64,000 nt of DNA from Bacillus sp. FJAT-18017 (lineage in GTDB: Bacteria > Bacillota > Bacilli > Bacillales > Cytobacillaceae), in assembly GCF_001278805.1 (NCBI RefSeq), contig NZ_CP012602.1, positions 1,405,001-1,469,000 on the forward strand, in the 5' to 3' direction. The first letter of the stretch is position 1. The number at the start of each line of letters is the position of its first letter. Shown here piece by piece: positions 1 through 64,000 of the stretch. Position numbers and translations under genes: made by a program. A model generated the notes under the pieces. The model made no database searches. It had not been told where the DNA came from and saw only the letters and a list, made by a program, of their open reading frames with translations.

Positions 1-1
1 A

Positions 2-391
2 TTCATCCTTTCACCTACTGTGGATGAAGGAACAATTCGGATGACCAAGCGGTATGGTGCGGTCAGCATTCCTGGTGCATTTACTCCGACTGAAATTCTG
101 AAGGCGTACGAATATGGTGGGGATATCGTCAAGGTTTTCCCGGCCACTACCCTTGGGCCCAGCTATGTGAAGGATATTCATGGCCCGCTTCCACAGATTC
201 CTCTTCTGCCTACTGGCGGGATTGGTTTGGAAAATGTAGCAGATTTTATTAAAGCAGGAGCTGTAGGTGTTGGTCTTGGCAGCTCGCTTGTTAATACAAA
301 AGAAGCAGTAACCAATGAATACTTAAAAAACCTTACCGGAAAGGCACGTAGCTTTGTTAATAAAGTGAAAGAAGCAGATAGGGGAGAGTAG
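2..391 (+). CDS. dgoA: 2-dehydro-3-deoxy-6-phosphogalactonate aldolase, C-terminal part
   Basis: Cut by the left edge; 129 residues are visible, reading in from base 2. The family cleaves 2-keto-3-deoxy-6-phospho sugar acids to pyruvate and glyceraldehyde 3-phosphate. The segment VKVFPA contains the Schiff-base lysine of class I KDPG-type aldolases, followed by the LPTGGI phosphate-binding loop and VGLGSSLV. The stop codon lies one base before the galactonate dehydratase start, so the two are co-transcribed; this favours the phosphogalactonate (DgoA) enzyme over the Entner-Doudoroff aldolase Eda. The substrate is inferred from the neighbour, not from specificity residues. Confidence 0.85.
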
Positions 392-392
392 C

Positions 393-1541
393 ATGAAAAT
401 CACTGGGTATGAGCTTTTTCAAGTACCACCTCGTTGGCTGTTCCTAAAAATTGACACAGATGAAGGGATATCAGGATGGGGAGAGCCAGTCATTGAAGGA
501 CGGGCTGATACTGTTAAAGCAGCTGTTAAGGAACTGATGGAATATTTAGTTGGCAAGGATCCTTCGAGAATTGAGGATCACTGGAATTTGATGTATCGAT
601 CAGGATTTTACAGAGGCGGCCCAATTTTAATGAGCGCAATTGCCGGAATTGACCAGGCGCTATGGGATATTAAAGGGAAGTTCTATAACGCACCAGTCTA
701 TGAGCTGATGGGAGGGGCAGCGCGCGACTCTATCCGGGTTTATTCATGGATTGGCGGTGACCGGCCGACGGATGTAGGCCTCGCTGCTAAGGCGGTTGTT
801 GATGTAGGCTTTACGGCTGTTAAAATGAACGGGACAGAAGAAATGCAATACGTCGATTCCTATGAGAAGGTTGACCAAGCGGTGGCAAGGATAGCAGCTG
901 TAAGGGAAGCGGTTGGGCCAAACATCGGGATTGGCATTGATTTCCACGGGCGTGTCCACAAGCCTATGGCGAAAATTTTGGCCAAAGAGCTTGAACCGTT
1001 CCGTCCAATGTTTATTGAGGAACCTGTCCTACCCGAAAATAATGAAGCACTCCGCGAGATTGCCAGGAGTACGTCAATCCCAATTGCCACTGGTGAGAGA
1101 ATGTTCTCGAGATGGGATTATAAAACCCTGTTGACGGATGGATATGCAGATATTATCCAGCCGGACCTTTCGCACGCTGGTGGAATAACAGAATGCAAAA
1201 AGATTCTATCGATGGCTGAGGCATTTGATGTTGCAGCTGCCCCGCATTGTCCACTAGGACCTATTGCTTTGGCTGCCTGTCTTCAAGTAGATGCAACTTC
1301 CCATAACGCTTTTATTCAGGAACAGAGCCTTGGCATTCACTATAACGTGGGGAGTGATTTGCTGGATTATATCATGGATCGAACAGTGTTCGATTATAAG
1401 GACGGTTACGTAAAAATACCAAAAGGGCCTGGGTTGGGTATTGACATTAATGAAGATCATGTCAGGAAGATTTCAGAAGTCGGGCATAATTGGCGTAATC
1501 CGGTATGGAGACATAAAGATGGCAGTATAGCAGAATGGTGA
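393..1541 (+). CDS. dgoD: D-galactonate dehydratase
   Basis: 382 residues, the usual length for DgoD of the enolase superfamily (mandelate racemase subgroup). It converts D-galactonate to 2-dehydro-3-deoxy-D-galactonate. Metal-binding and catalytic segments are visible in order: [26 protein letters not shown] and APHCPLGP (catalytic His). The N-terminal capping domain begins [28 protein letters not shown] ribosome site overlaps the end of the upstream aldolase gene. The product would be phosphorylated by a kinase, presumably encoded to the left of the window, before aldol cleavage. Confidence 0.93.
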
Positions 1542-1569
1542 GAGATGAAGAAGTTTAAACCTAAATTAC

Positions 1570-1600
1570 AGGTCAAGGAATACCTTGGCCTTTTTGTTTT
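1570..1600 (+). terminator. Terminator after dgoD
   Basis: Stem AGGTCAAGG / CCTTGGCCT with a 4-base loop, followed directly by TTTTTGTTTT. It ends the dgo operon. Confidence 0.8.
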
Positions 1601-1679
1601 GCCAATACTACTAGTAAAGTGTCAAATAATGCTATTAGGGCCTCATTAGGAAGAATTACCCCAAAAAGATGTAGTTAAA

Positions 1680-1734
1680 TTTAAGTAAAATTTTAAGTAA
1701 AATAATTTGAAAATTTTACTTAAAAGATTATAAT
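1680..1734 (+). promoter_or_regulatory. Promoter and palindromic operator candidate upstream of the gal regulator
   Basis: TTTAAGTAAAATTTT at 1680-1694 is the inverted copy of AAAATTTTACTTAAA at 1710-1724, with a further AAGTAAAAT in between. The right arm overlaps a -35-like TTGAAA (1707-1712), 16 bp before TATAAT (1729-1734). This layout suits repression of the regulator-galKET operon, perhaps by the LacI-type protein itself. The palindrome is seen directly; binding is inferred. Confidence 0.55.
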
Positions 1735-1774
1735 TAGAATGGAAGGGAATTTCTATTCAAAACGTAAAATGTAA

Positions 1775-2785
<1,011 letters not shown>

Positions 2786-2836
2786 CCTCCGTTTCACCAC
2801 AAAAAAAGTGCAACTAAACCATAAGGAGACTGGCTT

Positions 2837-4009
2837 ATGAATCTTCAACTTTTAACAGCTGAATTTGGCAATAAATTTGGATATGAATCGAATGAAGGAA
2901 TTCGAAAATTCTTTTCGCCTGGGCGGATTAATCTGATTGGTGAGCATACCGATTACAACGGGGGACGTGTCTTTCCTGCTGCGATCACATATGGGACGTA
3001 CGGAATTGTTAAAGTACGTGAAGACCGCCAAATCAGGCTTTATTCAATGAACTTTCCGGAAGCAGGTATCCTAGAGTTCAGTCTTGATGAGCTTGATTAT
3101 GATGCTGCCCATGGCTGGGGGAACTTTCCAAAAGGGATGATCCGCTATATAAAAGAAGCAGGACATGATATCCCAGCCGGTCTGGATATCCTGATTAATG
3201 GAAATATCCCGAACGGAGCCGGCCTCTCTTCCTCCGCATCACTGGAAATGCTGATTGGTGTCATTGCGAATGAAGTATTTGAGCTTGGCATCGACAGGAT
3301 TGCCCTTGTACAGCTCGGCAAAAAGGTGGAGAACCAATTTATCGGCGTCAACAGCGGCATCATGGACCAGTTCGCTGTTGGGATGGGCAAGGAAAACTGT
3401 GGCATCCTTTTGGATTGCGAAACTCTTGACTATGAATATGCGCCTCTTAATCTCGAAAACCACCAGATTATTATTATGAATACGAACAAACGCAGAGAGC
3501 TGGCTGATTCGAAGTATAACGAGCGCCGCAGCGAATGTGAAACAGCCCTTTCCTACTTGCAAAAAGAACTTGACGTTACGTCACTTGGAGCTTTAAGCGA
3601 ACAGGAATTCGAAGCGCATAAGCACCTTATTCCGACTGGCATTTTGCAAAAAAGAGCGAAGCATGCGGTGTATGAAAACCAACGTACTGCCAAAGCACTT
3701 GAGGAGCTTAAGAAAGGTAACCTGGAAAGCTTCGGAAAGCTGATGAATGACTCCCATGTTTCACTTAAGGAAGACTATGAGGTGACGGGAATCGAGCTCG
3801 ATACACTGGCAGAAGCAGCCTGGGAACAGGAAGGTGTGCTCGGCGCAAGAATGACTGGTGCAGGATTTGGCGGCTGTGCGATTGCGCTTGTTGAAAAAGA
3901 ACATGCTGATAGATTCATAGAAGAAGTCGGCAGGTCTTATAAGGATAAAATCGGCAATGAAGCGACCTTCTATGTTGCAAGCATAGGAGACGGAACGAAA
4001 GAAATCTAA
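2837..4009 (+). CDS. galK: Galactokinase
   Basis: 390 residues, full length for GHMP-family galactokinase, which phosphorylates alpha-D-galactose at C1. Signature GRINLIGEHTDYNGG is near residue 32, the GHMP ATP-binding loop PNGAGLSSSAS near 125, and the C-terminal TGAGFGGCAIAL near 345. The start follows AAGGAGAC. First structural gene of the Leloir operon, 17 bp before galE. Confidence 0.96.
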   Translation: MNLQLLTAEFGNKFGYESNEGIRKFFSPGRINLIGEHTDYNGGRVFPAAITYGTYGIVKVREDRQIRLYSMNFPEAGILEFSLDELDYDAAHGWGNFPKGMIRYIKEAGHDIPAGLDILINGNIPNGAGLSSSASLEMLIGVIANEVFELGIDRIALVQLGKKVENQFIGVNSGIMDQFAVGMGKENCGILLDCETLDYEYAPLNLENHQIIIMNTNKRRELADSKYNERRSECETALSYLQKELDVTSLGALSEQEFEAHKHLIPTGILQKRAKHAVYENQRTAKALEELKKGNLESFGKLMNDSHVSLKEDYEVTGIELDTLAEAAWEQEGVLGARMTGAGFGGCAIALVEKEHADRFIEEVGRSYKDKIGNEATFYVASIGDGTKEI

Positions 4010-4026
4010 GGCGGAGGTGTATAAAG

Positions 4027-5016
4027 ATGAGCGTATTGGTGTTGGGCGGAGCCGGTTATATTGGTTCCCATGCCGTATATCAACTTATTGACCAAAATTA
4101 TGATGTGGTAGTTATCGACAACCTGCAGACAGGACACGAAAAGGCTATTCATCCGAAGGCGAAGTTTTATAAAGGTGATATCCGAGACAAAGAGTTCCTT
4201 CGCAGTGTGTTCAAAAAGGAACAAATTGAGGGGGTCATCCACTTTGCCGCTAATTCTCTAGTTGGCGAATCGATGGAAAAGCCGCTCGAGTATTTTAACA
4301 ACAATGTATACGGTACTCAGGTGCTCCTTGAAGCGATGACCGAGTTTGGCATTAAGAATATCGTCTTTTCTTCAACTGCGGCCACCTACGGCGAGCAAAA
4401 GGTTATGCCGATTATGGAGGATATGGAGACAAATCCAACAAACGCCTATGGCGAAACGAAACTCACAATGGAGAAAATCATGAAATGGTGTGAGATCGCC
4501 TATGGAATGAAATATGTATCACTTCGCTATTTCAATGTCGCCGGCGCTCGCTCAACTGGTGAAATTGGCGAGGATCATCAACCTGAGACCCACTTGATCC
4601 CGCTTATTCTTCAGGTGCCGCTTGGCCAAAGGGAGTACATTTCCATTTACGGCGATGACTATGATACGGAAGACGGCACATGCATTCGCGATTATATCCA
4701 TGTAGAGGATTTGATTGATGCCCATATCCTCGCCCTCGGTTATCTGCAAAATGGCGGCGAGAGCAACATCATCAACCTGGGCAGCGGCGAGGGCTTTTCT
4801 GTAAAAGAAATGATTGAGGCGGCACGAAAGGTTACCAACCATGACATTCCCGCAAGAGTCGCACCAAGAAGAGCGGGCGATCCAAGCCGGCTGATTGCTT
4901 CTTCTGAGAAGGCAAAAGCGGTACTTGGCTGGAATCCGAAGAAAACATCGATTCAGAAAATCTTTGAAGATGCCTGGCAGTGGCACAGGAACAACCCAGA
5001 AGGCTACCAGGATTGA
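4027..5016 (+). CDS. galE: UDP-glucose 4-epimerase
   Basis: 329 residues, the expected length. It is a short-chain dehydrogenase fold enzyme that interconverts UDP-galactose and UDP-glucose with bound NAD. The Rossmann motif GGAGYIGSH is at residues 7-15, the SST serine/threonine patch near 117, and catalytic YGETK near 140. The start follows GGAGGTG. It is 13 bp from galT, with the same operon order (K-E-T) as many Firmicutes. Confidence 0.96.
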   Translation: MSVLVLGGAGYIGSHAVYQLIDQNYDVVVIDNLQTGHEKAIHPKAKFYKGDIRDKEFLRSVFKKEQIEGVIHFAANSLVGESMEKPLEYFNNNVYGTQVLLEAMTEFGIKNIVFSSTAATYGEQKVMPIMEDMETNPTNAYGETKLTMEKIMKWCEIAYGMKYVSLRYFNVAGARSTGEIGEDHQPETHLIPLILQVPLGQREYISIYGDDYDTEDGTCIRDYIHVEDLIDAHILALGYLQNGGESNIINLGSGEGFSVKEMIEAARKVTNHDIPARVAPRRAGDPSRLIASSEKAKAVLGWNPKKTSIQKIFEDAWQWHRNNPEGYQD

Positions 5017-5029
5017 AGGAGGAATTGTA

Positions 5030-6520
5030 ATGGATGTGTATCAGGCACTACAATCCCTGCTCAGCCGGGCTTTAGACGCAGAATTGATTACCGCTGAGGA
5101 TGAGATTTATTCCCGCAACCAGATCCTCTCCCTGTTGGGGCTCGACAACTTCCCGGCAGGATTAAAAGCAGACGGAGAACTTGATATCCCTGGCCTGCTT
5201 GAGGTTTTAACAAATTATGCGGTTGACCAGGGAATCACTGAGGACCTGACAAGCAAGAGAGACATTTTTTCTGCAAAAATCATGAATGTTTTGATTCAAA
5301 GGCCTTCTGATTTGAATAGGACATTTTATGAAAAATATAAGAGGAACCCAAAAGAGGCCACAGATTATTTCTATAATTTGAGTCGGAACAGCAATTATAT
5401 TCAAACAAAGCAAATTGCGAGAAACATCAGCTATCAATTTAAGTCGGGATACGGAACGATGGATATTACCATCAATCTCTCAAAGCCGGAGAAGGATCCA
5501 AAGCAGATTGCCCTTGAAAAGCAAATGCAGCCTTCTTCTTCTAATTATCCGAAGTGCCTGTTGTGTATAGAAAATGAAGGTTATTCCGGAAGAATCAATC
5601 ATCCGGCCCGGTCAAACCATCGGATCATCCCTGTTGACTTGACCGGAGAACCATGGTTCCTGCAATATTCACCTTACGTGTATTACAATGAGCATTGCAT
5701 CGTCCTAAGTGCAGAGCATCGTGATATGAAAATCGATAGAAGTGCGTTTGCCCGCCTTCTCGAGTTTGTTGGCAAGTTCCCAACCTATTTCCTTGGATCA
5801 AATGCTGACCTGCCTATTGTCGGCGGCTCGATCTTGACTCATGACCATTACCAGGGAGGAAGCTATGAATTTGCGATGGCACGGGCAGAGGAAATATTTT
5901 CATTCAAGCTGACAAATTATCCGGATATTGAAGCAGTTACACTCAAATGGCCATTGTCGGTTATTCGCCTTAAAGGTACTGACCAGGGAGAACTTGCTGA
6001 TGCCGCCCAGGAAATCCTCGAATCCTGGATAGGCTACAGCGATCCTGGAGCAGGAATTATTTCCCATACCGGCAATGAACGCCACAACACCATCACTCCG
6101 ATTGCAAGGGTTCGTGACGGAAGGTTTGAGCTGGATCTTGTTCTTAGGAATAACCGTACAAGCGAAGAGCACCCGCTGGGAATATTCCATCCCCATCAAG
6201 ACGTCCAGCATATTAAAAAAGAGAACATCGGACTGATTGAAGTAATGGGGCTTGCCGTACTGCCGGCGAGGCTTGAAACGGAGCTTAAAGAAATTGAAAG
6301 CTATTTGTTAGGCTATGATGCCGACGTGAAAGAATATCATCAGGCATGGGCTAGGGAATTGAAAGAAAAGTACGGTCATGAACTGAACCATGAAACTGTC
6401 TCTGAGATTGTCCGAATGAATGTTGGCGCGAAGTTTGTCCGCGTTCTTGAGGATGCTGGAGTATACAAACAAACAGAAGCGGGAATCGTTGCATTTAGGC
6501 GGTTTACTGCAGCGTTATAA
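5030..6520 (+). CDS. galT: Galactose-1-phosphate uridylyltransferase, Firmicutes type
   Basis: 496 residues. It is the long (class II, about 490-500 residue) GalT of Firmicutes, unrelated in length to the 350-residue E. coli enzyme. It exchanges UMP between UDP-glucose and galactose 1-phosphate. Visible motifs include NHRIIPVDLTGEPW, GSILTHDHYQGG and the HPHQDVQHIKKENIG segment. The frame is open upstream to 4895, but ATG 5030 follows AGGAGG at the right distance just after the galE stop, so the shorter form is correct. Confidence 0.95.
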   Translation: MDVYQALQSLLSRALDAELITAEDEIYSRNQILSLLGLDNFPAGLKADGELDIPGLLEVLTNYAVDQGITEDLTSKRDIFSAKIMNVLIQRPSDLNRTFYEKYKRNPKEATDYFYNLSRNSNYIQTKQIARNISYQFKSGYGTMDITINLSKPEKDPKQIALEKQMQPSSSNYPKCLLCIENEGYSGRINHPARSNHRIIPVDLTGEPWFLQYSPYVYYNEHCIVLSAEHRDMKIDRSAFARLLEFVGKFPTYFLGSNADLPIVGGSILTHDHYQGGSYEFAMARAEEIFSFKLTNYPDIEAVTLKWPLSVIRLKGTDQGELADAAQEILESWIGYSDPGAGIISHTGNERHNTITPIARVRDGRFELDLVLRNNRTSEEHPLGIFHPHQDVQHIKKENIGLIEVMGLAVLPARLETELKEIESYLLGYDADVKEYHQAWARELKEKYGHELNHETVSEIVRMNVGAKFVRVLEDAGVYKQTEAGIVAFRRFTAAL

Positions 6521-6527
6521 CGGTAAG

Positions 6528-6561
6528 AAGAGCGGAAACAATTGCTTTCCGCTCTTTTTAA
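6528..6561 (+). terminator. Terminator of the gal operon
   Basis: AAGAGCGGAAA / TTTCCGCTCTT stem with a 7-base loop and a run of T. Confidence 0.9.
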
Positions 6562-7317
6562 TTTTTTAAATTGTATAGAACTATGGATAAGTCAAAACGG
6601 AAGTTGTAATAAATCGGCTTCAGCCGCCATCTAAGAGATGTGCTGTAACACGAATGATTGCGGTTCTTATGTACTTAATTTCTGACTATTTTGTGAAGGG
6701 GGTAAGAGGGTATTTTTCTTTTTGGGATAACCTGTTTATAGTGTGCATTTAGTGAAAAGTTGATAATTTAAGGTTTTAAAAAAGCAAAGGGGGAATTGAT
6801 GAGGGAAAAGTTGTAACTAGTTCAATATTATACCAGTAATAAAAACTGGATTCAATCAGGTGTGTAATAAAAAGTTAAATCTGCTATCAGATGGAATATT
6901 CAGGAAATTACTCGTAATAATAACAATTTACAATTTCTAGAATTTATACGTATAATTAAGTCGATAAGCTGTGACATGATGCGACAGGATTTTCCTTAAC
7001 TCTCATTCAAGTCCTCGTGGTGGATTACCCATATTCTTTCAGTCATTTCGCTGCTTTGCGCCTCTTTGAAACTCATCAGACTGCCACCATGCCAGCCATT
7101 GGCAATCGGCCATCTCCAATTCCATACTCACATGATGCTTCTGCAAAAACGATTCGGCCAACATGATCAGTGGCCTCGCAAAAATAGAAAGGAGGAGTGA
7201 ATTATAGTAGGCTGTATCAGGTTTTCGCGCACAAAGGAAGGGAAGGCCTTTTGCCGGAAAACAGCAAAACCCCAGGAAACAGTCGTAGCGGACATCTTTC
7301 CAGGGGCCTCGGTCGTT
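6562..7317 (+). other. Intergenic stretch with no convincing gene
   Basis: About 750 bp between the gal terminator and comK. It is AT-rich in the first half. On the minus strand, 7039-7164 could encode 41 residues (start MLAESFLQKHH, with CQWLAWWQSDEF), but no ribosome site precedes it and I do not recognise it; it may be a remnant. No tRNA or known riboswitch seen. Confidence 0.5.
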
Positions 7318-7344
7318 GGGTATACCAACATTGTTAGTATACCC
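7318..7344. promoter_or_regulatory. Palindrome upstream of comK
   Basis: GGGTATAC (7318-7325) and GTATACCC (7337-7344) are perfect inverted arms; the inner bases AAC/GTT extend the symmetry with one mismatched pair. It sits 65 bp before the comK start, just upstream of an AT-rich patch (AAAATAGCAAATTTT) that loosely resembles ComK AT-boxes. It could be an operator or a hairpin in the leader; no T-run follows, so it is not a plain terminator. Confidence 0.45.
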
Positions 7345-7408
7345 CTATTATAGAAAATAGCAAATTTTAATTTTGTGGGACTAATTTTAGATATCAGGGG
7401 GACACTTA

Positions 7409-7981
7409 ATGGTTACGATTGTTAACGATTACTCTATCAATGAAAAAACGGTCCTTATTACGGGCGTTTACAACCCGCACGGAAAGCTTTATTCGAAAAT
7501 ACTCGAAGAAGATAAATTGCTTTTTGTGAAATTGTCTCCGGTGCAGATTATTAATCGGACACTGCTTAGGCTTGGATCCAGCTTTGATGGTGCGAGGCAT
7601 AGCTCAAAGGCTTTGCTGGGAGATATCCGTATGCATCCCATTACCATCAGTACTAGCCAGGGAATTTGGCTGTTCCCTTCAAAATCGTTTGAACAGCCCA
7701 CATGTGTATGGTTCTCCCTCACACATGTCAAGGGAACGCAGAGGACAGGGTTGAAAAAAACGTTAATCCATTTGAGCTATAACCATACGTACGAAATCAA
7801 TATGAAGGAAGCCTTTTTCAATCAGAAACGCCAAAAGGCTGAGTACCTAAGGGAAATTATTATAAAAAATACAAACACTCCACTAACTTTGTTCATGGAA
7901 CCCAAAAAGGGATTGCAAGTCAGTGATAATGAAGAAAATCCACTCTGGGTTAAAGAGGATGGCGAAGGAGTAGAGGAATAG
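7409..7981 (+). CDS. comK: ComK-family competence transcription factor
   Basis: 190 residues, typical for ComK, the minor-groove-binding master activator of DNA uptake genes in Bacillus. The conserved middle is clear: QIINRTLLRLGSSFDGAR near residue 50, then the HPITIS segment and GIWLFPSKSF....P.C.W....HV near 90-115. The N-terminus and C-terminal tail differ from B. subtilis ComK. The start follows AGGGGG with 8-bp spacing. It may be autoregulated, given the AT-boxes upstream. Bacillaceae often carry more than one comK; I cannot tell whether this is the main copy. Confidence 0.85.
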   Translation: MVTIVNDYSINEKTVLITGVYNPHGKLYSKILEEDKLLFVKLSPVQIINRTLLRLGSSFDGARHSSKALLGDIRMHPITISTSQGIWLFPSKSFEQPTCVWFSLTHVKGTQRTGLKKTLIHLSYNHTYEINMKEAFFNQKRQKAEYLREIIIKNTNTPLTLFMEPKKGLQVSDNEENPLWVKEDGEGVEE

Positions 7982-7993
7982 AATGTAAAGTTT

Positions 7994-8030
7994 AGCCTGC
8001 ATTGGCCATTGGCTGCTGCAGGTTTATTTT
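7994..8030 (+). terminator. Probable terminator after comK
   Basis: AGCCTGCA / TGCAGGTT stem (one G-U pair) with TTGGCCA inside, followed by TATTTT. Confidence 0.55.
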
Positions 8031-8304
8031 ATGTTGAACAAATGGGGACTGACTGCGGTATTTAGTTAAATTATAGTGGGTAATATTGAGACGTAAGAAG
8101 CAATAAAAGACAAGACCCATTTATTCCAACGGACATAAAAAGAGTAAACAAAACGAAAAAATTTAAAAAGTGTAGTTTATTCCGGAATAATTGAGGTAAA
8201 AGTTTGTATATAAATAAAAACGGTCAAATAATATACATGCCAATCTGATAGTTTGAAATGTGCTACGGGTTTTTTGTAGATTTATAGTATCAGCACATAA
8301 TTTA

Positions 8305-8391
8305 TGTGACAAAGGCAAACCCGTTGAAAAACGGGGACGTAAAGCTAAAGGGGCTAATACTACTTTTTAGTTATGCCAGCCAGTTGCCGAT
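8305..8391 (+). ncRNA. Cyclic di-GMP-I (GEMM-I) riboswitch
   Basis: The core elements occur in order: AAAGGCAAACC, a CCCGTT-GAAA-AACGGG hairpin with GNRA tetraloop, GGGACGTAAAGCTAAAG, GGCTAATAC, then ATGCCAGCCAGTTGCCG closing the domain. This fits GEMM-I aptamers of Firmicutes. No intrinsic terminator follows before the gene. TATGGCCCTA (about 8391-8400) could pair with the TAAGGGGG ribosome site, so control of translation is plausible. It governs the 54-residue gene starting at 8430. Confidence 0.85.
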
Positions 8392-8429
8392 ATGGCCCTA
8401 TAAACAAACATTAATAAGGGGGTAATTGT

Positions 8430-8594
8430 GTGAAAATTATTCTAAAAGCTAGATATTATTTCCATCTGTTTTTACATAATCATAATCAGCAATTAGTCAA
8501 TGATGCAATTTGCGATGAATTAAAAGCAGAACTATCCGAAAGAGCCTACTACCATTGGGCGAAAGCAACTGGATTAACAGCAAAGTTTGAGTGA
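8430..8594 (+). CDS. Small protein under c-di-GMP riboswitch control, function unknown
   Basis: 54 residues from GTG at 8430 after AATAAGGGGG. The sequence begins MKIILKARYYFHLFLHNHN and ends HWAKATGLTAKFE: basic and aromatic at the N-terminus, then an acidic helix, with no obvious signal peptide or full membrane segment. It starts about 40 bp after a c-di-GMP-I aptamer and is followed by a strong terminator, so it is a monocistronic riboswitch-controlled unit. I recall small unassigned genes behind GEMM RNAs in other bacilli but cannot assign a function. Confidence 0.75.
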   Translation: MKIILKARYYFHLFLHNHNQQLVNDAICDELKAELSERAYYHWAKATGLTAKFE

Positions 8595-8602
8595 ACTACC
8601 AA

Positions 8603-8640
8603 AACTGTTCGGATTCTTCCGGACAGTTTATTTATTTTTT
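8603..8640 (+). terminator. Terminator after the riboswitch-controlled small gene
   Basis: AACTGTTCGGA / TCCGGACAGTT stem, then TTATTTATTTTTT. Confidence 0.85.
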
Positions 8641-8797
8641 AAGGCATATACTATTGTGAGAATTCCAGACTCCACAAGAATCCCTTTCTTTTAGGAACTT
8701 AAAGGAGAGTGGCCCATAAACCTGGAGTTGAGCGAATGTGGTATTCCTTGCATAAATGCAACTTGATTAGCCTGGATTTATAATAGCGTTATCTGTT

Positions 8798-9388
8798 TTA
8801 TTTACATTCGTTAAATACCTTATGTATCGCTTCTCCCAATTCAGTGTCTGATGCTTTTTTTGGCAAAGTGGGCGTAAAAGTGTTTTTTCTTACATAGCCG
8901 CGCCAATTTTCCGCTCTATCGGCAGCAATATACTCGTAGCCTTCAATTCTTTGAAAGAAGACAGTTTGCATTTTATGATCCATAATAAACTTTTTACCAT
9001 TTTTATAGCCAGCTGCTTCTAAAGCGGGATGGCCATTCAAGTCTTTTATCGTGTATCGGCCATTACTGGAAATGCCAAAGCATTTTCTTAATGCAGCGCC
9101 AACATCCTCGGAAGTATAAGGTTCTTTTAGAATAATAGGCTTGTTAATATCTGTACGTACCCCATGCTTATCAAAACCGTGGGGTACAAAAATGAGAGAA
9201 CGGTCGGTAATGTTCCTATAGATGGAAGCACTAAACTGAAGTGAGAGGGCTTCCTTTCTTTTTCTGATTATCCGTTCAACCAAAAATGCTGCCAGTAAGA
9301 GGGCAGCGGGAATAAACGCTCTGGCAATCAGAAATATAATCAGTAAGATAGATACAATGTATCCTGATAAGATATATTTCACTTTCAT
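8798..9388 (-). CDS. Membrane-anchored protein with a possible CDI-immunity-like (DUF1436-type) domain
   Basis: 196 residues. Two adjacent hydrophobic helices span residues 5-45 (YIVSILLIIFLIARAFIPAALLLAAFLV), with a basic RKRK stop, then a soluble domain. That domain has two similar patches: PIILKEPYTSEDVGAALRKCF near 85 and TLPKKASDTELGEAIHKVF near 178. A paired 'ELG.A' pattern like this recalls CdiI/DUF1436 immunity proteins, but this is recognition only. The C-terminus is cytoplasmic by the positive-inside rule. No toxin gene adjoins it. AAAGGGAGGC upstream of the start is a good ribosome site. Confidence 0.6.
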   Translation of the reverse strand: MKVKYILSGYIVSILLIIFLIARAFIPAALLLAAFLVERIIRKRKEALSLQFSASIYRNITDRSLIFVPHGFDKHGVRTDINKPIILKEPYTSEDVGAALRKCFGISSNGRYTIKDLNGHPALEAAGYKNGKKFIMDHKMQTVFFQRIEGYEYIAADRAENWRGYVRKNTFTPTLPKKASDTELGEAIHKVFNECK

Positions 9389-9521
9389 GAAAAGCCTCCC
9401 TTTCCTCCCTTTACTTTACCATTCGTTCAACTCCTCAGCCATCCTTACAATGAAAAAAAGCAGACAGGATAGTCCTGCCCGCTTCTATAGAATATCAGAA
9501 AGTATATCTTTCCTTGAGAAC

Positions 9522-9718
9522 TGTCTAGCTCCAAAAAGGAAAGCTTCCCCGAAATTACATCGCACGAAATTACGCGATAGCTCACTGGAGGATTTTCGAG
9601 GAGTCCATACGGCGCTGAGCACAAAGGAAAGCTTCCAGCGAATTAACATCGCAGAGACAGGCGCATTTTACCTGTCGCGAGGCGCACTTTGCCTGTCACG
9701 AAGGCGCTTGCGCTTTTC
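9522..9718. repeat. Dispersed intergenic repeat, divergent copy 1
   Basis: Starts GTCTAGCTCCA and ends AAGGCGCTTGCGCTTTTC, the same end sequences as the copies near 20689, 27474 and 57729. The interior differs from them and contains short self-similar pieces (GGCGCA..TTTACCTGTCGCGA / GGCGCACTTTGCCTGTCACGA). It abuts the stop codon of the deacetylase gene on the minus strand. Confidence 0.6.
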
Positions 9719-10801
9719 CTATTTAAATTGCACAGGCTGCATATCTTCCGTTAACGGTTCTAGAATAAAGTTCTGTTTTTTCAAGTAATCCATAAGCTTT
9801 GGCAGATGTGCGAGTGTTTCAGGACGCTCATGCAGCAAAATGACGATTGGCCCGCTGCCGGCTTTTTGCTTCTCAACCTGCTCAATGACAGCATCAACAT
9901 AGCGGTTGCTTCGGTATTGCCAATCCCTGCTGTCGACCGTCCAGTCCCACATCCTGTAACCAGTTGTTTTGACAGCTTCTTTATAAGCAGGTGTCATGTG
10001 AGGAGAGCTTCCAAATGGAGTCCGGATTAAAGTTGTATCCTCCCCAGTAAGCTTCTTCACAGTTGCTCTAGCCTGATTCATTTCAGAGATTACCGACTTA
10101 GAAGATTTGTAGAATAATTTTTTATCATGTGTCACACCATGCAGTCCAAGTGCATGGCCAGAGGATGCCATCCGTTTAACCGCTTCTGGGTATTGCTTCA
10201 TGTTCGGGTCGAGCAAGAAAAAGGTTGCCTTTGCATTGTATTTATCTAGCAGGTCTAAAATTTGTCCGGAAACACGATGCGGCCCGTCATCAAAGGTCAA
10301 ATAGACAGGGCGCGGTTTTACCGGTGCCGTCACTTTGACTGGAGCTGGTTTTTTTGCCGGAGCAGGCGTTGCTGCTGGCTGTTGTTTAACTGGAGTCTTG
10401 GCTGCTTTCTTGGGTGAAGTGGCTGTTTGATCTTTCGGCTTCTGCTGGTTAACTGGTTTGAAAGGCTGCGGTTTGTTCACTCCTGCGGGTTTGGATGGCC
10501 TGACTGCCTCAGGTTTCTTTGTTTCAGTATGTTCATGTTCAGTTAGGGCAGTGATGTTTCTTTTTGGAAGCAATCTGGTTCCAGAATTGGGAACTTCTGC
10601 AGCAAGTTCAAGTTTCCCAACCGCTGCTGCAGGTTTCTCTTCCGCTGATCCAAGTTTCCCTCCAGTAAGTTCTGCGTGAACGACAGGCTCCTTTGTTTTT
10701 GCAGTTGACGTTAGTGAAAAACCAGCAAGTATTAATCCATAAACCAGGGGTACCAAAACGACGCATGCCAAAATAGCCCTTAGCCTCATGTTGCTAAGCA
10801 T
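9719..10801 (-). CDS. Polysaccharide deacetylase (NodB homology domain), membrane anchored
   Basis: 360 residues. One N-terminal hydrophobic helix (ILACVVLVPLVYGLILAGF) acts as signal or anchor. A long low-complexity linker rich in Lys, Pro, Ala and Thr (about 60-150) follows, then a NodB domain. Its metal-binding motifs are TFDDGPH near 165 and HGVTHD near 223, with RTPFGSS near 265, WTVDSRDW near 295 and ILLHERPET near 325. All CE4 catalytic motifs are present, so it should be an active peptidoglycan or chitooligosaccharide deacetylase on the cell surface. ATG 10801 follows GAGG; the frame is open 14 codons further upstream without a better site. Confidence 0.88.
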   Translation of the reverse strand: MLSNMRLRAILACVVLVPLVYGLILAGFSLTSTAKTKEPVVHAELTGGKLGSAEEKPAAAVGKLELAAEVPNSGTRLLPKRNITALTEHEHTETKKPEAVRPSKPAGVNKPQPFKPVNQQKPKDQTATSPKKAAKTPVKQQPAATPAPAKKPAPVKVTAPVKPRPVYLTFDDGPHRVSGQILDLLDKYNAKATFFLLDPNMKQYPEAVKRMASSGHALGLHGVTHDKKLFYKSSKSVISEMNQARATVKKLTGEDTTLIRTPFGSSPHMTPAYKEAVKTTGYRMWDWTVDSRDWQYRSNRYVDAVIEQVEKQKAGSGPIVILLHERPETLAHLPKLMDYLKKQNFILEPLTEDMQPVQFK

Positions 10802-11509
10802 TTTTTCCTCATTTCCTTTCCTGGTTGTTCGTAAAATTCGCAATCACTTAATTAAACGAAATATATTTCTATTATGTTACAAATATTTCTGCTAGTTTAC
10901 AAAAATACTTAAATTTTTGTGAATTAATAGAGAAAGAGAGAGACAACATGGAGAAAATAGTCAAAAGGAGGGGAGAGAGATAGCTAATATGGATATCAAT
11001 AAATTTCGCAAAAGGCTTTCAAATTCTAGGTGGAAAATCCTTATAAATACAGGAAGTTTCTCGATAGATTAGCGAATTCCTTAGTTGATAATGAGTTAAA
11101 CAAGAGCTGGAAATATTTTGTAAAACACCTATTTAGCGAGGTGTTTCTAATGACAATTAAAAAACATTAAATCTAGTCGAAGCCTTAAAGGCTATTGAAT
11201 TTTTACTGCAAGCTACAGCAAAGCTGCCAAAAAGTATGTCATGGATTAATTTGAGAATGACCACGCCAACCAACTTCTTATCCAATACAACGCAGAAAAT
11301 TGTCGGTTCTGGAACGCCCTCTCTATAACATCAGAACACGAGCACTGAAATTAGTGATTGATATCCAACTACTTAATTCTAATAGAATGGGAATTGATTT
11401 CCCATTGTGCCTGAAGTGACAAAAAACAGCCTATTACCTCACAACCACCCATCTTTATGTGGCAGGAGAATCACTTTTTCTAAACATTTATTTAATATCT
11501 AAATAATTG
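10802..11509. other. Intergenic stretch with no intact gene
   Basis: About 700 bp of AT-rich sequence. A hairpin AACACCT / AGGTGTT is at about 11135-11155. The stretch 11150-11420 has the look of a decayed coding region but is broken in all frames I read. Nothing identifiable. Confidence 0.4.
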
Positions 11510-11538
11510 TTGACTAAAGTAATTGTTAATTGTATGAT
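11510..11538 (+). promoter_or_regulatory. Sigma-A promoter of psuG
   Basis: TTGACT (11510-11515), exactly 17 bp, TATGAT (11533-11538). The same hexamers with the same spacing occur upstream of the psuK operon at 14122-14150, suggesting coordinated expression. Transcription would start near 11545. Confidence 0.75.
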
Positions 11539-11544
11539 TTAAAT

Positions 11545-11821
11545 GTAAGTTAGCGGTCGAAACTATGGAGGCGGGGAAATCGTATCTACTTAGTTTCATG
11601 CCCAATGGCTTAACTTTATGGTTCAAAAGAGTTTATGGTTGGATGAGAAAATGATGAATAGTGTTATGTTAGGGATATCGGAAACACCTAATGTCGTTTA
11701 GGTGATAGGTTCCCGCTCAGCTGTAAGTCCGCTTTAGCCATACCATAATACCTTTATGCCAGTATTCGGTTCACCAAGAACGAGTGCAAAATAATTTCAT
11801 ACGGATATGGAGGAATTATAA
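11545..11821 (+). other. Long structured 5' leader of psuG
   Basis: About 275 nt separate the predicted transcription start from psuG. The leader contains hairpin CACCTAA / TTAGGTG (11685-11704) inside a longer GC-rich portion and a second region of possible pairing around 11755-11800. No known riboswitch consensus was recognised and there is no strong terminator. Candidate regulatory RNA. Confidence 0.4.
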
Positions 11822-12736
11822 ATGAAACAATATCTTGAATTTTCAGCAGAAGTACAAAAAGCACAAGAAGAAGGCAAAGCAATTGTAGCATTGGAGTCAA
11901 CAATTATTTCTCACGGAATGCCTTATCCGCAAAACGTGCACATGGCTCGTGAGGTAGAGCAAATCGTTCGTGACAACGGGGCGGTACCTGCAACAATCGC
12001 AATTATTGACGGAAAAATTAAAATTGGTTTAACAGATGATGAATTAGAGCTATTCGGTAAAAGCTCGGATGTTGCCAAGGTATCAAGACGCGATTTAGCA
12101 GCAATCGTTGCAACGAAAAAGCTTGGTGCAACTACTGTTGCTTCCACGATGATCTGTGCTGAACTAGCTGGCATCAACATCTTTGTCACTGGCGGTATCG
12201 GCGGTGTTCACAGAGGCGCTGAAAAAACTATGGATATTTCCGCCGATCTTGACGAGTTGGCACAAACAAATGTTGCGGTTATTTGTGCGGGTGCAAAATC
12301 GATTCTTGATTTAGCTCTTACGCTCGAGTACCTTGAAACAAAAGGTGTGCCTGTTATCGGTTATGAAACAGATGTGCTTCCAGCATTCTATACAAGAAGC
12401 AGTGAACATAAATTAAATTTCTCAACTGATTCAATTGACGTTATTGCGGAAACATTGAAAACGAAATGGGAATTAAACCTTAAAGGTGGAGCAGTCATCG
12501 CTAACCCAATTCCAGAAGAGCATGCGATGGATGAGGATTATATCAATGGCATTATTGCTCAAGCGGTTAAAGAGGCCGAAGAAAATAACATTGTTGGAAA
12601 AGACAGTACACCATTTTTGCTTGGAAAAATTAAAGAATTAACAGAAGGAAAAAGTCTTGTTGCCAATATCGAGTTAGTTAAGCATAATGCGAAAGTTGGA
12701 AGCCAAATCGCTGTTACTTTCAACAACCTTAAATAA
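11822..12736 (+). CDS. psuG: Pseudouridine-5'-phosphate glycosidase
   Basis: 304 residues, the family's normal length. PsuG reversibly cleaves the C-C glycosidic bond of pseudouridine 5'-phosphate to uracil and ribose 5-phosphate. Conserved stretches include [16 protein letters not shown] near residue 24, [13 protein letters not shown] near 103, [14 protein letters not shown] near 120 and [11 protein letters not shown] near 223. The start follows GGAGG. It is monocistronic (terminator right after), while the kinase that makes its substrate is on a separate unit with a twin promoter. Confidence 0.95.
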
Positions 12737-12739
12737 GTC

Positions 12740-12767
12740 AAAGGGACGGCTCTGCCGTCCCTTTTTT
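12740..12767 (+). terminator. psuG terminator
   Basis: AAAGGGACGG / CCGTCCCTTT stem with loop CTCTG and six T. Confidence 0.92.
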
Positions 12768-12812
12768 AGTCTTTTTAGAAATAAAAATAGCTTCATAAAA
12801 AACACATAGGAA

Positions 12813-12852
12813 GGCACAATAAGAATTGAAACAGCTTATTGTGCCTTTTTTG
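12813..12852 (+). terminator. Second terminator between psuG and the convergent regulator
   Basis: GGCACAATAAG / CTTATTGTGCC stem followed by TTTTTT on the plus strand. Confidence 0.8.
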
Positions 12853-12914
12853 GCGCAAAACTTCCGATGTTCTCTAAAGGAACCATCCCTCTGCGACCAA
12901 GCACCATTCAGCCA

Positions 12915-14000
12915 CTATACACCCATTCTCCGCCTGATGAGGGGGACGGATAGGTCGTAGTTGACGGAGTTATGTGATTCCATGCAGTGGATCGCTGTGG
13001 CGTAAGCGAATTTTAGTGTTTCTTGCCAATTCATTTCGTTCATAAGACCCCAAACGACTGCAGCGGTCAGTGCAGCGCTGGCTCCGTTGGTATTTGCACT
13101 GCTGTTAAATTCTGTATCCATTTCGGTTGTGTTTTCTTTGCTTTTAAAGAGAAGGTGTCGTTTGACGGAAGAAAAAACGATTACATGTTGGACTCCTTTG
13201 TCCAATAGGATGTTCATCCTCTTTTCAACCGACGTTTCCTCGGAGTTAAATTTATCGGTAATTTGTTTTAATTCACTGGGTGTAAGGATTAACGTGTTGA
13301 TTTTGTTGAGTCCGTTGATTAACTTATAGTTTTTGTTTAAGGAAACTGTTTTCACAATAATTGGGACTTTACAATTATCAAACAACCATTCAATCGATTC
13401 CTTTGGGAGATTTGTATCGATTACACAGTATTGCGAACTATTGATAAGATCGATTTTTTTATTTAAAAATTCCGGAGTAATTTTTTTATAAATATCCATA
13501 TCATCGATTCCAACTTTTAATTGGCCATTTGGCTCATCAATATAGAGATAGGTTGAAGTGCGCTCCCCCTCAAGTTTCTTGCAATGTTGGATATCCATGC
13601 CGTTTTCCATTGCATCCGAAATAAACTTCTCCCCATTCACGTCAGCTCCGAAAACCGAAATTAAATAACTCGTCACTTCTAGCTTAGTTAAATTCATAGC
13701 AATATTTCTCCCAGCACCGCCTAATGAAAAAGTGATTTTGCCAGGATTTGAGTTATGTTCAATTAATTCCTCTTTCGGAATCCCAAATATGTCCATATTA
13801 ATCCCGCCAATCACGCAAACAAAAGCAGGCTCTCTTAAAATATACCCTCTGCCACTGATGTATCCTTTTTTTGTAAGATTATGAATATGTGATGCCGCAC
13901 TAGCACGAGTAATATTTAATCGTTCCGCTAAGTCATTTTGAGAGATTAGTGGATTTTCCTTAATCATATTTAAAATTTCGTTTTCTCTAGCAGTTATCAT
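12915..14000 (-). CDS. HTH-PfkB fusion with degenerate kinase site, probable pseudouridine/nucleoside regulator
   Basis: 361 residues. Residues 1-55 form a winged helix-turn-helix (ENEILNMIKENPLISQNDLAERLNITRASAASHIHNL). The rest is a PfkB-family domain (start VCVIGGINMDIFG; substrate loop SLGGAGRNIAMNLTKLEV). The architecture matches E. coli YeiI. However, the PfkB catalytic motif GAGD is GASA here: position 309 is Ala instead of the base Asp. The Mg-associated NXXE motif reads TPSE. It therefore should not phosphorylate. It is divergent from the psuK operon, whose product keeps both motifs. Inferred role: ligand-sensing repressor or activator of psuG and psuK. Loss of activity is read from the sequence; the regulatory role is inference. 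Confidence 0.8.
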   Translation of the reverse strand: MITARENEILNMIKENPLISQNDLAERLNITRASAASHIHNLTKKGYISGRGYILREPAFVCVIGGINMDIFGIPKEELIEHNSNPGKITFSLGGAGRNIAMNLTKLEVTSYLISVFGADVNGEKFISDAMENGMDIQHCKKLEGERTSTYLYIDEPNGQLKVGIDDMDIYKKITPEFLNKKIDLINSSQYCVIDTNLPKESIEWLFDNCKVPIIVKTVSLNKNYKLINGLNKINTLILTPSELKQITDKFNSEETSVEKRMNILLDKGVQHVIVFSSVKRHLLFKSKENTTEMDTEFNSSANTNGASAALTAAVVWGLMNEMNWQETLKFAYATAIHCMESHNSVNYDLSVPLIRRRMGV

Positions 14001-14121
14001 CTGATCACCTCATTTATCGGCTTTATTAAGCAGCAAGGTTTGGCCTTTTTCCTATTATTAGTATATTTCAGTTCCGTTATTCCTTCAACTTCTAAACACA
14101 TATTTAACCAGTGAACATAAG

Positions 14122-14150
14122 TTGACTAATTTCTATTTTATTTGTATGAT
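14122..14150 (+). promoter_or_regulatory. Sigma-A promoter of the psuK operon
   Basis: TTGACT (14122-14127), 17 bp, TATGAT (14145-14150), matching the psuG promoter in hexamers and spacing. Confidence 0.75.
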
Positions 14151-14157
14151 GAAAGCG

Positions 14158-14198
14158 TAAACAAATAAACAAATATTTAAATTGTAAAAATTTGTTTA
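14158..14198. promoter_or_regulatory. TAAACAAAT operator candidate
   Basis: Two overlapping direct copies of TAAACAAAT (14158-14166 and 14166-14174) and one inverted copy ATTTGTTTA (14190-14198) lie just after the predicted start of the psuK transcript and between the divergent regulator and kinase genes. This is a likely binding site for the HTH-PfkB protein. The repeats are seen directly; the assignment is inferred. Confidence 0.5.
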
Positions 14199-14412
14199 AT
14201 ATATTGAAAAGAAAATTAAACTGCTTATCGTTGGGGATGAGGAAAGGCAGGCAGTTGCGGCTGGGCATCACCGAAATTTTGGGAAGGGCAATTACAAGTG
14301 ATGGTGCTATAGTTTTTGGGAGATACTAAGCGTATTTTGATTCGCTTAAAAGTGACTGTAAATTGTTTTCTTAACAGATGATACATTAAAGCATTTATTG
14401 GAGGTGGTTAAT

Positions 14413-15366
14413 TTGAAACAAGAAAAATATGTCGTCGTTGTAGGTGGTTTAAATATGGACCTGGCAGGTATTTCTGGTCCTGGGTTTAAGGAAGGCGATT
14501 CAAATATTGGAACGATTAAATTAAGCGAAGGTGGCGTAGGTCAAAATATTGCCCAAAACTTAGTTAAATTAAATGTTCCTGTCTATTTAGTTACAACTTA
14601 TGGTGATGATTATTTTGGAGAAATTCTAAGTGCAGAATGCCAGAAGAAATCGATCAGCTTGGAATACGCCGAACAACTGCCGGGGAAAAGAAGTTCAACG
14701 TATTTGTACGTAACAAATAGTGATGGCGATATGGTTGTTGGCATCAATGATATGGATATTATTAACCATATTACACCAGAGTTTCTACGGGAGCGGATCG
14801 ACTTTATCAACAACGCAGCTGTTTGTGTGATTGATGGAAATATTCCGAAACAGTCGGTTGAATGGCTGGCAGAACATTGTCAGGCACCAATCTTTGTTGA
14901 TCCAGTGTCGGTCGCGAAGGTAGGCCGATTCGAAAACGTATTAGATAAGATTGATACCTTTAAACCAAATGCCATTGAGGCCGAGTATCTAACCGGAATC
15001 AAGATTACCGATGAGGCAACTGCTAAAAAAGCAGCACAACATCTAATTGATCAAGGCGTTAAAAATGTTTTTATTTCCCTTGGTTCCCTAGGAATCCTAT
15101 GTGCAAGCCAAAATGAAATGATGATCGTTCCAATTTTAAGTACAAAAATCGTTAGCGCGAACGGTGCAGGGGATTGTACGATGGCAACTATTACTTGGGC
15201 CCGCCATCATTTTGGGGCATCTTTACCCTTAATCGAAGTGGGACAGTTTACCCAATCAGCAGCCAGCATCACGCTAGAAAGCGCACACTCTGTATCACCT
15301 GAACTTACAGTGACAAACGTTATTAGGAGAGCACAACGCTACCTAGAAAAAGAAGCGGAAAATTAA
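14413..15366 (+). CDS. psuK: PfkB-family pseudouridine/nucleoside kinase, PsuK-like
   Basis: 317 residues from TTG 14413, which follows GGAGGTGG at 5 bp; an upstream in-frame TTG (14398) lies before the ribosome site and is rejected. It contains VVVVGGLNMDLAG, the substrate glycine motif EGGVGQNIAQNLVKL, the Mg motif NAIEAE and catalytic NGAGDCTMA (Asp 254). Intact and close in sequence to the C-terminal domain of the divergent HTH-PfkB protein, so the two are probably paralogues. It would make pseudouridine 5'-phosphate for PsuG. Specificity is inferred from context. Confidence 0.87.
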   Translation: MKQEKYVVVVGGLNMDLAGISGPGFKEGDSNIGTIKLSEGGVGQNIAQNLVKLNVPVYLVTTYGDDYFGEILSAECQKKSISLEYAEQLPGKRSSTYLYVTNSDGDMVVGINDMDIINHITPEFLRERIDFINNAAVCVIDGNIPKQSVEWLAEHCQAPIFVDPVSVAKVGRFENVLDKIDTFKPNAIEAEYLTGIKITDEATAKKAAQHLIDQGVKNVFISLGSLGILCASQNEMMIVPILSTKIVSANGAGDCTMATITWARHHFGASLPLIEVGQFTQSAASITLESAHSVSPELTVTNVIRRAQRYLEKEAEN

Positions 15367-15413
15367 ACTAATAAATCATTCTTCTCTCATCGAGATAAAG
15401 ACTAAGGAATTCA

Positions 15414-16127
15414 GTGAAAGGGTGGATAAAGCGGCTCGTGAAATCAAACTTATCAAAATCAGATGCACCAAAAATTACACCAAAAAGAATTATTGTCTCC
15501 ATGATTGGAATTGCCTTAGTTTGTATAGGCGTTGCCTTTAATAATAATACGATGTTTGGCAATGACCCAATTGGGATGTTTTATGATGGTATCCGAAATA
15601 CATTGAATTTTAGTCAAGCACAATTAGGATACGTATCTAATTTTATCAACATTGGATTAATTGCTTTGTTGTGGTTCTTCGGCAGAAAATACGTTAATAT
15701 TGGGACGTTTTTATATTTGATTCCATATGGTTTACTCGTCTCTTTTGGCAGTCAGCTTTATGTATCCCTGTTTGATAACAGTATTTTGTTCCACAGGGTG
15801 CTCGGTGGAATGGCAGGCATCTCTATGTATTATGTTGGGATCAGTTTATTTGTTGCTAGTAATATCGGTGTCGATCCTTTCAATGGCGCAATGTTGACGA
15901 TACGTGACAAAACAAAGTGGAGCATCCAAAGATCAAAAATAACGATGGATTTCGGTCTCATGGCGATTGGCTTTTTATTAGGGGGAAAGTTCGGGATTAT
16001 TACCATCATCACGGCGTTAACGACAGGACCGGCCATTCAATATTTAAGCCAATTGTTTGGAGAAAAGCTCTTGGCCGAAAAGCCATCCTTTAAAAAAGAG
16101 AACAGAATAAATGCAATCAAATTGTAA
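15414..16127 (+). CDS. YczE/YitT-like membrane protein
   Basis: 237 residues from GTG after AAGGA. About six hydrophobic segments are visible, beginning RIIVSMIGIALVCIGVAF. Conserved-looking GNDPIGMFYDGI near residue 50 and SNIGVDPFNGAMLTIRDKT near 150 are duplicated 'DP.....' loops as in YczE/DUF6198 proteins. It lies between the pseudouridine kinase and the nucleoside transporter, so a role in nucleoside or base movement is possible, but no function is established. Confidence 0.7.
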   Translation: MKGWIKRLVKSNLSKSDAPKITPKRIIVSMIGIALVCIGVAFNNNTMFGNDPIGMFYDGIRNTLNFSQAQLGYVSNFINIGLIALLWFFGRKYVNIGTFLYLIPYGLLVSFGSQLYVSLFDNSILFHRVLGGMAGISMYYVGISLFVASNIGVDPFNGAMLTIRDKTKWSIQRSKITMDFGLMAIGFLLGGKFGIITIITALTTGPAIQYLSQLFGEKLLAEKPSFKKENRINAIKL

Positions 16128-16278
16128 AAGTAAATAAAATATCCGGCAGCTAAAACAACAGGATTAGTCATCCGGTCGTCTCCTTCCTCAATCGGTGAAT
16201 TAAGCGAAGGAGATTCATAAAACTTTTATTGTAACCGATTGCTGTAAGCGGTTCCGAACTGTAGGAGAGGTGAAAAAA

Positions 16279-17469
16279 ATGGACATTGTTAGAGGATTAA
16301 TTGGTTTGGCTTTCATCTTTGCCTTAGGGTATTTGATTAGCTTTGATAGAAAAAATATTCGATATAAACCGATAGGCATTATGATAGTTCTCCAGCTCGT
16401 TATATCGTTTATTTGTTTAAACACTGCCGGCGGGATTAAAGTTCTCGGTGTAATTTCCGGCTTTTTTAGTTGGTTGATGGAACAAGCAGTGGGAGGCGTC
16501 AGTTTTGTATTTGGTGGCATTGCACTCGAATCTGGCGGTTTTGTTTTCTTTTTCAACGTACTCTTGCCGATCGTTTTTATATCAGCCTTAGTTGGGATTT
16601 TAAATTACATCAAGGTTCTGCCATTTATTATTAAATGGACAGGAAAAGCAATAAGCAAGATAACCGGAATGGGAGAACTTGAGAGTTACTTTGCACCTTC
16701 AACAGCGATTTTAGGACAGCCTGAAGTATTTATTACGATTAAAGAAGAAATGAAAAGATTAAAACCACAACAACTTTATACGATTTGTGCCTCGGCAATG
16801 TCAGCTGTCAGTGCAGCGATGTTAGCATCCTATATGACAATGGTTCCAGGTAAATTTGTCGTTGTTGCCGTATTTTTAAATATTTTTTCTGCGTTGATTA
16901 TTTCGTGTATTGTAAACCCTTACGATCCCAAAGAGGTAAACATTGGGGAAACTGAAATAGATAACGACCAGGAAAAAGAACCGTTTTTCCAGGTGTTAGG
17001 AAATTATATTTTGGACGGTTTTAAATTAGCGGTTACTGTAGCGGCGATGTTAATAGGTTTTATTTCCTTAGTCACTTTGTTAAATAACTCATTTGATTAT
17101 TTATTTAGTATTACCTTTACAGAAATCTTAGGCTGGGTTTTCTCCCCCATTGCTTTGTTAATCGGTATTCCTTTTGATGAAATGGTTAAAGTTGGCGGTA
17201 TCATGGCCACTAAACTGATTACAAATGAATTTGTGGCAATGGGAGAGTTAGCAAAAGTAGCTGAGACATTGTCTCCTAAAGCACATGCGATGATTTCCAC
17301 CTATTTAATTAGTTTCGCAAACTTCGGTACGCTAGGAATTGTTTCTGGCTCAATTAAAGCCATAGACATGAATCAAGGAAAAATAGTTGCCAAGTATTCT
17401 ATTAAACTTTTGATTGGCGCTACAATGGCTTCCATGCTAACAGCAACCATTGTTGGATTGTTCTTTTAA
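16279..17469 (+). CDS. Concentrative nucleoside transporter (CNT family)
   Basis: 396 residues from ATG 16279 after GGAGAGG (a GTG overlapping the ribosome site at 16270 is less likely). It has 8-10 membrane segments. CNT signatures: STAILGQPEVFITIKEEM near 140, LYTICASAMSAVSAAM near 168, and the C-terminal STYLISFANFGTLGIVSGSI near 338. Members import nucleosides with H+ or Na+. In this operon the likely cargo is pseudouridine or purine/pyrimidine nucleosides for the downstream hydrolases. Confidence 0.9.
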   Translation: MDIVRGLIGLAFIFALGYLISFDRKNIRYKPIGIMIVLQLVISFICLNTAGGIKVLGVISGFFSWLMEQAVGGVSFVFGGIALESGGFVFFFNVLLPIVFISALVGILNYIKVLPFIIKWTGKAISKITGMGELESYFAPSTAILGQPEVFITIKEEMKRLKPQQLYTICASAMSAVSAAMLASYMTMVPGKFVVVAVFLNIFSALIISCIVNPYDPKEVNIGETEIDNDQEKEPFFQVLGNYILDGFKLAVTVAAMLIGFISLVTLLNNSFDYLFSITFTEILGWVFSPIALLIGIPFDEMVKVGGIMATKLITNEFVAMGELAKVAETLSPKAHAMISTYLISFANFGTLGIVSGSIKAIDMNQGKIVAKYSIKLLIGATMASMLTATIVGLFF

Positions 17470-17510
17470 TCAGTGAAGTTATCTTGAAAAATGTTAGCAT
17501 TCCTCTCCTG

Positions 17511-17538
17511 CGGTAGGACAAACTATCGAAGGAGAGGA
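17511..17538 (+). other. Hairpin between transporter and hydrolase genes
   Basis: TCCTCTCCT / AGGAGAGGA arms without a following T-run. More likely an mRNA stability or processing hairpin than a terminator. Confidence 0.5.
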
Positions 17539-17580
17539 TAAATGGTATAGTCATTTATTTTTAACAAAGAGGGAGATTTG

Positions 17581-18522
17581 ATGGAAACAAAAAAAGTGAT
17601 TTTGGATTGTGATCCTGGACATGATGATGCGATTGCAATCATTTTAGCTGCCTCAAAAGTAAGCAATTTGAAAATTGAGGCGATTACTACTGTCGCAGGA
17701 AATGTCGAGGTTGAAAAAAACACGTTAAATACTTTAAAAGTATGCGATATTATTGGTCTAAACGATGTACCGGTCGCTCAAGGAGCAGAAAAACCTTTGA
17801 TTAAAGCTCGGGCTATTGCTGAAGAAATTCATGGCGAAACGGGGTTGGACGGCCCAAAACTGCCTGAAAACCCGACTAAAAAAGCGGTCGACCAGCATGC
17901 TGTTGATTTAATTATTGAAAAAGTATTAGCATCGGACGGCGATATTACCTTAGTTCCTACCGGTCCACTGACAAACATCGCTTTAGCGATGATCAGGGAA
18001 CCTAAAATAGTTCCAAAAATAAAGGAAATCGTCTTAATGGGTGGCGGGACCTTTGGAAACTGGACGCCAGCTGCTGAATTCAATATTTGGGTTGATGCCG
18101 AAGCGGCAAAGGTTGTTTTTGAAAGCGGTGTGCCAATTGCAATGTTTGGATTGGATGTCACCCACCAGGCAATTGCAACCAACGAGATTATCGCTAATCT
18201 CGCTAAAATTGATAACGTAGTAGCTCATTTTGTTGTGGAATTATTAAAGTTTTTCTCAAAGACTTATAAAGAAGTGTTTGACTTCGAGGGCTGGCCAATC
18301 CATGATGCTTGTACGGTTGCTTACTTAATAGATCCTTCTATTTTTGAGATGAAGTATGTTCATGTGGGCATTGAAACAAAAGGAGAACTCACTTATGGCA
18401 TGACGGTCGTTGACACATTAGCTGTCACTGGAAACCAACCGAATGTCCATTTCGCTTCACAATTAGATTCAACTAAATTCTGGGATTTATTTACAAAGTC
18501 ACTCACATCCTATTCTCGTTAA
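17581..18522 (+). CDS. Inosine/uridine-preferring nucleoside hydrolase
   Basis: 313 residues. Ca-binding N-terminal motif DCDPGHDDAIAI near residue 8, VPTGPLTNIALAM near 122, EIVLMGGGTFGNWTPAAEFN near 145 and FGLDVTHQA near 183 are the family signatures. It hydrolyses the N-glycosidic bond of ribonucleosides to base and ribose. ATG 17581 follows AGAGGGAG; a TTG one codon upstream is not needed. It sits in front of ribokinase, which would consume the ribose. Confidence 0.94.
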   Translation: METKKVILDCDPGHDDAIAIILAASKVSNLKIEAITTVAGNVEVEKNTLNTLKVCDIIGLNDVPVAQGAEKPLIKARAIAEEIHGETGLDGPKLPENPTKKAVDQHAVDLIIEKVLASDGDITLVPTGPLTNIALAMIREPKIVPKIKEIVLMGGGTFGNWTPAAEFNIWVDAEAAKVVFESGVPIAMFGLDVTHQAIATNEIIANLAKIDNVVAHFVVELLKFFSKTYKEVFDFEGWPIHDACTVAYLIDPSIFEMKYVHVGIETKGELTYGMTVVDTLAVTGNQPNVHFASQLDSTKFWDLFTKSLTSYSR

Positions 18523-18577
18523 TTAATCCAGTGTGTTATGGGAGTGGCCTATCATGAAGTAAGAGGAGGGGAAATAG

Positions 18578-19456
18578 ATGAAGAACTCTGCGATTACTGT
18601 TATTGGAAGCATTAATGTTGATTTGGTTACGGTCACGAAGCGCTTGCCAGATCAAGGAGAGACGATTGCCGGAGAAACTTTCCATACGAAGTCCGGCGGC
18701 AAAGGGGCAAATCAGGCGGTAGCAGCTGCTCGATTAGGGGCGAATGTCCAAATGATCGGCTGTGTCGGTGATGACCAAAATGGCTCTGCGATGCTAGAAA
18801 ATTTGGTTAACGAAAAAGTGTCAACGCGGATGATTACAAAGATTCCGAATACAAATACAGGTGTAGCGAATATTATCTTGTCCAATCATGATAATCGAAT
18901 CATTATCGTACCAGGTGCGAATCAAAAGGTAACCCCGGAATATGTTAAACAATTTGAACAAGAAATTCTTACCAGTGCTCTTGTTCTCATTCAATTTGAA
19001 ATACCGCTTGAAACGGTGTTATACTGCCTGGATTTATGTGCGTCACATCAGATTCCAATTATCGTTAACCCGGCGCCAGCCGAAACAATACCTTATGAAT
19101 ACTGGAATAAAGCTACATATATCACCCCGAACGAAGGGGAAGCCACTCAGTTGTTTGACTTTTATACGATGAGCGCTGATTTGAATGATAAATTAATCAT
19201 CACTAAAGGAGAACATGGCGTTTCTTATCATAAGAACAATGAACGATTGCTGATTCCCGCTTATACTGTTACCCCAGTTGATACGACTGGGGCAGGCGAT
19301 ACGTTCAATGGAGCGTTATGTGTGGCGCTGACTGAACAGCAATCGTTGGAATCTGCGGTGAAATTTGCTAATGCAGCGTCTGCGCTATCCATTCAAAAAT
19401 TCGGTGCCCAGGATGGCATGCCTACACGTGCGGAAGTTGAAGCTTTCCTAGGCTAG
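18578..19456 (+). CDS. rbsK: Ribokinase
   Basis: 292 residues, PfkB family. GSINVDLV at the start, TKSGGKGANQAVAAARLGA near residue 36, the NP.PA motif INPAPAE near 163, TPNEGEA near 185, and catalytic DTTGAGDTFNGAL near 235. Placed between two nucleoside hydrolases, so it phosphorylates the ribose they release. The ribosome site AGAGGAGGGG is strong. Confidence 0.94.
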   Translation: MKNSAITVIGSINVDLVTVTKRLPDQGETIAGETFHTKSGGKGANQAVAAARLGANVQMIGCVGDDQNGSAMLENLVNEKVSTRMITKIPNTNTGVANIILSNHDNRIIIVPGANQKVTPEYVKQFEQEILTSALVLIQFEIPLETVLYCLDLCASHQIPIIVNPAPAETIPYEYWNKATYITPNEGEATQLFDFYTMSADLNDKLIITKGEHGVSYHKNNERLLIPAYTVTPVDTTGAGDTFNGALCVALTEQQSLESAVKFANAASALSIQKFGAQDGMPTRAEVEAFLG

Positions 19457-19517
19457 TAATTTTTTTAATTGAATGTAGCCGTACGTTTGACTCGAAATAA
19501 AAACATGGGGTGACAAC

Positions 19518-20516
19518 ATGGAAAAAAGAAAAATCATCATTGACACGGACCCTGGCATTGATGACGCGTATGCCATCGTTGCGGCATTAGCTTATGAGGG
19601 ATTTGATGTACTAGGGATCACTGTGGCAGCCGGGAATGTCGGCTTGGATAATTGTGTGAATAATGCGTTAGGTCTTGTTAACTTAATGAATGCGGATTGT
19701 CTCGTTTATCCGGGTGCTGAGGCACCTTTGAAACTGTTGATGCAAAAGCAAACTTATCAATTAGAAGGTTTAGTGCATGGCGAAGGGGGGCTTGGAACAG
19801 TTACCCTTCCTCCTGACTTTTCGAGAAAATCCGAAACACATGCTGTCGAATTTATTTTAGAAAGTGTTAAAGCAAACCCGGGAGAGGTAGAATTGATTAC
19901 GTTAGGCCCGCTGACGAATGTTGCTTTGGCGATTCAAAAGGATCTTGACACCATGAAAAAAGTGAAAAAGATCTGGTCGATGGGGGGAGGCGTCCGGCTT
20001 GGAAACCGCACTCCGGTAGCTGAATTTAATTATTGGGCAGATCCAGAAGCAGCGAAACTGACCTATGATGAAATTGGCGAACATGTTGAAATCAATATGA
20101 TTGGCTTAGATGTTACCCACCAAACTCGCTTTACTTTAGACGATTTATTCTTTTTACGCACCGAGTGTGGCGAGGTGGGAGAACTATTAAGTGAGATGTC
20201 CAATCTCTACCTGGAAAACTATTGGAAAGCTTTGCGCACCACCGGGGTTATTATTCATGACTTAGTGGCGGTCATGCTTGCCATTGACCCCAGCCTAAGC
20301 AGCGAAGATGATGTTTTCAGACAAGTGAATTTAAAAATGGAATGTGAAGGAATTTGTAAAGGACAAACAGTCGTGCAATTAGCGCCAAACGTAAAAGACA
20401 CCGAACCTAAAAACGCTACCGTTTATATGGGTATTGACAACAGCGCCTTTAAAAAGGCCTTCTTCAAACTATGCTTCCCAGAAGCCTATGTGCTCTATAA
20501 CAAATATATAGCGTAG
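19518..20516 (+). CDS. Second nucleoside hydrolase
   Basis: 332 residues. DTDPGIDDAYAIVAAL at residue 8, ITLGPLTNVALAI near 130, WSMGGGVRLGNRTPVAEFNYWAD near 155 and IGLDVTHQTRF near 195. It is clearly the same family as the gene at 17581 but only moderately similar, so it is an older paralogue, probably with a different nucleoside preference. Last gene of the island; a strong terminator follows. Confidence 0.93.
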   Translation: MEKRKIIIDTDPGIDDAYAIVAALAYEGFDVLGITVAAGNVGLDNCVNNALGLVNLMNADCLVYPGAEAPLKLLMQKQTYQLEGLVHGEGGLGTVTLPPDFSRKSETHAVEFILESVKANPGEVELITLGPLTNVALAIQKDLDTMKKVKKIWSMGGGVRLGNRTPVAEFNYWADPEAAKLTYDEIGEHVEINMIGLDVTHQTRFTLDDLFFLRTECGEVGELLSEMSNLYLENYWKALRTTGVIIHDLVAVMLAIDPSLSSEDDVFRQVNLKMECEGICKGQTVVQLAPNVKDTEPKNATVYMGIDNSAFKKAFFKLCFPEAYVLYNKYIA

Positions 20517-20586
20517 GGTCAGGGTGTGGCAGGTCTCTAAAAACCGTTGACCACAACATGAGGGATGTTCTCAATGTAGGAGAAGA

Positions 20587-20636
20587 AATACTAGGCATCA
20601 TCCAAAAAACTGGATGATGCCTAGTATTTTTTTCTT
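20587..20636 (+). terminator. Terminator of the nucleoside island
   Basis: Perfect arms CTAGGCATCATCC / GGATGATGCCTAG (extended by ATA/TAT) followed by TTTTTTT. Confidence 0.93.
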
Positions 20637-20688
20637 TCAAAATTATAGATTTCGCCACAGTGGAAAACTTTTTATCGAGTGTGTCTAC

Positions 20689-20940
20689 GTCTAGCTTCAG
20701 CGCTAGTGTCCTTGTTCTCTACCCTACGATAATTCAACATCGAATCACCTTCGTCTTTTCGTATTTCCTTTATCCCACACTTAAGGCTCAGTAAGTCTCC
20801 ATTGGAGACAACTGAGCCTAAAGGTCCGATTCGTTCAACTAACCATCAGCAGAAGACGCTGATGGAAGTTTCACTTTATCTCAATTAGAGAGACTCCACA
20901 AGGAGTGCTTCGGCTGCATAGGGTATCGTACCATCTATCT
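20689..20940. repeat. Dispersed intergenic repeat, copy 2
   Basis: Begins GTCTAGCTTCAGCGC and shares with the copy at 27499 a module that includes TTCCTTTATCCCA, CTTAAGGCT.AGTAAG, CCTAAAGGTCCGATTCGTTC and a CCATCAGC..GCTGATGG hairpin. The usual right end (GGCGCTTGCGC) is missing, so this copy is truncated or rearranged on the right. Confidence 0.65.
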
Positions 20941-20970
20941 TCGTATCTATTTACTGGTTGTTTAAATTGT

Positions 20971-20999
20971 TTGACAAAAAGCGCTTACAATATTAGTAT
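20971..20999 (+). promoter_or_regulatory. Promoter of the ABC-GH2 operon with overlapping cre site
   Basis: TTGACA (20971-20976), 17 bp, TAGTAT (20994-20999). Within the spacer, AAAAAGCGCTTACA (20976-20989) matches the CcpA catabolite-response consensus at most positions, so glucose repression is likely. AGTT..AACT arms just downstream (about 21005-21030) could be the ROK operator. Confidence 0.7.
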
Positions 21000-21049
21000 G
21001 AGTATAGTTGGTAAATTAATTTAACTAACCTTTAAAGGGGGAGACAATT

Positions 21050-22318
21050 TTGAAAAAGAAATGGTTAGGTATCACGTTAACTGCAGTTCTAACACTTGGA
21101 TCTCTGGCAGCTTGTTCCGGAACCAAAGAGGAAACTAGTAATTCTGGTGGAGGCAATGGCGATAAAATTACGTACTGGGCTCCTTTCTCTGGCGCTGATG
21201 GCCCGCGAATGAAGAAAATTGTTGAAAACTATAATAAGTCGCAGGATAAATACGAAGTGGACTTTCAAGTTGTTCCTCAGTCTGATTATTATAAAACAGT
21301 TGACCTCTCTTTATCAGGTCAAAAGAGTGGACCTGATGTGTTAATCGTCCATACAGATCAGATGAAGAATTATGCTGATAAAAATTTATTGAAAGACTTA
21401 GGCGATACAATTGAAAAGACTGGCTTGAAAGCAGAAGATTATTCGGAAACTGCCTGGAATGCTGGAAATATTGATGGAAAACAATATTCCATTCCTTTAG
21501 ATATCCATCCTTTGATTATGTATTATAACAAGGACTTATTTGAAGCAGCGGGTTTAGACCCGGAGAATCCGCCAACCAATCGCGAAGAATTTGTTGAGGC
21601 AGCTAAAAAACTGACTGATCCTTCAAAGAATCAATATGGATTTGTCGTACCAACACTATGGCCGAACCAATTCATTTTCCCGACGATTTTATTCCAGAAT
21701 GGCGGCGAATTAATGAAGGATGGGAAGCCAAACTACAACAGCCCGGAAGCGGTTGAAGCGTTAACGTTTTATAGTGATTTGATTCATAAAGAAAAAGTTT
21801 CACCTAAAAATGTCCAGCAAGATGGTGAAGTTACCCTATTCTTGCAAGGCAAGAATGCGATGCATCTAAATGGCCCTTGGATGATGGAACAATGGGATAA
21901 AGCTGGTATTAACTATGGCGTAGCTGAAGTCCCTCAGCTTGGAACAAAACAACAAGCTGTTTACGCGAACGGACATAACTTTGTTATCCCTGCCTCTGTA
22001 AAAGATACAGAAAAATTAGAAGGTATTTCTGATTTCCTAAAATTCGTTGCCGATAACACAATGGAATGGGCTAAATCAGGACAAGCACCTGCTTCAAAGG
22101 CTATTTATGAACAAAACGAAGAGTTCAAACAAATGGAGCAGCAGCCGATTGTTGCAAAAGAATTTGAATATGCCCAATTCGCTCCTCTTGTTGCGAACTG
22201 GGGCCAATTATCTGAACCACTATGGGCGGAAGTAAACCTTGCCCTGCTTGGCCAAAAGGATCCGCAAAAAGCCTTGGACGATGCAAATAAAAAGGCTGAG
22301 CAAATTTTGAATAAGTAA
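21050..22318 (+). CDS. Sugar ABC transporter substrate-binding lipoprotein
   Basis: 422 residues from TTG after GGGGGAG. A lipoprotein signal with lipobox SLAACSG near residue 22 anchors it to the outer face of the membrane. The family 1 solute-binding fold (MalE-like) is indicated by ITYWAPFSGADGPRMKKIVENYN and PDVLIVHTDQM, then the hinge-region IPLDIHPLIMYYNKDLFEAAG. It partners with the two permeases downstream. No ATPase gene is in the cluster, so a shared MsmX-type ATPase is presumably used. Confidence 0.93.
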   Translation: MKKKWLGITLTAVLTLGSLAACSGTKEETSNSGGGNGDKITYWAPFSGADGPRMKKIVENYNKSQDKYEVDFQVVPQSDYYKTVDLSLSGQKSGPDVLIVHTDQMKNYADKNLLKDLGDTIEKTGLKAEDYSETAWNAGNIDGKQYSIPLDIHPLIMYYNKDLFEAAGLDPENPPTNREEFVEAAKKLTDPSKNQYGFVVPTLWPNQFIFPTILFQNGGELMKDGKPNYNSPEAVEALTFYSDLIHKEKVSPKNVQQDGEVTLFLQGKNAMHLNGPWMMEQWDKAGINYGVAEVPQLGTKQQAVYANGHNFVIPASVKDTEKLEGISDFLKFVADNTMEWAKSGQAPASKAIYEQNEEFKQMEQQPIVAKEFEYAQFAPLVANWGQLSEPLWAEVNLALLGQKDPQKALDDANKKAEQILNK

Positions 22319-22326
22319 CCATTGTT

Positions 22327-22370
22327 GGAGGCGGAGGGTGGATTCATACACCTGTACGCCTCTTTTTTAA
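22327..22370 (+). terminator. Attenuating hairpin after the binding-protein gene
   Basis: GGAGGCG / CGCCTC arms and TTTTTT. Partial termination here would explain higher expression of the binding protein than of the permeases. Confidence 0.65.
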
Positions 22371-22405
22371 AAATTGATGATTAGGAAATCGAAAGGAGGA
22401 AGGAA

Positions 22406-23296
22406 ATGAGTAAATCAACCTGGAAATCACAATTGACCTCAAGTCTGTTTGTTCTTCCTTACTTGATATTATTTATTGTTTTCCTTTTAGTTCCAATAGG
22501 CTATGGAGTCTATATGAGTCTTACTAACTGGGATTTATTAAATCCGCAACATGAATTTGTCGGATTAAAAAATTATTTGAATATCTTTGATGGGGATTCC
22601 TATTTAAATGGTTTGTTTTTTGAAGGGTTAAAAAATACTCTCCAATTTGTTGTTTATGCTGTCCCATTATTGATTATTGTTGGATTGGCGCTGGCATTGT
22701 TAGTAAATGCCTTGCCAGGAAAAATTAGAGGATTTTTCCGTACCGTTTATTTTATTCCTTATGCTGTTTCTGTGTCAGTTGTAGCAATCATTTGGCTGTG
22801 GATTCTGGACACGAATAGCGGGTTAATCAATCAGTATTTACTTAAATTTGGCATGCCAATGATTCCATGGCTTACGGAACTCCCATATGCCTGGATTTCA
22901 CTCGTCATTGCAACACTGTGGTGGACTATTGGGTTTAATATGGTCATTTTTATTAACGCATTAAATGATGTACCAGAGGAACTATACGAAGCTGGGTCGC
23001 TTGATGGAGCAAGCCGCTGGCAGCGTTTTGTCCATATCACTTTGCCAAGCATTAGACCGACGATGCTCTTCGTCACGATTACCTCGACGATTGCCTCATT
23101 TAATATTTATGGACAGCCATTCCTCATGACGCGGGGCGGTCCGGGAACGGAGACAAAGGTTCTATTAATGAACATTGTGGATGAAGCTTTCGAACAGCGG
23201 CAATTGGGCCATGCTGCAGCCATGTCTATCTTAATGGCATTGATTATGATTGTTATTTCAATCGTACAATTCAAATTAACCAATCGAAAGGAGTAG
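22406..23296 (+). CDS. Sugar ABC transporter permease (MalF/UgpA type)
   Basis: 296 residues with six membrane segments. The cytoplasmic EAA loop reads EAGSLDGASRWQRFVHITLPSIRP near 200, the coupling site for the ATPase. N-terminal LTSSLFVLPYLILFIVFLLVPIGYGVYMSLTNWD is typical of the CUT1 family. The stop lies 6 bp before the next permease start. Confidence 0.94.
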   Translation: MSKSTWKSQLTSSLFVLPYLILFIVFLLVPIGYGVYMSLTNWDLLNPQHEFVGLKNYLNIFDGDSYLNGLFFEGLKNTLQFVVYAVPLLIIVGLALALLVNALPGKIRGFFRTVYFIPYAVSVSVVAIIWLWILDTNSGLINQYLLKFGMPMIPWLTELPYAWISLVIATLWWTIGFNMVIFINALNDVPEELYEAGSLDGASRWQRFVHITLPSIRPTMLFVTITSTIASFNIYGQPFLMTRGGPGTETKVLLMNIVDEAFEQRQLGHAAAMSILMALIMIVISIVQFKLTNRKE

Positions 23297-23302
23297 AGCC
23301 GC

Positions 23303-24133
23303 ATGCATAGAAAATTGTTTAAGGTACTCACCGTCATTCTAGCCATTTTTGTAGGCTTAGTATTTATCCTTCCGATTTTATGGATGCTGGCTACTTCATT
23401 CAAAACGGATCAGGAAGCATTCACCGCAGGCATCAAATGGCTGCCGGAAGTATTTACACTTGAGAATTATCAGTATACGTTAGCAGGAAATACCGATACG
23501 CCTGTATTGAAGTGGATGGGGAACTCGCTTTTTGTAGGGCTTACCGGCACGTTAATCGTCCTATTCGTTGATACATTGGCAGCATACGGGCTGGCACGGC
23601 TTAATGTACCGTTTAGAAAGACACTAATTAGCATATTTATTGGTTCCTTGACCATTCCTTGGGTTATCACGTTTTTACCGTTGTACATGGAATTCAATGC
23701 ACTCGGTCTTCTAGACACATATGCAGTATTAATTCTTCCATATTCGGCAAACGCTTTTGGGGTATTCTTGCTTTATCAATATTTCAAGGGGTTCCCGAAA
23801 GAGCTGGAAGAAGCAGCCTTCCTGGATGGGGCCAATAAATGGCAAGTATTTGTAAAAGTGGTTCTGCCTTCAGCGAAGCCTGTAATTTGGACTTTAGCCA
23901 TCTTTACGTTTATGACAATCTATAATGACTTCTTATGGCCTCTTGTCACAACGAATTCTCCAGAGATGAGAACAATTACAACAGGGATTGCTATCATGCA
24001 GCAGGGCAGCTTTGTCTCTTCACCGGGAAGGTTGATGGCATTAACGTCGATTGCAACCATTCCGGCCGTTCTATTGTTTATTATTGGCCAGCGCTCGTTT
24101 ATTAAAGGAGTCAATCAGACCGGTATTAAATAA
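23303..24133 (+). CDS. Sugar ABC transporter permease (MalG/UgpE type)
   Basis: 276 residues, six membrane segments. EAA loop EAAFLDGANKWQVFVKVVLPSAKP near 170; N-terminal VFILPILWMLATSFKTDQEA is characteristic of the MalG-type CUT1 partner. It forms the translocation pore with the preceding permease. Confidence 0.94.
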   Translation: MHRKLFKVLTVILAIFVGLVFILPILWMLATSFKTDQEAFTAGIKWLPEVFTLENYQYTLAGNTDTPVLKWMGNSLFVGLTGTLIVLFVDTLAAYGLARLNVPFRKTLISIFIGSLTIPWVITFLPLYMEFNALGLLDTYAVLILPYSANAFGVFLLYQYFKGFPKELEEAAFLDGANKWQVFVKVVLPSAKPVIWTLAIFTFMTIYNDFLWPLVTTNSPEMRTITTGIAIMQQGSFVSSPGRLMALTSIATIPAVLLFIIGQRSFIKGVNQTGIK

Positions 24134-24167
24134 ATAGAATAATAATGGAAGGAATTGAGAATACATC

Positions 24168-25970
24168 ATGCTAGTACCTCGTAATGAATATCCAAGACCG
24201 CAATTTGTAAGAAAAGAATGGATGAATTTAAACGGCGAATGGGATTTCGCTTTTGATGATAAAAATATTGGTGTAAAGGAAAAATGGTTTAATAATGAGA
24301 ATGCTTTTGATCGGAAAATTACGGTTCCGTTTGCTTACCAAACACAATTAAGCGGAATAAATGATTCTGGTTTTCATGATCAGGTGTGGTATCGCCGTGA
24401 ATTTACAGTTCCAAAAAGCTGGGATCATCAGAGGGTCATGTTGCATTTTGGAGCGGTAGACTACCGGGCATGGGTTTATGTCAATGGCCAGTATGCCGGT
24501 TTTCATGAAGGAGGCCACGTAGGTTTCTCCTTTGATATTACCGAACATTTAACATGGGGTAATGAAAATGTAGTGGTGAGAGTGGAGGATCCTTCCACAG
24601 ACGAAACCATTCCTAGAGGAAAGCAGTTCTGGATTGAAAAATCGGATTCCATTTGGTATACCCGTACTACTGGTATCTGGCAAACCGTTTGGCTGGAGCC
24701 AGTTAGCTCAGCTAGTATTACAAAACTAAGGTTTACGCCAGATATCGATCGTGGAGATATTATTGTAGAATTCGAGGTTGCTGGTGACAGTACGAATAAG
24801 CAAGTAGAAATAGAAATCACCTTTAAGGGTGAAAGAGTTGCTAATGATTCAATTGAAATTTTAGAGGCATATAATAAACGCGCAATTAATCTGTATAATC
24901 GCAAAGTTTTCAGGACAGCCTTCCATCATGACGGCTGGAACTGGACACCTGAAAACCCAAACCTATTTGATATTAAACTCACTCTAAAAGATGAAGAAAC
25001 AATTCTTGACGAGATTGACTCATATTTTGGTATGAGAAAAATTCATGCTGAAAATGGAATGGTCTACCTGAATAACAAACCATATTATCAAAAATTAGTC
25101 CTTGACCAAGGCTATTGGCCTCAAGGGTTATTGACAGCTCCTACGGACGAGGATCTCAAAAAAGATATTGAACTTGCATTGGAAATGGGTTTTAATGGAT
25201 GTAGAAAACACCAAAAGGTAGAGGACCCGCGTTTCCTTTATTGGGCTGATAAGCTTGGTTTCCTTGTCTGGGGGGAATGTGCTGCATCGCCATCCTATAG
25301 TGAAGACGCAGCGGCCAGATTGACGAAAGAATGGATTGAAATTATTGAACGAGATTATAATCATCCGTCAATCGTAGCTTGGGTTCCAGTGAACGAAAGC
25401 TGGGGAGTCCCATTCATCAAGGCGAATAAACAGCAGCAACACCATTCTTTAGCGATGTACCACCTTGTTCACTCTCTGGATCAAACCCGTTTGGTGATTT
25501 CAAATGATGGCTGGGAGCAGACCGAAACGGATATTTGTGCGATTCATAATTATGCTCACGGTTCGAGTGATGAAAAGGCCAAATACGAAGAATTTAAGGA
25601 TTCTCTTTCCACAAAAGAAAATCTCCTTGATTCCAAACCAGCCAGACGTGGAATCTATGCTGATGGATTTGAGCATAAAGGCGAACCTATTTTGCTTACA
25701 GAATTTGGAGGCATTGGTTTTAAAGTCGGTGACGACCATGGCTGGGGCTATACATCTGTAAAAGATGAGCAGGAGTTTGTCGCTGATTATCTTAGGGTAA
25801 TGGAAGCTGTTTATGCTTCAAAAGCGCTGCATGGCTTTTGTTATACCCAATTAACGGATGTGGAACAAGAAATCAATGGACTATTATCGTATAACCGAGA
25901 ACCAAAATGCGAATTAGCAAAAATCAGGGAAATCAACGATATGTGGATTTCTGGTATTGTGAAAAAATAA
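24168..25970 (+). CDS. Glycoside hydrolase family 2 (beta-galactosidase/beta-glucuronidase-like)
   Basis: 600 residues. An N-terminal sugar-binding domain (NLNGEWDFAFDDK; VWYRREFTVP; WVYVNGQYAGFHEGGH) and an immunoglobulin-like domain precede the TIM barrel. Acid/base Glu is in VPVNESWG (Glu 410) and the nucleophile in LLTEFGG (Glu 512), both intact. No signal peptide, so it is cytoplasmic and acts on an oligosaccharide or glycoside imported by the adjacent ABC system. At 600 residues it is shorter than LacZ and similar in size to glucuronidase-type GH2 enzymes. The actual sugar is not determinable here. Confidence 0.9.
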   Translation: MLVPRNEYPRPQFVRKEWMNLNGEWDFAFDDKNIGVKEKWFNNENAFDRKITVPFAYQTQLSGINDSGFHDQVWYRREFTVPKSWDHQRVMLHFGAVDYRAWVYVNGQYAGFHEGGHVGFSFDITEHLTWGNENVVVRVEDPSTDETIPRGKQFWIEKSDSIWYTRTTGIWQTVWLEPVSSASITKLRFTPDIDRGDIIVEFEVAGDSTNKQVEIEITFKGERVANDSIEILEAYNKRAINLYNRKVFRTAFHHDGWNWTPENPNLFDIKLTLKDEETILDEIDSYFGMRKIHAENGMVYLNNKPYYQKLVLDQGYWPQGLLTAPTDEDLKKDIELALEMGFNGCRKHQKVEDPRFLYWADKLGFLVWGECAASPSYSEDAAARLTKEWIEIIERDYNHPSIVAWVPVNESWGVPFIKANKQQQHHSLAMYHLVHSLDQTRLVISNDGWEQTETDICAIHNYAHGSSDEKAKYEEFKDSLSTKENLLDSKPARRGIYADGFEHKGEPILLTEFGGIGFKVGDDHGWGYTSVKDEQEFVADYLRVMEAVYASKALHGFCYTQLTDVEQEINGLLSYNREPKCELAKIREINDMWISGIVKK

Positions 25971-25978
25971 ATTTAAGG

Positions 25979-26040
25979 AAAATCCTTTCTTAAATGTCGC
26001 TATTTCAGGTTGAAGCGTACTTTTAAGAAAGGATTTTTAT
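25979..26040 (+). terminator. Terminator after the GH2 gene
   Basis: Perfect 15-bp arms AAATCCTTTCTTAAA / TTTAAGAAAGGATTT with a 27-base loop, then TTTAT. Confidence 0.85.
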
Positions 26041-26145
26041 GTAACCAAAAATGATAAACCCAATATCACCAGAGTTACGGTGGTTTTTGCATGAAATATA
26101 CGGATTTGCTAGGTAAACCGGATTACTAGAAAAGAGGTGATATAA

Positions 26146-27372
26146 ATGATTAACGATATTAGAACCGGAAGTTTTGAAAGAATGAAGCAGCATAATCAAT
26201 CATCGGTTTTAAACACGATTCGCATAAAAGAACCAATTTCGAGGGCGGATATTGCCAAATTAACAAAGCTGACAAAACCAACTGTCAGTTCATTAGTTAG
26301 TGAATTAATCGAACAGGACCTGATAACAGAGGAAGAGGCAGCCACTTCGACTATTGCTGGCGGCAGAAAACCAATCCTGCTTCGTATTAATTACTCAGCT
26401 TATTATATAATCGGCGTTTATGCAGCAGCTGAAGTGGTCCGGGTCATAATGAGTACGATGGATGGAAAAATCATTACTAGTATCAGCCAGGAAATAACCG
26501 AACTCCCAACAAAAGATGAATTTTTGGAGATCGTCATTGAAAAAATTGATTATGTCATCCATCATTCAAAGATTGAACGGTCTTTAATTCTTGGAATCGG
26601 TTTTGCCATGCACGGGTTAGTTGACCCGGTTCAAGGTGTCGCCATCTTTTCCCCGCACTTGCACCTTGAGGATATACCTATAAAAGAAACGCTGGAAAGA
26701 GAATTCAATCTTCCTGTTTTAGTTGAAAATGATGTACGGTCACTGGCCATCGGCGAAAGCTGGTTTGGACAAGGCCAGAATGTCTCGGATTTCATTTGTC
26801 TAAGTGTAGGTCGCGGTGTAGGATCCGGTATCTTTATAAATGATGAAATTTATAGAAGTTCCTTTAACACCGCAGGAGAAATTGGCCATACTATCATAGA
26901 ATTGGATGGAGAAAAATGCCAATGTGGAAATAATGGTTGTCTGGAAGCATATGCATCAGAATCCGCCATTCTTAAAAAGGCAAAAATGGGTTTAAATGAT
27001 CATCCGGAATCCTTAATCCACGAATGGTTAATAGACAGCAAAACGGATATTTCATTAGAAATGGTATTTAAAGCAGCAAGAGAAGGCGACTCTTTTGCTA
27101 TTTCCATCTTAGAAGAAACCGGGAATTCACTCGGCCTGGCAGCAGCGAATATGGTTAATCTCCTTAAGCCTTCCATGCTGATTCTAGAAGGATATATATT
27201 TGAACAAGGGGATTTTGTTGTAACTCCATTAAAAAATATGATAGAGAAATATACATTTAAAAGTCCCCATGAGCATATTTCTGTAGTTTGTTCGGAATTA
27301 GGGAAAACAGGGATGGCGCTAGGAGCAGTGGTATTGATTTTACACAAACTGTTCAAAACAGAATCAGTATAA
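26146..27372 (+). CDS. ROK-family transcriptional repressor (XylR/NagC-like)
   Basis: 408 residues. Winged HTH at residues 15-70 (RADIAKLTKLTKPTVSSLVSELIEQDLI), followed by the ROK sugar-kinase-like fold with GEIGHTIIELDG and the zinc site CQCGNNGCLEAYAS near 263. AAAGAGGTGATATAA precedes the start. It is directly downstream of the GH2 gene and most likely controls the ABC-GH2 operon in response to the imported sugar. It keeps a kinase-like fold as a sensor, parallel to the HTH-PfkB protein at 12915-14000. Confidence 0.9.
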   Translation: MINDIRTGSFERMKQHNQSSVLNTIRIKEPISRADIAKLTKLTKPTVSSLVSELIEQDLITEEEAATSTIAGGRKPILLRINYSAYYIIGVYAAAEVVRVIMSTMDGKIITSISQEITELPTKDEFLEIVIEKIDYVIHHSKIERSLILGIGFAMHGLVDPVQGVAIFSPHLHLEDIPIKETLEREFNLPVLVENDVRSLAIGESWFGQGQNVSDFICLSVGRGVGSGIFINDEIYRSSFNTAGEIGHTIIELDGEKCQCGNNGCLEAYASESAILKKAKMGLNDHPESLIHEWLIDSKTDISLEMVFKAAREGDSFAISILEETGNSLGLAAANMVNLLKPSMLILEGYIFEQGDFVVTPLKNMIEKYTFKSPHEHISVVCSELGKTGMALGAVVLILHKLFKTESV

Positions 27373-27393
27373 CTTTCAAAAATAGCTGTAAAA

Positions 27394-27434
27394 AAAGAAA
27401 TGGACCTCCGAGTTAGAGGCCCATTTCTTTTTGT
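27394..27434 (+). terminator. Terminator after the ROK gene
   Basis: AAAGAAATGGACCTC / GAGGCCCATTTCTTT arms (one G-A mismatch-like position) with TTTTTG. Confidence 0.88.
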
Positions 27435-27473
27435 AGAGAAAATAAATTCCCCGCTTATCTATTTTGCACATGA

Positions 27474-27757
27474 ACAAGGCGCTTGCGCTTTTGGTTTCGT
27501 CTAGCTCCAGCGCCTATCGCCTAGCAAACTTCGGGTCTCCTCCCTATGATAAGTCATCATCGAATCGCTTCGCTCTTCGTGATTCCTTTATCCCACTCTT
27601 AAGGCTGAGTAAGCCTCCTTCGTCGGCAACTGATCCTAAAGGTCCGATTCGTTCAACTAACCATCAGCAAAAATCGCTGATGGAAGTTTCACTTTATCTC
27701 AGTCGAAGCCCCTCCAGTTTGTACGGCGATGACCAAGGCGCTTGCGCTTTTGGTTTA
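27474..27757. repeat. Dispersed intergenic repeat, longest copy 3
   Basis: Bounded on both sides by AAGGCGCTTGCGCTTTTGG. The body starts GTCTAGCTCCAGCGCCTATCGCCTAGC at 27499, carries the CCATCAGC..GCTGATGG hairpin and ends at CCAAGGCGCTTGCGC. The tips are complementary (CCAGCGCC against GGCGCTTG). A frame through it (27464-27991) is a repeat artefact. Confidence 0.75.
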
Positions 27758-28789
27758 ATGAAGTTTGATTACTTTACGTGTGGAGTGGTAGCGTTTCCCG
27801 CCGAGATGCCGGATCGTGTTAGCCAAAAAATGCTGGCCGGTGGAAACCGCATAGTCATAAGGCGTTTCTTCCTCATCGACATAATTGATGTCCGCGCCCT
27901 GTTCAACAAGATATTTCACGATGTGCCCCAATCCTGCTTCAATGGCCGAATAAAGCGCAATGGACAGGATTGTTCGGGTGTTCTCCGGTGAAGTATTGGA
28001 GCGGCCTCGCTGCAAAAACTTCTTCAATAAATCAAGCTGTCCATGATAGGCGGTAATCGGGATTGTATTCAGCTTTTCGTCTGTATATAGGGAAAAAGAG
28101 TCATCTTTTGATAACAAATACTCAGCCATATCATACTGATTGGCCATGCAGCACCAAAAATACGCATGATGGGTAATAGGCGCGCCGATTTTCAGCAGCA
28201 AATCAACTCTTTCCCTGTCGCCGCTCTGGGCGGTATAGGAGAGCGCCTTTTTCAGGTCTTCACTGCCGACTGTCGCACCATATGCTTTGAGGATTTCCAG
28301 AATATCCATCCTCCCATATGTCAGGGCCTTCTGGACCGGATTGGATTGATTCCTATCCACGACATTTGGATCGGCCCCATACTCTAGAAGTATTTGAATA
28401 ATTTCCGGGCGATGCCTCGAATACGGTATGATGTTATTGATAGGCTGAATGCCAAAATGGTTTGGATTATTTACCTCTGCGCCTGCCTGAAGGAGAACTC
28501 TTACACCATATTCATACTGATTCAAAATTGCTCCATGCAGAAGGCGGTTCAGCATTTGGCTTGTTAATGAATAACGGTCAAAAACCATTGAATAAAGGGA
28601 ATCGATTTTTAAATAGCCGTTCCTTGCCAGCAGGTCGCATGCTTCTTGGTCAGTGAGGGTGACATGCGGCAGCTGGGTCAATATGGTTTCTTTTCGTCCC
28701 TTTTTCACTGCTGTCCAAAAAAACTCATTTGCCGTAAGAATGGCAATCATCTCCCTGAGCATTGAAACTGCTTGTTGTTTTGTATTCAA
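27755..28789 (-). CDS. Ankyrin-repeat protein
   Basis: 344 residues. A helical N-terminal region of about 80 residues precedes several ankyrin repeats: LLHGAILNQYEYGVRVLLQAGAEVNNPNHFG, IIQILLEYGADPNVVDRNQ, PVQKALTYGRMDILEILKAYGA, and near the C-terminus IVKYLVEQGADINYVDEEETPYDYAV. No membrane segment, so cytoplasmic, with a scaffold-type role unknown. The start is uncertain: the longest frame begins with TTG without a clear ribosome site. The stop codon touches the dispersed repeat, so the last residues (STRKVIKLH) may have been altered by that element. Confidence 0.85.
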   Translation of the reverse strand: MNTKQQAVSMLREMIAILTANEFFWTAVKKGRKETILTQLPHVTLTDQEACDLLARNGYLKIDSLYSMVFDRYSLTSQMLNRLLHGAILNQYEYGVRVLLQAGAEVNNPNHFGIQPINNIIPYSRHRPEIIQILLEYGADPNVVDRNQSNPVQKALTYGRMDILEILKAYGATVGSEDLKKALSYTAQSGDRERVDLLLKIGAPITHHAYFWCCMANQYDMAEYLLSKDDSFSLYTDEKLNTIPITAYHGQLDLLKKFLQRGRSNTSPENTRTILSIALYSAIEAGLGHIVKYLVEQGADINYVDEEETPYDYAVSTGQHFLANTIRHLGGKRYHSTRKVIKLH

Positions 28790-28908
28790 GAAAATTATCG
28801 ATTTAGGCTTACTTCTCCATTATACATCCATTCTGAAACAGAAGGGACTTGTTTCGACAATTAAATTGGAATTGCAGCTACCAACTACTTTTTATAGGGG
28901 GAAAAGAG

Positions 28909-29790
28909 ATGCTTGACAAACTAAAAGGGGCACTTTATGGATTGGCAATTGGTGATGCCCTTGGCGGAACGACGGAGTTTTTAACAAAAGAAGAAATTTC
29001 GAACCGTTATGGAACGTTAATTCATATTGCTGGCGGGGGTGTCTGGAAGCTTGAGAAAGGCGAGACGACGGACGATACAGCGATGACTCTTGCGGTCGCA
29101 AGGGGAATACTGGCAAATCCCAAGGACCCTGTTAAAGCTATCGGAGAAGAATTCCTTGCCTGGAAAATGACGAATCCGAAAGATATTGGAAATATTATCG
29201 CTACCGTCTTTTCGATTTATGATGGAAATTGGGAGGAAGCCGCCCGAACTGCGCACTATAGCTATCTTGGAAAAAAATCCGCCGGGAATGGAACCTTGAT
29301 GCGCTGCCTGCCCGTTGCGCTGGCCTACAGGGATCTGGAAACTGTCGAAAAGGTGACAATGGCCCAGTCAAAAATGACTCATTACGATGATTTGGCAGAC
29401 GAAGCTAGTATTATTTACAACCGGGTCGCCTGGAGGGTCTTAAATGGGGAAAACCTTAAGGATGCCATCAAAATTGAAGTCAAAGGCACGCGGTACGAGA
29501 GTGTAGTAGATCGGGATGCGCCTCGATGCGAACAGAGCGGTTTTGTCGTTGACACTATGGAATGGGTGCTTCACTGGCTTCTTGTCTCCGATTCATTCGC
29601 AGAGGTTGTTATCGGAGCCGCAAATGAAGGATATGATACCGATACGGTTGCCGCCATTGCAGGCGGTTTGGCTGGTCTCGCATGCGGATATCAAGCACTC
29701 CCACAAGAATACACCAGCTGCCTATTAAATAAAGAGGAACTGGATGAGCTTGCCGAAAAACTTTCAGAGTTGTATGGAGAAAAAAGGTAA
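28909..29790 (+). CDS. ADP-ribosylglycohydrolase (DraG family)
   Basis: 293 residues from ATG 28909 after ATAGGGGG. The DraG fold is recognisable from GALYGLAIGDALGGTTEF at the start, ETTDDTAMTLAVARGI near 48 (metal ligands TDD), SAGNGTLMRCLPVAL near 125 and GYDTDTVAAIAGGLAGLACG near 243 (second metal site DTDT). It removes ADP-ribose from proteins or nucleotides. No ADP-ribosyltransferase gene is nearby. The frame stays open 20 codons upstream, but without a ribosome site there. Confidence 0.92.
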   Translation: MLDKLKGALYGLAIGDALGGTTEFLTKEEISNRYGTLIHIAGGGVWKLEKGETTDDTAMTLAVARGILANPKDPVKAIGEEFLAWKMTNPKDIGNIIATVFSIYDGNWEEAARTAHYSYLGKKSAGNGTLMRCLPVALAYRDLETVEKVTMAQSKMTHYDDLADEASIIYNRVAWRVLNGENLKDAIKIEVKGTRYESVVDRDAPRCEQSGFVVDTMEWVLHWLLVSDSFAEVVIGAANEGYDTDTVAAIAGGLAGLACGYQALPQEYTSCLLNKEELDELAEKLSELYGEKR

Positions 29791-29841
29791 TCCTGTATCC
29801 ATCAAGAATTAATAGGTATAAACCGTCTGGAGGTGCAGGGG

Positions 29842-30273
29842 ATGAACAGAGCCATTGATTATACTAAGAGGTGTCCGGAATGCGGGGCACCCGAGGCGAA
29901 CGGTCTTGGTTGCTTTGGTCAGCTTGGCGAGATTCTGACGTGGGAGTATGATGATCCGGAACTGCTCAGCCAGCATTTCTGGACGGTCGCATGCTACACG
30001 ATCCAGCATCCAGCTCAGTTCACAGCTGAAGCGATGGCGAAATTCCAGGAGGTATTTTGCCAGGCGTATGACCAGCAGCTGCCCCTGGGTGAAATCCGGA
30101 AAAGAGTCTCCTTTTTCGCCCAAGGGAAGGCAAAGGTGGTAAAGAAGTCCCTTCATAGACCTGTTTACCGTGAATGGGCGATGACAATTTCCGAAGTTTA
30201 TCTTGTAGGCGAACGAAAGGGTGCCGCTGACCGCGTCCGTGCCTGGTCGAAGATTGTCCGGAAGCAGATGTAG
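29842..30273 (+). CDS. DUF5946-type protein
   Basis: 143 residues. Begins MNRAIDYTKRCPECGAPEANGLGC with a CPxC pair and another Cys, which could bind zinc, followed by a HFWTVACYTIQHPAQF stretch and C-terminal VYREWAMTISEVYLV...RVRAWSKIV. This matches my recollection of DUF5946; function unknown. GGAGG lies 8 bp before ATG. It is 51 bp after the ADP-ribosylglycohydrolase gene, probably co-transcribed. Confidence 0.75.
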   Translation: MNRAIDYTKRCPECGAPEANGLGCFGQLGEILTWEYDDPELLSQHFWTVACYTIQHPAQFTAEAMAKFQEVFCQAYDQQLPLGEIRKRVSFFAQGKAKVVKKSLHRPVYREWAMTISEVYLVGERKGAADRVRAWSKIVRKQM

Positions 30274-30357
30274 GAGTCTAAGAGCTTGAATACCACTTGC
30301 CGGGCAATTGCTGTATAATGAAGCGTATTAATTCTAACAACATCGAGGAGAGCGCAT

Positions 30358-31269
30358 GTGAACCAGGAATTTCTATATATCATTATACTGATTGCCCTCG
30401 GGTATATATTAAAAAAGCTAAATATCCTGCAGGAAAAAGACGGAGAAACCATCTCCAAGCTTATTTTTAAAATAACTCTTCCAGCTTTGGTTATCGTAAC
30501 ATTTGATTCTGTTAAAATTGATACTTCGTTAATCCTGCTGCCGGTTATTGTGTTGGTCTATGGGATTGTGAATGCGATTGTCGGCCCGCTTGTTTTTAAA
30601 AACGAGGACCGGGAGCTGAAAGGCGCATTCTTAATGCTGGCCTCCGGTTTTAATGTCGGCTTATTTGCGTTTCCACTTGTATACGCAATTTGGGGCATGG
30701 GGGGATTATCCTACTTCAGCATGTTCGATGTCGGAACCTCACTGATCGTTTTTGGAATCGCATATATTTTGGGAAGCTATTTTTCTGAGGAAGGCCTTAA
30801 GCTGAACCCGCTTGAAATCTTAAAGCGGCTAGCTTCCTCAATTCCGTTGATGGCCTACCTGATTTCAAGTATTTTAAATCTTGCCCATATCAAACTGCCC
30901 GACGCAGTCATAGACGTGGCAAGCCTGATATCCGGTGCGAACATCCCGCTCTCATTGTTGCTGCTGGGAATTTATCTGAACTTTAATTTCGATAAGCAAT
31001 TCATTCGGCCAATGCTTAAATTTTTGGCTTACCGATACAGTTTGGGCCTCATTTTTGGGTTAACTTTGTATTTTGTCCTGCCGTTCAACGAGATGTTCAG
31101 ATATACTGTCCTAATCGGTTTGCTGCTCCCTGCAGCTGCTTCCGCTTTAACATTTGCGGTTGAATTCAATTACAGCGATACCGCAAAAAGGCTGGTCGCT
31201 ACGATTTCGAACATTACAATCCTGGTGAGTATTGTAATCCTGTATGTATTTGCCAATTTCGTCTTGTAA
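30358..31269 (+). CDS. AEC-family (auxin efflux carrier-like) transporter
   Basis: 303 residues from GTG after GAGGAG. About ten membrane segments in two halves. Typical features are YILKKLNILQEKDGETISKLIFKITLPALVI at the N-terminus and the second-half PLSLLLLGIYL plus LLLPAAASALTFAVEF near 265. Bacterial members (MleP, MdcF) carry malate, malonate or related organic acids. The substrate is not deducible. Confidence 0.9.
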   Translation: MNQEFLYIIILIALGYILKKLNILQEKDGETISKLIFKITLPALVIVTFDSVKIDTSLILLPVIVLVYGIVNAIVGPLVFKNEDRELKGAFLMLASGFNVGLFAFPLVYAIWGMGGLSYFSMFDVGTSLIVFGIAYILGSYFSEEGLKLNPLEILKRLASSIPLMAYLISSILNLAHIKLPDAVIDVASLISGANIPLSLLLLGIYLNFNFDKQFIRPMLKFLAYRYSLGLIFGLTLYFVLPFNEMFRYTVLIGLLLPAAASALTFAVEFNYSDTAKRLVATISNITILVSIVILYVFANFVL

Positions 31270-31337
31270 GAATCACCTTCATTCAGCAGGCGTTTTCGAC
31301 TCATAAGGGATAGTTACTCGAGCGTATATATATAAAT

Positions 31338-31379
31338 AAAACCGGCCAGCATGTACTAACGCACATGGGCCGGTTTTTA
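31338..31379. terminator. Bidirectional terminator
   Basis: AAAACCGGCC / GGGCCGGTTTTT arms flanked by A- and T-runs, between the convergent AEC and small membrane-protein genes. Confidence 0.85.
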
Positions 31380-31658
31380 CTTTTCCCGTTTTAACCAGTT
31401 CATCGGGTTTAAATTTTTTCGATAACGTGTGACCGCTTCCTTGCCAATAATGATACCGCCAATCCAGAACGTCGCTTCCCCTGCTACAACCAGCCCGCCT
31501 GTAATTGCAACCTTTGTCCCCGTTGAAAAATCTGTCATCGGAACAAGCAGAATTGCCAAATAAAAAATGCAGGATACTATAATAAGGGTAGCGCCAATTC
31601 GGATTAAAGTTTTGGACTTGGTCTTCGGACTAGCTGTTGTGTCCAGGTTTTCTTCCAT
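31377..31658 (-). CDS. Small membrane protein, transporter-suffix-domain type
   Basis: 93 residues. ATG 31658 follows TGGAGGAATCGT; the frame is open further upstream but has no ribosome site. Two membrane helices: IGATLIIVSCIFYLAILLVPM and AITGGLVVAGEATFWIGGIIIG, then GKEAVTRYRKNLNPMNWLKREK. That C-terminal string is what NCBI calls the transporter suffix domain, often found at the end of MFS-type proteins. Role unknown. Confidence 0.75.
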   Translation of the reverse strand: MEENLDTTASPKTKSKTLIRIGATLIIVSCIFYLAILLVPMTDFSTGTKVAITGGLVVAGEATFWIGGIIIGKEAVTRYRKNLNPMNWLKREK

Positions 31659-31713
31659 ACGATTCCTCCACAAGCTGTTTTGTAAATTATAAAGGAAACA
31701 AAGCGGAATCACT

Positions 31714-32200
31714 ACTATTTTTCATCTTAAGAAGTAGTAAGGGTCTGACCCGGGCTAGATGGCTGATAGTCATGCTCATGTACCTGGACTAGTACATCAT
31801 GGTCTTGCTTAGTCATTTAGCTATATCCAAAATGACTCTTTTTCACTATTTTTCATCTTAAGAAGTAGTAAGGGTCTGGCCCGTACTAGATGGCTGATAG
31901 TCATGCTCATGTACCTGGACTAGTACATCATGGTCTAGCTTAGTCATATAGCTATATCCAAAATGAATCTTTTTCACTATTTTTCATCTTAAGAAGTAGT
32001 AAGGGTCTGACCCGTACTAGATGGGTGATAGTCATGCTCATGTACCTGGACTAGTACATCATGGTCTAGCTTAGTCAAATAGCTATATCCAAAATGACTC
32101 TTTTTCACTATTTTTCATCTTAAGAAGTAGTAAGGGTCTGGCCCGTACTAGATGGGTGATAGTCATGCTCATGTACCTGGACTAGTACCATCATGGTCTC
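31714..32200. repeat. 131-bp tandem repeat, four copies
   Basis: Copies start at 31714, 31845, 31976 and 32107 (period 131); the fourth stops early at about 32200. Each contains the near-palindrome GGGTCT(G)ACCC, then an ATGTAC...GTACAT hairpin. Copies 1 and 3 read CTGACCC while 2 and 4 read CTGGCCC; copies 1 and 2 read ATGGCTG while 3 and 4 read ATGGGTG. No frame is open through the units. Confidence 0.93.
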
Positions 32201-32400
32201 CATATCTAAACAAAATCTACACCAACTAATAAATAGACAACTCACAGCAGATATTAGACGCAGATGAGACAATTACTGGAACAACAAATTGTCAATCAGA
32301 ATGGCCAACCATTAGGAAGTTTCGGATTATGGATTAATTGCGCAAACTTCTATACAATGTGAGGAATGAAGCCAGAAACCCGGCTAATGTTTTTTTAAAA
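32201..32400. other. Gap after the 131-bp array
   Basis: Holds a possible 32-residue frame at 32264-32362 (start MRQLLEQQIVNQ, end CANFYTM) without a ribosome site, and a weak AGCC/GGCT hairpin before TTTTTTT at about 32372-32397. Nothing firm. Confidence 0.3.
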
Positions 32401-32416
32401 AAGAAAGGTGTTGGAC

Positions 32417-33193
32417 ATGGCAAAGAATATTATCTTTTTTGATATTGATGGAACTTTATACGATGACAATAAGCGTCTTCCTGCCTCGACAAAGGAAGCG
32501 GTCCAGAAGCTGAAAGAGCTTGGCAATGAGGTTGCAATCGCCACCGGGCGAGCGCCATTCATGTTTGATGACCTCCGCGAAGAACTCGATATTCATACAT
32601 ACGTTTCCTTTAACGGTCAATATGTCGTCCTCCAGGGCAAACCAATCTATACAAATTGCCTCGACTTTAGGGCGCTTGAACAACTAACGGATACCGCAGC
32701 GAACAAGAATCATCCGCTTGTCTACATGGATGCCGACGACATGAAAACATCCGTGCCCGAGCACGAATGGGTATCAGAAAGTATGGGTACGCTCAAACTC
32801 TCAAGGGAAGCATCACTTGATCCAGAATACTTCCGCAGCCGTGAAATCTACCAGACGCTGCTATTCTGCCAGAAGGATGAGGAAAAGGCATATGAACAGG
32901 CCTTTAAGGAATTCGACTTCATCCGCTGGCATCCGCTTTCCGTCGATGTTTTGCCTGCCGGCGGCTCCAAAGCCCATGGTATTGAAAAACTGGTCGACGC
33001 TCTCGGGCTGTCCATGGACAATGCCTACGCGTTCGGGGATGGCCTCAATGATGTAGAAATGCTTGCAGCAGTTCCAAACAGCGTCGCCATGGGCAACGCC
33101 CACCCGAAAGCAAAAGAAGCCGCAAAATACGAAACCATTCACGTCAATGACGGTGGCATCCTGCACGGGTTAAAGATGGTTGGCCTACTGTAA
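32417..33193 (+). CDS. HAD-superfamily Cof-type phosphatase (YkrA-like)
   Basis: 258 residues. Motif I FFDIDGTLYDDN, motif II ATGR, motif III Lys and motif IV FGDGLNDVEML near 208 are complete, with the C2-type cap between. The family dephosphorylates sugar phosphates, pyridoxal phosphate or nucleotides in the cytoplasm. ATG 32417 follows AAAGGTG; a GTG overlapping the ribosome site is less likely. Confidence 0.9.
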   Translation: MAKNIIFFDIDGTLYDDNKRLPASTKEAVQKLKELGNEVAIATGRAPFMFDDLREELDIHTYVSFNGQYVVLQGKPIYTNCLDFRALEQLTDTAANKNHPLVYMDADDMKTSVPEHEWVSESMGTLKLSREASLDPEYFRSREIYQTLLFCQKDEEKAYEQAFKEFDFIRWHPLSVDVLPAGGSKAHGIEKLVDALGLSMDNAYAFGDGLNDVEMLAAVPNSVAMGNAHPKAKEAAKYETIHVNDGGILHGLKMVGLL

Positions 33194-33212
33194 ACCAATT
33201 TTATATGAATTG

Positions 33213-33251
33213 AAACCCAGTCGTACTTTGCGGGCGGCTGGGTTTTTTTTG
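33213..33251 (+). terminator. Terminator after the HAD gene
   Basis: AAACCCAG / CTGGGTTT arms and eight T. Confidence 0.88.
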
Positions 33252-33341
33252 TTTTAGAAATGTCCTCAGGCAAATAACACTTCATCCTGTTTACCATCTC
33301 CCCTGCCTGCCCATACTTATGCGGTGAAAGGGGAGAACCAT

Positions 33342-33772
33342 ATGTTGTTTCGTTTTGTGCTATGTGCCTGGGCTGCCTTCATCCTGATGTTAACTTTAGT
33401 GTCAGACCCAGCTGCCTTTATAAATGAAAGCAGAGTGCAATTTAACTTCATCGCTGGCCCTGATTATCGCCAGTTATTTGATATGCCGGAAATTTTCACT
33501 TCCGGCTATATTAAGCAAAAAATTGGCCATATACTCGTGTTTTTTATGCTTTTTCTGGTTGCTCGAATCCAAATGAAAAGAGGGCAAGCTGTCCGCTTTT
33601 GCCTGGCACTTGCCATCATTACTGAATTTCTCCAGCTTTACCCGGAAGATCAGGCCGCCTATTGGATATCGGATATGATGCTGCCGGTTTGATTGTGGGA
33701 ATGCTGGCAGTTGTTGTTTTTTCAAAAGAAAGCATGGGCCGGCGAGACCCGGCAAAGCAGCAAATAATGTAG
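33342..33772 (+). pseudogene. VanZ-like membrane protein, frameshifted
   Basis: ATG 33342 follows AGGGGAG. The first frame encodes a VanZ-like N-terminus and helices (VLCAWAAFILMLTLV; GHILVFFMLFLVARIQ; LALAIITEFLQLY) and then meets a stop at 33692. The missing C-terminal VanZ part, GRSGRLLDIGYDAAGLIVGMLAV, continues in another frame from about 33650 to the stop at 33772. One base inserted or deleted near 33640-33652 (TTTACCCGGAAGATC) would join them. Either a recent pseudogene or a sequencing error. Confidence 0.8.
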
Positions 33773-33932
33773 GGCATTCAAAAAATCTGTTAGAATTAGC
33801 CGAAATACGGCAGGATTTCCAGTTACAATAGCGAATACTATTTATGGTGCGCTTCACGTAAATGTGATGATTAGGATTTTCCCTTGAGTTATGTTACGAT
33901 TTCATGGGAATATGGTATAGGGGTGAAATAGT

Positions 33933-34289
33933 GTGGCATTAACATTTTACTGGTACCCGAAATGCGGAACGTGCCGGAACGCAAAGAAATGGCTGGATGA
34001 GCATGGACTGGCCTATGATGCAGTACATATTGCCGAGGAACCGCCATCACGTGAGACCTTAAAAGAGCTTCACGAGAAAAGTGGACTTGAGCTAAAGAAA
34101 TTTTTTAACGTGACTGGCCAAAAATACAAGGAACTCGGCCTGAAAGATAAGGTGAAGACAGCCTCCGAGGACGAGCTGCTCGAGATTCTTTCATCCGATG
34201 GCATGCTGATTAAGCGGCCAATCCTCACCGACGGCAATAAAGTGACCGTTGGCTTCAAGGAAGACCAGTATAAAGAAACCTGGCTATAA
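33933..34289 (+). CDS. yusI: ArsC/Spx-family protein (YusI-like)
   Basis: 118 residues from GTG after GGGGTGA. Thioredoxin-like fold with CGTCRNAKKWL: CxxC at residues 10-13, with RPILT near 95 and GFKEDQYKE near 108. It belongs to the arsenate-reductase-like Spx/YusI family; YusI is not a proven arsenate reductase. Its place next to gcvH matches B. subtilis. Confidence 0.88.
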   Translation: MALTFYWYPKCGTCRNAKKWLDEHGLAYDAVHIAEEPPSRETLKELHEKSGLELKKFFNVTGQKYKELGLKDKVKTASEDELLEILSSDGMLIKRPILTDGNKVTVGFKEDQYKETWL

Positions 34290-34370
34290 AGCCTCTGCCG
34301 GAGACCGGCGTTAATGGCCTATCGATTTTTCAAGTCGATACAGATAAAGAATTCATTTGGAGGGATTGCA

Positions 34371-34751
34371 ATGAGCACACCGAAGGATTTGCGGTATTCA
34401 GAAGAACATGAGTGGGTAAAGGTTGAAGATGGAAAGGTACGCATCGGTATCACACATTTCGCACAGTCCGAGCTGGGTGACATCGTATTCGTAGAGCTTC
34501 CTGAAGTAGGCGATGAACTTACAACGAACGAGCCATTCGGCAGCGTCGAATCCGTCAAGACCGTCTCCGAGCTATACGCGCCAATCAGCGGCAAGGTCGT
34601 CGAAGTAAACGAAGACTTGGCAGACAGCCCTGAATTTGTCAACGAGTCCCCATACGAAAAAGCATGGATGGTCGTCGTTGAACCAACAGACCTCAGCGAA
34701 GTCGACAAACTGATGGACGCTGAAAAATACGATGCAATGATCAATGAATAA
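34371..34751 (+). CDS. gcvH: Glycine cleavage system H protein
   Basis: 126 residues. Carries the lipoyl domain: [37 protein letters not shown], then ESVKTVSE with the lipoylated Lys near residue 63. In bacilli it is also the relay from which lipoate is passed on to other complexes, which links it to lipA at 58118. ATG 34371 follows GGAGGG. Confidence 0.96.
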
Positions 34752-34755
34752 TGAT

Positions 34756-34793
34756 AAAGGGTGTCCCAAGGTTAATTTGGGGCACCTTTTCTT
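34756..34793 (+). terminator. gcvH terminator
   Basis: AAAGGTG-type arms AAGGGTGTCCCAA / TTGGGGCACCTT and TTCTTATTTTT. Confidence 0.85.
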
Positions 34794-34810
34794 ATTTTTG
34801 AATATATCTT

Positions 34811-35063
34811 ATTGGAAACATCTTGTTTATTTCCTGAAGCTAACCGTTGGGCAATACGTTATTGGTTACATTTCAAATGACTTCAAGAGCTGAAACGTAA
34901 CCACTGGTTCTTATTGGTTACATTTCGCATGTTTTCAGAAGCCAAAACGTTACCAATACGTCTTATTGGTTACATTTCGCATGTTTTCAGAAGCCAAAAC
35001 GTTACCAATGGGTCTTATTGGTCACATTTCGAATGTTTTCAAAAGCCAAAACGTTACCAATGG
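34811..35063. repeat. 52-bp tandem hairpin array, part left of the IS
   Basis: Units start with ATTGG at 34811, 34861, 34913, 34965 and 35017 (last three intervals 52 bp). Each unit opens ATTGGTTAC and closes GTTACCAAT about 45 bp later, leaving a 7-bp linker, with ATTTC and AAAACG inside. The array is cut by the IS at 35064. Confidence 0.9.
35056..35063. repeat. 8-bp target-site duplication, left
   Basis: ACCAATGG immediately before the element, identical to 36445-36452 immediately after it. 8 bp is usual for IS256-family elements. Confidence 0.85.
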
Positions 35064-36444
35064 AGTCAAGTCCACTATCTTGTGTAAATTCCTATACAAT
35101 GGTATATCAGCTTATTTTATTTTTGGTGGAATGAAGGGGGTACCCCCTTCATTCCACCAAAAATTTCGCGCTTCGCGTCTATTTTTTAAAAAGGATCTTT
35201 TTCCTTTCTTGTTCTTCCGTATAGTCAATCAGGATTGCGCCAATCATTCGAAATGCAGATTGGGTATTGGGGAAAATTCGGATTGACCTTTCCCTTCTAC
35301 GGACTTCCTGATTCAACCGTTCCAGCGAATTTGTACTTCGGATATATGGGTGGTACTTGGCAGGTTCGTTAAGGAACTGAATGGCATCCTCGAAGCCTTC
35401 TTCCAATGTTCTCAGTGTACGCTCAAGTTTAGGATTATCCCCAAACCGGTCTATAAATTCATCCTTAAACCGCCTAGCCTCATCCGCCTCAGCTACATCA
35501 AAGATCCTCTTAAGCCCGAATTTCACCTCATCCATTTCTTTTTTGGGCAGATTGGTGAAAATGTTTCTTTTGAAATGAACCAGGCAACGTTGCCAGATGG
35601 TTCCCACGAACTCTTTAGCTATGGCGGCTTTCAGGCCTTTGTGTGCGTCAGAAATAACTATTTTGGGGGATTGGAGTCCTCTTTCCTGAAGGTGCTGGAA
35701 AAAACTCTGCCATGCTTCAAAACTCTCGGAGTGGGCCACTTTTAAGCCTAAGACATCCCGGTGATTGCCTTCATCAATCGCTGTCGCGATATAAACGGCT
35801 TTGGAGACCACGCGGTTATGTTCCCTTACCTTGATATACATCGCATCTGCAAAAATATAAGGATAATATTTAGTGTTAAGAGGCCGGCTGGCCCATTGGC
35901 TCACCACCGGGTCAAGCATTTCCGTCAGAGAAGAAACGAAGGATTTTGAAACACTCTCCCCGCATAATTGTTTGACAATATGCTTGACCTTTCGGGTGGA
36001 TACGCCATTTACAACCATTTCAAGCATAGAGAGGATAAACGCCTGGTCGCATCTTGAATACCTTTCAAAAACGGTTGTCGAAAAGTCTCCACCCCGTGTA
36101 CGGGGCACCTTCAAGGTAACTTTGCCGATACTGAGTAAAAGATCGCGTTCATAATAACCATTTCGGTAGTCGCGGCGAATTGAATTCCGCTCGTAGGCCC
36201 CAGCCTGGAGATACTCGTCCCGCTCCTTTTCCATTACGGCATTCAATACAAGGACAATGGACGCTTTCATCACAGTGTCGATGTTGGAAGCCATTACGGC
36301 TTCTTTTAAAACGTCGGTATTTAGGTTAAACTGAATTTGGGTCATCATTAATTCCTCCACATTGTTTTCGTCGCTGATAACATTGTTGACAAAAGGAATT
36401 AATTTGACCCTTTTTCTTTTTACACAATTATATGGACTTTATCT
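35064..36444 (-). mobile_element. IS256-family insertion sequence, 1381 bp
   Basis: Ends: AGTCAAGTCCACTATCTTG on the left and, reading inward from the right, AGATAAAGTCCATATAATTG; about 16 of 21 bases match, continuing to TTGTGTAAA in both. It encodes one intact transposase on the minus strand and is flanked by ACCAATGG on both sides. Between the gene end and the left boundary is a short GGTGGAATGAAGG / CCTTCATTCCACC hairpin (about 35126-35158). Confidence 0.9.
35179..36348 (-). CDS. IS256-family transposase
   Basis: 389 residues from ATG 36348, 5 bp after GGAGG (an in-frame GTG at 36360 overlaps that site). Mutator-type DDE transposase: VPRTRGGDFSTTVFERYSR, IFADAMYIKVREHN (first Asp), ISDAHKGLKAAI (second Asp), WQRCLVHFKRNIF, and RSTNSLERLNQEVRRRERSIRIFPN with the Glu in NSLERLN. 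Full length with all motifs, so the element may be active. Confidence 0.95.
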   Translation of the reverse strand: MMTQIQFNLNTDVLKEAVMASNIDTVMKASIVLVLNAVMEKERDEYLQAGAYERNSIRRDYRNGYYERDLLLSIGKVTLKVPRTRGGDFSTTVFERYSRCDQAFILSMLEMVVNGVSTRKVKHIVKQLCGESVSKSFVSSLTEMLDPVVSQWASRPLNTKYYPYIFADAMYIKVREHNRVVSKAVYIATAIDEGNHRDVLGLKVAHSESFEAWQSFFQHLQERGLQSPKIVISDAHKGLKAAIAKEFVGTIWQRCLVHFKRNIFTNLPKKEMDEVKFGLKRIFDVAEADEARRFKDEFIDRFGDNPKLERTLRTLEEGFEDAIQFLNEPAKYHPYIRSTNSLERLNQEVRRRERSIRIFPNTQSAFRMIGAILIDYTEEQERKKILFKK

Positions 36445-36510
36445 ACCAATGGGTCTTATTGGTTACATTTCAAATGACTTCAGGAACTGAAACGTTACCA
36501 ATACTATTGG
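36445..36510. repeat. 52-bp array continued, right of the IS, with target duplication
   Basis: ACCAATGG (36445-36452) then a unit start ATTGG at 36458 and a last one at 36506. Removing 1389 bp (element plus one duplication) moves 36458 to 35069, exactly 52 bp after the unit at 35017. Confidence 0.9.
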
Positions 36511-36701
36511 TAACACAACACCTCGCTGACCGTAAAGCGGAACCCAGAAGGAAAGACAGACCTCGCTAATAGGAAGCTGTCATTCAAAATGGGCACGCGT
36601 GCTGCCAATTTTCAAAGTGGGTGGGCCTTTGCCCTTAGATTCCCAACCATTCTTTTGTGAACAGCGGGCAAGCTAATGGAAAAACAAAAAGGGTGATTAT
36701 T

Positions 36702-36941
36702 TTGGCTTTACAGGAGCAGAAACTCGATATTACGGACAGGGTGGTTGGAAAACTAAATAATGGGGAAATAAAGCTGTATCTGGAAAATGAAGAAATCGGC
36801 AGGATTGCTTTAAATGGCATGGCGGAGTTTGAACTCGACAAGCGTTTCGAGGTAGCCCAGCAGCGGATATACCAAAACGTAACCATGCTTAGTGACCCTG
36901 ATGAAAAATACACAGACTGCGACCAGCTTGGCTGGTGCTGA
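36702..36941 (+). CDS. yusG: YusG-like protein (DUF2553)
   Basis: 79 residues from TTG 36702 behind AAAGGGTGA; GTG 36693 in the same frame is possible. Sequence MALQEQKLDITDRVVGKLNNGEIKLYLENEEIGRI, C-terminal DPDEKYTDCDQLGWC with three acidic residues before the Cys pair. Function unknown. The position between gcvH and the Toprim gene matches B. subtilis yusG. Confidence 0.8.
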   Translation: MALQEQKLDITDRVVGKLNNGEIKLYLENEEIGRIALNGMAEFELDKRFEVAQQRIYQNVTMLSDPDEKYTDCDQLGWC

Positions 36942-37096
36942 GAAGGCTCAGGAAATTGCCAGGCAATTTAGGGCTGCCAGGCATATTTCTATTTGCAAAA
37001 TAGGCAGCATGATATAGTGAAAATAAGGTAGGAGACAACACAAAACGTAACAATACGAATAAGCTATTACTAACAACTTTCCTGCAGGTGATGTTA

Positions 37097-37465
37097 ATGA
37101 GCGAAGAATACGCAGACAAGATTTTAATTGTCGAGGGCAAATCGGATAAGAAGAAGGTAATGAGCATTATCAAGGATCGTGTAGAAGTGATTTGTACAAA
37201 TGGCACAATATCGCTTTCGAAGCTTGATGAAATGATCGATTCATTCGGGGACCGGGAAGTGTTTATTTTGGCTGATGCCGATGATGCTGGCGAGAAACTC
37301 CGCCGTCAATTCCGGCGGGAGTACCCTGAGGCTGAGCATTTATATATTGACCGAACCTATCGTGAGGTGGCAACCGCGCCTTACCATCATTTGGCGATGG
37401 TCCTGCTTAGCGCCAATATTGATGTTCATGCCGAATTTTTGGACATAGGCCGCACCGCACCATGA
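37097..37465 (+). CDS. yusF: Toprim-domain protein (YusF-like)
   Basis: 122 residues. Toprim fold: ILIVEGKSDKKKV (Glu) near residue 9 and VFILADADDAGEKLRRQF (DxD) near 55. Similar single-domain Toprim proteins are related to RNase M5 and primase catalytic cores; no substrate is known. ATG 37097 follows CAGGTGA; two other starts upstream overlap that site. Its stop overlaps the thioredoxin start (ATGA). Confidence 0.88.
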   Translation: MSEEYADKILIVEGKSDKKKVMSIIKDRVEVICTNGTISLSKLDEMIDSFGDREVFILADADDAGEKLRRQFRREYPEAEHLYIDRTYREVATAPYHHLAMVLLSANIDVHAEFLDIGRTAP

Positions 37466-37773
37466 AAAACTGGACAAGCGCCGAGTTTGCTGCTTTTCTC
37501 GAAGGCGATGGAACCGGTTTGGCTTACTTTTACACACCTTTGTGCGGCACCTGCCAGGTAGCTTCAAAAATGCTTGAGGTCGTTTCTTCACTGTTCCCCG
37601 ATCTGGAAATCGGCAAAACAGACCTGAACTATGCCCCAGACATTGCTGAGGCATATGAAATTATGAGTGTCCCTTGTCTTTTCTTAATTAAAGAAGGCAA
37701 GGTTGCCGAGTCCATCTACGCGTTCCAATCTGTCCCTTACCTGCTGGAAAAAATCAATACCGTTATAAAATAA
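37462..37773 (+). CDS. yusE: Thioredoxin-family protein (YusE-like)
   Basis: 103 residues. Redox site FYTPLCGTCQVASKML gives CGTC at about residues 30-33; the cis-Pro loop is MSVPCLFLI near 73. No signal peptide, so it is cytoplasmic. Translationally coupled to the Toprim gene by a 4-base overlap. Confidence 0.92.
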   Translation: MKNWTSAEFAAFLEGDGTGLAYFYTPLCGTCQVASKMLEVVSSLFPDLEIGKTDLNYAPDIAEAYEIMSVPCLFLIKEGKVAESIYAFQSVPYLLEKINTVIK

Positions 37774-37802
37774 GCAGATGCTCTCCAGCATCTGCTTTTT
37801 GC
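37772..37802 (+). terminator. Terminator after yusE
   Basis: AAGCAGATGC / GCATCTGCTT arms, TTT. Confidence 0.9.
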
Positions 37803-38013
37803 GTTATTTCTAAGTGACTTTGTATCCACTGGAGAACGAGTAGAGTAACTATTAGAGGTGGCGGAGAGACCTAGACATACATATACATAAGGAACATTAC
37901 CCCAGGAAATAAAATTCTGTTTTCCCAGTGTGTTCCACTGTTTACAAAAAGTGTCTGGCAGTTTAGAATATTTAGGGAAGCGAAATAATTACTGCCAGCA
38001 AGGGGAGAAACGG

Positions 38014-39285
38014 ATGGCTTTTTACAGACAGTGGGCCGTGCAGTACCGTACATATAACAAGAATATCCGTCTTAGCATGGCGGCTAATATGATTACCCAG
38101 GTGGGCCTGGGTATTTTCATTGTCATTTATAATTTTTATGTCCGCGAGCTTGGTTATACGGAGGCAGTGAATGGCCAAATTATTTCGATGGCCTCACTCG
38201 CTACGGCAATCATTCTTGTTCCAGCAGGAATGATAGGTGACCGGTTCGGAAGAAAACGTGTAATTTTGGCAGGCATTTTTGTATCTGGATTACTCCTTTT
38301 TTCAAGGGCAATTGCGACCGATGGGACAACCCTCATTTACCTTGCCTTTGCCGCAGGGCTTGCGGGCGCCTTCCTTCAGGTATCAGGAATTCCTTGGCTT
38401 GCTGAAAACTCCGATCCCTCGGAGCGGGTGAACCTGTTTGCCCTGCAGGCAGCGTTAATGACAGCCGCGAGTGTTATTGGAAACCTGCTTGGTGGTTTGC
38501 TTACTGATTTCTTCAGTTTATTTATGCCAGAGCTTTCAAGCATTAGACTGACTTTATTGATTGGGGCTGGAATCTATATAACCGGGGTAATTCCAGCATT
38601 CAAGTTCCAGGCGCCAATGAAACGAACAGAAGCTTCGCCATTGCCGGCAGGCTCTCCTGGTAAAAAAAGCGGCTTTAGCAAATCTGGTTTTAAAATCATC
38701 GCACTCTTTGCCTTTTCCCAGATGCTGATTGGTTTTGGAGCGGGGCTTGTTATCCCTTATTTGAATCTTTATTTTGCCGGCAGGTTCTCGGCATCTGCCT
38801 CGACAACTAGTTTCATTATATCGCTAGGACAGGCTGCAACTGCATTTGCAATGTTTATCGGTCCCCAGGTCGTCAAGCGGGTGGGCGAGGTCAGGGCGGT
38901 TGTGTATCTGCAATTGTCATCCTTGCCATTTTTAATACTGACTGCCTACACCGAAAATTTATTCCTTGCGGCGGTCGGATTTTTATTCAGGCAGGCGTTG
39001 ATGAATGCAGGAAACCCAATTCAAAGTTCACTAATTATGTCGAAAGTCGACGATGGAATGAAGGGACTTGCGAATTCGATCAACCAGACAGTCTTCAACC
39101 TCGGATGGGCGCTTATGGGTCCTGTCTCGACCGGGATTGTCGTCCAGTATGGCAACTACTGGGGTTATGCATATGTATTTTCCATCACAGCCGTTCTTTA
39201 CTTAATTGGTTCCGTATACTTTCTTATCGTGTTTGGAAGAAATCAAATCAAGAAGCCGTCTTCTGCTGCACAAAAGACTGGTTAA
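38014..39285 (+). CDS. MFS transporter
   Basis: 423 residues from ATG 38014 after AAGGGGAG (the frame extends 28 codons upstream without a ribosome site). Twelve predicted membrane segments. The MFS loop 2-3 motif is GMIGDRFGRKRVI near 68; a central cytoplasmic loop is rich in Ser, Gly and Lys near 205-220. Substrate unknown. Interrupts the B. subtilis-like yusE-yusD order, so it may be an insertion in this lineage. Confidence 0.88.
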   Translation: MAFYRQWAVQYRTYNKNIRLSMAANMITQVGLGIFIVIYNFYVRELGYTEAVNGQIISMASLATAIILVPAGMIGDRFGRKRVILAGIFVSGLLLFSRAIATDGTTLIYLAFAAGLAGAFLQVSGIPWLAENSDPSERVNLFALQAALMTAASVIGNLLGGLLTDFFSLFMPELSSIRLTLLIGAGIYITGVIPAFKFQAPMKRTEASPLPAGSPGKKSGFSKSGFKIIALFAFSQMLIGFGAGLVIPYLNLYFAGRFSASASTTSFIISLGQAATAFAMFIGPQVVKRVGEVRAVVYLQLSSLPFLILTAYTENLFLAAVGFLFRQALMNAGNPIQSSLIMSKVDDGMKGLANSINQTVFNLGWALMGPVSTGIVVQYGNYWGYAYVFSITAVLYLIGSVYFLIVFGRNQIKKPSSAAQKTG

Positions 39286-39292
39286 TCTACTG

Positions 39293-39320
39293 GGCCTGCT
39301 GACATCAGCAGGTCTTTTTG
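39293..39320 (+). terminator. Terminator after the MFS gene
   Basis: GGCCTGCTGA / TCAGCAGGTC arms and TTTTT. Confidence 0.88.
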
Positions 39321-39461
39321 CAAATCGAAAAAATAATTTTGTTCTCAAAGCTATTATTGAAAAAGGGCTGTTAATTTTCGAAGAGTTTAAGAAAGTTGTC
39401 GAACGAAATGTGAAGGATATTTCACCGGAGGTATGGAATGTAGTAGGGGGAGGGATACGAT

Positions 39462-39782
39462 ATGATTGCCGAACTGCAGAGATTCATTGAAAGCTATAAT
39501 CAAAAGAAGCAAATGGCGGGACTATTTAGGTCCAAGCGGCCTTTGATTGTGGATTTGGGGGAATGGTCTCTGGAAATTTCCGGGAAATCTGCGCACCTTT
39601 CGCGCGAACTCCCCAAAGCTGAAGCTGATTTTATAATGGTTAAAGGATCGCCAGAAGCTCTTAAAGAGTTACTTTATGGAAAAACGGGCTTGCGGGTCTT
39701 GGCTGCTCAAGGCTTTTTAATTGTAAAAGGCTCTTTTCGGACGGTGCTTTTGCTTGAGTCGATATTTCTTTTATCGAAATAA
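39462..39782 (+). CDS. yusD: SCP2 sterol-carrier-like protein (YusD-like)
   Basis: 106 residues. Pattern LIVDLGEWSLEISGKSAHL....ADFIMVKGSPEALKELLYGKTGLRVLAAQG fits a small SCP2-type lipid-binding domain as in B. subtilis YusD, which also precedes metNPQ. GGGGGAGGG 7 bp before ATG. No function established. Confidence 0.75.
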   Translation: MIAELQRFIESYNQKKQMAGLFRSKRPLIVDLGEWSLEISGKSAHLSRELPKAEADFIMVKGSPEALKELLYGKTGLRVLAAQGFLIVKGSFRTVLLLESIFLLSK

Positions 39783-39803
39783 TAATAAAATTAAAATAAA
39801 AGA

Positions 39804-39832
39804 TTGACGAGAAAAAAAGTGTAAGATAAAAT
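39804..39832 (+). promoter_or_regulatory. Promoter 1 of the met region
   Basis: TTGACG (39804-39809), 17 bp, TAAAAT (39827-39832), ahead of the first S-box. Confidence 0.7.
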
Positions 39833-39874
39833 AAGTTAAAATCCTAGCTCGATATTTTTAAAAAATTAATATTG

Positions 39875-40008
39875 CTTATCCAGAGAGGTGGAGGGACTGG
39901 CCCTATGAAGCCCGGCAACCGGTTTATACACGGTGCTAATTCCAGCAGGGCATGTGCTCTGCAGAGATAAGGAGAGACATCCCCTCTTCTTGGAGTGGAT
40001 TTTTTATT
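39875..40008 (+). ncRNA. SAM-I (S-box) riboswitch, first of two
   Basis: CTTATC..GATAAG closes P1 (39875 to about 39972). Inside are AGAGAGGTGGAGGGACTGGCCCTATGAAGCCCGGCAACC split over P2/P3, GGTGCTAATTCCAGCA, all S-box hallmarks. Its own terminator ATCCCCTC / GGAGTGGAT with TTTTTT lies at about 39979-40008. Nothing but a second promoter and a second S-box follows, so its direct product is a short RNA unless readthrough occurs. Confidence 0.93.
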
Positions 40009-40055
40009 TTTTAGAAAAATAATTTCCGCATTAAAAAATTTCCAAAAGCTCTTTA

Positions 40056-40084
40056 TTGACATGATTTTTTAACCATGTTACGAT
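40056..40084 (+). promoter_or_regulatory. Promoter 2, between the two S-boxes
   Basis: TTGACA (40056-40061), 17 bp, TACGAT (40079-40084). Confidence 0.7.
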
Positions 40085-40116
40085 TGCACACATAATTAAC
40101 TGAATAATAAATGTTG

Positions 40117-40283
40117 CTCTTATCAAGAGAGGTGGAGGGAAGTGCCCGATGAAGCCCGGCAACCGTCACTGGATAGTATCCAGATGAAATGGTGCCAATT
40201 CACGCAAAGCGTTTGCTTTGGGAGATGGGAGAAAGGATATATTTGACTATGCCTTTCTGCCCGCGTGCAGAAAGGCATTTTCT
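40117..40283 (+). ncRNA. SAM-I (S-box) riboswitch, second, for metNIQ
   Basis: CTCTTATC pairs with GATGGGAG (to about 40230). Internal AGAGAGGTGGAGGGA, GATGAAGCCCGGCAACC and GGTGCCAATTC are canonical. Terminator ATGCCTTTCTGC / GCAGAAAGGCAT, TTTTC at 40250-40283. It would shut off metNIQ when S-adenosylmethionine is abundant. Confidence 0.96.
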
Positions 40284-40377
40284 ATTCCTTAGAATATTAA
40301 AGTAAAACTTTCAAACGATAGAAAAGTATAGAGTCGAGATTGACGGGTAATTAAATGGAAGTAAAGAGGGTGATAGG

Positions 40378-41403
40378 ATGATTTCGATAAAAAATGTCAG
40401 CAAGCTGTTCCCTTCGAAGCAGGGAGCGCTCAAAGCTGTTGAAGATGTTAATCTTGAAATAAACGAAGGTGAAATCTTTGGTGTGATAGGCTACAGCGGC
40501 GCCGGAAAAAGTACATTAATCCGAATGCTGAACAGGCTGGAAACACCAACAGAGGGAACCATAACAATCGATGATAGAGAAATCTCAAAAATAAAGGGCA
40601 AAGAGCTCCGGAAGGCCCGCATGGAAATCGCAATGATTTTTCAGCACTTCAACCTTCTCTGGTCACGAACTGTCCGGGAAAACATTGCATTCCCGCTAGA
40701 AATTGCCGGTGTATCAGGGGCTGCCCGCAAAAATCGGGTTGATGAACTGATTAAACTGGTTGGCCTAGAGGGAAGGGAGAATGCTTATCCTTCACAGCTC
40801 TCCGGAGGACAGAAGCAGCGTGTTGGCATTGCCAGGGCACTGGCCAATAATCCGAAGGTGCTGCTCTGTGATGAAGCAACCTCGGCACTTGATCCGCAAA
40901 CGACCGATTCAATCCTTGATCTGTTGGTCGATATTAACAAGCGTCTTGGGCTGACAATTGTTCTGATTACACACGAAATGCATGTTATCAGGAAAATTTG
41001 CCATCGGGTTGCTGTTATGGAAAGCGGCAAAATTGTTGAGCTTGGCCCAGTACTTGATGTATTTAGAAATCCTCAACAGCCAATTACGAAACGATTTGTC
41101 CAGCAGGTCACTGAGCCGGAGGAGACAAAGGAGACGATTGAGCATCTCCTGGAGCAATATCATTCCGGACAAGTGATTCAGCTAACGTTCGTAGGAGAAT
41201 CGACCGAGCAGCCATTGATCACCAACTTGATCAGGCAATACGGTGTTACAATCAATATCCTTCAAGGGAAAATTTCGAAAACCCAGAGTGGCTCATATGG
41301 GACTTTGTTCGTCCATCTTGATGGCACGGATGAGGAAATCGGAAAGGCGCTTGAGTATATTCAATCCCAGCAGATTGGCGTGGAGGTGATTGCGAATGCT
41401 TGA
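40378..41403 (+). CDS. metN: Methionine ABC transporter ATP-binding protein
   Basis: 341 residues, usual MetN length. Walker A GYSGAGKST near residue 38, Q-loop IFQHFNLL, signature LSGGQKQRVGIARAL near 141, Walker B VLLCDEATSALDP, and the C-terminal ACT-like NIL domain (LTFVGESTEQPLITNLIRQYGVTINILQGKI) that senses methionine. Behind the second S-box, so expressed on methionine/SAM shortage. Confidence 0.97.
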   Translation: MISIKNVSKLFPSKQGALKAVEDVNLEINEGEIFGVIGYSGAGKSTLIRMLNRLETPTEGTITIDDREISKIKGKELRKARMEIAMIFQHFNLLWSRTVRENIAFPLEIAGVSGAARKNRVDELIKLVGLEGRENAYPSQLSGGQKQRVGIARALANNPKVLLCDEATSALDPQTTDSILDLLVDINKRLGLTIVLITHEMHVIRKICHRVAVMESGKIVELGPVLDVFRNPQQPITKRFVQQVTEPEETKETIEHLLEQYHSGQVIQLTFVGESTEQPLITNLIRQYGVTINILQGKISKTQSGSYGTLFVHLDGTDEEIGKALEYIQSQQIGVEVIANA

Positions 41404-42064
41404 GGAACTTTTTCCGAACGTCGACTGGGAAGACATCTGGGAGGCAACGATTGAAACGCTTTATATGACAAGCATTTCGGTTGTCATTACCTTTATTCTT
41501 GGAATTATTCTTGGTTTGTTGCTTTTCCTGACAGGCAAAGGAAACCTTTGGGAAAATGCTTTTATTAATAAAATTATTGCTGCTTTTGTTAACGTGTTCC
41601 GTTCCATCCCCTTCATCATTCTAATAGTACTGCTGATTCCATTTACGATTTGGCTGGTCGGCTCGATGATTGGCGAGGAAGCTGCATTGCCTGCCTTGAT
41701 TATTGGATCGGCACCGTTTTACGCAAGAATGGTTGAAATCGGGCTCCGTGAAATTGACAAAGGTGTAATTGAAGCCGCTAGATCAATGGGTGCTTCGACC
41801 TGGACGATTATCTGGAAGGTACTGCTTCCTGAATCGATGCCGGCACTTGTGTCTGGTATCACAGTTACAGCGATTGCACTTGTCAGCTATACTGCAATGG
41901 CTGGGGCGATTGGTGCAGGGGGACTTGGGAACCTTGCGTATCTTGAAGGTTTCCAGCGCTCAAGGCCGGATGTGACTCTCGTTGCAACAATTGTCATCTT
42001 GATTATCGTTTTCATCATACAGATTATTGGAGACACATTTACTAAAAAGCTTGATAAGAGATGA
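41396..42064 (+). CDS. metI: Methionine ABC transporter permease
   Basis: 222 residues from ATG 41396 after TGGAGGTGA, overlapping metN by 8 bases. Five membrane helices; EAA loop IEAARSMGASTWTIIWKVLLPES near 130 couples to MetN. Corresponds to B. subtilis MetP (YusB). Confidence 0.96.
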   Translation: MLEELFPNVDWEDIWEATIETLYMTSISVVITFILGIILGLLLFLTGKGNLWENAFINKIIAAFVNVFRSIPFIILIVLLIPFTIWLVGSMIGEEAALPALIIGSAPFYARMVEIGLREIDKGVIEAARSMGASTWTIIWKVLLPESMPALVSGITVTAIALVSYTAMAGAIGAGGLGNLAYLEGFQRSRPDVTLVATIVILIIVFIIQIIGDTFTKKLDKR

Positions 42065-42132
42065 TTCCTTCGGCCCTATTGTGGCCGGTTCATAAAAAAA
42101 TACTTTCACCCATATAAAAGGAGAGGAAACAA

Positions 42133-42978
42133 ATGAAAAAATGGTTTGGCTTACTTTTAACATTAGCACTGACATTGGCGCTTGCTGCTTGCGGAAGCTC
42201 TGATGATAATGCAAGCGGCGGCAGTGACAGCAAGAAAGAAAAGAAGGAACTAGTTGTTGGTGCATCAAACGTGCCGCACGCTGAAATTCTTGAACAAGCA
42301 AAGCCGCTTTTAGAGGAAAAAGGCATTGAGCTAGAAATCGAAACATTTACTGACTACGTTCTGCCAAATAAATCTCTTGATTCTGGCGATCTCGATGCAA
42401 ACTACTTCCAGCACATTCCGTACTTCGAGTCCCAAATTGCAGAAAACGGTTATGAGTTTGCTAATGCAGGCGGCATCCACATTGAGCCGATTGGCGTGTA
42501 CTCCAAGAAATATAAGAGCCTTGAAGAATTGCCTGAAGGCGCTCATATCATTGTAAGTTCTTCTGTAGCAGACCATGGCCGTATCCTGACTATGCTTGAA
42601 GCAAAAGGCCTGATTAAACTAAAAGAAGGTATCGACAAAACTACTGCAACTGCAAAAGACATTGTTGAAAACCCTAAGAACCTGGACTTTGATGCTCAGT
42701 ACGAAGCAGCACTTCTTCCGCAAATCTACAATAACGGTGAAGGCGATGCAGTCCTAATCAATTCCAACTATGCTCTTGATGCTGGCTTAAACCCAGTAAA
42801 AGATTCTATTGCAATCGAAGAATCTGACTCTCCATACGTTAACATCATTGCGGTTAACAAAGGCGATGAAAATAAAGAGGAAATCAAGGCTCTAGTTGAA
42901 GTCCTTCGTTCAAAAGAAATCCAGGATTGGATCCTGAAAGAATACGGCGGTTCTGTCGTACCAGTAAAAGCTGAATAA
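42133..42978 (+). CDS. metQ: Methionine-binding lipoprotein
   Basis: 281 residues. Lipobox LALAAC near residue 20, then an acidic Ser/Gly linker and the NlpA-family domain: LVVGASNVPHAEILEQAKPLL, ANYFQHIPYFESQIAENGYEF, VINSNYALDAGLNP. Extracellular, membrane-tethered receptor for the MetNI pore. AAAGGAGAGG precedes ATG. Confidence 0.96.
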   Translation: MKKWFGLLLTLALTLALAACGSSDDNASGGSDSKKEKKELVVGASNVPHAEILEQAKPLLEEKGIELEIETFTDYVLPNKSLDSGDLDANYFQHIPYFESQIAENGYEFANAGGIHIEPIGVYSKKYKSLEELPEGAHIIVSSSVADHGRILTMLEAKGLIKLKEGIDKTTATAKDIVENPKNLDFDAQYEAALLPQIYNNGEGDAVLINSNYALDAGLNPVKDSIAIEESDSPYVNIIAVNKGDENKEEIKALVEVLRSKEIQDWILKEYGGSVVPVKAE

Positions 42979-42988
42979 TTGATTTAGC

Positions 42989-43021
42989 GGCAGGCTCCCG
43001 GTTGGGGGCCTGTTTTTTTGG
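42989..43021 (+). terminator. metNIQ terminator
   Basis: GGCAGGCTCCC / GGGGGCCTG arms and seven T. Confidence 0.9.
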
Positions 43022-43059
43022 TCGAAAGATTATGTGGATGGGGCCTCGGTTACTTGATG

Positions 43060-43186
43060 TGTCCTGAAAAATTAAAAATCTGTCCTGTATCGTACGGGAA
43101 ATGTCCTGCATTTTTCGGGAAATGTCCCGTATATCGAAAAATCTGTCCTGATTCTTAAAAAATCTGTCCTGATTCAAAATACGAAC
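43060..43186. repeat. 21-bp tandem repeat, six copies
   Basis: TGTCCTG or TGTCCCG recurs at 43060, 43081, 43102, 43123, 43144 and 43165, exactly every 21 bp, joined by A/T-rich fillers (AAAAATC or CGGGAAA). No coding frame or ribosome site is associated. Confidence 0.88.
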
Positions 43187-43333
43187 CAACGGTTTAGGCA
43201 GAATTCCATTGGTCAGCAACTCGACCATCTATTTGTACCGGGAAATCAGGTCCTGGTATTGTTTCAAGCGAATACTCTCCCTTTGGTTATTGCATACTAA
43301 TCTTTGTGATGACAAACGTGAGGAGTGGAATAA

Positions 43334-43705
43334 ATGGAACATTTTCATGAACCGCAAAATTCAACGGAAGCATCGTTATATGATTACAAAGCTGGCCTAG
43401 GTTTGTTTACGCAAAAAATGCCGGATATTGCCCGCCACTATAATGCTTTTACGGAAGCATGCTTTAAAGAGGGGGCTCTTTCCCAAAAGCAGAAACAGTT
43501 AATCGCATTGGGTGTTGCGCTCAATTCACAGGATGAGTATTGTATCATTTATCACCTGAAAGGCTGTTTGGATCAGGGAGCGTCCGAACAAGAGATTCTG
43601 GAGGCTGTAGGAGTCACTGCAGCTTTTGGTGGAGGAGCCGCCATGAGCCAGGGAGTAACTCTTGTTCAGGAAGCGATGGATGAATTGAATCAATTAAAAC
43701 AATAA
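43334..43705 (+). CDS. yurZ: Carboxymuconolactone decarboxylase/AhpD-like protein (YurZ)
   Basis: 123 residues. AhpD-like fold: [57 protein letters not shown]. The usual CxxC pair of peroxidatic AhpD is reduced to EYCIIYH, so a single Cys with a His four residues later. Function unknown. Between metQ and sufC, as in B. subtilis. GAGGAGTGG precedes ATG. Confidence 0.85.
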
Positions 43706-43711
43706 ACATAG

Positions 43712-43746
43712 AAGGTGGCCTATATTAATAGTGGCCACCTTTTTTA
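43712..43746 (+). terminator. yurZ terminator
   Basis: AAGGTGGCC / GGCCACCTT arms and TTTT. Confidence 0.9.
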
Positions 43747-43833
43747 TTGTGAAATCGCAACTTTAAAAATGATTTGAATTGAGTGCTGGCTACTCCGAAA
43801 TGGTGCTGCTTTTTGGAGTATACCGCGGTTCGC

Positions 43834-44040
43834 GGATTAATCTTCTAACCAGCACCATTGATTAATCCAGTAAAACGTATTTGGTGGATTAATCTCCTCG
43901 GCAGCGGCGCGAATTAATCCAGTAAACAGCATTTTGTGGATTAAACTCCTTATTATCCCCATGATTATTCAAGAAAACAGAACTTTGTGGATTAATCACC
44001 ACTTCAATCACAACAATTAACCCAGTAAATCCCCCGCGCA
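43834..44040. repeat. 52-bp tandem array with GGATTAAT/ATTAATCC arms
   Basis: GGATTAA starts at 43834, 43886, 43938 and 43989 (52, 52, 51 bp). Each is followed about 35 bp later by ATTAATCC or a near match, then AGTAAA....TTTGT. The minus-strand frame 43889-44158 runs through this array and is not accepted as a gene. Confidence 0.85.
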
Positions 44041-44321
44041 CTCTTGGATAATCGGAAAATGATGATGCTCTTAAACCTGAAAGGATTGACTGTTGGAACC
44101 ATTTTCCACCTTCGTATTTCCCAATTTTCGTTAATTCCTTTTCTGTACGGGTAAACAAAGAAGGTGCGGTGGTTATTCCGTATGTGCAGCAGCTAACGTA
44201 GTAACGAAGAACGATACCGCAAAATTCGGAGCAAAGATGAGCTGTATGACTGAACCGAACGGTGGTTGTCGGCCAATTTTTGCAAAAAAACAGCGTGACA
44301 CACTCAGAAAGGAAGATTAAA

Positions 44322-44507
44322 TTGGATAATAAACTTGATTTGAAGTATACGTCGGAGATGGAAAAAGCTATGCAGCAGTCTCATGGGGTTGGCTATGAGG
44401 AGTATAATCTTAAGCATGAGACTCGGATGGAGGTTGAGCAGCGCCGCGAGGAGGAGTATGTTAAGAGCCGGAGGATTGTTGCTGATCTGGACCGGAAAGT
44501 GTTTTAG
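44322..44507 (+). CDS. Small charged protein of unknown function
   Basis: 61 residues from TTG 44322 after AAAGGAAG. MDNKLDLKYTSEMEKAMQQSHGVGYEEYNLKHETRMEVEQRREEEYVKSRRIVADLDRKVF (shown by its features): highly charged, almost wholly helical, 13 Glu and many Arg/Lys, no Cys and no membrane segment. Followed by its own terminator. Looks like a real bacillar small gene by codon use and ribosome site, but I do not recognise a family. Confidence 0.6.
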   Translation: MDNKLDLKYTSEMEKAMQQSHGVGYEEYNLKHETRMEVEQRREEEYVKSRRIVADLDRKVF

Positions 44508-44555
44508 TTTTTCAAGAGAATTTGTCCCTCGGATGAAACTGTATATAATAGGAAG

Positions 44556-44603
44556 AAAGCCGGGATGCCAGTGGACCTTTTCACTGGCATTTCGGCTTTT
44601 TTT
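44556..44603 (+). terminator. Terminator after the small gene
   Basis: AAAGCCGGGATGCCAGTG / CACTGGCATTTCGGCTTT arms and seven T. Confidence 0.92.
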
Positions 44604-44742
44604 GAGCTATTGTAAGTACGTATGATACATGAACCCTCTAAGGCAGGGGAAAATAGCTTGAGAAGTAGGCGCAGCTTATTCTCACTGGAGCATGGTTCAT
44701 TGAAAATGGTTGGCACCTTTTTCAATCGGTTTAAAGGGTTGC

Positions 44743-44790
44743 TAACAAATTAAATTTGTTATAAGATTGTAATGAGAATAAAATGAGAAT
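44743..44790 (+). promoter_or_regulatory. Operator candidate upstream of the suf operon
   Basis: A perfect 19-bp palindrome TAACAAATTAAATTTGTTA (44743-44761) is followed by AATGAGAAT twice (44771-44779 and 44782-44790, 11 bp apart). TATAAG right after the palindrome may be a -10. The 44604-44742 stretch before it holds nothing else I can name. A role in iron or Fe-S control of suf is inferred. Confidence 0.5.
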
Positions 44791-44851
44791 GGAAGCCTGG
44801 CTGCCTGTATGGCAATATTGAAGGCTTCTAACTTTCTGCGGAGGTATGGAA

Positions 44852-45637
44852 ATGGCCGGATCAACTTTAACGATCAAAGATTTGCACGTCGCGATTGACG
44901 GCAAAGAAATTCTTAAAGGGGTAAACCTTGAAGTAAAAGGCGGGGAAATCCACGCGATTATGGGACCGAACGGTACTGGTAAATCGACTCTTTCCTCGGC
45001 TATTATGGGCCACCCTAAATATGAAGTAACGAGCGGTTCAATCACTTTCGATGGTGAGGACGTTCTGGAAATGGAAGTGGACGAGCGTGCTCGCGCAGGC
45101 CTGTTCCTTGCAATGCAATATCCTAGCGAAATCAGCGGCGTAACAAATGCCGATTTTTTACGCTCTGCAATTAACAGCCGCAGAGGCGAAGGCAATGAAA
45201 TCTCCTTGATGAAGTTCATTCGCCAGATGGATAAACAGATGGATTTTCTGGAAATGGATCAGGATATGGCGCAGCGTTACCTGAATGAAGGGTTCTCAGG
45301 CGGTGAGAAGAAGCGCAACGAAATCCTGCAGCTTATGATGATTGAGCCTAAGATTGCGATTCTCGATGAAATCGACTCCGGTCTTGATATCGACGCGCTT
45401 AAGGTTGTTTCAAAGGGAATCAATCAAATGCGCGGCGAAGAGTTTGGCTGCCTGATTATTACCCACTATCAGCGCCTTCTAAACTATATCACTCCGGATC
45501 ATGTGCATGTTATGATGCAAGGCCGCATCGTTAAGTCTGGCGGCCCTGAACTGGCGCAGCGCCTGGAAGCTGAAGGCTATGACTGGATCAAGCAAGAGCT
45601 TGGCATTGAAGATGAAACTGTCGAGCAAGAAGCTTAA
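44852..45637 (+). CDS. sufC: Fe-S cluster assembly ATPase SufC
   Basis: 261 residues from ATG 44852, 7 bp after GGAGG; ATG 44846 is too close to that site. ABC-type ATPase: Walker A GPNGTGKST near 38, Q-loop MQYPSEI, signature EGFSGGEKKRNEILQLM near 143, Walker B IAILDEIDSGLDID. Forms the SufBC2D scaffold complex in the cytoplasm; first gene of sufCDSUB. Confidence 0.97.
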   Translation: MAGSTLTIKDLHVAIDGKEILKGVNLEVKGGEIHAIMGPNGTGKSTLSSAIMGHPKYEVTSGSITFDGEDVLEMEVDERARAGLFLAMQYPSEISGVTNADFLRSAINSRRGEGNEISLMKFIRQMDKQMDFLEMDQDMAQRYLNEGFSGGEKKRNEILQLMMIEPKIAILDEIDSGLDIDALKVVSKGINQMRGEEFGCLIITHYQRLLNYITPDHVHVMMQGRIVKSGGPELAQRLEAEGYDWIKQELGIEDETVEQEA

Positions 45638-45656
45638 ATCTTAGGGGGATTATTTC

Positions 45657-48620
<2,964 letters not shown>

Positions 48621-48787
48621 GATCCGCTTGAGGGCTGATTGGCCCTTTCCGGTTTTCAGAATAAAGCTTGTTTTACCAGGCTTTACTACATTGGGCTAAA
48701 ACGGCAGCAAAATTTTGAGAACTTGCCTTGTGTTTTTTGGTAAATTTTCAAAAACTGCCTGGCGCCTATGAATGGAGGAATATGGAG

Positions 48788-50185
48788 ATGGCTAAAAAAG
48801 CGCCAGAAATCGGCGATTACAAATATGGCTTTGCAGACCGTGACGTTTCCATCTTCCGGTCTAAGCGCGGCCTGACGCGCGAGATCGTTGAGGAAATCTC
48901 GAAAATGAAAGAAGAGCCGCAATGGATGCTCGATTTCCGCCTGAAATCGCTTGAGCAATTCTATGCGAGACCAATGCCTCAGTGGGGCGGCGACCTGAAT
49001 ACTTTGAATTTCGATGAAATTACGTATTATGTCAAGCCTTCCGAAAAAACAGAGCGGTCCTGGGATGAGGTACCTGAAGAAATCAAAGCAACCTTTGATA
49101 AATTAGGTATTCCAGAAGCTGAGCAAAAGTACCTTGCTGGTGTATCAGCGCAGTATGAATCAGAAGTTGTTTACCACAATATGCAGGAAGATCTTGAAAA
49201 GTTGGGAATCGTTTTTAAGGATACTGACTCTGCGCTGAAGGAAAACGAAGATATTTTCCGCAAGCACTGGGCAACAGTCATCCCTCCAACTGATAACAAA
49301 TTTGCAGCGCTTAACTCTGCAGTTTGGTCCGGAGGTTCATTCATTTATGTTCCTCCAGGCGTGAAAGTGGACACTCCACTTCAAGCGTACTTCCGCATCA
49401 ACTCTGAAAATATGGGACAATTTGAACGTACTTTGATTATTGTTGATGAAGGGGCTTCTGTCCATTATGTTGAGGGCTGTACGGCGCCTGTCTACACAAC
49501 GAATTCACTCCATAGTGCGGTAGTTGAAATCATTATCAAAAAAGATGCGTATTGCCGCTATACCACAATCCAAAACTGGGCAAACAACGTCTACAACCTC
49601 GTTACAAAGCGTGCGGTTTGTGAGGCGAATGCTACTATGGAATGGATTGACGGCAACATCGGTTCCAAGCTGACAATGAAATACCCTGCAGTTATCCTGA
49701 AGGGTGAAGGCGCCCGCGGTTTGACACTGTCTATCGCTATGGCAGGTAAAGGCCAGCACCAGGATGCAGGTGCAAAAATGATTCACCTTGCACCGAACAC
49801 ATCTTCAACAATCGTGTCCAAGTCAATCTCGAAGCATGGCGGTAAGGTAACATACCGTGGTATCGTCCACTTTGGACGTAAAGCAGACGGAGCCCGCTCT
49901 AACATCGAGTGCGACACGTTGATTATGGATAATAAATCGACTTCGGATACAATTCCTTACAACGAAATCCTGAATGACAACATTTCGCTCGAGCACGAAG
50001 CGAAGGTTTCCAAGGTTTCCGAGGAGCAGCTCTTCTATCTGATGAGCCGCGGTGTTTCCGAACAAGAAGCAACTGAAATGATCGTCATGGGCTTCATCGA
50101 GCCATTCACAAAGGAACTTCCAATGGAGTATGCCGTTGAAATGAATCGCTTGATCAAGTTCGAAATGGAAGGATCAATCGGTTAA
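48788..50185 (+). CDS. sufB: Fe-S cluster assembly protein SufB
   Basis: 465 residues from ATG 48788 ([15 protein letters not shown]), 9 bp after GGAGG, matching the B. subtilis N-terminus; ATG 48782 lies too close to the site. Core beta-helix with [21 protein letters not shown] near 238, [26 protein letters not shown] near 315 and [21 protein letters not shown] at the C-terminus. Scaffold partner of SufC and SufD. Confidence 0.97.
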
Positions 50186-50197
50186 TATGTTTGCTAT

Positions 50198-50230
50198 ACC
50201 CGGCTGGGGTTCCCTGGCCGGGTTTTTTGT
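50198..50230 (+). terminator. suf operon terminator
   Basis: ACCCGGC / GGCCGGGT arms and TTTTTT. Confidence 0.92.
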
Positions 50231-50309
50231 GTATAGTGAAAGGCTTAAGTTTGCTGATTAGAGGATTGTTACGGTTTCTGTTATATTCAGGACCAAAGTG
50301 AATTGCAGT

Positions 50310-50460
50310 CTATGTGCCCGGACTGATGTGGGGAAGCATGAAAAGGTAACATAGAAGCGGGTTTATGTGCCCGAACTGGGGCGGGGAAGCATGAAAAGGT
50401 AACATAGAAGCGTTCTATGTGCCTGAACCAGGCCGGGAAGCATGAATGGACATTAAACGT
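50310..50460. repeat. 52/53-bp tandem array with CTATGT/ACATAG arms
   Basis: TATGTGCC at 50311, 50364 and 50416 (53 and 52 bp). Each unit opens CTATGTGCC and closes GGTAACATAG about 45 bp later, with GGGAAGCATGAA inside and an 8-bp linker. The last unit diverges. Confidence 0.88.
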
Positions 50461-50545
50461 TTCTAGTTTACTTTCCCCACGCCGGGGAAAACATCTACAA
50501 GAGAAATTTGGGACGTTTGTGCTATGATGTGACTGGAGGGATAGT

Positions 50546-51391
50546 ATGATCTATATTGGGGTAACAGGCTGGGGTGACCATGATAGCTTATATAGGCCGG
50601 GGATACCTGCCAGGGAGAAGTTAAGTGAATACGCTGCCCACTTTCCAATCGTTGAAGTGGATGCGGCTTTTTATGCGATTCAGCCTAAAAAGAACGCAGA
50701 GAGATGGGTTGATCAGACTCCGGAGTCATTCAAGTTCATCGTCAAAGCTTATCAAGGCATGACAGGGCATCAGCGTGGTGATACGCCATTTGAATCGGAA
50801 GAAGAAATGTTTTCAGCGTTCAAGGATTCGCTTGAGCCTTACATGAAACGCAACAAACTGGCGATGGCGCTGTTTCAGTTTCCGCCATGGTTCGATTGCA
50901 AAAAGGAAAATGTTGAGTATTTGCGGTTTTGCAAGGAACAAATGGAGGATATTCCATGCGCAATTGAGTTTAGGCATCAATCCTGGTACCAGCCCGAATT
51001 TCGCGAAGGGACGCTTCAATTTTTAACAGAACAAAAGTGGATTCATTCAGTCTGCGATGAGCCTCAGTCAGGCAGCGGGTCAATTCCTATCGTCCTTGAA
51101 GCGACAGATACATCAAAGACACTTGTCCGTTTTCACGGCAGGAATGTGCACGGCTGGCAGAAGAAAAATGCGAAAAATTGGCGGGAAGTCCGCTATTTAT
51201 ATAAATACAACCGGCAGGAACTCACCGAGTGGGCAGAGTTTCTCCAGCAGCTGCAGGAAAAAAGCAAGGATATATATGTCCTGTTCAATAACAATTCGGG
51301 CGGTGACGCTGCAGGGAATGCAAAGGAAATGATGGAGATTCTCGGTATTGAGTATGATTTCCTTGCACCAAGGCAGCTGGATTTGTTTTGA
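50546..51391 (+). CDS. yunF: DUF72 protein (YunF)
   Basis: 281 residues, TIM-barrel-like DUF72 family. IYIGVTGWGDHD at the start, FPIVEVDAAFYAIQP near 33, FKFIVKAYQGMTGHQRG near 63, AMALFQFPPWF near 112, IEFRHQSWY near 140 and VRFHGRN near 195. Function unproven. ACTGGAGGG before ATG. Confidence 0.93.
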   Translation: MIYIGVTGWGDHDSLYRPGIPAREKLSEYAAHFPIVEVDAAFYAIQPKKNAERWVDQTPESFKFIVKAYQGMTGHQRGDTPFESEEEMFSAFKDSLEPYMKRNKLAMALFQFPPWFDCKKENVEYLRFCKEQMEDIPCAIEFRHQSWYQPEFREGTLQFLTEQKWIHSVCDEPQSGSGSIPIVLEATDTSKTLVRFHGRNVHGWQKKNAKNWREVRYLYKYNRQELTEWAEFLQQLQEKSKDIYVLFNNNSGGDAAGNAKEMMEILGIEYDFLAPRQLDLF

Positions 51392-51406
51392 AAATATTGC
51401 AACAGC

Positions 51407-51605
51407 ATTGGAACCATTTCAACCCTTGCAGCACGACGAAATGTGTCCAATAAGCGTTATTGGAACCATTTCTCCTCTTGCAGCAAGACAAAATGTACTC
51501 AATGAACCGTATTGGAACTATTTCGTCCTTTTTAGCAAGGCAAAATGTGACCAATGATCTGTATTGAAATCATTTCAAGTTCTAAAGCCGGGCAAAACGT
51601 TTCCA
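51407..51605. repeat. 52-bp tandem hairpin array, related to that at 34811
   Basis: ATTGG or ATTG starts at 51407, 51459, 51511 and 51563, exactly 52 bp apart. Each unit runs ATTGGAACCATTTC ... AAATGT..CCAAT (45 bp) plus a 7-bp linker, the same plan and similar bases as the array split by the IS. The rest of the gap to 51794 shows nothing clear. Confidence 0.92.
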
Positions 51606-51794
51606 ATGAATTGCGCGTTACTGAGCAAATGTGTAACCATAAGCCGAATAAGAGCTCGTTATAAATGAAATATGTGTTCAACGCTAACCGTTAACTAGTT
51701 ATCAAAGAATTTTTCAAGAAGAAACGCAACTAGCTATCTAAGTATTTTTCGTTGAAATCAAAAATAGAATGGCTGGGCTAAGGGAGTTAGGCCA

Positions 51795-52613
51795 ATGGAA
51801 TGGCTGTTAATAATCTTGATAGGGCTAGCCGCAAGCTCGCTCGGGTCGCTGATCGGGCTTGGCGGTGGCATTATCGTCGTCCCCTCGCTGCTTTTTATCG
51901 GGACCCTCGGCTTCACGGAGGTTTCCCCTCAGGCCGCGGTCGGTACGTCGCTTTTTACAATGATTTTTACCGGGATGTCCTCAACAATTGGCTATATTAA
52001 ACACAAAACAATTGATTATAAAAGCGGGCTCCTATTTCTAATTGGGAGTGCTCCAGGCGGTATTGCTGGTGCATATCTCGTAAAAATGCTAGATGTACAA
52101 GCTTTCAATATTTATTTCGGTACATTTATTTTATTTGTTTCACTTGTCATGGTTATTCGCAATAAGATTAAGCCATTGCCCTTTAATAGAGAGAAAGGGT
52201 ACGTCCGGACATTTACCGACCCATCCGGGAATTTGTATGAGTATGGCTTCAATCCTATATCCGGTTTAGCAATCTCCCTTATTATTGGATTTATTTCCGG
52301 GATATTCGGAGTTGGCGGCGGCTCACTAATGGTGCCGGCAATGATTATCTTTTTTAGCTTTCCGCCGCATGTGGCTGTGGCAACATCCATGTTCATGATT
52401 TTCCTGTCTTCAATTATCAGCTCAATCACGCATATTTCGCTTGGAAACATTGACTGGCTGTACGCGGCCCTGCTCGTACCGGGCGCGTGGGTCGGCGCCA
52501 GGATTGGGGTATACTTGAATCAAAGGCTGAAGAGCAGAACCATCGTACTTGTTTTGCGTATTGTCTTAATCATTATTGGAGTTCGGCTAATTTTTCAAGG
52601 CATAGCAGGATAA
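51795..52613 (+). CDS. yunE: Sulfite exporter TauE/SafE-family permease (YunE)
   Basis: 272 residues with eight membrane segments in two repeats, each with a Gly-rich signature: SLGSLIGLGGGIIVVPSLL near 16 and SGIFGVGGGSLMVPAMIIFF near 172. Family members move sulfite, sulfonates or organosulfur anions; substrate unknown. AAGGGAG before ATG. Confidence 0.93.
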   Translation: MEWLLIILIGLAASSLGSLIGLGGGIIVVPSLLFIGTLGFTEVSPQAAVGTSLFTMIFTGMSSTIGYIKHKTIDYKSGLLFLIGSAPGGIAGAYLVKMLDVQAFNIYFGTFILFVSLVMVIRNKIKPLPFNREKGYVRTFTDPSGNLYEYGFNPISGLAISLIIGFISGIFGVGGGSLMVPAMIIFFSFPPHVAVATSMFMIFLSSIISSITHISLGNIDWLYAALLVPGAWVGARIGVYLNQRLKSRTIVLVLRIVLIIIGVRLIFQGIAG

Positions 52614-52641
52614 GAGAAGGGTAAAGCAGTGTGCTATCGGA

Positions 52642-52770
52642 ATGCTTTTCGTAAAATCCGATGATGGCGTGCTAGAGGAAGCGGTCATCCCTTTACCAAG
52701 GAACGGGACAGCAACAAATGCATCAATTGAGTACAAATTTATTTCGTCAAGACCATATGAATTTACTTAG
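52642..52770 (+). CDS. Possible 42-residue small gene or gene remnant
   Basis: Frame MLFVKSDDGVLEEAVIPLPRNG...YEFT has natural-looking composition and codon use, but no ribosome site precedes the ATG and I recognise no family. It lies in the 390-bp gap between yunE and yunD, which otherwise shows nothing I can name. May be the tail of a decayed gene. Confidence 0.25.
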   Translation: MLFVKSDDGVLEEAVIPLPRNGTATNASIEYKFISSRPYEFT

Positions 52771-53003
52771 GAAGAAATACAATTCAAAACGTATGTAATT
52801 AAAAATAACTTGGTAAACAGCTCCGCGAGCAATTTTTCAACAAATCAATGGCGTGCTTCAGGGCTTCGCCGCTGGTAAAATCCTTATGGTGGAGTGGCGT
52901 ACAAAAGGAAGTAACCTGTCCAACCAATAGAGGGGTATCCTCTTGAGGGATAATCTGATTCAACGGCTGCTTATGCCGAAGTGGGAAAAAGGAAGCGATC
53001 ACC

Positions 53004-54365
53004 ATGGAAACAATACATATTTATCATACAAATGATTTGCACAGCCATTTTGAACATTGGCCGAAAATCAGCCGCATCATTCAAAACCGAGTCAAACACC
53101 ATCAGGAACAGGGCGATCCGGTCTTTGTTTTTGACATTGGCGACCATGTTGACCGCTGGCATCCCTATACGGATGGAACGATGGGAAAAGGCAATACATT
53201 GCTGCTGAATGAAACGGGCTATACTGCGGCGACAATCGGCAACAACGAGGGGATTACCCTATCACATGAAGGGCTCGATTCTCTTTTTCTCAAAAAGAAC
53301 TTTGACGTCCTCATTGCAAATCTTTACAACAAGGACGGTTCCCGCCCTGAGTGGGCAGAGCCTTATAAACTGTATACAACAGCGGAAGGAACCCGAGTGG
53401 CGGCAATCGGCCTGACCGCTTATTTCCAGTTGTTCTACAAAATGCTCGGCTGGGAGATTAGCGATCCGCTTGAGGAGCTTAAAAAACAGATTGATTTTGT
53501 GAGGGACCAAGCTGATATTATCGTCCTGCTTTCCCATCTTGGCATTCACGATGATGAACGGATTGCAGAAGCGTTTCCAGAGATTGATGTTATCCTCGGG
53601 GGCCATACACACCACATTCTTCATAATGGAAAAATAGTGAATAGGACTCTTTTGGCAGCCGCCGGGAAACACGGAAATTTTGCCGGGCATGTCATGCTTG
53701 AGGTAGACAATCATCGGCCGGTAACTAAAAAAGCTCTCCTGTATCCCATCGGACAGGTTTCCCGTGAGCCCTGGGAGGTAGTAGAATCAACCAAACTTTA
53801 CGAAACTGGCAAAACTCTGCTTCAGGAAAAAGCCGCTGAACTTGACGGCGAGCTGACAGCGGACTTTTTTGAAGAATCCGACCTGCCGCAGCTTTTATGC
53901 GAAGCACTTCGCGAATGGTGCGGAGCTGAATGCGCGTTTCTAAATGCGGGACTGATTCTCGGGCCGCTTCAAGGAACTATAACCAAGTTCGACCTTCTAT
54001 CCATCTGTCCGCATCCAATCAATCCGTGTCTCGTTACCTTGAATGGGAACGAACTGAAGGAAGTTCTGCGGATGACGCTCGAGGAAGACCTGCACCATCT
54101 TCAGGTTATGGGACTTGGCTTTCGGGGTACCGTTATGGGAAGATTTGTTTACACTAATATCGAAGTGGCAGACGAGGGGCTTGATTTCCTCGTGAACGGA
54201 AGGCGAATCAATGCAGAGCAAAATTATTCTGTTGCCATCCCGGATATGTATACGTTTGGAAGACTGTTTCCGGAAATCATCCGTGCAAAGGATAAGAAAT
54301 ACTTTATGCCTGAATTTCTCCGTGATGTATTGGAGTGGAAGCTGAACCGGCTAAAAAGTGAATAA
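53004..54365 (+). CDS. yunD: 5'-nucleotidase/UshA-family metallophosphatase (YunD)
   Basis: 453 residues. Calcineurin-like motifs: IYHTNDLHSHF near 4, FDIGDHVDRWHP near 38, TIGNNEGI near 72, VLLSHLGIHDDER near 173 and VILGGHTHH near 194. C-terminal 5'-nucleotidase domain follows (LNAGLILGPLQGTITKFDLLSICPHPI). No signal peptide, so unlike secreted UshA it is probably cytoplasmic. Substrate unknown. Confidence 0.93.
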   Translation: METIHIYHTNDLHSHFEHWPKISRIIQNRVKHHQEQGDPVFVFDIGDHVDRWHPYTDGTMGKGNTLLLNETGYTAATIGNNEGITLSHEGLDSLFLKKNFDVLIANLYNKDGSRPEWAEPYKLYTTAEGTRVAAIGLTAYFQLFYKMLGWEISDPLEELKKQIDFVRDQADIIVLLSHLGIHDDERIAEAFPEIDVILGGHTHHILHNGKIVNRTLLAAAGKHGNFAGHVMLEVDNHRPVTKKALLYPIGQVSREPWEVVESTKLYETGKTLLQEKAAELDGELTADFFEESDLPQLLCEALREWCGAECAFLNAGLILGPLQGTITKFDLLSICPHPINPCLVTLNGNELKEVLRMTLEEDLHHLQVMGLGFRGTVMGRFVYTNIEVADEGLDFLVNGRRINAEQNYSVAIPDMYTFGRLFPEIIRAKDKKYFMPEFLRDVLEWKLNRLKSE

Positions 54366-54518
54366 CCTTTGAAAAATAACAAGTTGTTGCTATAAATGAA
54401 TTTTTTATAGCCAATAGCTCAGTACTGGTATTTTCAACCATCAGCCTCCAGGCCCTGGACAAGTTCATTCTTTTCCAATACCCGCATATGGTATAGGGAC
54501 GGGAAAGGAGTAGGGCGG

Positions 54519-54821
54519 ATGATTGAAGTGACACCAATTGAAATTCAGGGAAAAACATTTCTGGGGATAACCGTCAAGCTGCCAAAGACAACCCTTCTCG
54601 CCGTAACAAGCGATCTGGGCTATATTATGTGCGGGGCACTCGATGTCGGTTTGCTTAATGCAAAACTAAGAGACCGAAGAATCCTTGCAGGCAGGGCGGT
54701 TGGAGTAAGAACCATAGATCAGCTTCTAGATGCGCCGCTGGAATCTGTTACCTTTGAAGCGGAAAAGCGTGGCATCCGCAGGGGAATGATTGGAAGGGAC
54801 GCACTTATGAAAATGGTATAA
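54519..54821 (+). CDS. yunC: DUF1805 protein (YunC)
   Basis: 100 residues, the family's usual size. LPKTTLLAVTSDLGYIMCGALDVGLLNAKLRDRRILAGRAVGVRTIDQLL is the DUF1805 core. Function unknown. AAAGGAG 9 bp before ATG. Confidence 0.9.
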   Translation: MIEVTPIEIQGKTFLGITVKLPKTTLLAVTSDLGYIMCGALDVGLLNAKLRDRRILAGRAVGVRTIDQLLDAPLESVTFEAEKRGIRRGMIGRDALMKMV

Positions 54822-54825
54822 AAGA

Positions 54826-54856
54826 AGGGCATCCTGCAGGGGATGCCCTACTTTTC
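54826..54856 (+). terminator. yunC terminator
   Basis: AGGGCATCC / GGATGCCCT arms around TGCAGG, then CTTTTCT. Confidence 0.8.
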
Positions 54857-54950
54857 TGAAATAACAAAAAATCCCAAAATTTGAGCAAAAATGTAAGCGG
54901 ATACTTAAAAACATTGGATTTAAACATATTTTAAAATAATAAATATATCT

Positions 54951-54979
54951 TGACATACCTCCTGATCCTTTTTATAATA
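54951..54979 (+). promoter_or_regulatory. Promoter of the NSS transporter unit
   Basis: TTGACA, 17 bp, TATAAT (ending about 54979), a consensus sigma-A promoter 70 bp before the gene. Confidence 0.85.
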
Positions 54980-55048
54980 GGGACTATGCAAATAATCAGA
55001 AAACTTTTAATCTTGCATTTTTTCGTTGCATCTTAGGAGGAGTCAATA

Positions 55049-56557
55049 ATGGAAAATCGACCGCAATGGGGAACAAGGGCCGGTTTTGTACTGGCCGCAA
55101 TCGGGTCTGCAGTTGGATTGGGGAATATATGGAGATTCCCTGCAGTAGCATATGAAAATGGGGGAGGGGCATTTTTCCTGCCGTATCTCTTCGCACTCCT
55201 GACCGCAGGAATACCGCTGCTGATCCTTGAATTTACGTTAGGCCATAAGTATAAAGGCTCATCACCATTATCATTTGCAAGGCTGAATAAGAAATACGAA
55301 TGGCTTGGCTGGTGGCAAGTCGCTATCTCCTTCGTCATTTCGACCTATTATCCAATCATTATCGCATGGGCATTATCTTATGCAGTCTTTTCTTTCAATC
55401 TTTCCTGGGGGGACAAGCCAGGTGACTTCCTGATGGGGGATTTTCTTAAAGTAGCGGAAAGCCCTGGAGACGTCGGCGGAATCGTACCCGGTGTATTCAT
55501 TGCGCTTCTAATCGTCTGGGCACTAACTTTCGGAATTATGTTCAGGGGAGTTAAAAAAGGAATTGAAATTGCGAACAAATTTATGCTGCCGACATTGGTC
55601 ATTATGTTCCTAGTCATTGTCATTCGCGCAGTGACGCTTGATGGTGCTCTAGACGGATTGAACGCATTCTTCAAGCCGAATTGGAGCGATATCGCCAATC
55701 CTAAAGTTTGGGTCGCTGCATATGGACAAATCTTCTTCAGTTTATCAGTCGGCTTCGCTATCATGCTGACCTATGCAAGTTATTTACCGAAGAAAACGGA
55801 TATTACTAACAATGCATTTATAACCGGCTTTGCAAACTCCGGATTTGAATTACTTGCAGGGATTGGTGTCTTTGCAGCACTCGGCTTCATGGCCAACCAG
55901 CAGGGGGTTGCAATTGATAAGGTAGTCGAATCAGGGATCGGTCTTGCATTTGTCGTCTTCCCGCAAATCATCAATGAATTCCCTGCTTTTAACGGATTCT
56001 TTGGGTTCCTATTCTTTGGCTGTCTTTTCATGGCGGGACTGACTTCATCGATCTCGATAATTGAAACATATGTCGCTGGCTTGCAGGATAAATTCAAAGT
56101 CAGCAGAACAAAAGCAGTTGCCATCGGAGGAGGATTATCCGCGCTTATCTCAATTCTTTATGCAACAAATGGCGGGCTTTACTTCCTTGATTCTGTTGAT
56201 GCTTTCATCAACACATTTGGTATCGTAATCGCAGGACTTGTAGAAGTTGTCCTTGTTGTCTGGGTTGCTAAGAAACTCGGCGAACTCCAAAATCACGCCA
56301 ATGCCATTTCTGATTTGCGCATCGGTGGCTGGTGGAAAATATCTCTTGGGTTCATTACACCAATTGTCCTTGGTTACATGACAGTCCAAAACTTCATTAC
56401 CAACATACAGGAAAATTACGAGGGATACCCAACCTCATTTCTGCTCGTAGCGGGCTGGGGTGTTGCGCTGCTTGCCCTCGTTGCCGGAATCTTCCTGTCA
56501 TTCCTTCGCTGGGAAAAGAACACCTTGAATTCAGAATCTGAAAGGGAGGTGTCCTAA
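55049..56557 (+). CDS. Sodium-dependent (NSS/SNF) amino-acid transporter, MetP-like
   Basis: 502 residues, twelve membrane segments. RAGFVLAAIGSAVGLGNIWRFPAVAYENGGGAF at residues 8-42 is the NSS sodium and substrate site of LeuT-type carriers. Family members import Met, Ala, Leu or Trp with Na+. The following 35-residue gene is of the MetS type, which in Corynebacterium MetPS is required for Met/Ala uptake. GGAGGAG before ATG. Confidence 0.92.
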   Translation: MENRPQWGTRAGFVLAAIGSAVGLGNIWRFPAVAYENGGGAFFLPYLFALLTAGIPLLILEFTLGHKYKGSSPLSFARLNKKYEWLGWWQVAISFVISTYYPIIIAWALSYAVFSFNLSWGDKPGDFLMGDFLKVAESPGDVGGIVPGVFIALLIVWALTFGIMFRGVKKGIEIANKFMLPTLVIMFLVIVIRAVTLDGALDGLNAFFKPNWSDIANPKVWVAAYGQIFFSLSVGFAIMLTYASYLPKKTDITNNAFITGFANSGFELLAGIGVFAALGFMANQQGVAIDKVVESGIGLAFVVFPQIINEFPAFNGFFGFLFFGCLFMAGLTSSISIIETYVAGLQDKFKVSRTKAVAIGGGLSALISILYATNGGLYFLDSVDAFINTFGIVIAGLVEVVLVVWVAKKLGELQNHANAISDLRIGGWWKISLGFITPIVLGYMTVQNFITNIQENYEGYPTSFLLVAGWGVALLALVAGIFLSFLRWEKNTLNSESEREVS

Positions 56558-56558
56558 T

Positions 56559-56666
56559 ATGTCAGGTGATGCAATCGCCATGATGGTCATCGGAATGGTC
56601 ATTCTCTGGGGCGGCCTCGTAGCCAGCCTCGCAAACGCCGTCATAAAATCTAAAAGAGCTAAATAA
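56559..56666 (+). CDS. MetS-type small subunit of the NSS transporter
   Basis: 35 residues: MSGDAIAMMVIGMVILWGG then LVASLANAVIKSKRAK. One membrane helix and a basic cytoplasmic tail, as in methionine/alanine importer small subunits. AAAGGGAGGTG lies inside the end of the transporter gene, and ATG starts one base after its stop, so translation is coupled. Confidence 0.9.
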   Translation: MSGDAIAMMVIGMVILWGGLVASLANAVIKSKRAK

Positions 56667-56671
56667 ATGCT

Positions 56672-56717
56672 GAAGGGGTCTGACCCTTACCCCCAGGGGT
56701 AAGGGTCAGACCCCTTC
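56672..56717. terminator. Perfect 22-bp inverted repeat between convergent genes
   Basis: Arms GAAGGGGTCTGACCCTTACCCC at 56672-56693 and its exact reverse complement at 56696-56717, separated by CA. A T-run follows on the plus strand. Its inner GGGTCTGACCC is itself palindromic and also occurs in the 131-bp array. Acts as terminator for both sides, presumably. Confidence 0.9.
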
Positions 56718-56719
56718 TT

Positions 56720-57709
56720 TTACTTCTTCCTGTTTTTCTTTTTATCCATCCGCTCCCACATCCGGAGATGGGGATATGGATCAAACGACCATTCGGTATA
56801 GCCGTTATCTTTGTACATCCCGTAGTGCAAGTGGGGAGGGAACTTGCCAGAGGTTCCAGGCGGTCCGTAACCCGAGCTTCCGACTCCGCCAATTAGCATC
56901 CCAGGTTCAACGATGTCACCTATCTTTAAATCCTTCGCAAAGCCGCTCAAATGGGCAAAGTAGTGATAATTATTATTAAGGTCGCGGATCCCGATTCTCC
57001 ACCCGCCGAACCGATTCCAGCCTTTCATTTCGATTATGCCATAGCTAGTCGCCCGTACGGGAACTCCGTAACCCGCAAATATGTCAGTGCCTTCATGCAT
57101 TCGCCGTCCACCCCAGCCACGGGCATCACCCCATGTATTTTTGTAGCTGTGGTTCATTCTATAAGGCACTGGGAATGCATTTCCCTCAAGATCGATCCGG
57201 CCATACTTATTGTAGATTTTTGCTATCCCCATGATAATCCCGACCGCTTTATCCCTGTGATAATATTCCCAGAGCGCTATCCGGAAATTATCGTTGTCAT
57301 ATCCATATTTCAGTACATGATTAGAAAAAGCTTGAAGGACATCTTCATCTTCAGTTGGGCTTGCTTTCCGATTGCCATTGGCATCAACTCCCACTCCGCC
57401 AAAGAAGGCAATCGACCCTGGCTTTTTATCCTGAGGATTCGGATTGGCAAGTCCGGCCCATTTTTCTGGGCTGAAATAAATGGAGACGGCCCCTTCAGGA
57501 TCAGGGAGATCTTTTCTGGCTAGCCTGATATTCCGTTCATATTGGTCAACGGCTGCAATGTAAAACCAGGGAATCTGCGTGACTGCTTCGTTTTTTTTAT
57601 AAAGCTCTATCCGCTTTTTATATAAATCAGCAAGCTCTGCCTCTTGTGGGGCGGCAAGGGCATTTCCAGCCAAAGCAAAGGATAGTGCCAGCAATAATAG
57701 TACCCTCAC
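56720..57709 (-). CDS. lytH: M23 endopeptidase LytH (YunA)
   Basis: 329 residues from GTG after GGAGGA. Signal peptide VLLLLALSFALAGNALA, then a helical region and an M23 domain: GRRMHEGTDIFAGYG (HxxxD) near 208 and HLHYGM (HxH) near 300. LytH trims stem peptides in spore cortex during sporulation; it is made under late sporulation control in B. subtilis. Full length with zinc ligands intact. Confidence 0.94.
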   Translation of the reverse strand: MRVLLLLALSFALAGNALAAPQEAELADLYKKRIELYKKNEAVTQIPWFYIAAVDQYERNIRLARKDLPDPEGAVSIYFSPEKWAGLANPNPQDKKPGSIAFFGGVGVDANGNRKASPTEDEDVLQAFSNHVLKYGYDNDNFRIALWEYYHRDKAVGIIMGIAKIYNKYGRIDLEGNAFPVPYRMNHSYKNTWGDARGWGGRRMHEGTDIFAGYGVPVRATSYGIIEMKGWNRFGGWRIGIRDLNNNYHYFAHLSGFAKDLKIGDIVEPGMLIGGVGSSGYGPPGTSGKFPPHLHYGMYKDNGYTEWSFDPYPHLRMWERMDKKKNRKK

Positions 57710-57728
57710 AGGGCGTCCTCCTTTAATC

Positions 57729-57883
57729 TCTAGCTCCAGCGCCTATCGCCTAGCAAACTTCAGGTCTCCTTCCTACGATAAGTCATGCACGAATGCGCTT
57801 GTCGCTCTTCGTGATTCCTTTATCTCAGTCGAAGCCCCTCCAGTTTGTACGGCGATAACCAAGGCGCTTCCGCTTTTGTCTTT
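57729..57883. repeat. Dispersed intergenic repeat, copy 4
   Basis: CTAGCTCCAGCGCCTATCGCCTAGC ... GACCAAGGCGCTTCCGCTTTT. Compared with the copy at 27499, about 130 bp are missing exactly between two CTTTATC repeats, so the CCATCAGC hairpin module is absent. The rest of the gap to 58100 shows no other feature. Confidence 0.75.
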
Positions 57884-58117
57884 TTCCTATACGATAGTTT
57901 GTCGCCAGAAGGCAGTGTTCATAACGTCAATAATTGCCAGATGATTATAAAAAGGACATAAGAATGAAAGACTATTTATAGGATGATTTGATAAAAACCA
58001 GTAATGATAAGGGTTCATAATGGGAAGACAAGTTCTTTTCTTGAATGGAACGGCTTTATTGTGTTACAGTACCAAAAGGGCACCAATATTTATACATAGA
58101 AATTGGGGTGGCATGAA

Positions 58118-59047
58118 TTGACTACAGGCAATGAATATACACGCAAGCCGGAATGGCTGAAGATAAAATTGAATACGAATGAAAATTATACTGGGCTTAA
58201 AAAAATGATGCGCAGCAAAAACCTACATACAGTTTGCGAGGAAGCACGCTGCCCGAATATCCATGAATGCTGGGCTGTCAGACGTACAGCTACCTTTATG
58301 ATTCTTGGGGATGTTTGCACTCGTGCCTGCCGCTTCTGCGCAGTTAAGACAGGCCTTCCTACAGAACTGGATTTACAGGAACCAGAACGAGTTGCTGATT
58401 CTGTATTTCAAATGAATTTGAAACACGCTGTCATTACTGCGGTAGCGCGAGATGATTTGCGTGACGGAGGAGCAGCTGTTTTTGCCGAAACGGTTAGAGC
58501 GATCCGCCGCAAAAATCCGTTTACTAGCATTGAAGTTCTTCCTTCCGATATGGGTGGGGTTGAAGAAAATTTGAGAATGCTTATGGATGCACGCCCGGAT
58601 ATCCTGAACCATAATATTGAAACAGTCAGAAGGATGACCCCGAAAGTCCGCGCACGCGCAACCTACGATCGCTCACTCGAGTTCTTGCGCAGGGCGAAAG
58701 AAATGCAGCCGGATATCCCAACCAAATCCAGTCTGATGATTGGTGTCGGCGAAACATGGGATGAAATTCTTGAAGTAATGGATGACCTCCGCACCAATAA
58801 CGTCGATATCATGACTATCGGACAATACCTGCAGCCAACCAAAAAACATCTTAAGGTTGCAAAATATTATACTCCTGATGAATTCAACCAGCTTAAAGAG
58901 ATTGCCCTTTCAAAAGGCTTCAGCCACTGTGAGTCAGGCCCAATGGTCCGGTCTTCCTATCATGCGGATGAACAAGTCAACTCAGCCACAAAGGCAAGGG
59001 CTGCTCTTGCAGCGTCAGAAGCAAATAAAGAAGTACTAGAAGCATAA
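58118..59047 (+). CDS. lipA: Lipoyl synthase
   Basis: 309 residues from TTG 58118, 6 bp after GGGGTGG; the frame extends 5 codons to another TTG that overlaps this site. Radical SAM enzyme that inserts two sulfurs into octanoyl groups on GcvH and E2 proteins. Auxiliary cluster [12 protein letters not shown] near 45, radical SAM cluster CTRACRFC near 70, and [10 protein letters not shown] with the final Ser near 285. Confidence 0.96.
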
Positions 59048-59062
59048 GTTAAATTTTACAAT

Positions 59063-59096
59063 GGGTATCCGCGACTGCGGGTGCCTTTTATTTTTC
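59063..59096 (+). terminator. lipA terminator
   Basis: GGGTATCCGC / GCGGGTGCC arms with G-U pairs, then TTTTATTTTT. Confidence 0.8.
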
Positions 59097-59116
59097 ATAA
59101 AATCGGTCGACATAGA

Positions 59117-59148
59117 CAAAAAGGCGCCTGGCAAACACCAGACGCCTA
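59117..59148 (-). terminator. yutC terminator
   Basis: On the minus strand, AGGCGTCTGG / CCAGGCGCCT then TTTTTGTC. Confidence 0.8.
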
Positions 59149-59161
59149 GCAGCCAGCCTAC

Positions 59162-59800
59162 TTATTGTCCCATGTGGCGAAGTTCTTCTTTATCGTCCGG
59201 AGTCTCCCCATTTTCATTTTCGGATTCATTCATCCGCTTGCCTTGAGGAGATTTTTTCATCTCCTTAATAACGGCGGCAATGGCCGCATCCGAATTTTTA
59301 CTTGATGTATTTAAGCTAGACAGGGTTTCGATATCATTCATTAGCATTTTGTTATCCGATACATAAACGTGGAAAAAGCGGGGTACAAACGACATGGCGG
59401 TCCTTTTTACCTGATCTGCTGTTAATTCACGATTGTTTGTATCGGTTTCATATGCAATAAGGACTTCTTCATCGGTAACGAGGGTTACAACTTCATTGAC
59501 ATTCGGCAAGTCGGTACTTATCCTGCTGATGTGTCCGGCCAATTCCTGGCGATCAAGCGGCGCCTCATGATCGTTTTTCGCTGAACGGTCTCCCATAATC
59601 GGGCTTTTATAATGGCGTACAAAACCGAAACGCTGGCTTTTATCCGCTTTCTTTTCCTCGCCCTGGTCCAATACTTCGGCGCGGCGATTGTTTGTATACA
59701 TATGTGTGTTGTTCCCGTAACGGTCAGCACCAGCATTTTCTCCTCCACAGCCAGCAAGCAACAGGCCGCAAAGGGAAAGCACATACAGCTGCTTTTTCAT
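59162..59800 (-). CDS. yutC: YhcN/YlaJ-family sporulation lipoprotein (YutC-like)
   Basis: 212 residues from ATG 59800, 9 bp after GGAGG (the frame runs 42 codons upstream, no ribosome site). Lipobox LLLAGCGG near residue 16. The middle region LAGHISRISTDLPNVNEVVTLVTDEEVLIAYETD resembles the BON-like domain of YhcN/YlaJ lipoproteins found in spores. Convergent with lipA, as in B. subtilis. Confidence 0.88.
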   Translation of the reverse strand: MKKQLYVLSLCGLLLAGCGGENAGADRYGNNTHMYTNNRRAEVLDQGEEKKADKSQRFGFVRHYKSPIMGDRSAKNDHEAPLDRQELAGHISRISTDLPNVNEVVTLVTDEEVLIAYETDTNNRELTADQVKRTAMSFVPRFFHVYVSDNKMLMNDIETLSSLNTSSKNSDAAIAAVIKEMKKSPQGKRMNESENENGETPDDKEELRHMGQ

Positions 59801-59912
59801 GGCAACGCACCTCCTACCAGAAGTATTGCCAATCACAGGATTTTTTCTATTAGTAAAAGGATGGGAATCGGTTATAATGGAATAAAGATTTGCCCGTAAA
59901 TGAGGTGATAGA

Positions 59913-60188
59913 ATGGTCGTAGTCAATAATACAGCTTACGAAGTCGTTGAGGATTTCAGGGATGGATTCAACGAGGATGCGTTCAAGGAAAGGTACAGTG
60001 AAATCCTGGCAAGATATGATTACATTGTTGGTGACTGGGGGTATGGACAGCTTCGCTTGCGGGGCTTTTTCGATGACCAGAATCAGAAAGCTACTTTTGA
60101 TACAAAAATTAGTACATTGACCGAGTACTTATACGAATTCTGTAACTTCGGCTGTGCCTACTTCGTTGTGAAAAGAGTGAAGAAATAA
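59913..60188 (+). CDS. yutD: DUF1027 protein (YutD)
   Basis: 91 residues. VNNTAYEVVEDFRDGFNEDAFKERYSEILARYDYIVGDWGYGQLRLRGFFDD is the YutD core; C-terminal YEFCNFGCAYFVVKR has a paired Cys. GAGGTGATAGA before ATG. Function unknown. Confidence 0.9.
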   Translation: MVVVNNTAYEVVEDFRDGFNEDAFKERYSEILARYDYIVGDWGYGQLRLRGFFDDQNQKATFDTKISTLTEYLYEFCNFGCAYFVVKRVKK

Positions 60189-60237
60189 ACATCATGTGGG
60201 GTTTATTTTAGGTAACCGCCGTAAAACGTGAAAGTAA

Positions 60238-60275
60238 ATAGGGACAGCGTGGTCTAGGGGCTGTCCCTATTTTTG
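60238..60275. terminator. Bidirectional terminator between yutD and the DUF3055 gene
   Basis: AATAGGGACAGC / GCTGTCCCTATT arms flanked by A- and T-runs. Confidence 0.88.
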
Positions 60276-60288
60276 CAAAAGAAAAGTA

Positions 60289-60555
60289 TTAAATAAACTC
60301 AGACAGGAAGGACCTTAATTCTTCCGCATCGTCTTCCGATAGCTGAAAGGCGAATTCAAGATAGCCTTCCTCTTTCAAATCATCGTCTCCGATAATTGCA
60401 AACCTGCTCCCTTGCATATCAAGAACCAGCGTCTTGCCGAAGTGCCTGTCGGACTGAATCAAAGCCAGGTCGAATCGGGTGTTGTCGCCAACGAAGCTGA
60501 CAAACCTTGTCCTTGTCTGCTCGATATCATCATATAAGTAAAAACGCTCTGCCAT
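60289..60555 (-). CDS. DUF3055 (SAV0927-like) protein
   Basis: 88 residues. AERFYLYDDIEQTRTRFVSFVGDNTRFDLALIQSDRHFGKTLVLDMQGSRFAIIGDDDLKEEGYLEFAF matches the DUF3055 family by recognition; acidic protein (many D/E). AAGGAG before the ATG. Function unknown. Confidence 0.82.
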   Translation of the reverse strand: MAERFYLYDDIEQTRTRFVSFVGDNTRFDLALIQSDRHFGKTLVLDMQGSRFAIIGDDDLKEEGYLEFAFQLSEDDAEELRSFLSEFI

Positions 60556-60748
60556 GGGTATACTCCTTCAAAAAATGTTTTCTCTCTTCATCTTACCAAA
60601 ACATGAGAGTGATTTACACGAAAATGCCATTGGGAGATCTATAAGGTCAAGCCGACAAATTCTGTAAAAATTTGCCCTCGAAAAATCACGGTTTTTGCAA
60701 AATTGTGATACAATACTTAGGTAGGCACACCGGAGAGGGATGAAATGA

Positions 60749-62047
60749 ATGGTCCGTTTTTATGCGGCAAAAGCCAAACAGCTTTTGCAATGGGGAAAGA
60801 TTGTTTTGCCCCTTTCATCAATAAAGTTCTATCCTCCACAATTCGTTCTTCGGAACCCGGTTGTCCAGGGGGTTAAATTAGCCTTTAAAGATGGAAACGA
60901 AGCAGCAGTTATTGTTTTTAATATAAAAAACATCCGAGACATCGCAGAATATCTTGGACCAATACAGTTTCCGAAGTTTATGATGCGCTTTAAACAAATC
61001 TTCCGTCAGGCAATCGAGCTTGAGGTAGATAAAGACGATATTATTACCCTGCATGACTTTTTTGTGGACGGGATTTCCCTCTACTTAAAGGTAAGCCAGG
61101 ATCATGGAATTTCCTCAATCGAAACCCTCATGAGTACAGTCGCCAATGAGGCCAGAAAGACTCTGCATTCAGAGTTTGACGGTGTCAGCATGGTACTTGA
61201 GAATGGTTATATGTTTATTGAGAAGAACTCTTTTTCCATTCACGAGGCTGTCCAGAAGTCCCATAAACAGGCAGTAGCCATGGCCGAAAAGAGGATTGAC
61301 TCAGAATTTAATGAAATGGTTTTTGTGATGGGAAAAATCGTTTCACAAAAGGAAATTTTCCTGCTTGCCCAGCCCATAATTGATGTTGCAACAAAAGAAA
61401 TACGTGCCTGGGAGATGCTTACTCGTGGCCCGGCGGGAACCATGCTCGAAAATCCTTTAACACTATTTTCAGTAGCAAGGCAGACCGGAAAGCTGTATGA
61501 ACTTGAAATGGTCGTTTTTGAAAAAGCACTAAACCAAATTGCATCAATTGGCTGCAAGGATGATGTCTTCATTAATTTCACCCCGCTTACAATGGGGAAC
61601 AGCCGCTTTATCCGTGATGTAAAAAGACTGTTTCAAAACCATAAGACGATATCACCGAAACAAATTACTTTTGAAATAACTGAACGGGATTCGATTGAAG
61701 GGATGCGGGACTTTATCTATAACATCAAAGTCCTGCGCCTCATGGGCATCCGGATCGCTGTTGACGATACAGGCTCCGGCTATGCAAGCTTGAACACGAT
61801 TAGCGAAGTAATGCCTGATATTATTAAAATCGATCGTTCCGTCATTCAAAATATCGATAAGAATGCCGTAAAGGAATCAATGTTGAAGGGGCTGCTGCTT
61901 GTAGCGAAAGAGGCCGGCTCGCTTGTTGTTGCGGAAGGTATTGAAAATGAGGAAGAAGCTTCCGTCCTATCCCGCAATAATGTTGATCTCGCCCAGGGTT
62001 TCTTTTACGCCAAGCCAGCTATGCTGCCTAAAAAAATCGCAACATAG
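60749..62047 (+). CDS. EAL-domain c-di-GMP phosphodiesterase
   Basis: 432 residues. Residues about 50-190 form a GGDEF-like fold lacking a GGDEF motif, so no cyclase activity. The EAL domain has all key residues: EMLTRGP (Glu 222, EML in place of EAL), NFTP, EITERD, AVDDTGSGYASL, IKIDRS, VAEGIENEEE and AQGFFYAKP. Should hydrolyse c-di-GMP and so oppose the riboswitch-sensed signal at 8305-8391. GGAGAGGGATGA lies before ATG. Soluble, no membrane segment. Confidence 0.9.
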   Translation: MVRFYAAKAKQLLQWGKIVLPLSSIKFYPPQFVLRNPVVQGVKLAFKDGNEAAVIVFNIKNIRDIAEYLGPIQFPKFMMRFKQIFRQAIELEVDKDDIITLHDFFVDGISLYLKVSQDHGISSIETLMSTVANEARKTLHSEFDGVSMVLENGYMFIEKNSFSIHEAVQKSHKQAVAMAEKRIDSEFNEMVFVMGKIVSQKEIFLLAQPIIDVATKEIRAWEMLTRGPAGTMLENPLTLFSVARQTGKLYELEMVVFEKALNQIASIGCKDDVFINFTPLTMGNSRFIRDVKRLFQNHKTISPKQITFEITERDSIEGMRDFIYNIKVLRLMGIRIAVDDTGSGYASLNTISEVMPDIIKIDRSVIQNIDKNAVKESMLKGLLLVAKEAGSLVVAEGIENEEEASVLSRNNVDLAQGFFYAKPAMLPKKIAT

Positions 62048-62058
62048 GAAGTGGAATT

Positions 62059-62496
62059 ATGTATTTTGTAGACCGTGGATTAATGGAACAAAAACTCCAA
62101 TATATCGAACGCCAAACAACACTTTTCCGAAGCCGGGAAGAGTGGGAAACCGAGCTTGAACAAGCCGCGCTTGAACGGATTACACACATGCTTGCCGAGT
62201 CGGTCCTAGACGTTGGCAATGCTATGATTGATGGTTTCATCATGCGTGACCCTGGCAGCTACGAAGATATTATCGACATCCTTCTGGATGAAGAAGTTAT
62301 CGACAGTACTATAGCCGAAAGCATGAAAGTGCTAATTAGCCATAGAAAACAGCTTGTCCAGTTTTACACAGCCATCGACCACGAGACCATGGCCGCAGAC
62401 CTTACTAGAGTTCTCGGTGAAATTGAAGCCTTCCCTGCAAAGGTTAGGACATACCTCGCCAATGAACTAGGGCCCGTATCTGCTTTCGTAAACTAA
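62059..62496 (+). CDS. yutE: DUF86/HepT-like protein (YutE) with altered motif
   Basis: 145 residues, all-helical HepT-like fold. In HepT toxins the catalytic motif is RX4HXY; here the equivalent HRKQLVQFY reads RX4QXY, so ribonuclease function is probably lost. No MntA-type nucleotidyltransferase partner is adjacent. In B. subtilis a DUF86 protein (YutE) is in the same place. GGAAGTGG before ATG. Confidence 0.82.
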   Translation: MYFVDRGLMEQKLQYIERQTTLFRSREEWETELEQAALERITHMLAESVLDVGNAMIDGFIMRDPGSYEDIIDILLDEEVIDSTIAESMKVLISHRKQLVQFYTAIDHETMAADLTRVLGEIEAFPAKVRTYLANELGPVSAFVN

Positions 62497-62517
62497 ATTG
62501 GGAATATTGATTAAATG

Positions 62518-62545
62518 AGAGGCCGCCTAATAAGCGGTCTCTTTA
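62518..62545 (+). terminator. yutE terminator
   Basis: AGAGGCCGC / GCGGTCTCT arms and TTT. Confidence 0.82.
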
Positions 62546-62584
62546 CTTGAATAAGGGGGCAAGGACAATTTGCTTGTGGGCAAG

Positions 62585-62743
62585 TACCAAAATGTACTCG
62601 AAACCCAATTTCAAGGACATTTCACCCGTCAGGCATCACCAAAATGTACTTGAACATCAATTTGAAGGACATTTCATCTGGGGGTCGGCACCGAAATGTA
62701 CTCGAAGAGCTATTTCAAGGAAAAATCATTTGTAGGGCAGCAC
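62585..62743. repeat. 52-bp tandem array with AAATGTAC/ACATTTC arms
   Basis: AAATGTACT at 62590, 62642 and 62694, exactly 52 bp apart. Each unit contains ACATTTC about 28 bp later (AAGGACATTTC); the third diverges at that arm. Confidence 0.88.
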
Positions 62744-62747
62744 CTTA

Positions 62748-63003
62748 ATGAAGACGGGAACAGCCGTCAAAAAAGTGGTTAGCCGACCTTCATCTTGCTT
62801 ATGAAGACGGGAACAGCCGTCAAAAAAGTAGTTAGCCGGCCTTCATCTCGCTAATGAAGACGGGAACAGCCGTTAAAAAAGTGGTTAGCCAGCCTTCATC
62901 TTGCTTATGAAGACGGGAACAGCTGTTAAAATAGTGGTTAGCCTACCTTCATCTAATTTATGAGTGCGGGAACAGCCGCTAAATTCATCGTTAGCCCAAT
63001 GCT
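62748..63003. repeat. 53-bp tandem array, five copies
   Basis: ATGAAG (last: ATGAGT) at 62748, 62801, 62854, 62907 and 62960, exactly 53 bp apart. Nested arms: ATGAAG/CTTCAT outside and GACGG/CCGTC inside, with AAAAAGTGGTTAGCC between. A 46-bp hairpin plus 7-bp linker. No frame is open through it. It directly follows the previous array. Confidence 0.94.
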
Positions 63004-63103
63004 AAAGCGAGGAATCACCAGAAATCCTGCAGGGGCGTATCTCTTTTCAAATGGATTCTTTTAGGGCATGATAGGTTTTGACTAGTTTACAGGAGTGATT
63101 TTA

Positions 63104-63868
63104 ATGAAAACGTATAAAGGTTATCTGATAGATCTTGATGGAACAATGTATAAAGGCTCAGAGAGGATTGAGGCTGCCTCCGGGTTTATTCAACGGCTTC
63201 AGGCAAAGGGGATTCCTTATCTTTTTGTAACAAATAACTCAACGCGCACACCGGCTCAGGTTGCCGAAAAGCTTAGAAGCTTTGATATACCGGCGGAGGA
63301 GTCACAGGTGTTTACAACCAGCCAGGCAACCGCAAATTATATTTATAATCAAAAACAGGATGCATCTGTTTATGTAATTGGCGAGGAGGGCCTAATTACT
63401 GCTTTCGAGGAAAAAGGAATTCGATTTGCAGGTGAGGATGCCGATTATGTTGTTTCAGGACTTGACCGCGAAATCACCTATGAAAAGCTTGCTGTTGGCT
63501 GCCTTGCAGTCCGGAATGGAGCTATCTTTATATCAACAAATGGCGATATTGCCATTCCGACGGAACGCGGTATGATGCCTGGAAACGGCTCACTGACTTC
63601 AGTAATCGCTGTTTCAACACAAACGACACCGATATTCATTGGAAAGCCTGAGCCAATCATCATGGAACAAGCATTAAAAGTGCTTGGTGTGGCAAAAGAG
63701 GACACCCTGATGGTTGGGGATTATTATGATACTGACATTATGGCGGGAATCAATGCCGGAATGGATACCCTGCTCGTCCATACAGGCGTAACGACAAGGC
63801 AGATGGCTGAAGGCTACGAAACAAAGCCAACGTATGCAGTCGATTCGCTTGACGAATGGGAAGTATAG
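63104..63868 (+). CDS. yutF: NagD-like HAD phosphatase (YutF)
   Basis: 254 residues from ATG 63104, 8 bp after AGGAG. HAD motif I YLIDLDGTMYKG at residues 6-17, VTNNSTRT near 45, KPEPIIME near 182 and motif IV MVGDYYDTDIMAG near 205; C2B cap between. Soluble phosphatase for small phosphorylated metabolites (UMP or sugar phosphates in related enzymes). Confidence 0.93.
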   Translation: MKTYKGYLIDLDGTMYKGSERIEAASGFIQRLQAKGIPYLFVTNNSTRTPAQVAEKLRSFDIPAEESQVFTTSQATANYIYNQKQDASVYVIGEEGLITAFEEKGIRFAGEDADYVVSGLDREITYEKLAVGCLAVRNGAIFISTNGDIAIPTERGMMPGNGSLTSVIAVSTQTTPIFIGKPEPIIMEQALKVLGVAKEDTLMVGDYYDTDIMAGINAGMDTLLVHTGVTTRQMAEGYETKPTYAVDSLDEWEV

Positions 63869-63870
63869 GG

Positions 63871-63907
63871 AAAAGGCCGCCTCTGGTAACGAGGCGACCT
63901 TTTTTTG
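63871..63907 (+). terminator. yutF terminator
   Basis: AAAGGCCGCCTC / GAGGCGACCTTT arms and TTTTTT. Confidence 0.88.
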
Positions 63908-63929
63908 CAGAAAAAATGTTTAATGGTTA

Positions 63930-64000
63930 TTATTCCACGTTTTCAGCTCTATGGGCAAGCCGGCTTGATGCGGCAGCTGCGACGGCACCGACGATGTCAT
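63930..64000 (-). CDS. C-terminal end of an unidentified gene
   Basis: On the minus strand the frame ends DIVGAVAAAASSRLAHRAENVE then TAA TAA. Only 22-23 residues are in the window; Ala-rich with a Gly, perhaps the end of an NAD-binding or membrane protein. Too short to name. Confidence 0.5.
   Translation of the reverse strand, partial: DIVGAVAAAASSRLAHRAENVE

Follow-up and report, generated by a model that had tools for sequence, protein, structure and literature searches.

Sequence is the usual basis for defining repeat families in bacteria, and several described systems resemble the arrays reported here. BIMEs and REPs, found in enterobacteria and pseudomonads, are likewise intergenic and present in many copies, with regularly spaced inverted sites and tandem clusters, and passages of three papers describe them as binding several proteins (PMC2817692, PMC3733652, PMC8266576). 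In contrast, the arrays have widely spaced arms and units that are nearly always in tandem at one period, and the conserved GTAG (or CGTC) tag of REP/BIME elements is not a feature of their arms (GTAG/CTAC in 3/71 and CGTC/GACG in 15/71 consensus units, scanning arms and not linkers). MITEs and the bcr1-type repeats of Bacillus are also short, non-coding and dispersed, and possess terminal inverted repeats, whereas the arrays are tandem, with an element size of 45 bp, and no target duplication is seen at six solitary units (0/6, a small sample with some doubtful members). CRISPR loci share a regular period and palindromic parts, but in the arrays the whole 52-bp unit repeats, centre and linker included, and there are no unique spacers. 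Arrays of phased operators or nucleoid-protein sites are similar in their spacing near helical turns and in having arms that change more slowly than centres; they differ in that here the letters diversify by family while the geometry stays, and the protein is putative. A limited literature search found no description of such arrays.

Arrays of the window and their period

The window, i.e. the whole 64-kb stretch of DNA that was analysed, contains all six arrays claimed by the original prediction. The features are as follows:

34811..35061, no strand: F2 array, 5 units, ATTGGTTACATTT / AAACGTTACCAAT, 52 bp, first step 50
35064..36443, minus strand: insertion sequence within the F2 array, read by eye, with a 393-aa ORF at 35179-36360
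36458..36502, no strand: last F2 unit, right of the insertion sequence
43829..44028, no strand: F3 array, 4 units, GGATTAAT / ATTAATCC, 52 bp
50310..~50446, no strand: F9 array, 2.7 units, CTATGT / ACATAG, 53 bp
51407..51607, no strand: F2 array, 4 units, ATTGGAACCATTT / AAATGTGACCAAT, 52 bp
62558..~62750, no strand: F4 array, ~3.7 units, TTCAAGGACATTT / AAATGTACTCGAA, 52 bp
62748..~62983, no strand: F7 array, ~4.5-4.8 units, ATGAAGACGGGAAC / CCGACCTTCAT, 53 bp

The left 31 kb, said to be free of arrays, indeed has no array of 49–55 bp by TRF (positions 1–31000). The six sequences had been described as unrelated, which is not wholly correct: they form five families, with the 34.8 kb and 51.4 kb arrays both belonging to F2 (ATTGG). 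The 52–53 bp period is confirmed, with 53 in the 50.3 kb and 62.7–63.0 kb arrays. The 9-bp repeat TACCAATGG borders the insertion sequence (35055-35063 and 36444-36452, read by eye), and the counterpart of the 34.8 kb array in genome G007 is unbroken, without the insertion sequence. The closest match to the 34.8 kb array in any other gap is 79%, a comparison made for this array alone. At the G007 site of the 62.7–63.0 kb F7 array just ~1 unit is left, and the gap of the 50.3 kb F9 array is occupied by other families in G005, G002 and G004. Default TRF misses the 43.8 kb F3 array, which laxer scoring detects.

Periods were counted in a genome sample consisting of 60 stretches of 20 kb and the window (1,264,000 bases, 24% of the genome). 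Among 484 non-overlapping TRF arrays, 6 have a period of 51 bp, 29 of 52 bp and 4 of 53 bp (n = 39), and 38 of these 39 are intergenic. Neighbouring periods hold 1 array at 48 bp and 1 at 50 bp, with 44–47, 49 and 54–62 bp empty. The genome-wide period peak by which the original prediction was to be judged is therefore present, in many families, on 24% of the genome. The 59 sampled stretches contain 32 arrays, which would extrapolate to ~140 intergenic arrays in the genome. In the sample and window together (41 arrays), the steps between units are 52 bp in 75/111, 51 bp in 16/111, 53 bp in 14/111 and 49–50 bp in 6/111; that is, 36/111 deviate from 52, by 1–3 bp. Some periods are family-specific, with 51 in the G001 families and 53 in F7 and F9. 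Among 109 units belonging to four families, 6 are solitary. These unit statistics omit L007, L014 (103-bp GCTCATATGAG repeats), L029 and L048, and the family lists omit the G007 arrays, which are near-duplicates of those of the window genome (G000). A generic histogram of inverted-repeat spans is only slightly raised at odd spans around 45.

Geometry and half-site of the unit

The shared unit plan consists of a 13-bp arm, a 19-bp centre, a 13-bp mirror arm and a 7-bp linker. Each unit had been described as having one inverted repeat, and the dyad scores agree, with a modal best score of 10/13 in consensus units and 7/13 in shuffled units. Two-unit segments of 97 bp were preselected on 52-bp spacing and at least 17/26 pairs; 44 were found, one odd segment (L100, the sole G001 segment) was dropped, and the remaining 43, from six species, align without gaps. 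In these, 83.5% of arm cells are paired, against 55.3% in shuffled and 31–46% in slid segments, a fraction that is partly by construction because of the preselection on pairs. Arm covariation is 0.645, against 0.188.

Most families share a half-site with the consensus T-N4-GAC-N2-TT (in fuller form W-T-N4-G-A-C-N2-T-T). With the register set by pairing alone, its frequencies in 71/72 consensus units are 74% for T2, 63% for G7, 69% for A8, 66% for C9, 54% for T12 and 62% for T13. With 4.0 bits over 14 positions it is degenerate, and F3, F8 and F9 fit it poorly. At positions 3–6 all four base pairs occur: N4 differs from family to family but is matched between the two half-sites. The notion of arrays with no fixed sequence is thus only partly right: arm letters vary by family, but this degenerate half-site recurs in most of them. 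Since it is common to most families, their sequences make descent from one superfamily likely. A sister-class relationship of the 20–21-bp arrays is suggestive only; among high-scoring intergenic arrays of 20–21/40–42 bp, just 4/17 match the half-site at p<0.05.

Arrays of F2, F3 and F4 mostly start with the 5' arm (20/25) and end with the 3' arm (21/25). They therefore mostly begin and end with whole hairpins, which identifies the hairpin as the unit. The F1 arrays, matched more loosely, show no such pattern at their ends. By eye, end units look more degenerate, and centres and linkers are similar between gaps within one family.

With a length of 52 bp the repeat spans about five B-DNA turns, which would set all half-sites within one array on a single face of the helix. 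The half-site spacings read ~30 and ~22 bp, close to but not exactly 31.5 and 21. In G057, which belongs to another family of the order, linkers of 7 bp and of 18 bp alternate, a difference of one helical turn (two loci). Helical phasing of the half-sites is suggested by such whole-turn spacing and by a weak depletion of indels, yet 36/111 steps are off 52.

Sequence change, distribution and gene context

Sequence change was measured between G000 and G007, which are two close species, with the intergenic flank kept apart. Counting all units of the 10 anchored arrays (the 34.8 kb array did not anchor), 67/851 arm positions (7.9%), 91/614 centre positions (14.8%) and 26/162 linker positions (16.0%) have changed (arm vs centre, p 3.7e-5). 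The rate in arms is roughly half the one found in the centres and linkers beside them. In 27 hand-picked, well-aligned units of 9 arrays, the counts are 44/702 (6.3%), 64/514 (12.5%) and 15/122 (12.3%), against 209/1740 (12.0%) in intergenic flank (arm vs flank, p 1.4e-5). Within these hand-picked arms, positions 1–7 changed in 31/378 and positions 8–13 in 13/324, position 7 being a core position. Fourfold sites changed in 1098/8326 (13.2%). When all units are included, the arms do not lag behind the intergenic flank (7.9% vs 9.3%, p 0.23; in the 7 better-aligned arrays 8.1% vs 10.0%, p 0.15), and the centres outpace it (p 1e-4; p 4e-4 in the 7 arrays); a flank that is itself constrained, or the alignment of unlike copies, may lie behind this. 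Indels of <20 bases are scarcer in the arrays (5 over 1627 positions) than in the intergenic flank (20 over 2365 positions), with p 0.04 for all anchored arrays, 0.08 for the 7 better-aligned ones and 0.004 for the hand-picked set, suggesting that spacer length is preserved. The proposal of a selected architecture is supported in part: arms are slower than centres and linkers and the G057 linkers are one turn longer, while spacer length is somewhat kept.

All eight genomes of the genus, the window's own included, carry arrays in the 80–107 kb examined in each, and the array sequences mostly differ between them. The 52-bp period, predicted for many sequence families, is also found in these 8/8 genomes, and in other families of the order; length and dyad persist in at least 12 of the order's families. 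The two-unit model has a patchy distribution, matching 28/150 genomes of the order and, among 119 genomes drawn across the phylum, the window's own genome only. Copy number differs between close species, in whole units. The gaps shared by arrays of different lineages are 3, vs 2.1 by chance (p 0.34), with the exception of one gap that holds arrays in four lineages (p 0.015). Six viral contigs match the F1 pattern and have no 52-bp array; the matches look like chance, inside genes (ORFs not called), and a viral link was rejected. Plasmids and phages gave no BLAST match, with one stretch tried against each.

Genomes of the genus that carry the arrays also possess ACTAGTGA repeats, likewise tandem and intergenic, with sub-periods of 53 and 54 at L177 and L182. 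They differ from the arrays in sequence, in their main periods (108–130 bp) and in adjoining RAYT genes (L062, L175, L177, L182 and L183 by TRF, L187 as a hairpin). Beside Y1/RAYT-like genes, no 52-bp family array was recognisable among the loci listed, of 20 (the bases of L188 are masked), and the G000 RAYT loci L061–L064 contain a single F3 half-site and lack the motifs of the other families. A match to NF047646 (RAYT) is absent in 5/31 array-bearing genomes, several of them drafts, and present in 20/30 array-free genomes (p 0.15). A RAYT/REP origin is disfavoured, as the repeats beside RAYT genes are another sequence family and RAYT is not linked to the arrays.

The 41 arrays lie in 24 co-directional, 6 divergent and 5 convergent gaps, with 3 overlapping called ORFs and 3 of undetermined context, and follow the background (533 co-directional, 164 divergent, 155 convergent). 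They are not promoter-proximal, the nearest start codons being at least 61 bp off (median 137; 38 distances, ORF-overlapping arrays dropped). The ratio of G-T to A-C arm mismatches is 13:19 between plus-strand genes and 10:22 between minus-strand genes, independent of gene direction. An A-C wobble bias on the plus strand, seen in whole units, was discarded, as arms alone are little biased (G-T 46 vs A-C 59 over all contexts). Within arrays, omitting those with <3 usable units or weak dyads, there are 123 one-sided arm variants and 7 two-sided ones (4 paired), with ~4.5 two-sided expected if independent. Between G000 and G007, no paired double change is seen among 42 changed pairs of hand-picked units. 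Compensatory change is strong in pooled family searches, in which the matching is loose and neighbouring families are mixed, and within arrays it does not exceed independence.

Explanations for the arrays

Among the readings offered originally, the best fit is phased binding of a protein to duplex DNA, and the worst is RNA hairpins. I tentatively favour, on the sequence evidence, the reading that the units are dyad-symmetric sites for a protein on duplex DNA, set in tandem; it starts from the observed geometry, half-site, slower change of arms than of centres, intergenic placement, whole-unit copy change and patchy occurrence across the order. The unit would comprise two inverted ~13-bp half-sites 19 bp apart, with 7 bp joining units. 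A putative protein, probably a dimer, would bind the half-sites on one helix face and oligomerise along the array, and would thereby hold intergenic DNA in a nucleoid-organising or site-marking lattice, not a promoter operator. The arrays would disperse in lineage-specific waves, with copy number shifting by whole units. Counting against a fixed architectural role, gap sharing between lineages is near chance (3 vs 2.1). Hairpins, too, would produce the arm covariation between families.

Possible, though rather unlikely, is that the arrays arise as by-products when REPIN/BIME-like selfish elements replicate; their 45-bp inverted repeat would then be a single-stranded hairpin that a putative nuclease or transposase copies. 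The families are indeed spread across numerous gaps and vary from species to species, the choice of gap is near random, the hairpin is the unit at the F2, F3 and F4 ends (20/25 starts, 21/25 ends), centres and linkers look alike between gaps of a family, and arms keep pace with the intergenic flank when all units are counted. However, orthologous arms change at half the rate of the adjoining centres, unexpected for inserted junk; solitary units are rare (6/109) and none has a target duplication; and the 34.8 kb array, unlike a recent copy, has a best match of 79% (other arrays were not so compared). The RAYT version further conflicts with the presence of ACTAGTGA repeats, not 52-bp families, beside RAYT genes, and with the 5/31 array genomes lacking, and 20/30 array-free genomes having, a RAYT match.

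It is very unlikely that the arrays are transcribed RNA hairpins (a sponge, stabiliser or processing signal). Pairing within units is possible and the arms of different families covary, but hairpins fit worst because array contexts track background gap directions, arm mismatches ignore gene direction, and compensation within arrays does not exceed independence; the arrays also have no Rfam match (whole window at gathering score; 43000–63100 at E up to 1). An arm-7-arm layout is the general plan of tyrosine-recombinase core sites; by this analogy, a 7-bp crossover would lie between two inverted arms of 13 bp, and recombination would explain whole-unit copy change. Yet most F2, F3 and F4 arrays end in whole hairpins, not 13-7-13 (F1 has no pattern), and G057 has 18-bp linkers, which leaves recombinase sites slightly less probable than RNA. 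The least probable explanation is neutral minisatellites amplified by slippage: copy number does vary between close species and end units seem more degenerate, but the same period and dyad recur across gaps, sequence families and species, and arms change more slowly than centres.

The arrays form a class defined by geometry, in which length and dyad are retained while the arm letters turn over. Sequence-based repeat finders report many small unrelated families in such a case, and miss the geometric rule. Retained geometry with changing letters points to a trans-acting factor of drifting specificity, and this offers a directly testable route to finding the factor. It is conceivable, if doubtful, that a fast-diversifying DNA-binding protein and ~140 arrays co-evolve, with the geometry kept and the recognised letters differing from one species to the next, as a chromosomal lattice of Bacillus-order bacteria. 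Such co-evolution can be likened to that of centromere DNA and its proteins in eukaryotes. Were the factor a nuclease, it would count as a new partner of mobile elements; were it to shape the chromosome, Gram-positive bacteria would have a new nucleoid component.

Period and anatomy of the arrays

The chromosome of Bacillus sp. FJAT-18017 (G000), which contains the window, is a single molecule of 5,265,381 bp. All six tandem arrays of the original prediction are present in the window sequence (6/6), but they are not all unrelated, as had been claimed: the arrays at 34.8 and 51.4 kb share one family (F2), and the window holds five. The period was surveyed in the window and in 60 stretches of 20 kb each, together 1,264,000 bases or 24% of the genome, with repeats called by TRF under lax scoring and genes by simple longest-ORF calls. 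The anticipated genome-wide peak at 52–53 bp is found in this sample, where 39 of 484 arrays have a period of 51–53 bp, 29 of them exactly 52 bp, and the rest of the range between 44 and 62 bp holds just one array at 48 and one at 50. Called genes cover less than 25% of the array in 38 of the 39. Excluding the window and a stretch that had been chosen on purpose, the remaining 59 stretches hold 32 arrays, from which a total of ∼140 per genome is extrapolated. Their density along the chromosome is uneven, as the 60 kb of G000 1511853–1571852 (stretches L163–L165) contain no array of 49–55 bp. The same survey shows a second intergenic peak at 21 bp (27 arrays), with four arrays at 42 bp. Five arrays of the sample have periods of 103–104 bp. 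Two of these five (L007 18679–19216 and L014 1552–1890) are a different repeat, intergenic 103-bp tandem arrays containing GCTCATATGAG, with a period close to 2 × 52 but without the 45-bp dyad.

In the array unit two mirror-image arms of 13 bp enclose a centre of 19 bp, and a linker of 7 bp leads to the next unit. The step from unit to unit is 52 bp in 75 of 111 measurements, and all steps fall within 49–53 bp. When 72 consensus units were registered by arm pairing alone, 71 showed at least 8 of 13 arm pairs (shuffled mode 7), and a common degenerate half-site word became apparent, with T at position 2, GAC at 7–9 and TT at 12–13. Two-unit segments from six species (n = 43, selected by their spacing and pairing) can be aligned with no gap, and arm positions 3–6 use all four Watson-Crick types. 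The shared half-site, the gapless alignment and this variation make it probable that the families form a single old superfamily that has exchanged its letters over time. Descent from a single family, the alternative named in the original prediction, thus applies in this weak sense and not otherwise.

Distribution across the genus and the order

Arrays of 49–55 or ∼104 bp were found in all eight genomes of the genus, in 80–107 kb of syntenic sequence each (G000 11, G007 10, G005 5, G001 4, G002 6, G003 1, G004 3, G006 4), with the dyads of two of the four G001 arrays and one in G006 no better than many shuffles. G007, a close relative of G000 (median protein identity 97.5%), has most of its array positions and families in common with it. 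In more distant congeners the arrays are mostly in different gaps, and a gap lacking an array is usually shorter than its array-bearing counterpart. Copy number shifts by whole units (family F7, ∼5 vs 1; F1, 1 vs 3–4). One gap, followed by a gene I take to be DUF72-like, carries a different family in each of G000, G005, G002 and G004; recurrence in the same gap across lineages is near chance overall, with p 0.015 for this gap alone.

A two-unit covariance model was searched against whole genomes; E-values are rough, and per-genome match counts are lower bounds (27–150 candidates scored). At E 0.01 it matches 31 of 61 relatives (genus 8/8, rest of the family 17/29, other families of the order 6/24). 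The stricter cutoff of E 1e-4 gives 28 matching genomes among 150 from the order, in 12 families and 18 of the 84 genera. In a phylum-wide draw of 119 genomes G000 alone matches; the 20 others that are named individually belong to other orders, and 98 are given without individual names. Twenty short matching stretches were fetched, 11 from four other families (G041, G044, G046, G055), two from G057, and seven from other genera of the family (G010, G018, G019, G023). One G023 locus failed dyad registration. GAC occurs at position 6 or 7 of both arms in 16 of the 19 stretches with a computed dyad, and the outer arms vary (ATGAAG, ATGATG, CTATTA, CTATCG, TTAATA). The geometry of such matches is biased to that of the model, which fixes the lengths; the G057 sequences are a telling exception, since at both loci 45-bp hairpins are joined by linkers of alternately 7 and 18 bp, lengths that differ by one helical turn (11 bp).

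Genomic placement and divergence

Among 41 arrays, 24 lie between co-directional, 6 between divergent and 5 between convergent genes, 3 overlap called ORFs and 3 are undetermined, in keeping with the make-up of intergenic gaps at large. No measured start codon is closer than 61 bp (median 137, 38 distances), and distances to stop codons run from −25 bp upward (median 91, 35 measured). Of 109 units belonging to four families only 6 are solitary, and none of the six has a target duplication; one was detached by a 21-bp array and one by the following insertion sequence:

Window 35064–36443: IS that interrupts a 52-bp array and is flanked by a 9-bp duplication, TACCAATGG; this IS is absent from G007

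Divergence between G000 and G007 was counted over every unit of the 10 anchorable arrays (wide count) and over 27 hand-picked, well-aligned units from 9 arrays (narrow count).

Divergence between G000 and G007 (wide count; narrow count)
Arms: 7.9%; 6.3%
Centres: 14.8%; 12.5%
Linkers: 16.0%; 12.3%
Intergenic flank: 9.3%; 12.0%

Fourfold sites are changed at 13.2%. Arms evolve at about half the rate of the adjacent centres in both counts (wide, p 3.7e-5; narrow, p 2e-4), and more slowly than the flank in the hand-picked set only. Indels shorter than 20 bases number 5 in 1627 array positions versus 20 in 2365 flank positions in the wide count (p 0.04; p 0.08 for the seven better-aligned arrays), and the hand-picked set has 3 indels in 1338 array positions versus 19 events of 1–49 bases in 1740 flank positions (p 0.004). 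Within arrays, 123 arm variants are one-sided and 7 two-sided, 4 of these paired.

Other repeats and competing explanations

Intergenic arrays of 20–21 bp (also 40–42 bp) exist in several sequence families, the 21-bp unit corresponding to two helical turns:

Window 43057–43175: 21-bp intergenic tandem array
L010 19522–19668: 21-bp intergenic tandem array
L045, L025, L028, L012: further 21-bp intergenic tandem arrays
Examples of units: ATTCAGGACATTTT, CTATGGGCACTTTC

The L010 array has seven copies of its 21-bp unit, with F1 52-bp units on both sides. The half-site match exceeds 95% of shuffles in 4, and 80% in 10, of 17 high-scoring intergenic arrays of 20–21 or 40–42 bp; 80% is also exceeded in 13 of 43 other intergenic arrays and in 9 of 31 low-scoring intergenic ones, and among coding arrays in 2 of 7 with high and 14 of 78 with low scores. 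These figures suggest, but do not prove, a single system in which sites are arranged either directly or inverted. The window also contains riboswitches:

Window 39873–39973 and 40117–40231, + strand: two consecutive SAM riboswitches (Rfam RF00162)
Window 8304–8391: c-di-GMP-I riboswitch (Rfam RF01051)

RAYT-like, transposase-like genes are present in all eight genomes of the genus. At the following loci they have tandem ACTAGTGA arrays of their own (periods 108–130 bp, sub-periods 30–54 bp):

L062 2098–2618; L175 2023–2687; L177 2031–2314; L182 2009–2380; L183 2100–2616: ACTAGTGA arrays beside RAYT-like genes

These possibly represent a Bacillaceae version of REP-RAYT systems in which CTAG words replace GTAG. 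Window 31714–32199, a 131-bp tandem array of 3.7 copies with CTAG/ACTAGT words, resembles them.

The main rival explanation, a selfish hairpin element with a putative enzyme, accounts better for the dispersal of the 52-bp arrays but worse for their slow arms than reading by a protein, and I consider it rather unlikely. Its RAYT version is disfavoured, as the tandem repeats adjoining RAYT genes are ACTAGTGA repeats (although the 53–54 bp sub-periods of two of them blur the distinction), and the presence of RAYT genes does not follow that of the arrays (26 of 31 array-bearing versus 20 of 30 array-free genomes, p 0.15). Full-text searches of a limited open-access library found no description of such an element.

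I tentatively propose instead that the arrays act at the level of the DNA duplex, one face of which would be read by a putative protein, and not as base-paired RNA. This reading is favoured by arms that evolve more slowly than the adjacent spacers, by arm decay that is one-sided within arrays, by the lack of a link with gene direction and by a linker change the size of one turn. The matched change at positions 3–6 between families would then reflect a change in the specificity of one protein reading both half-sites.
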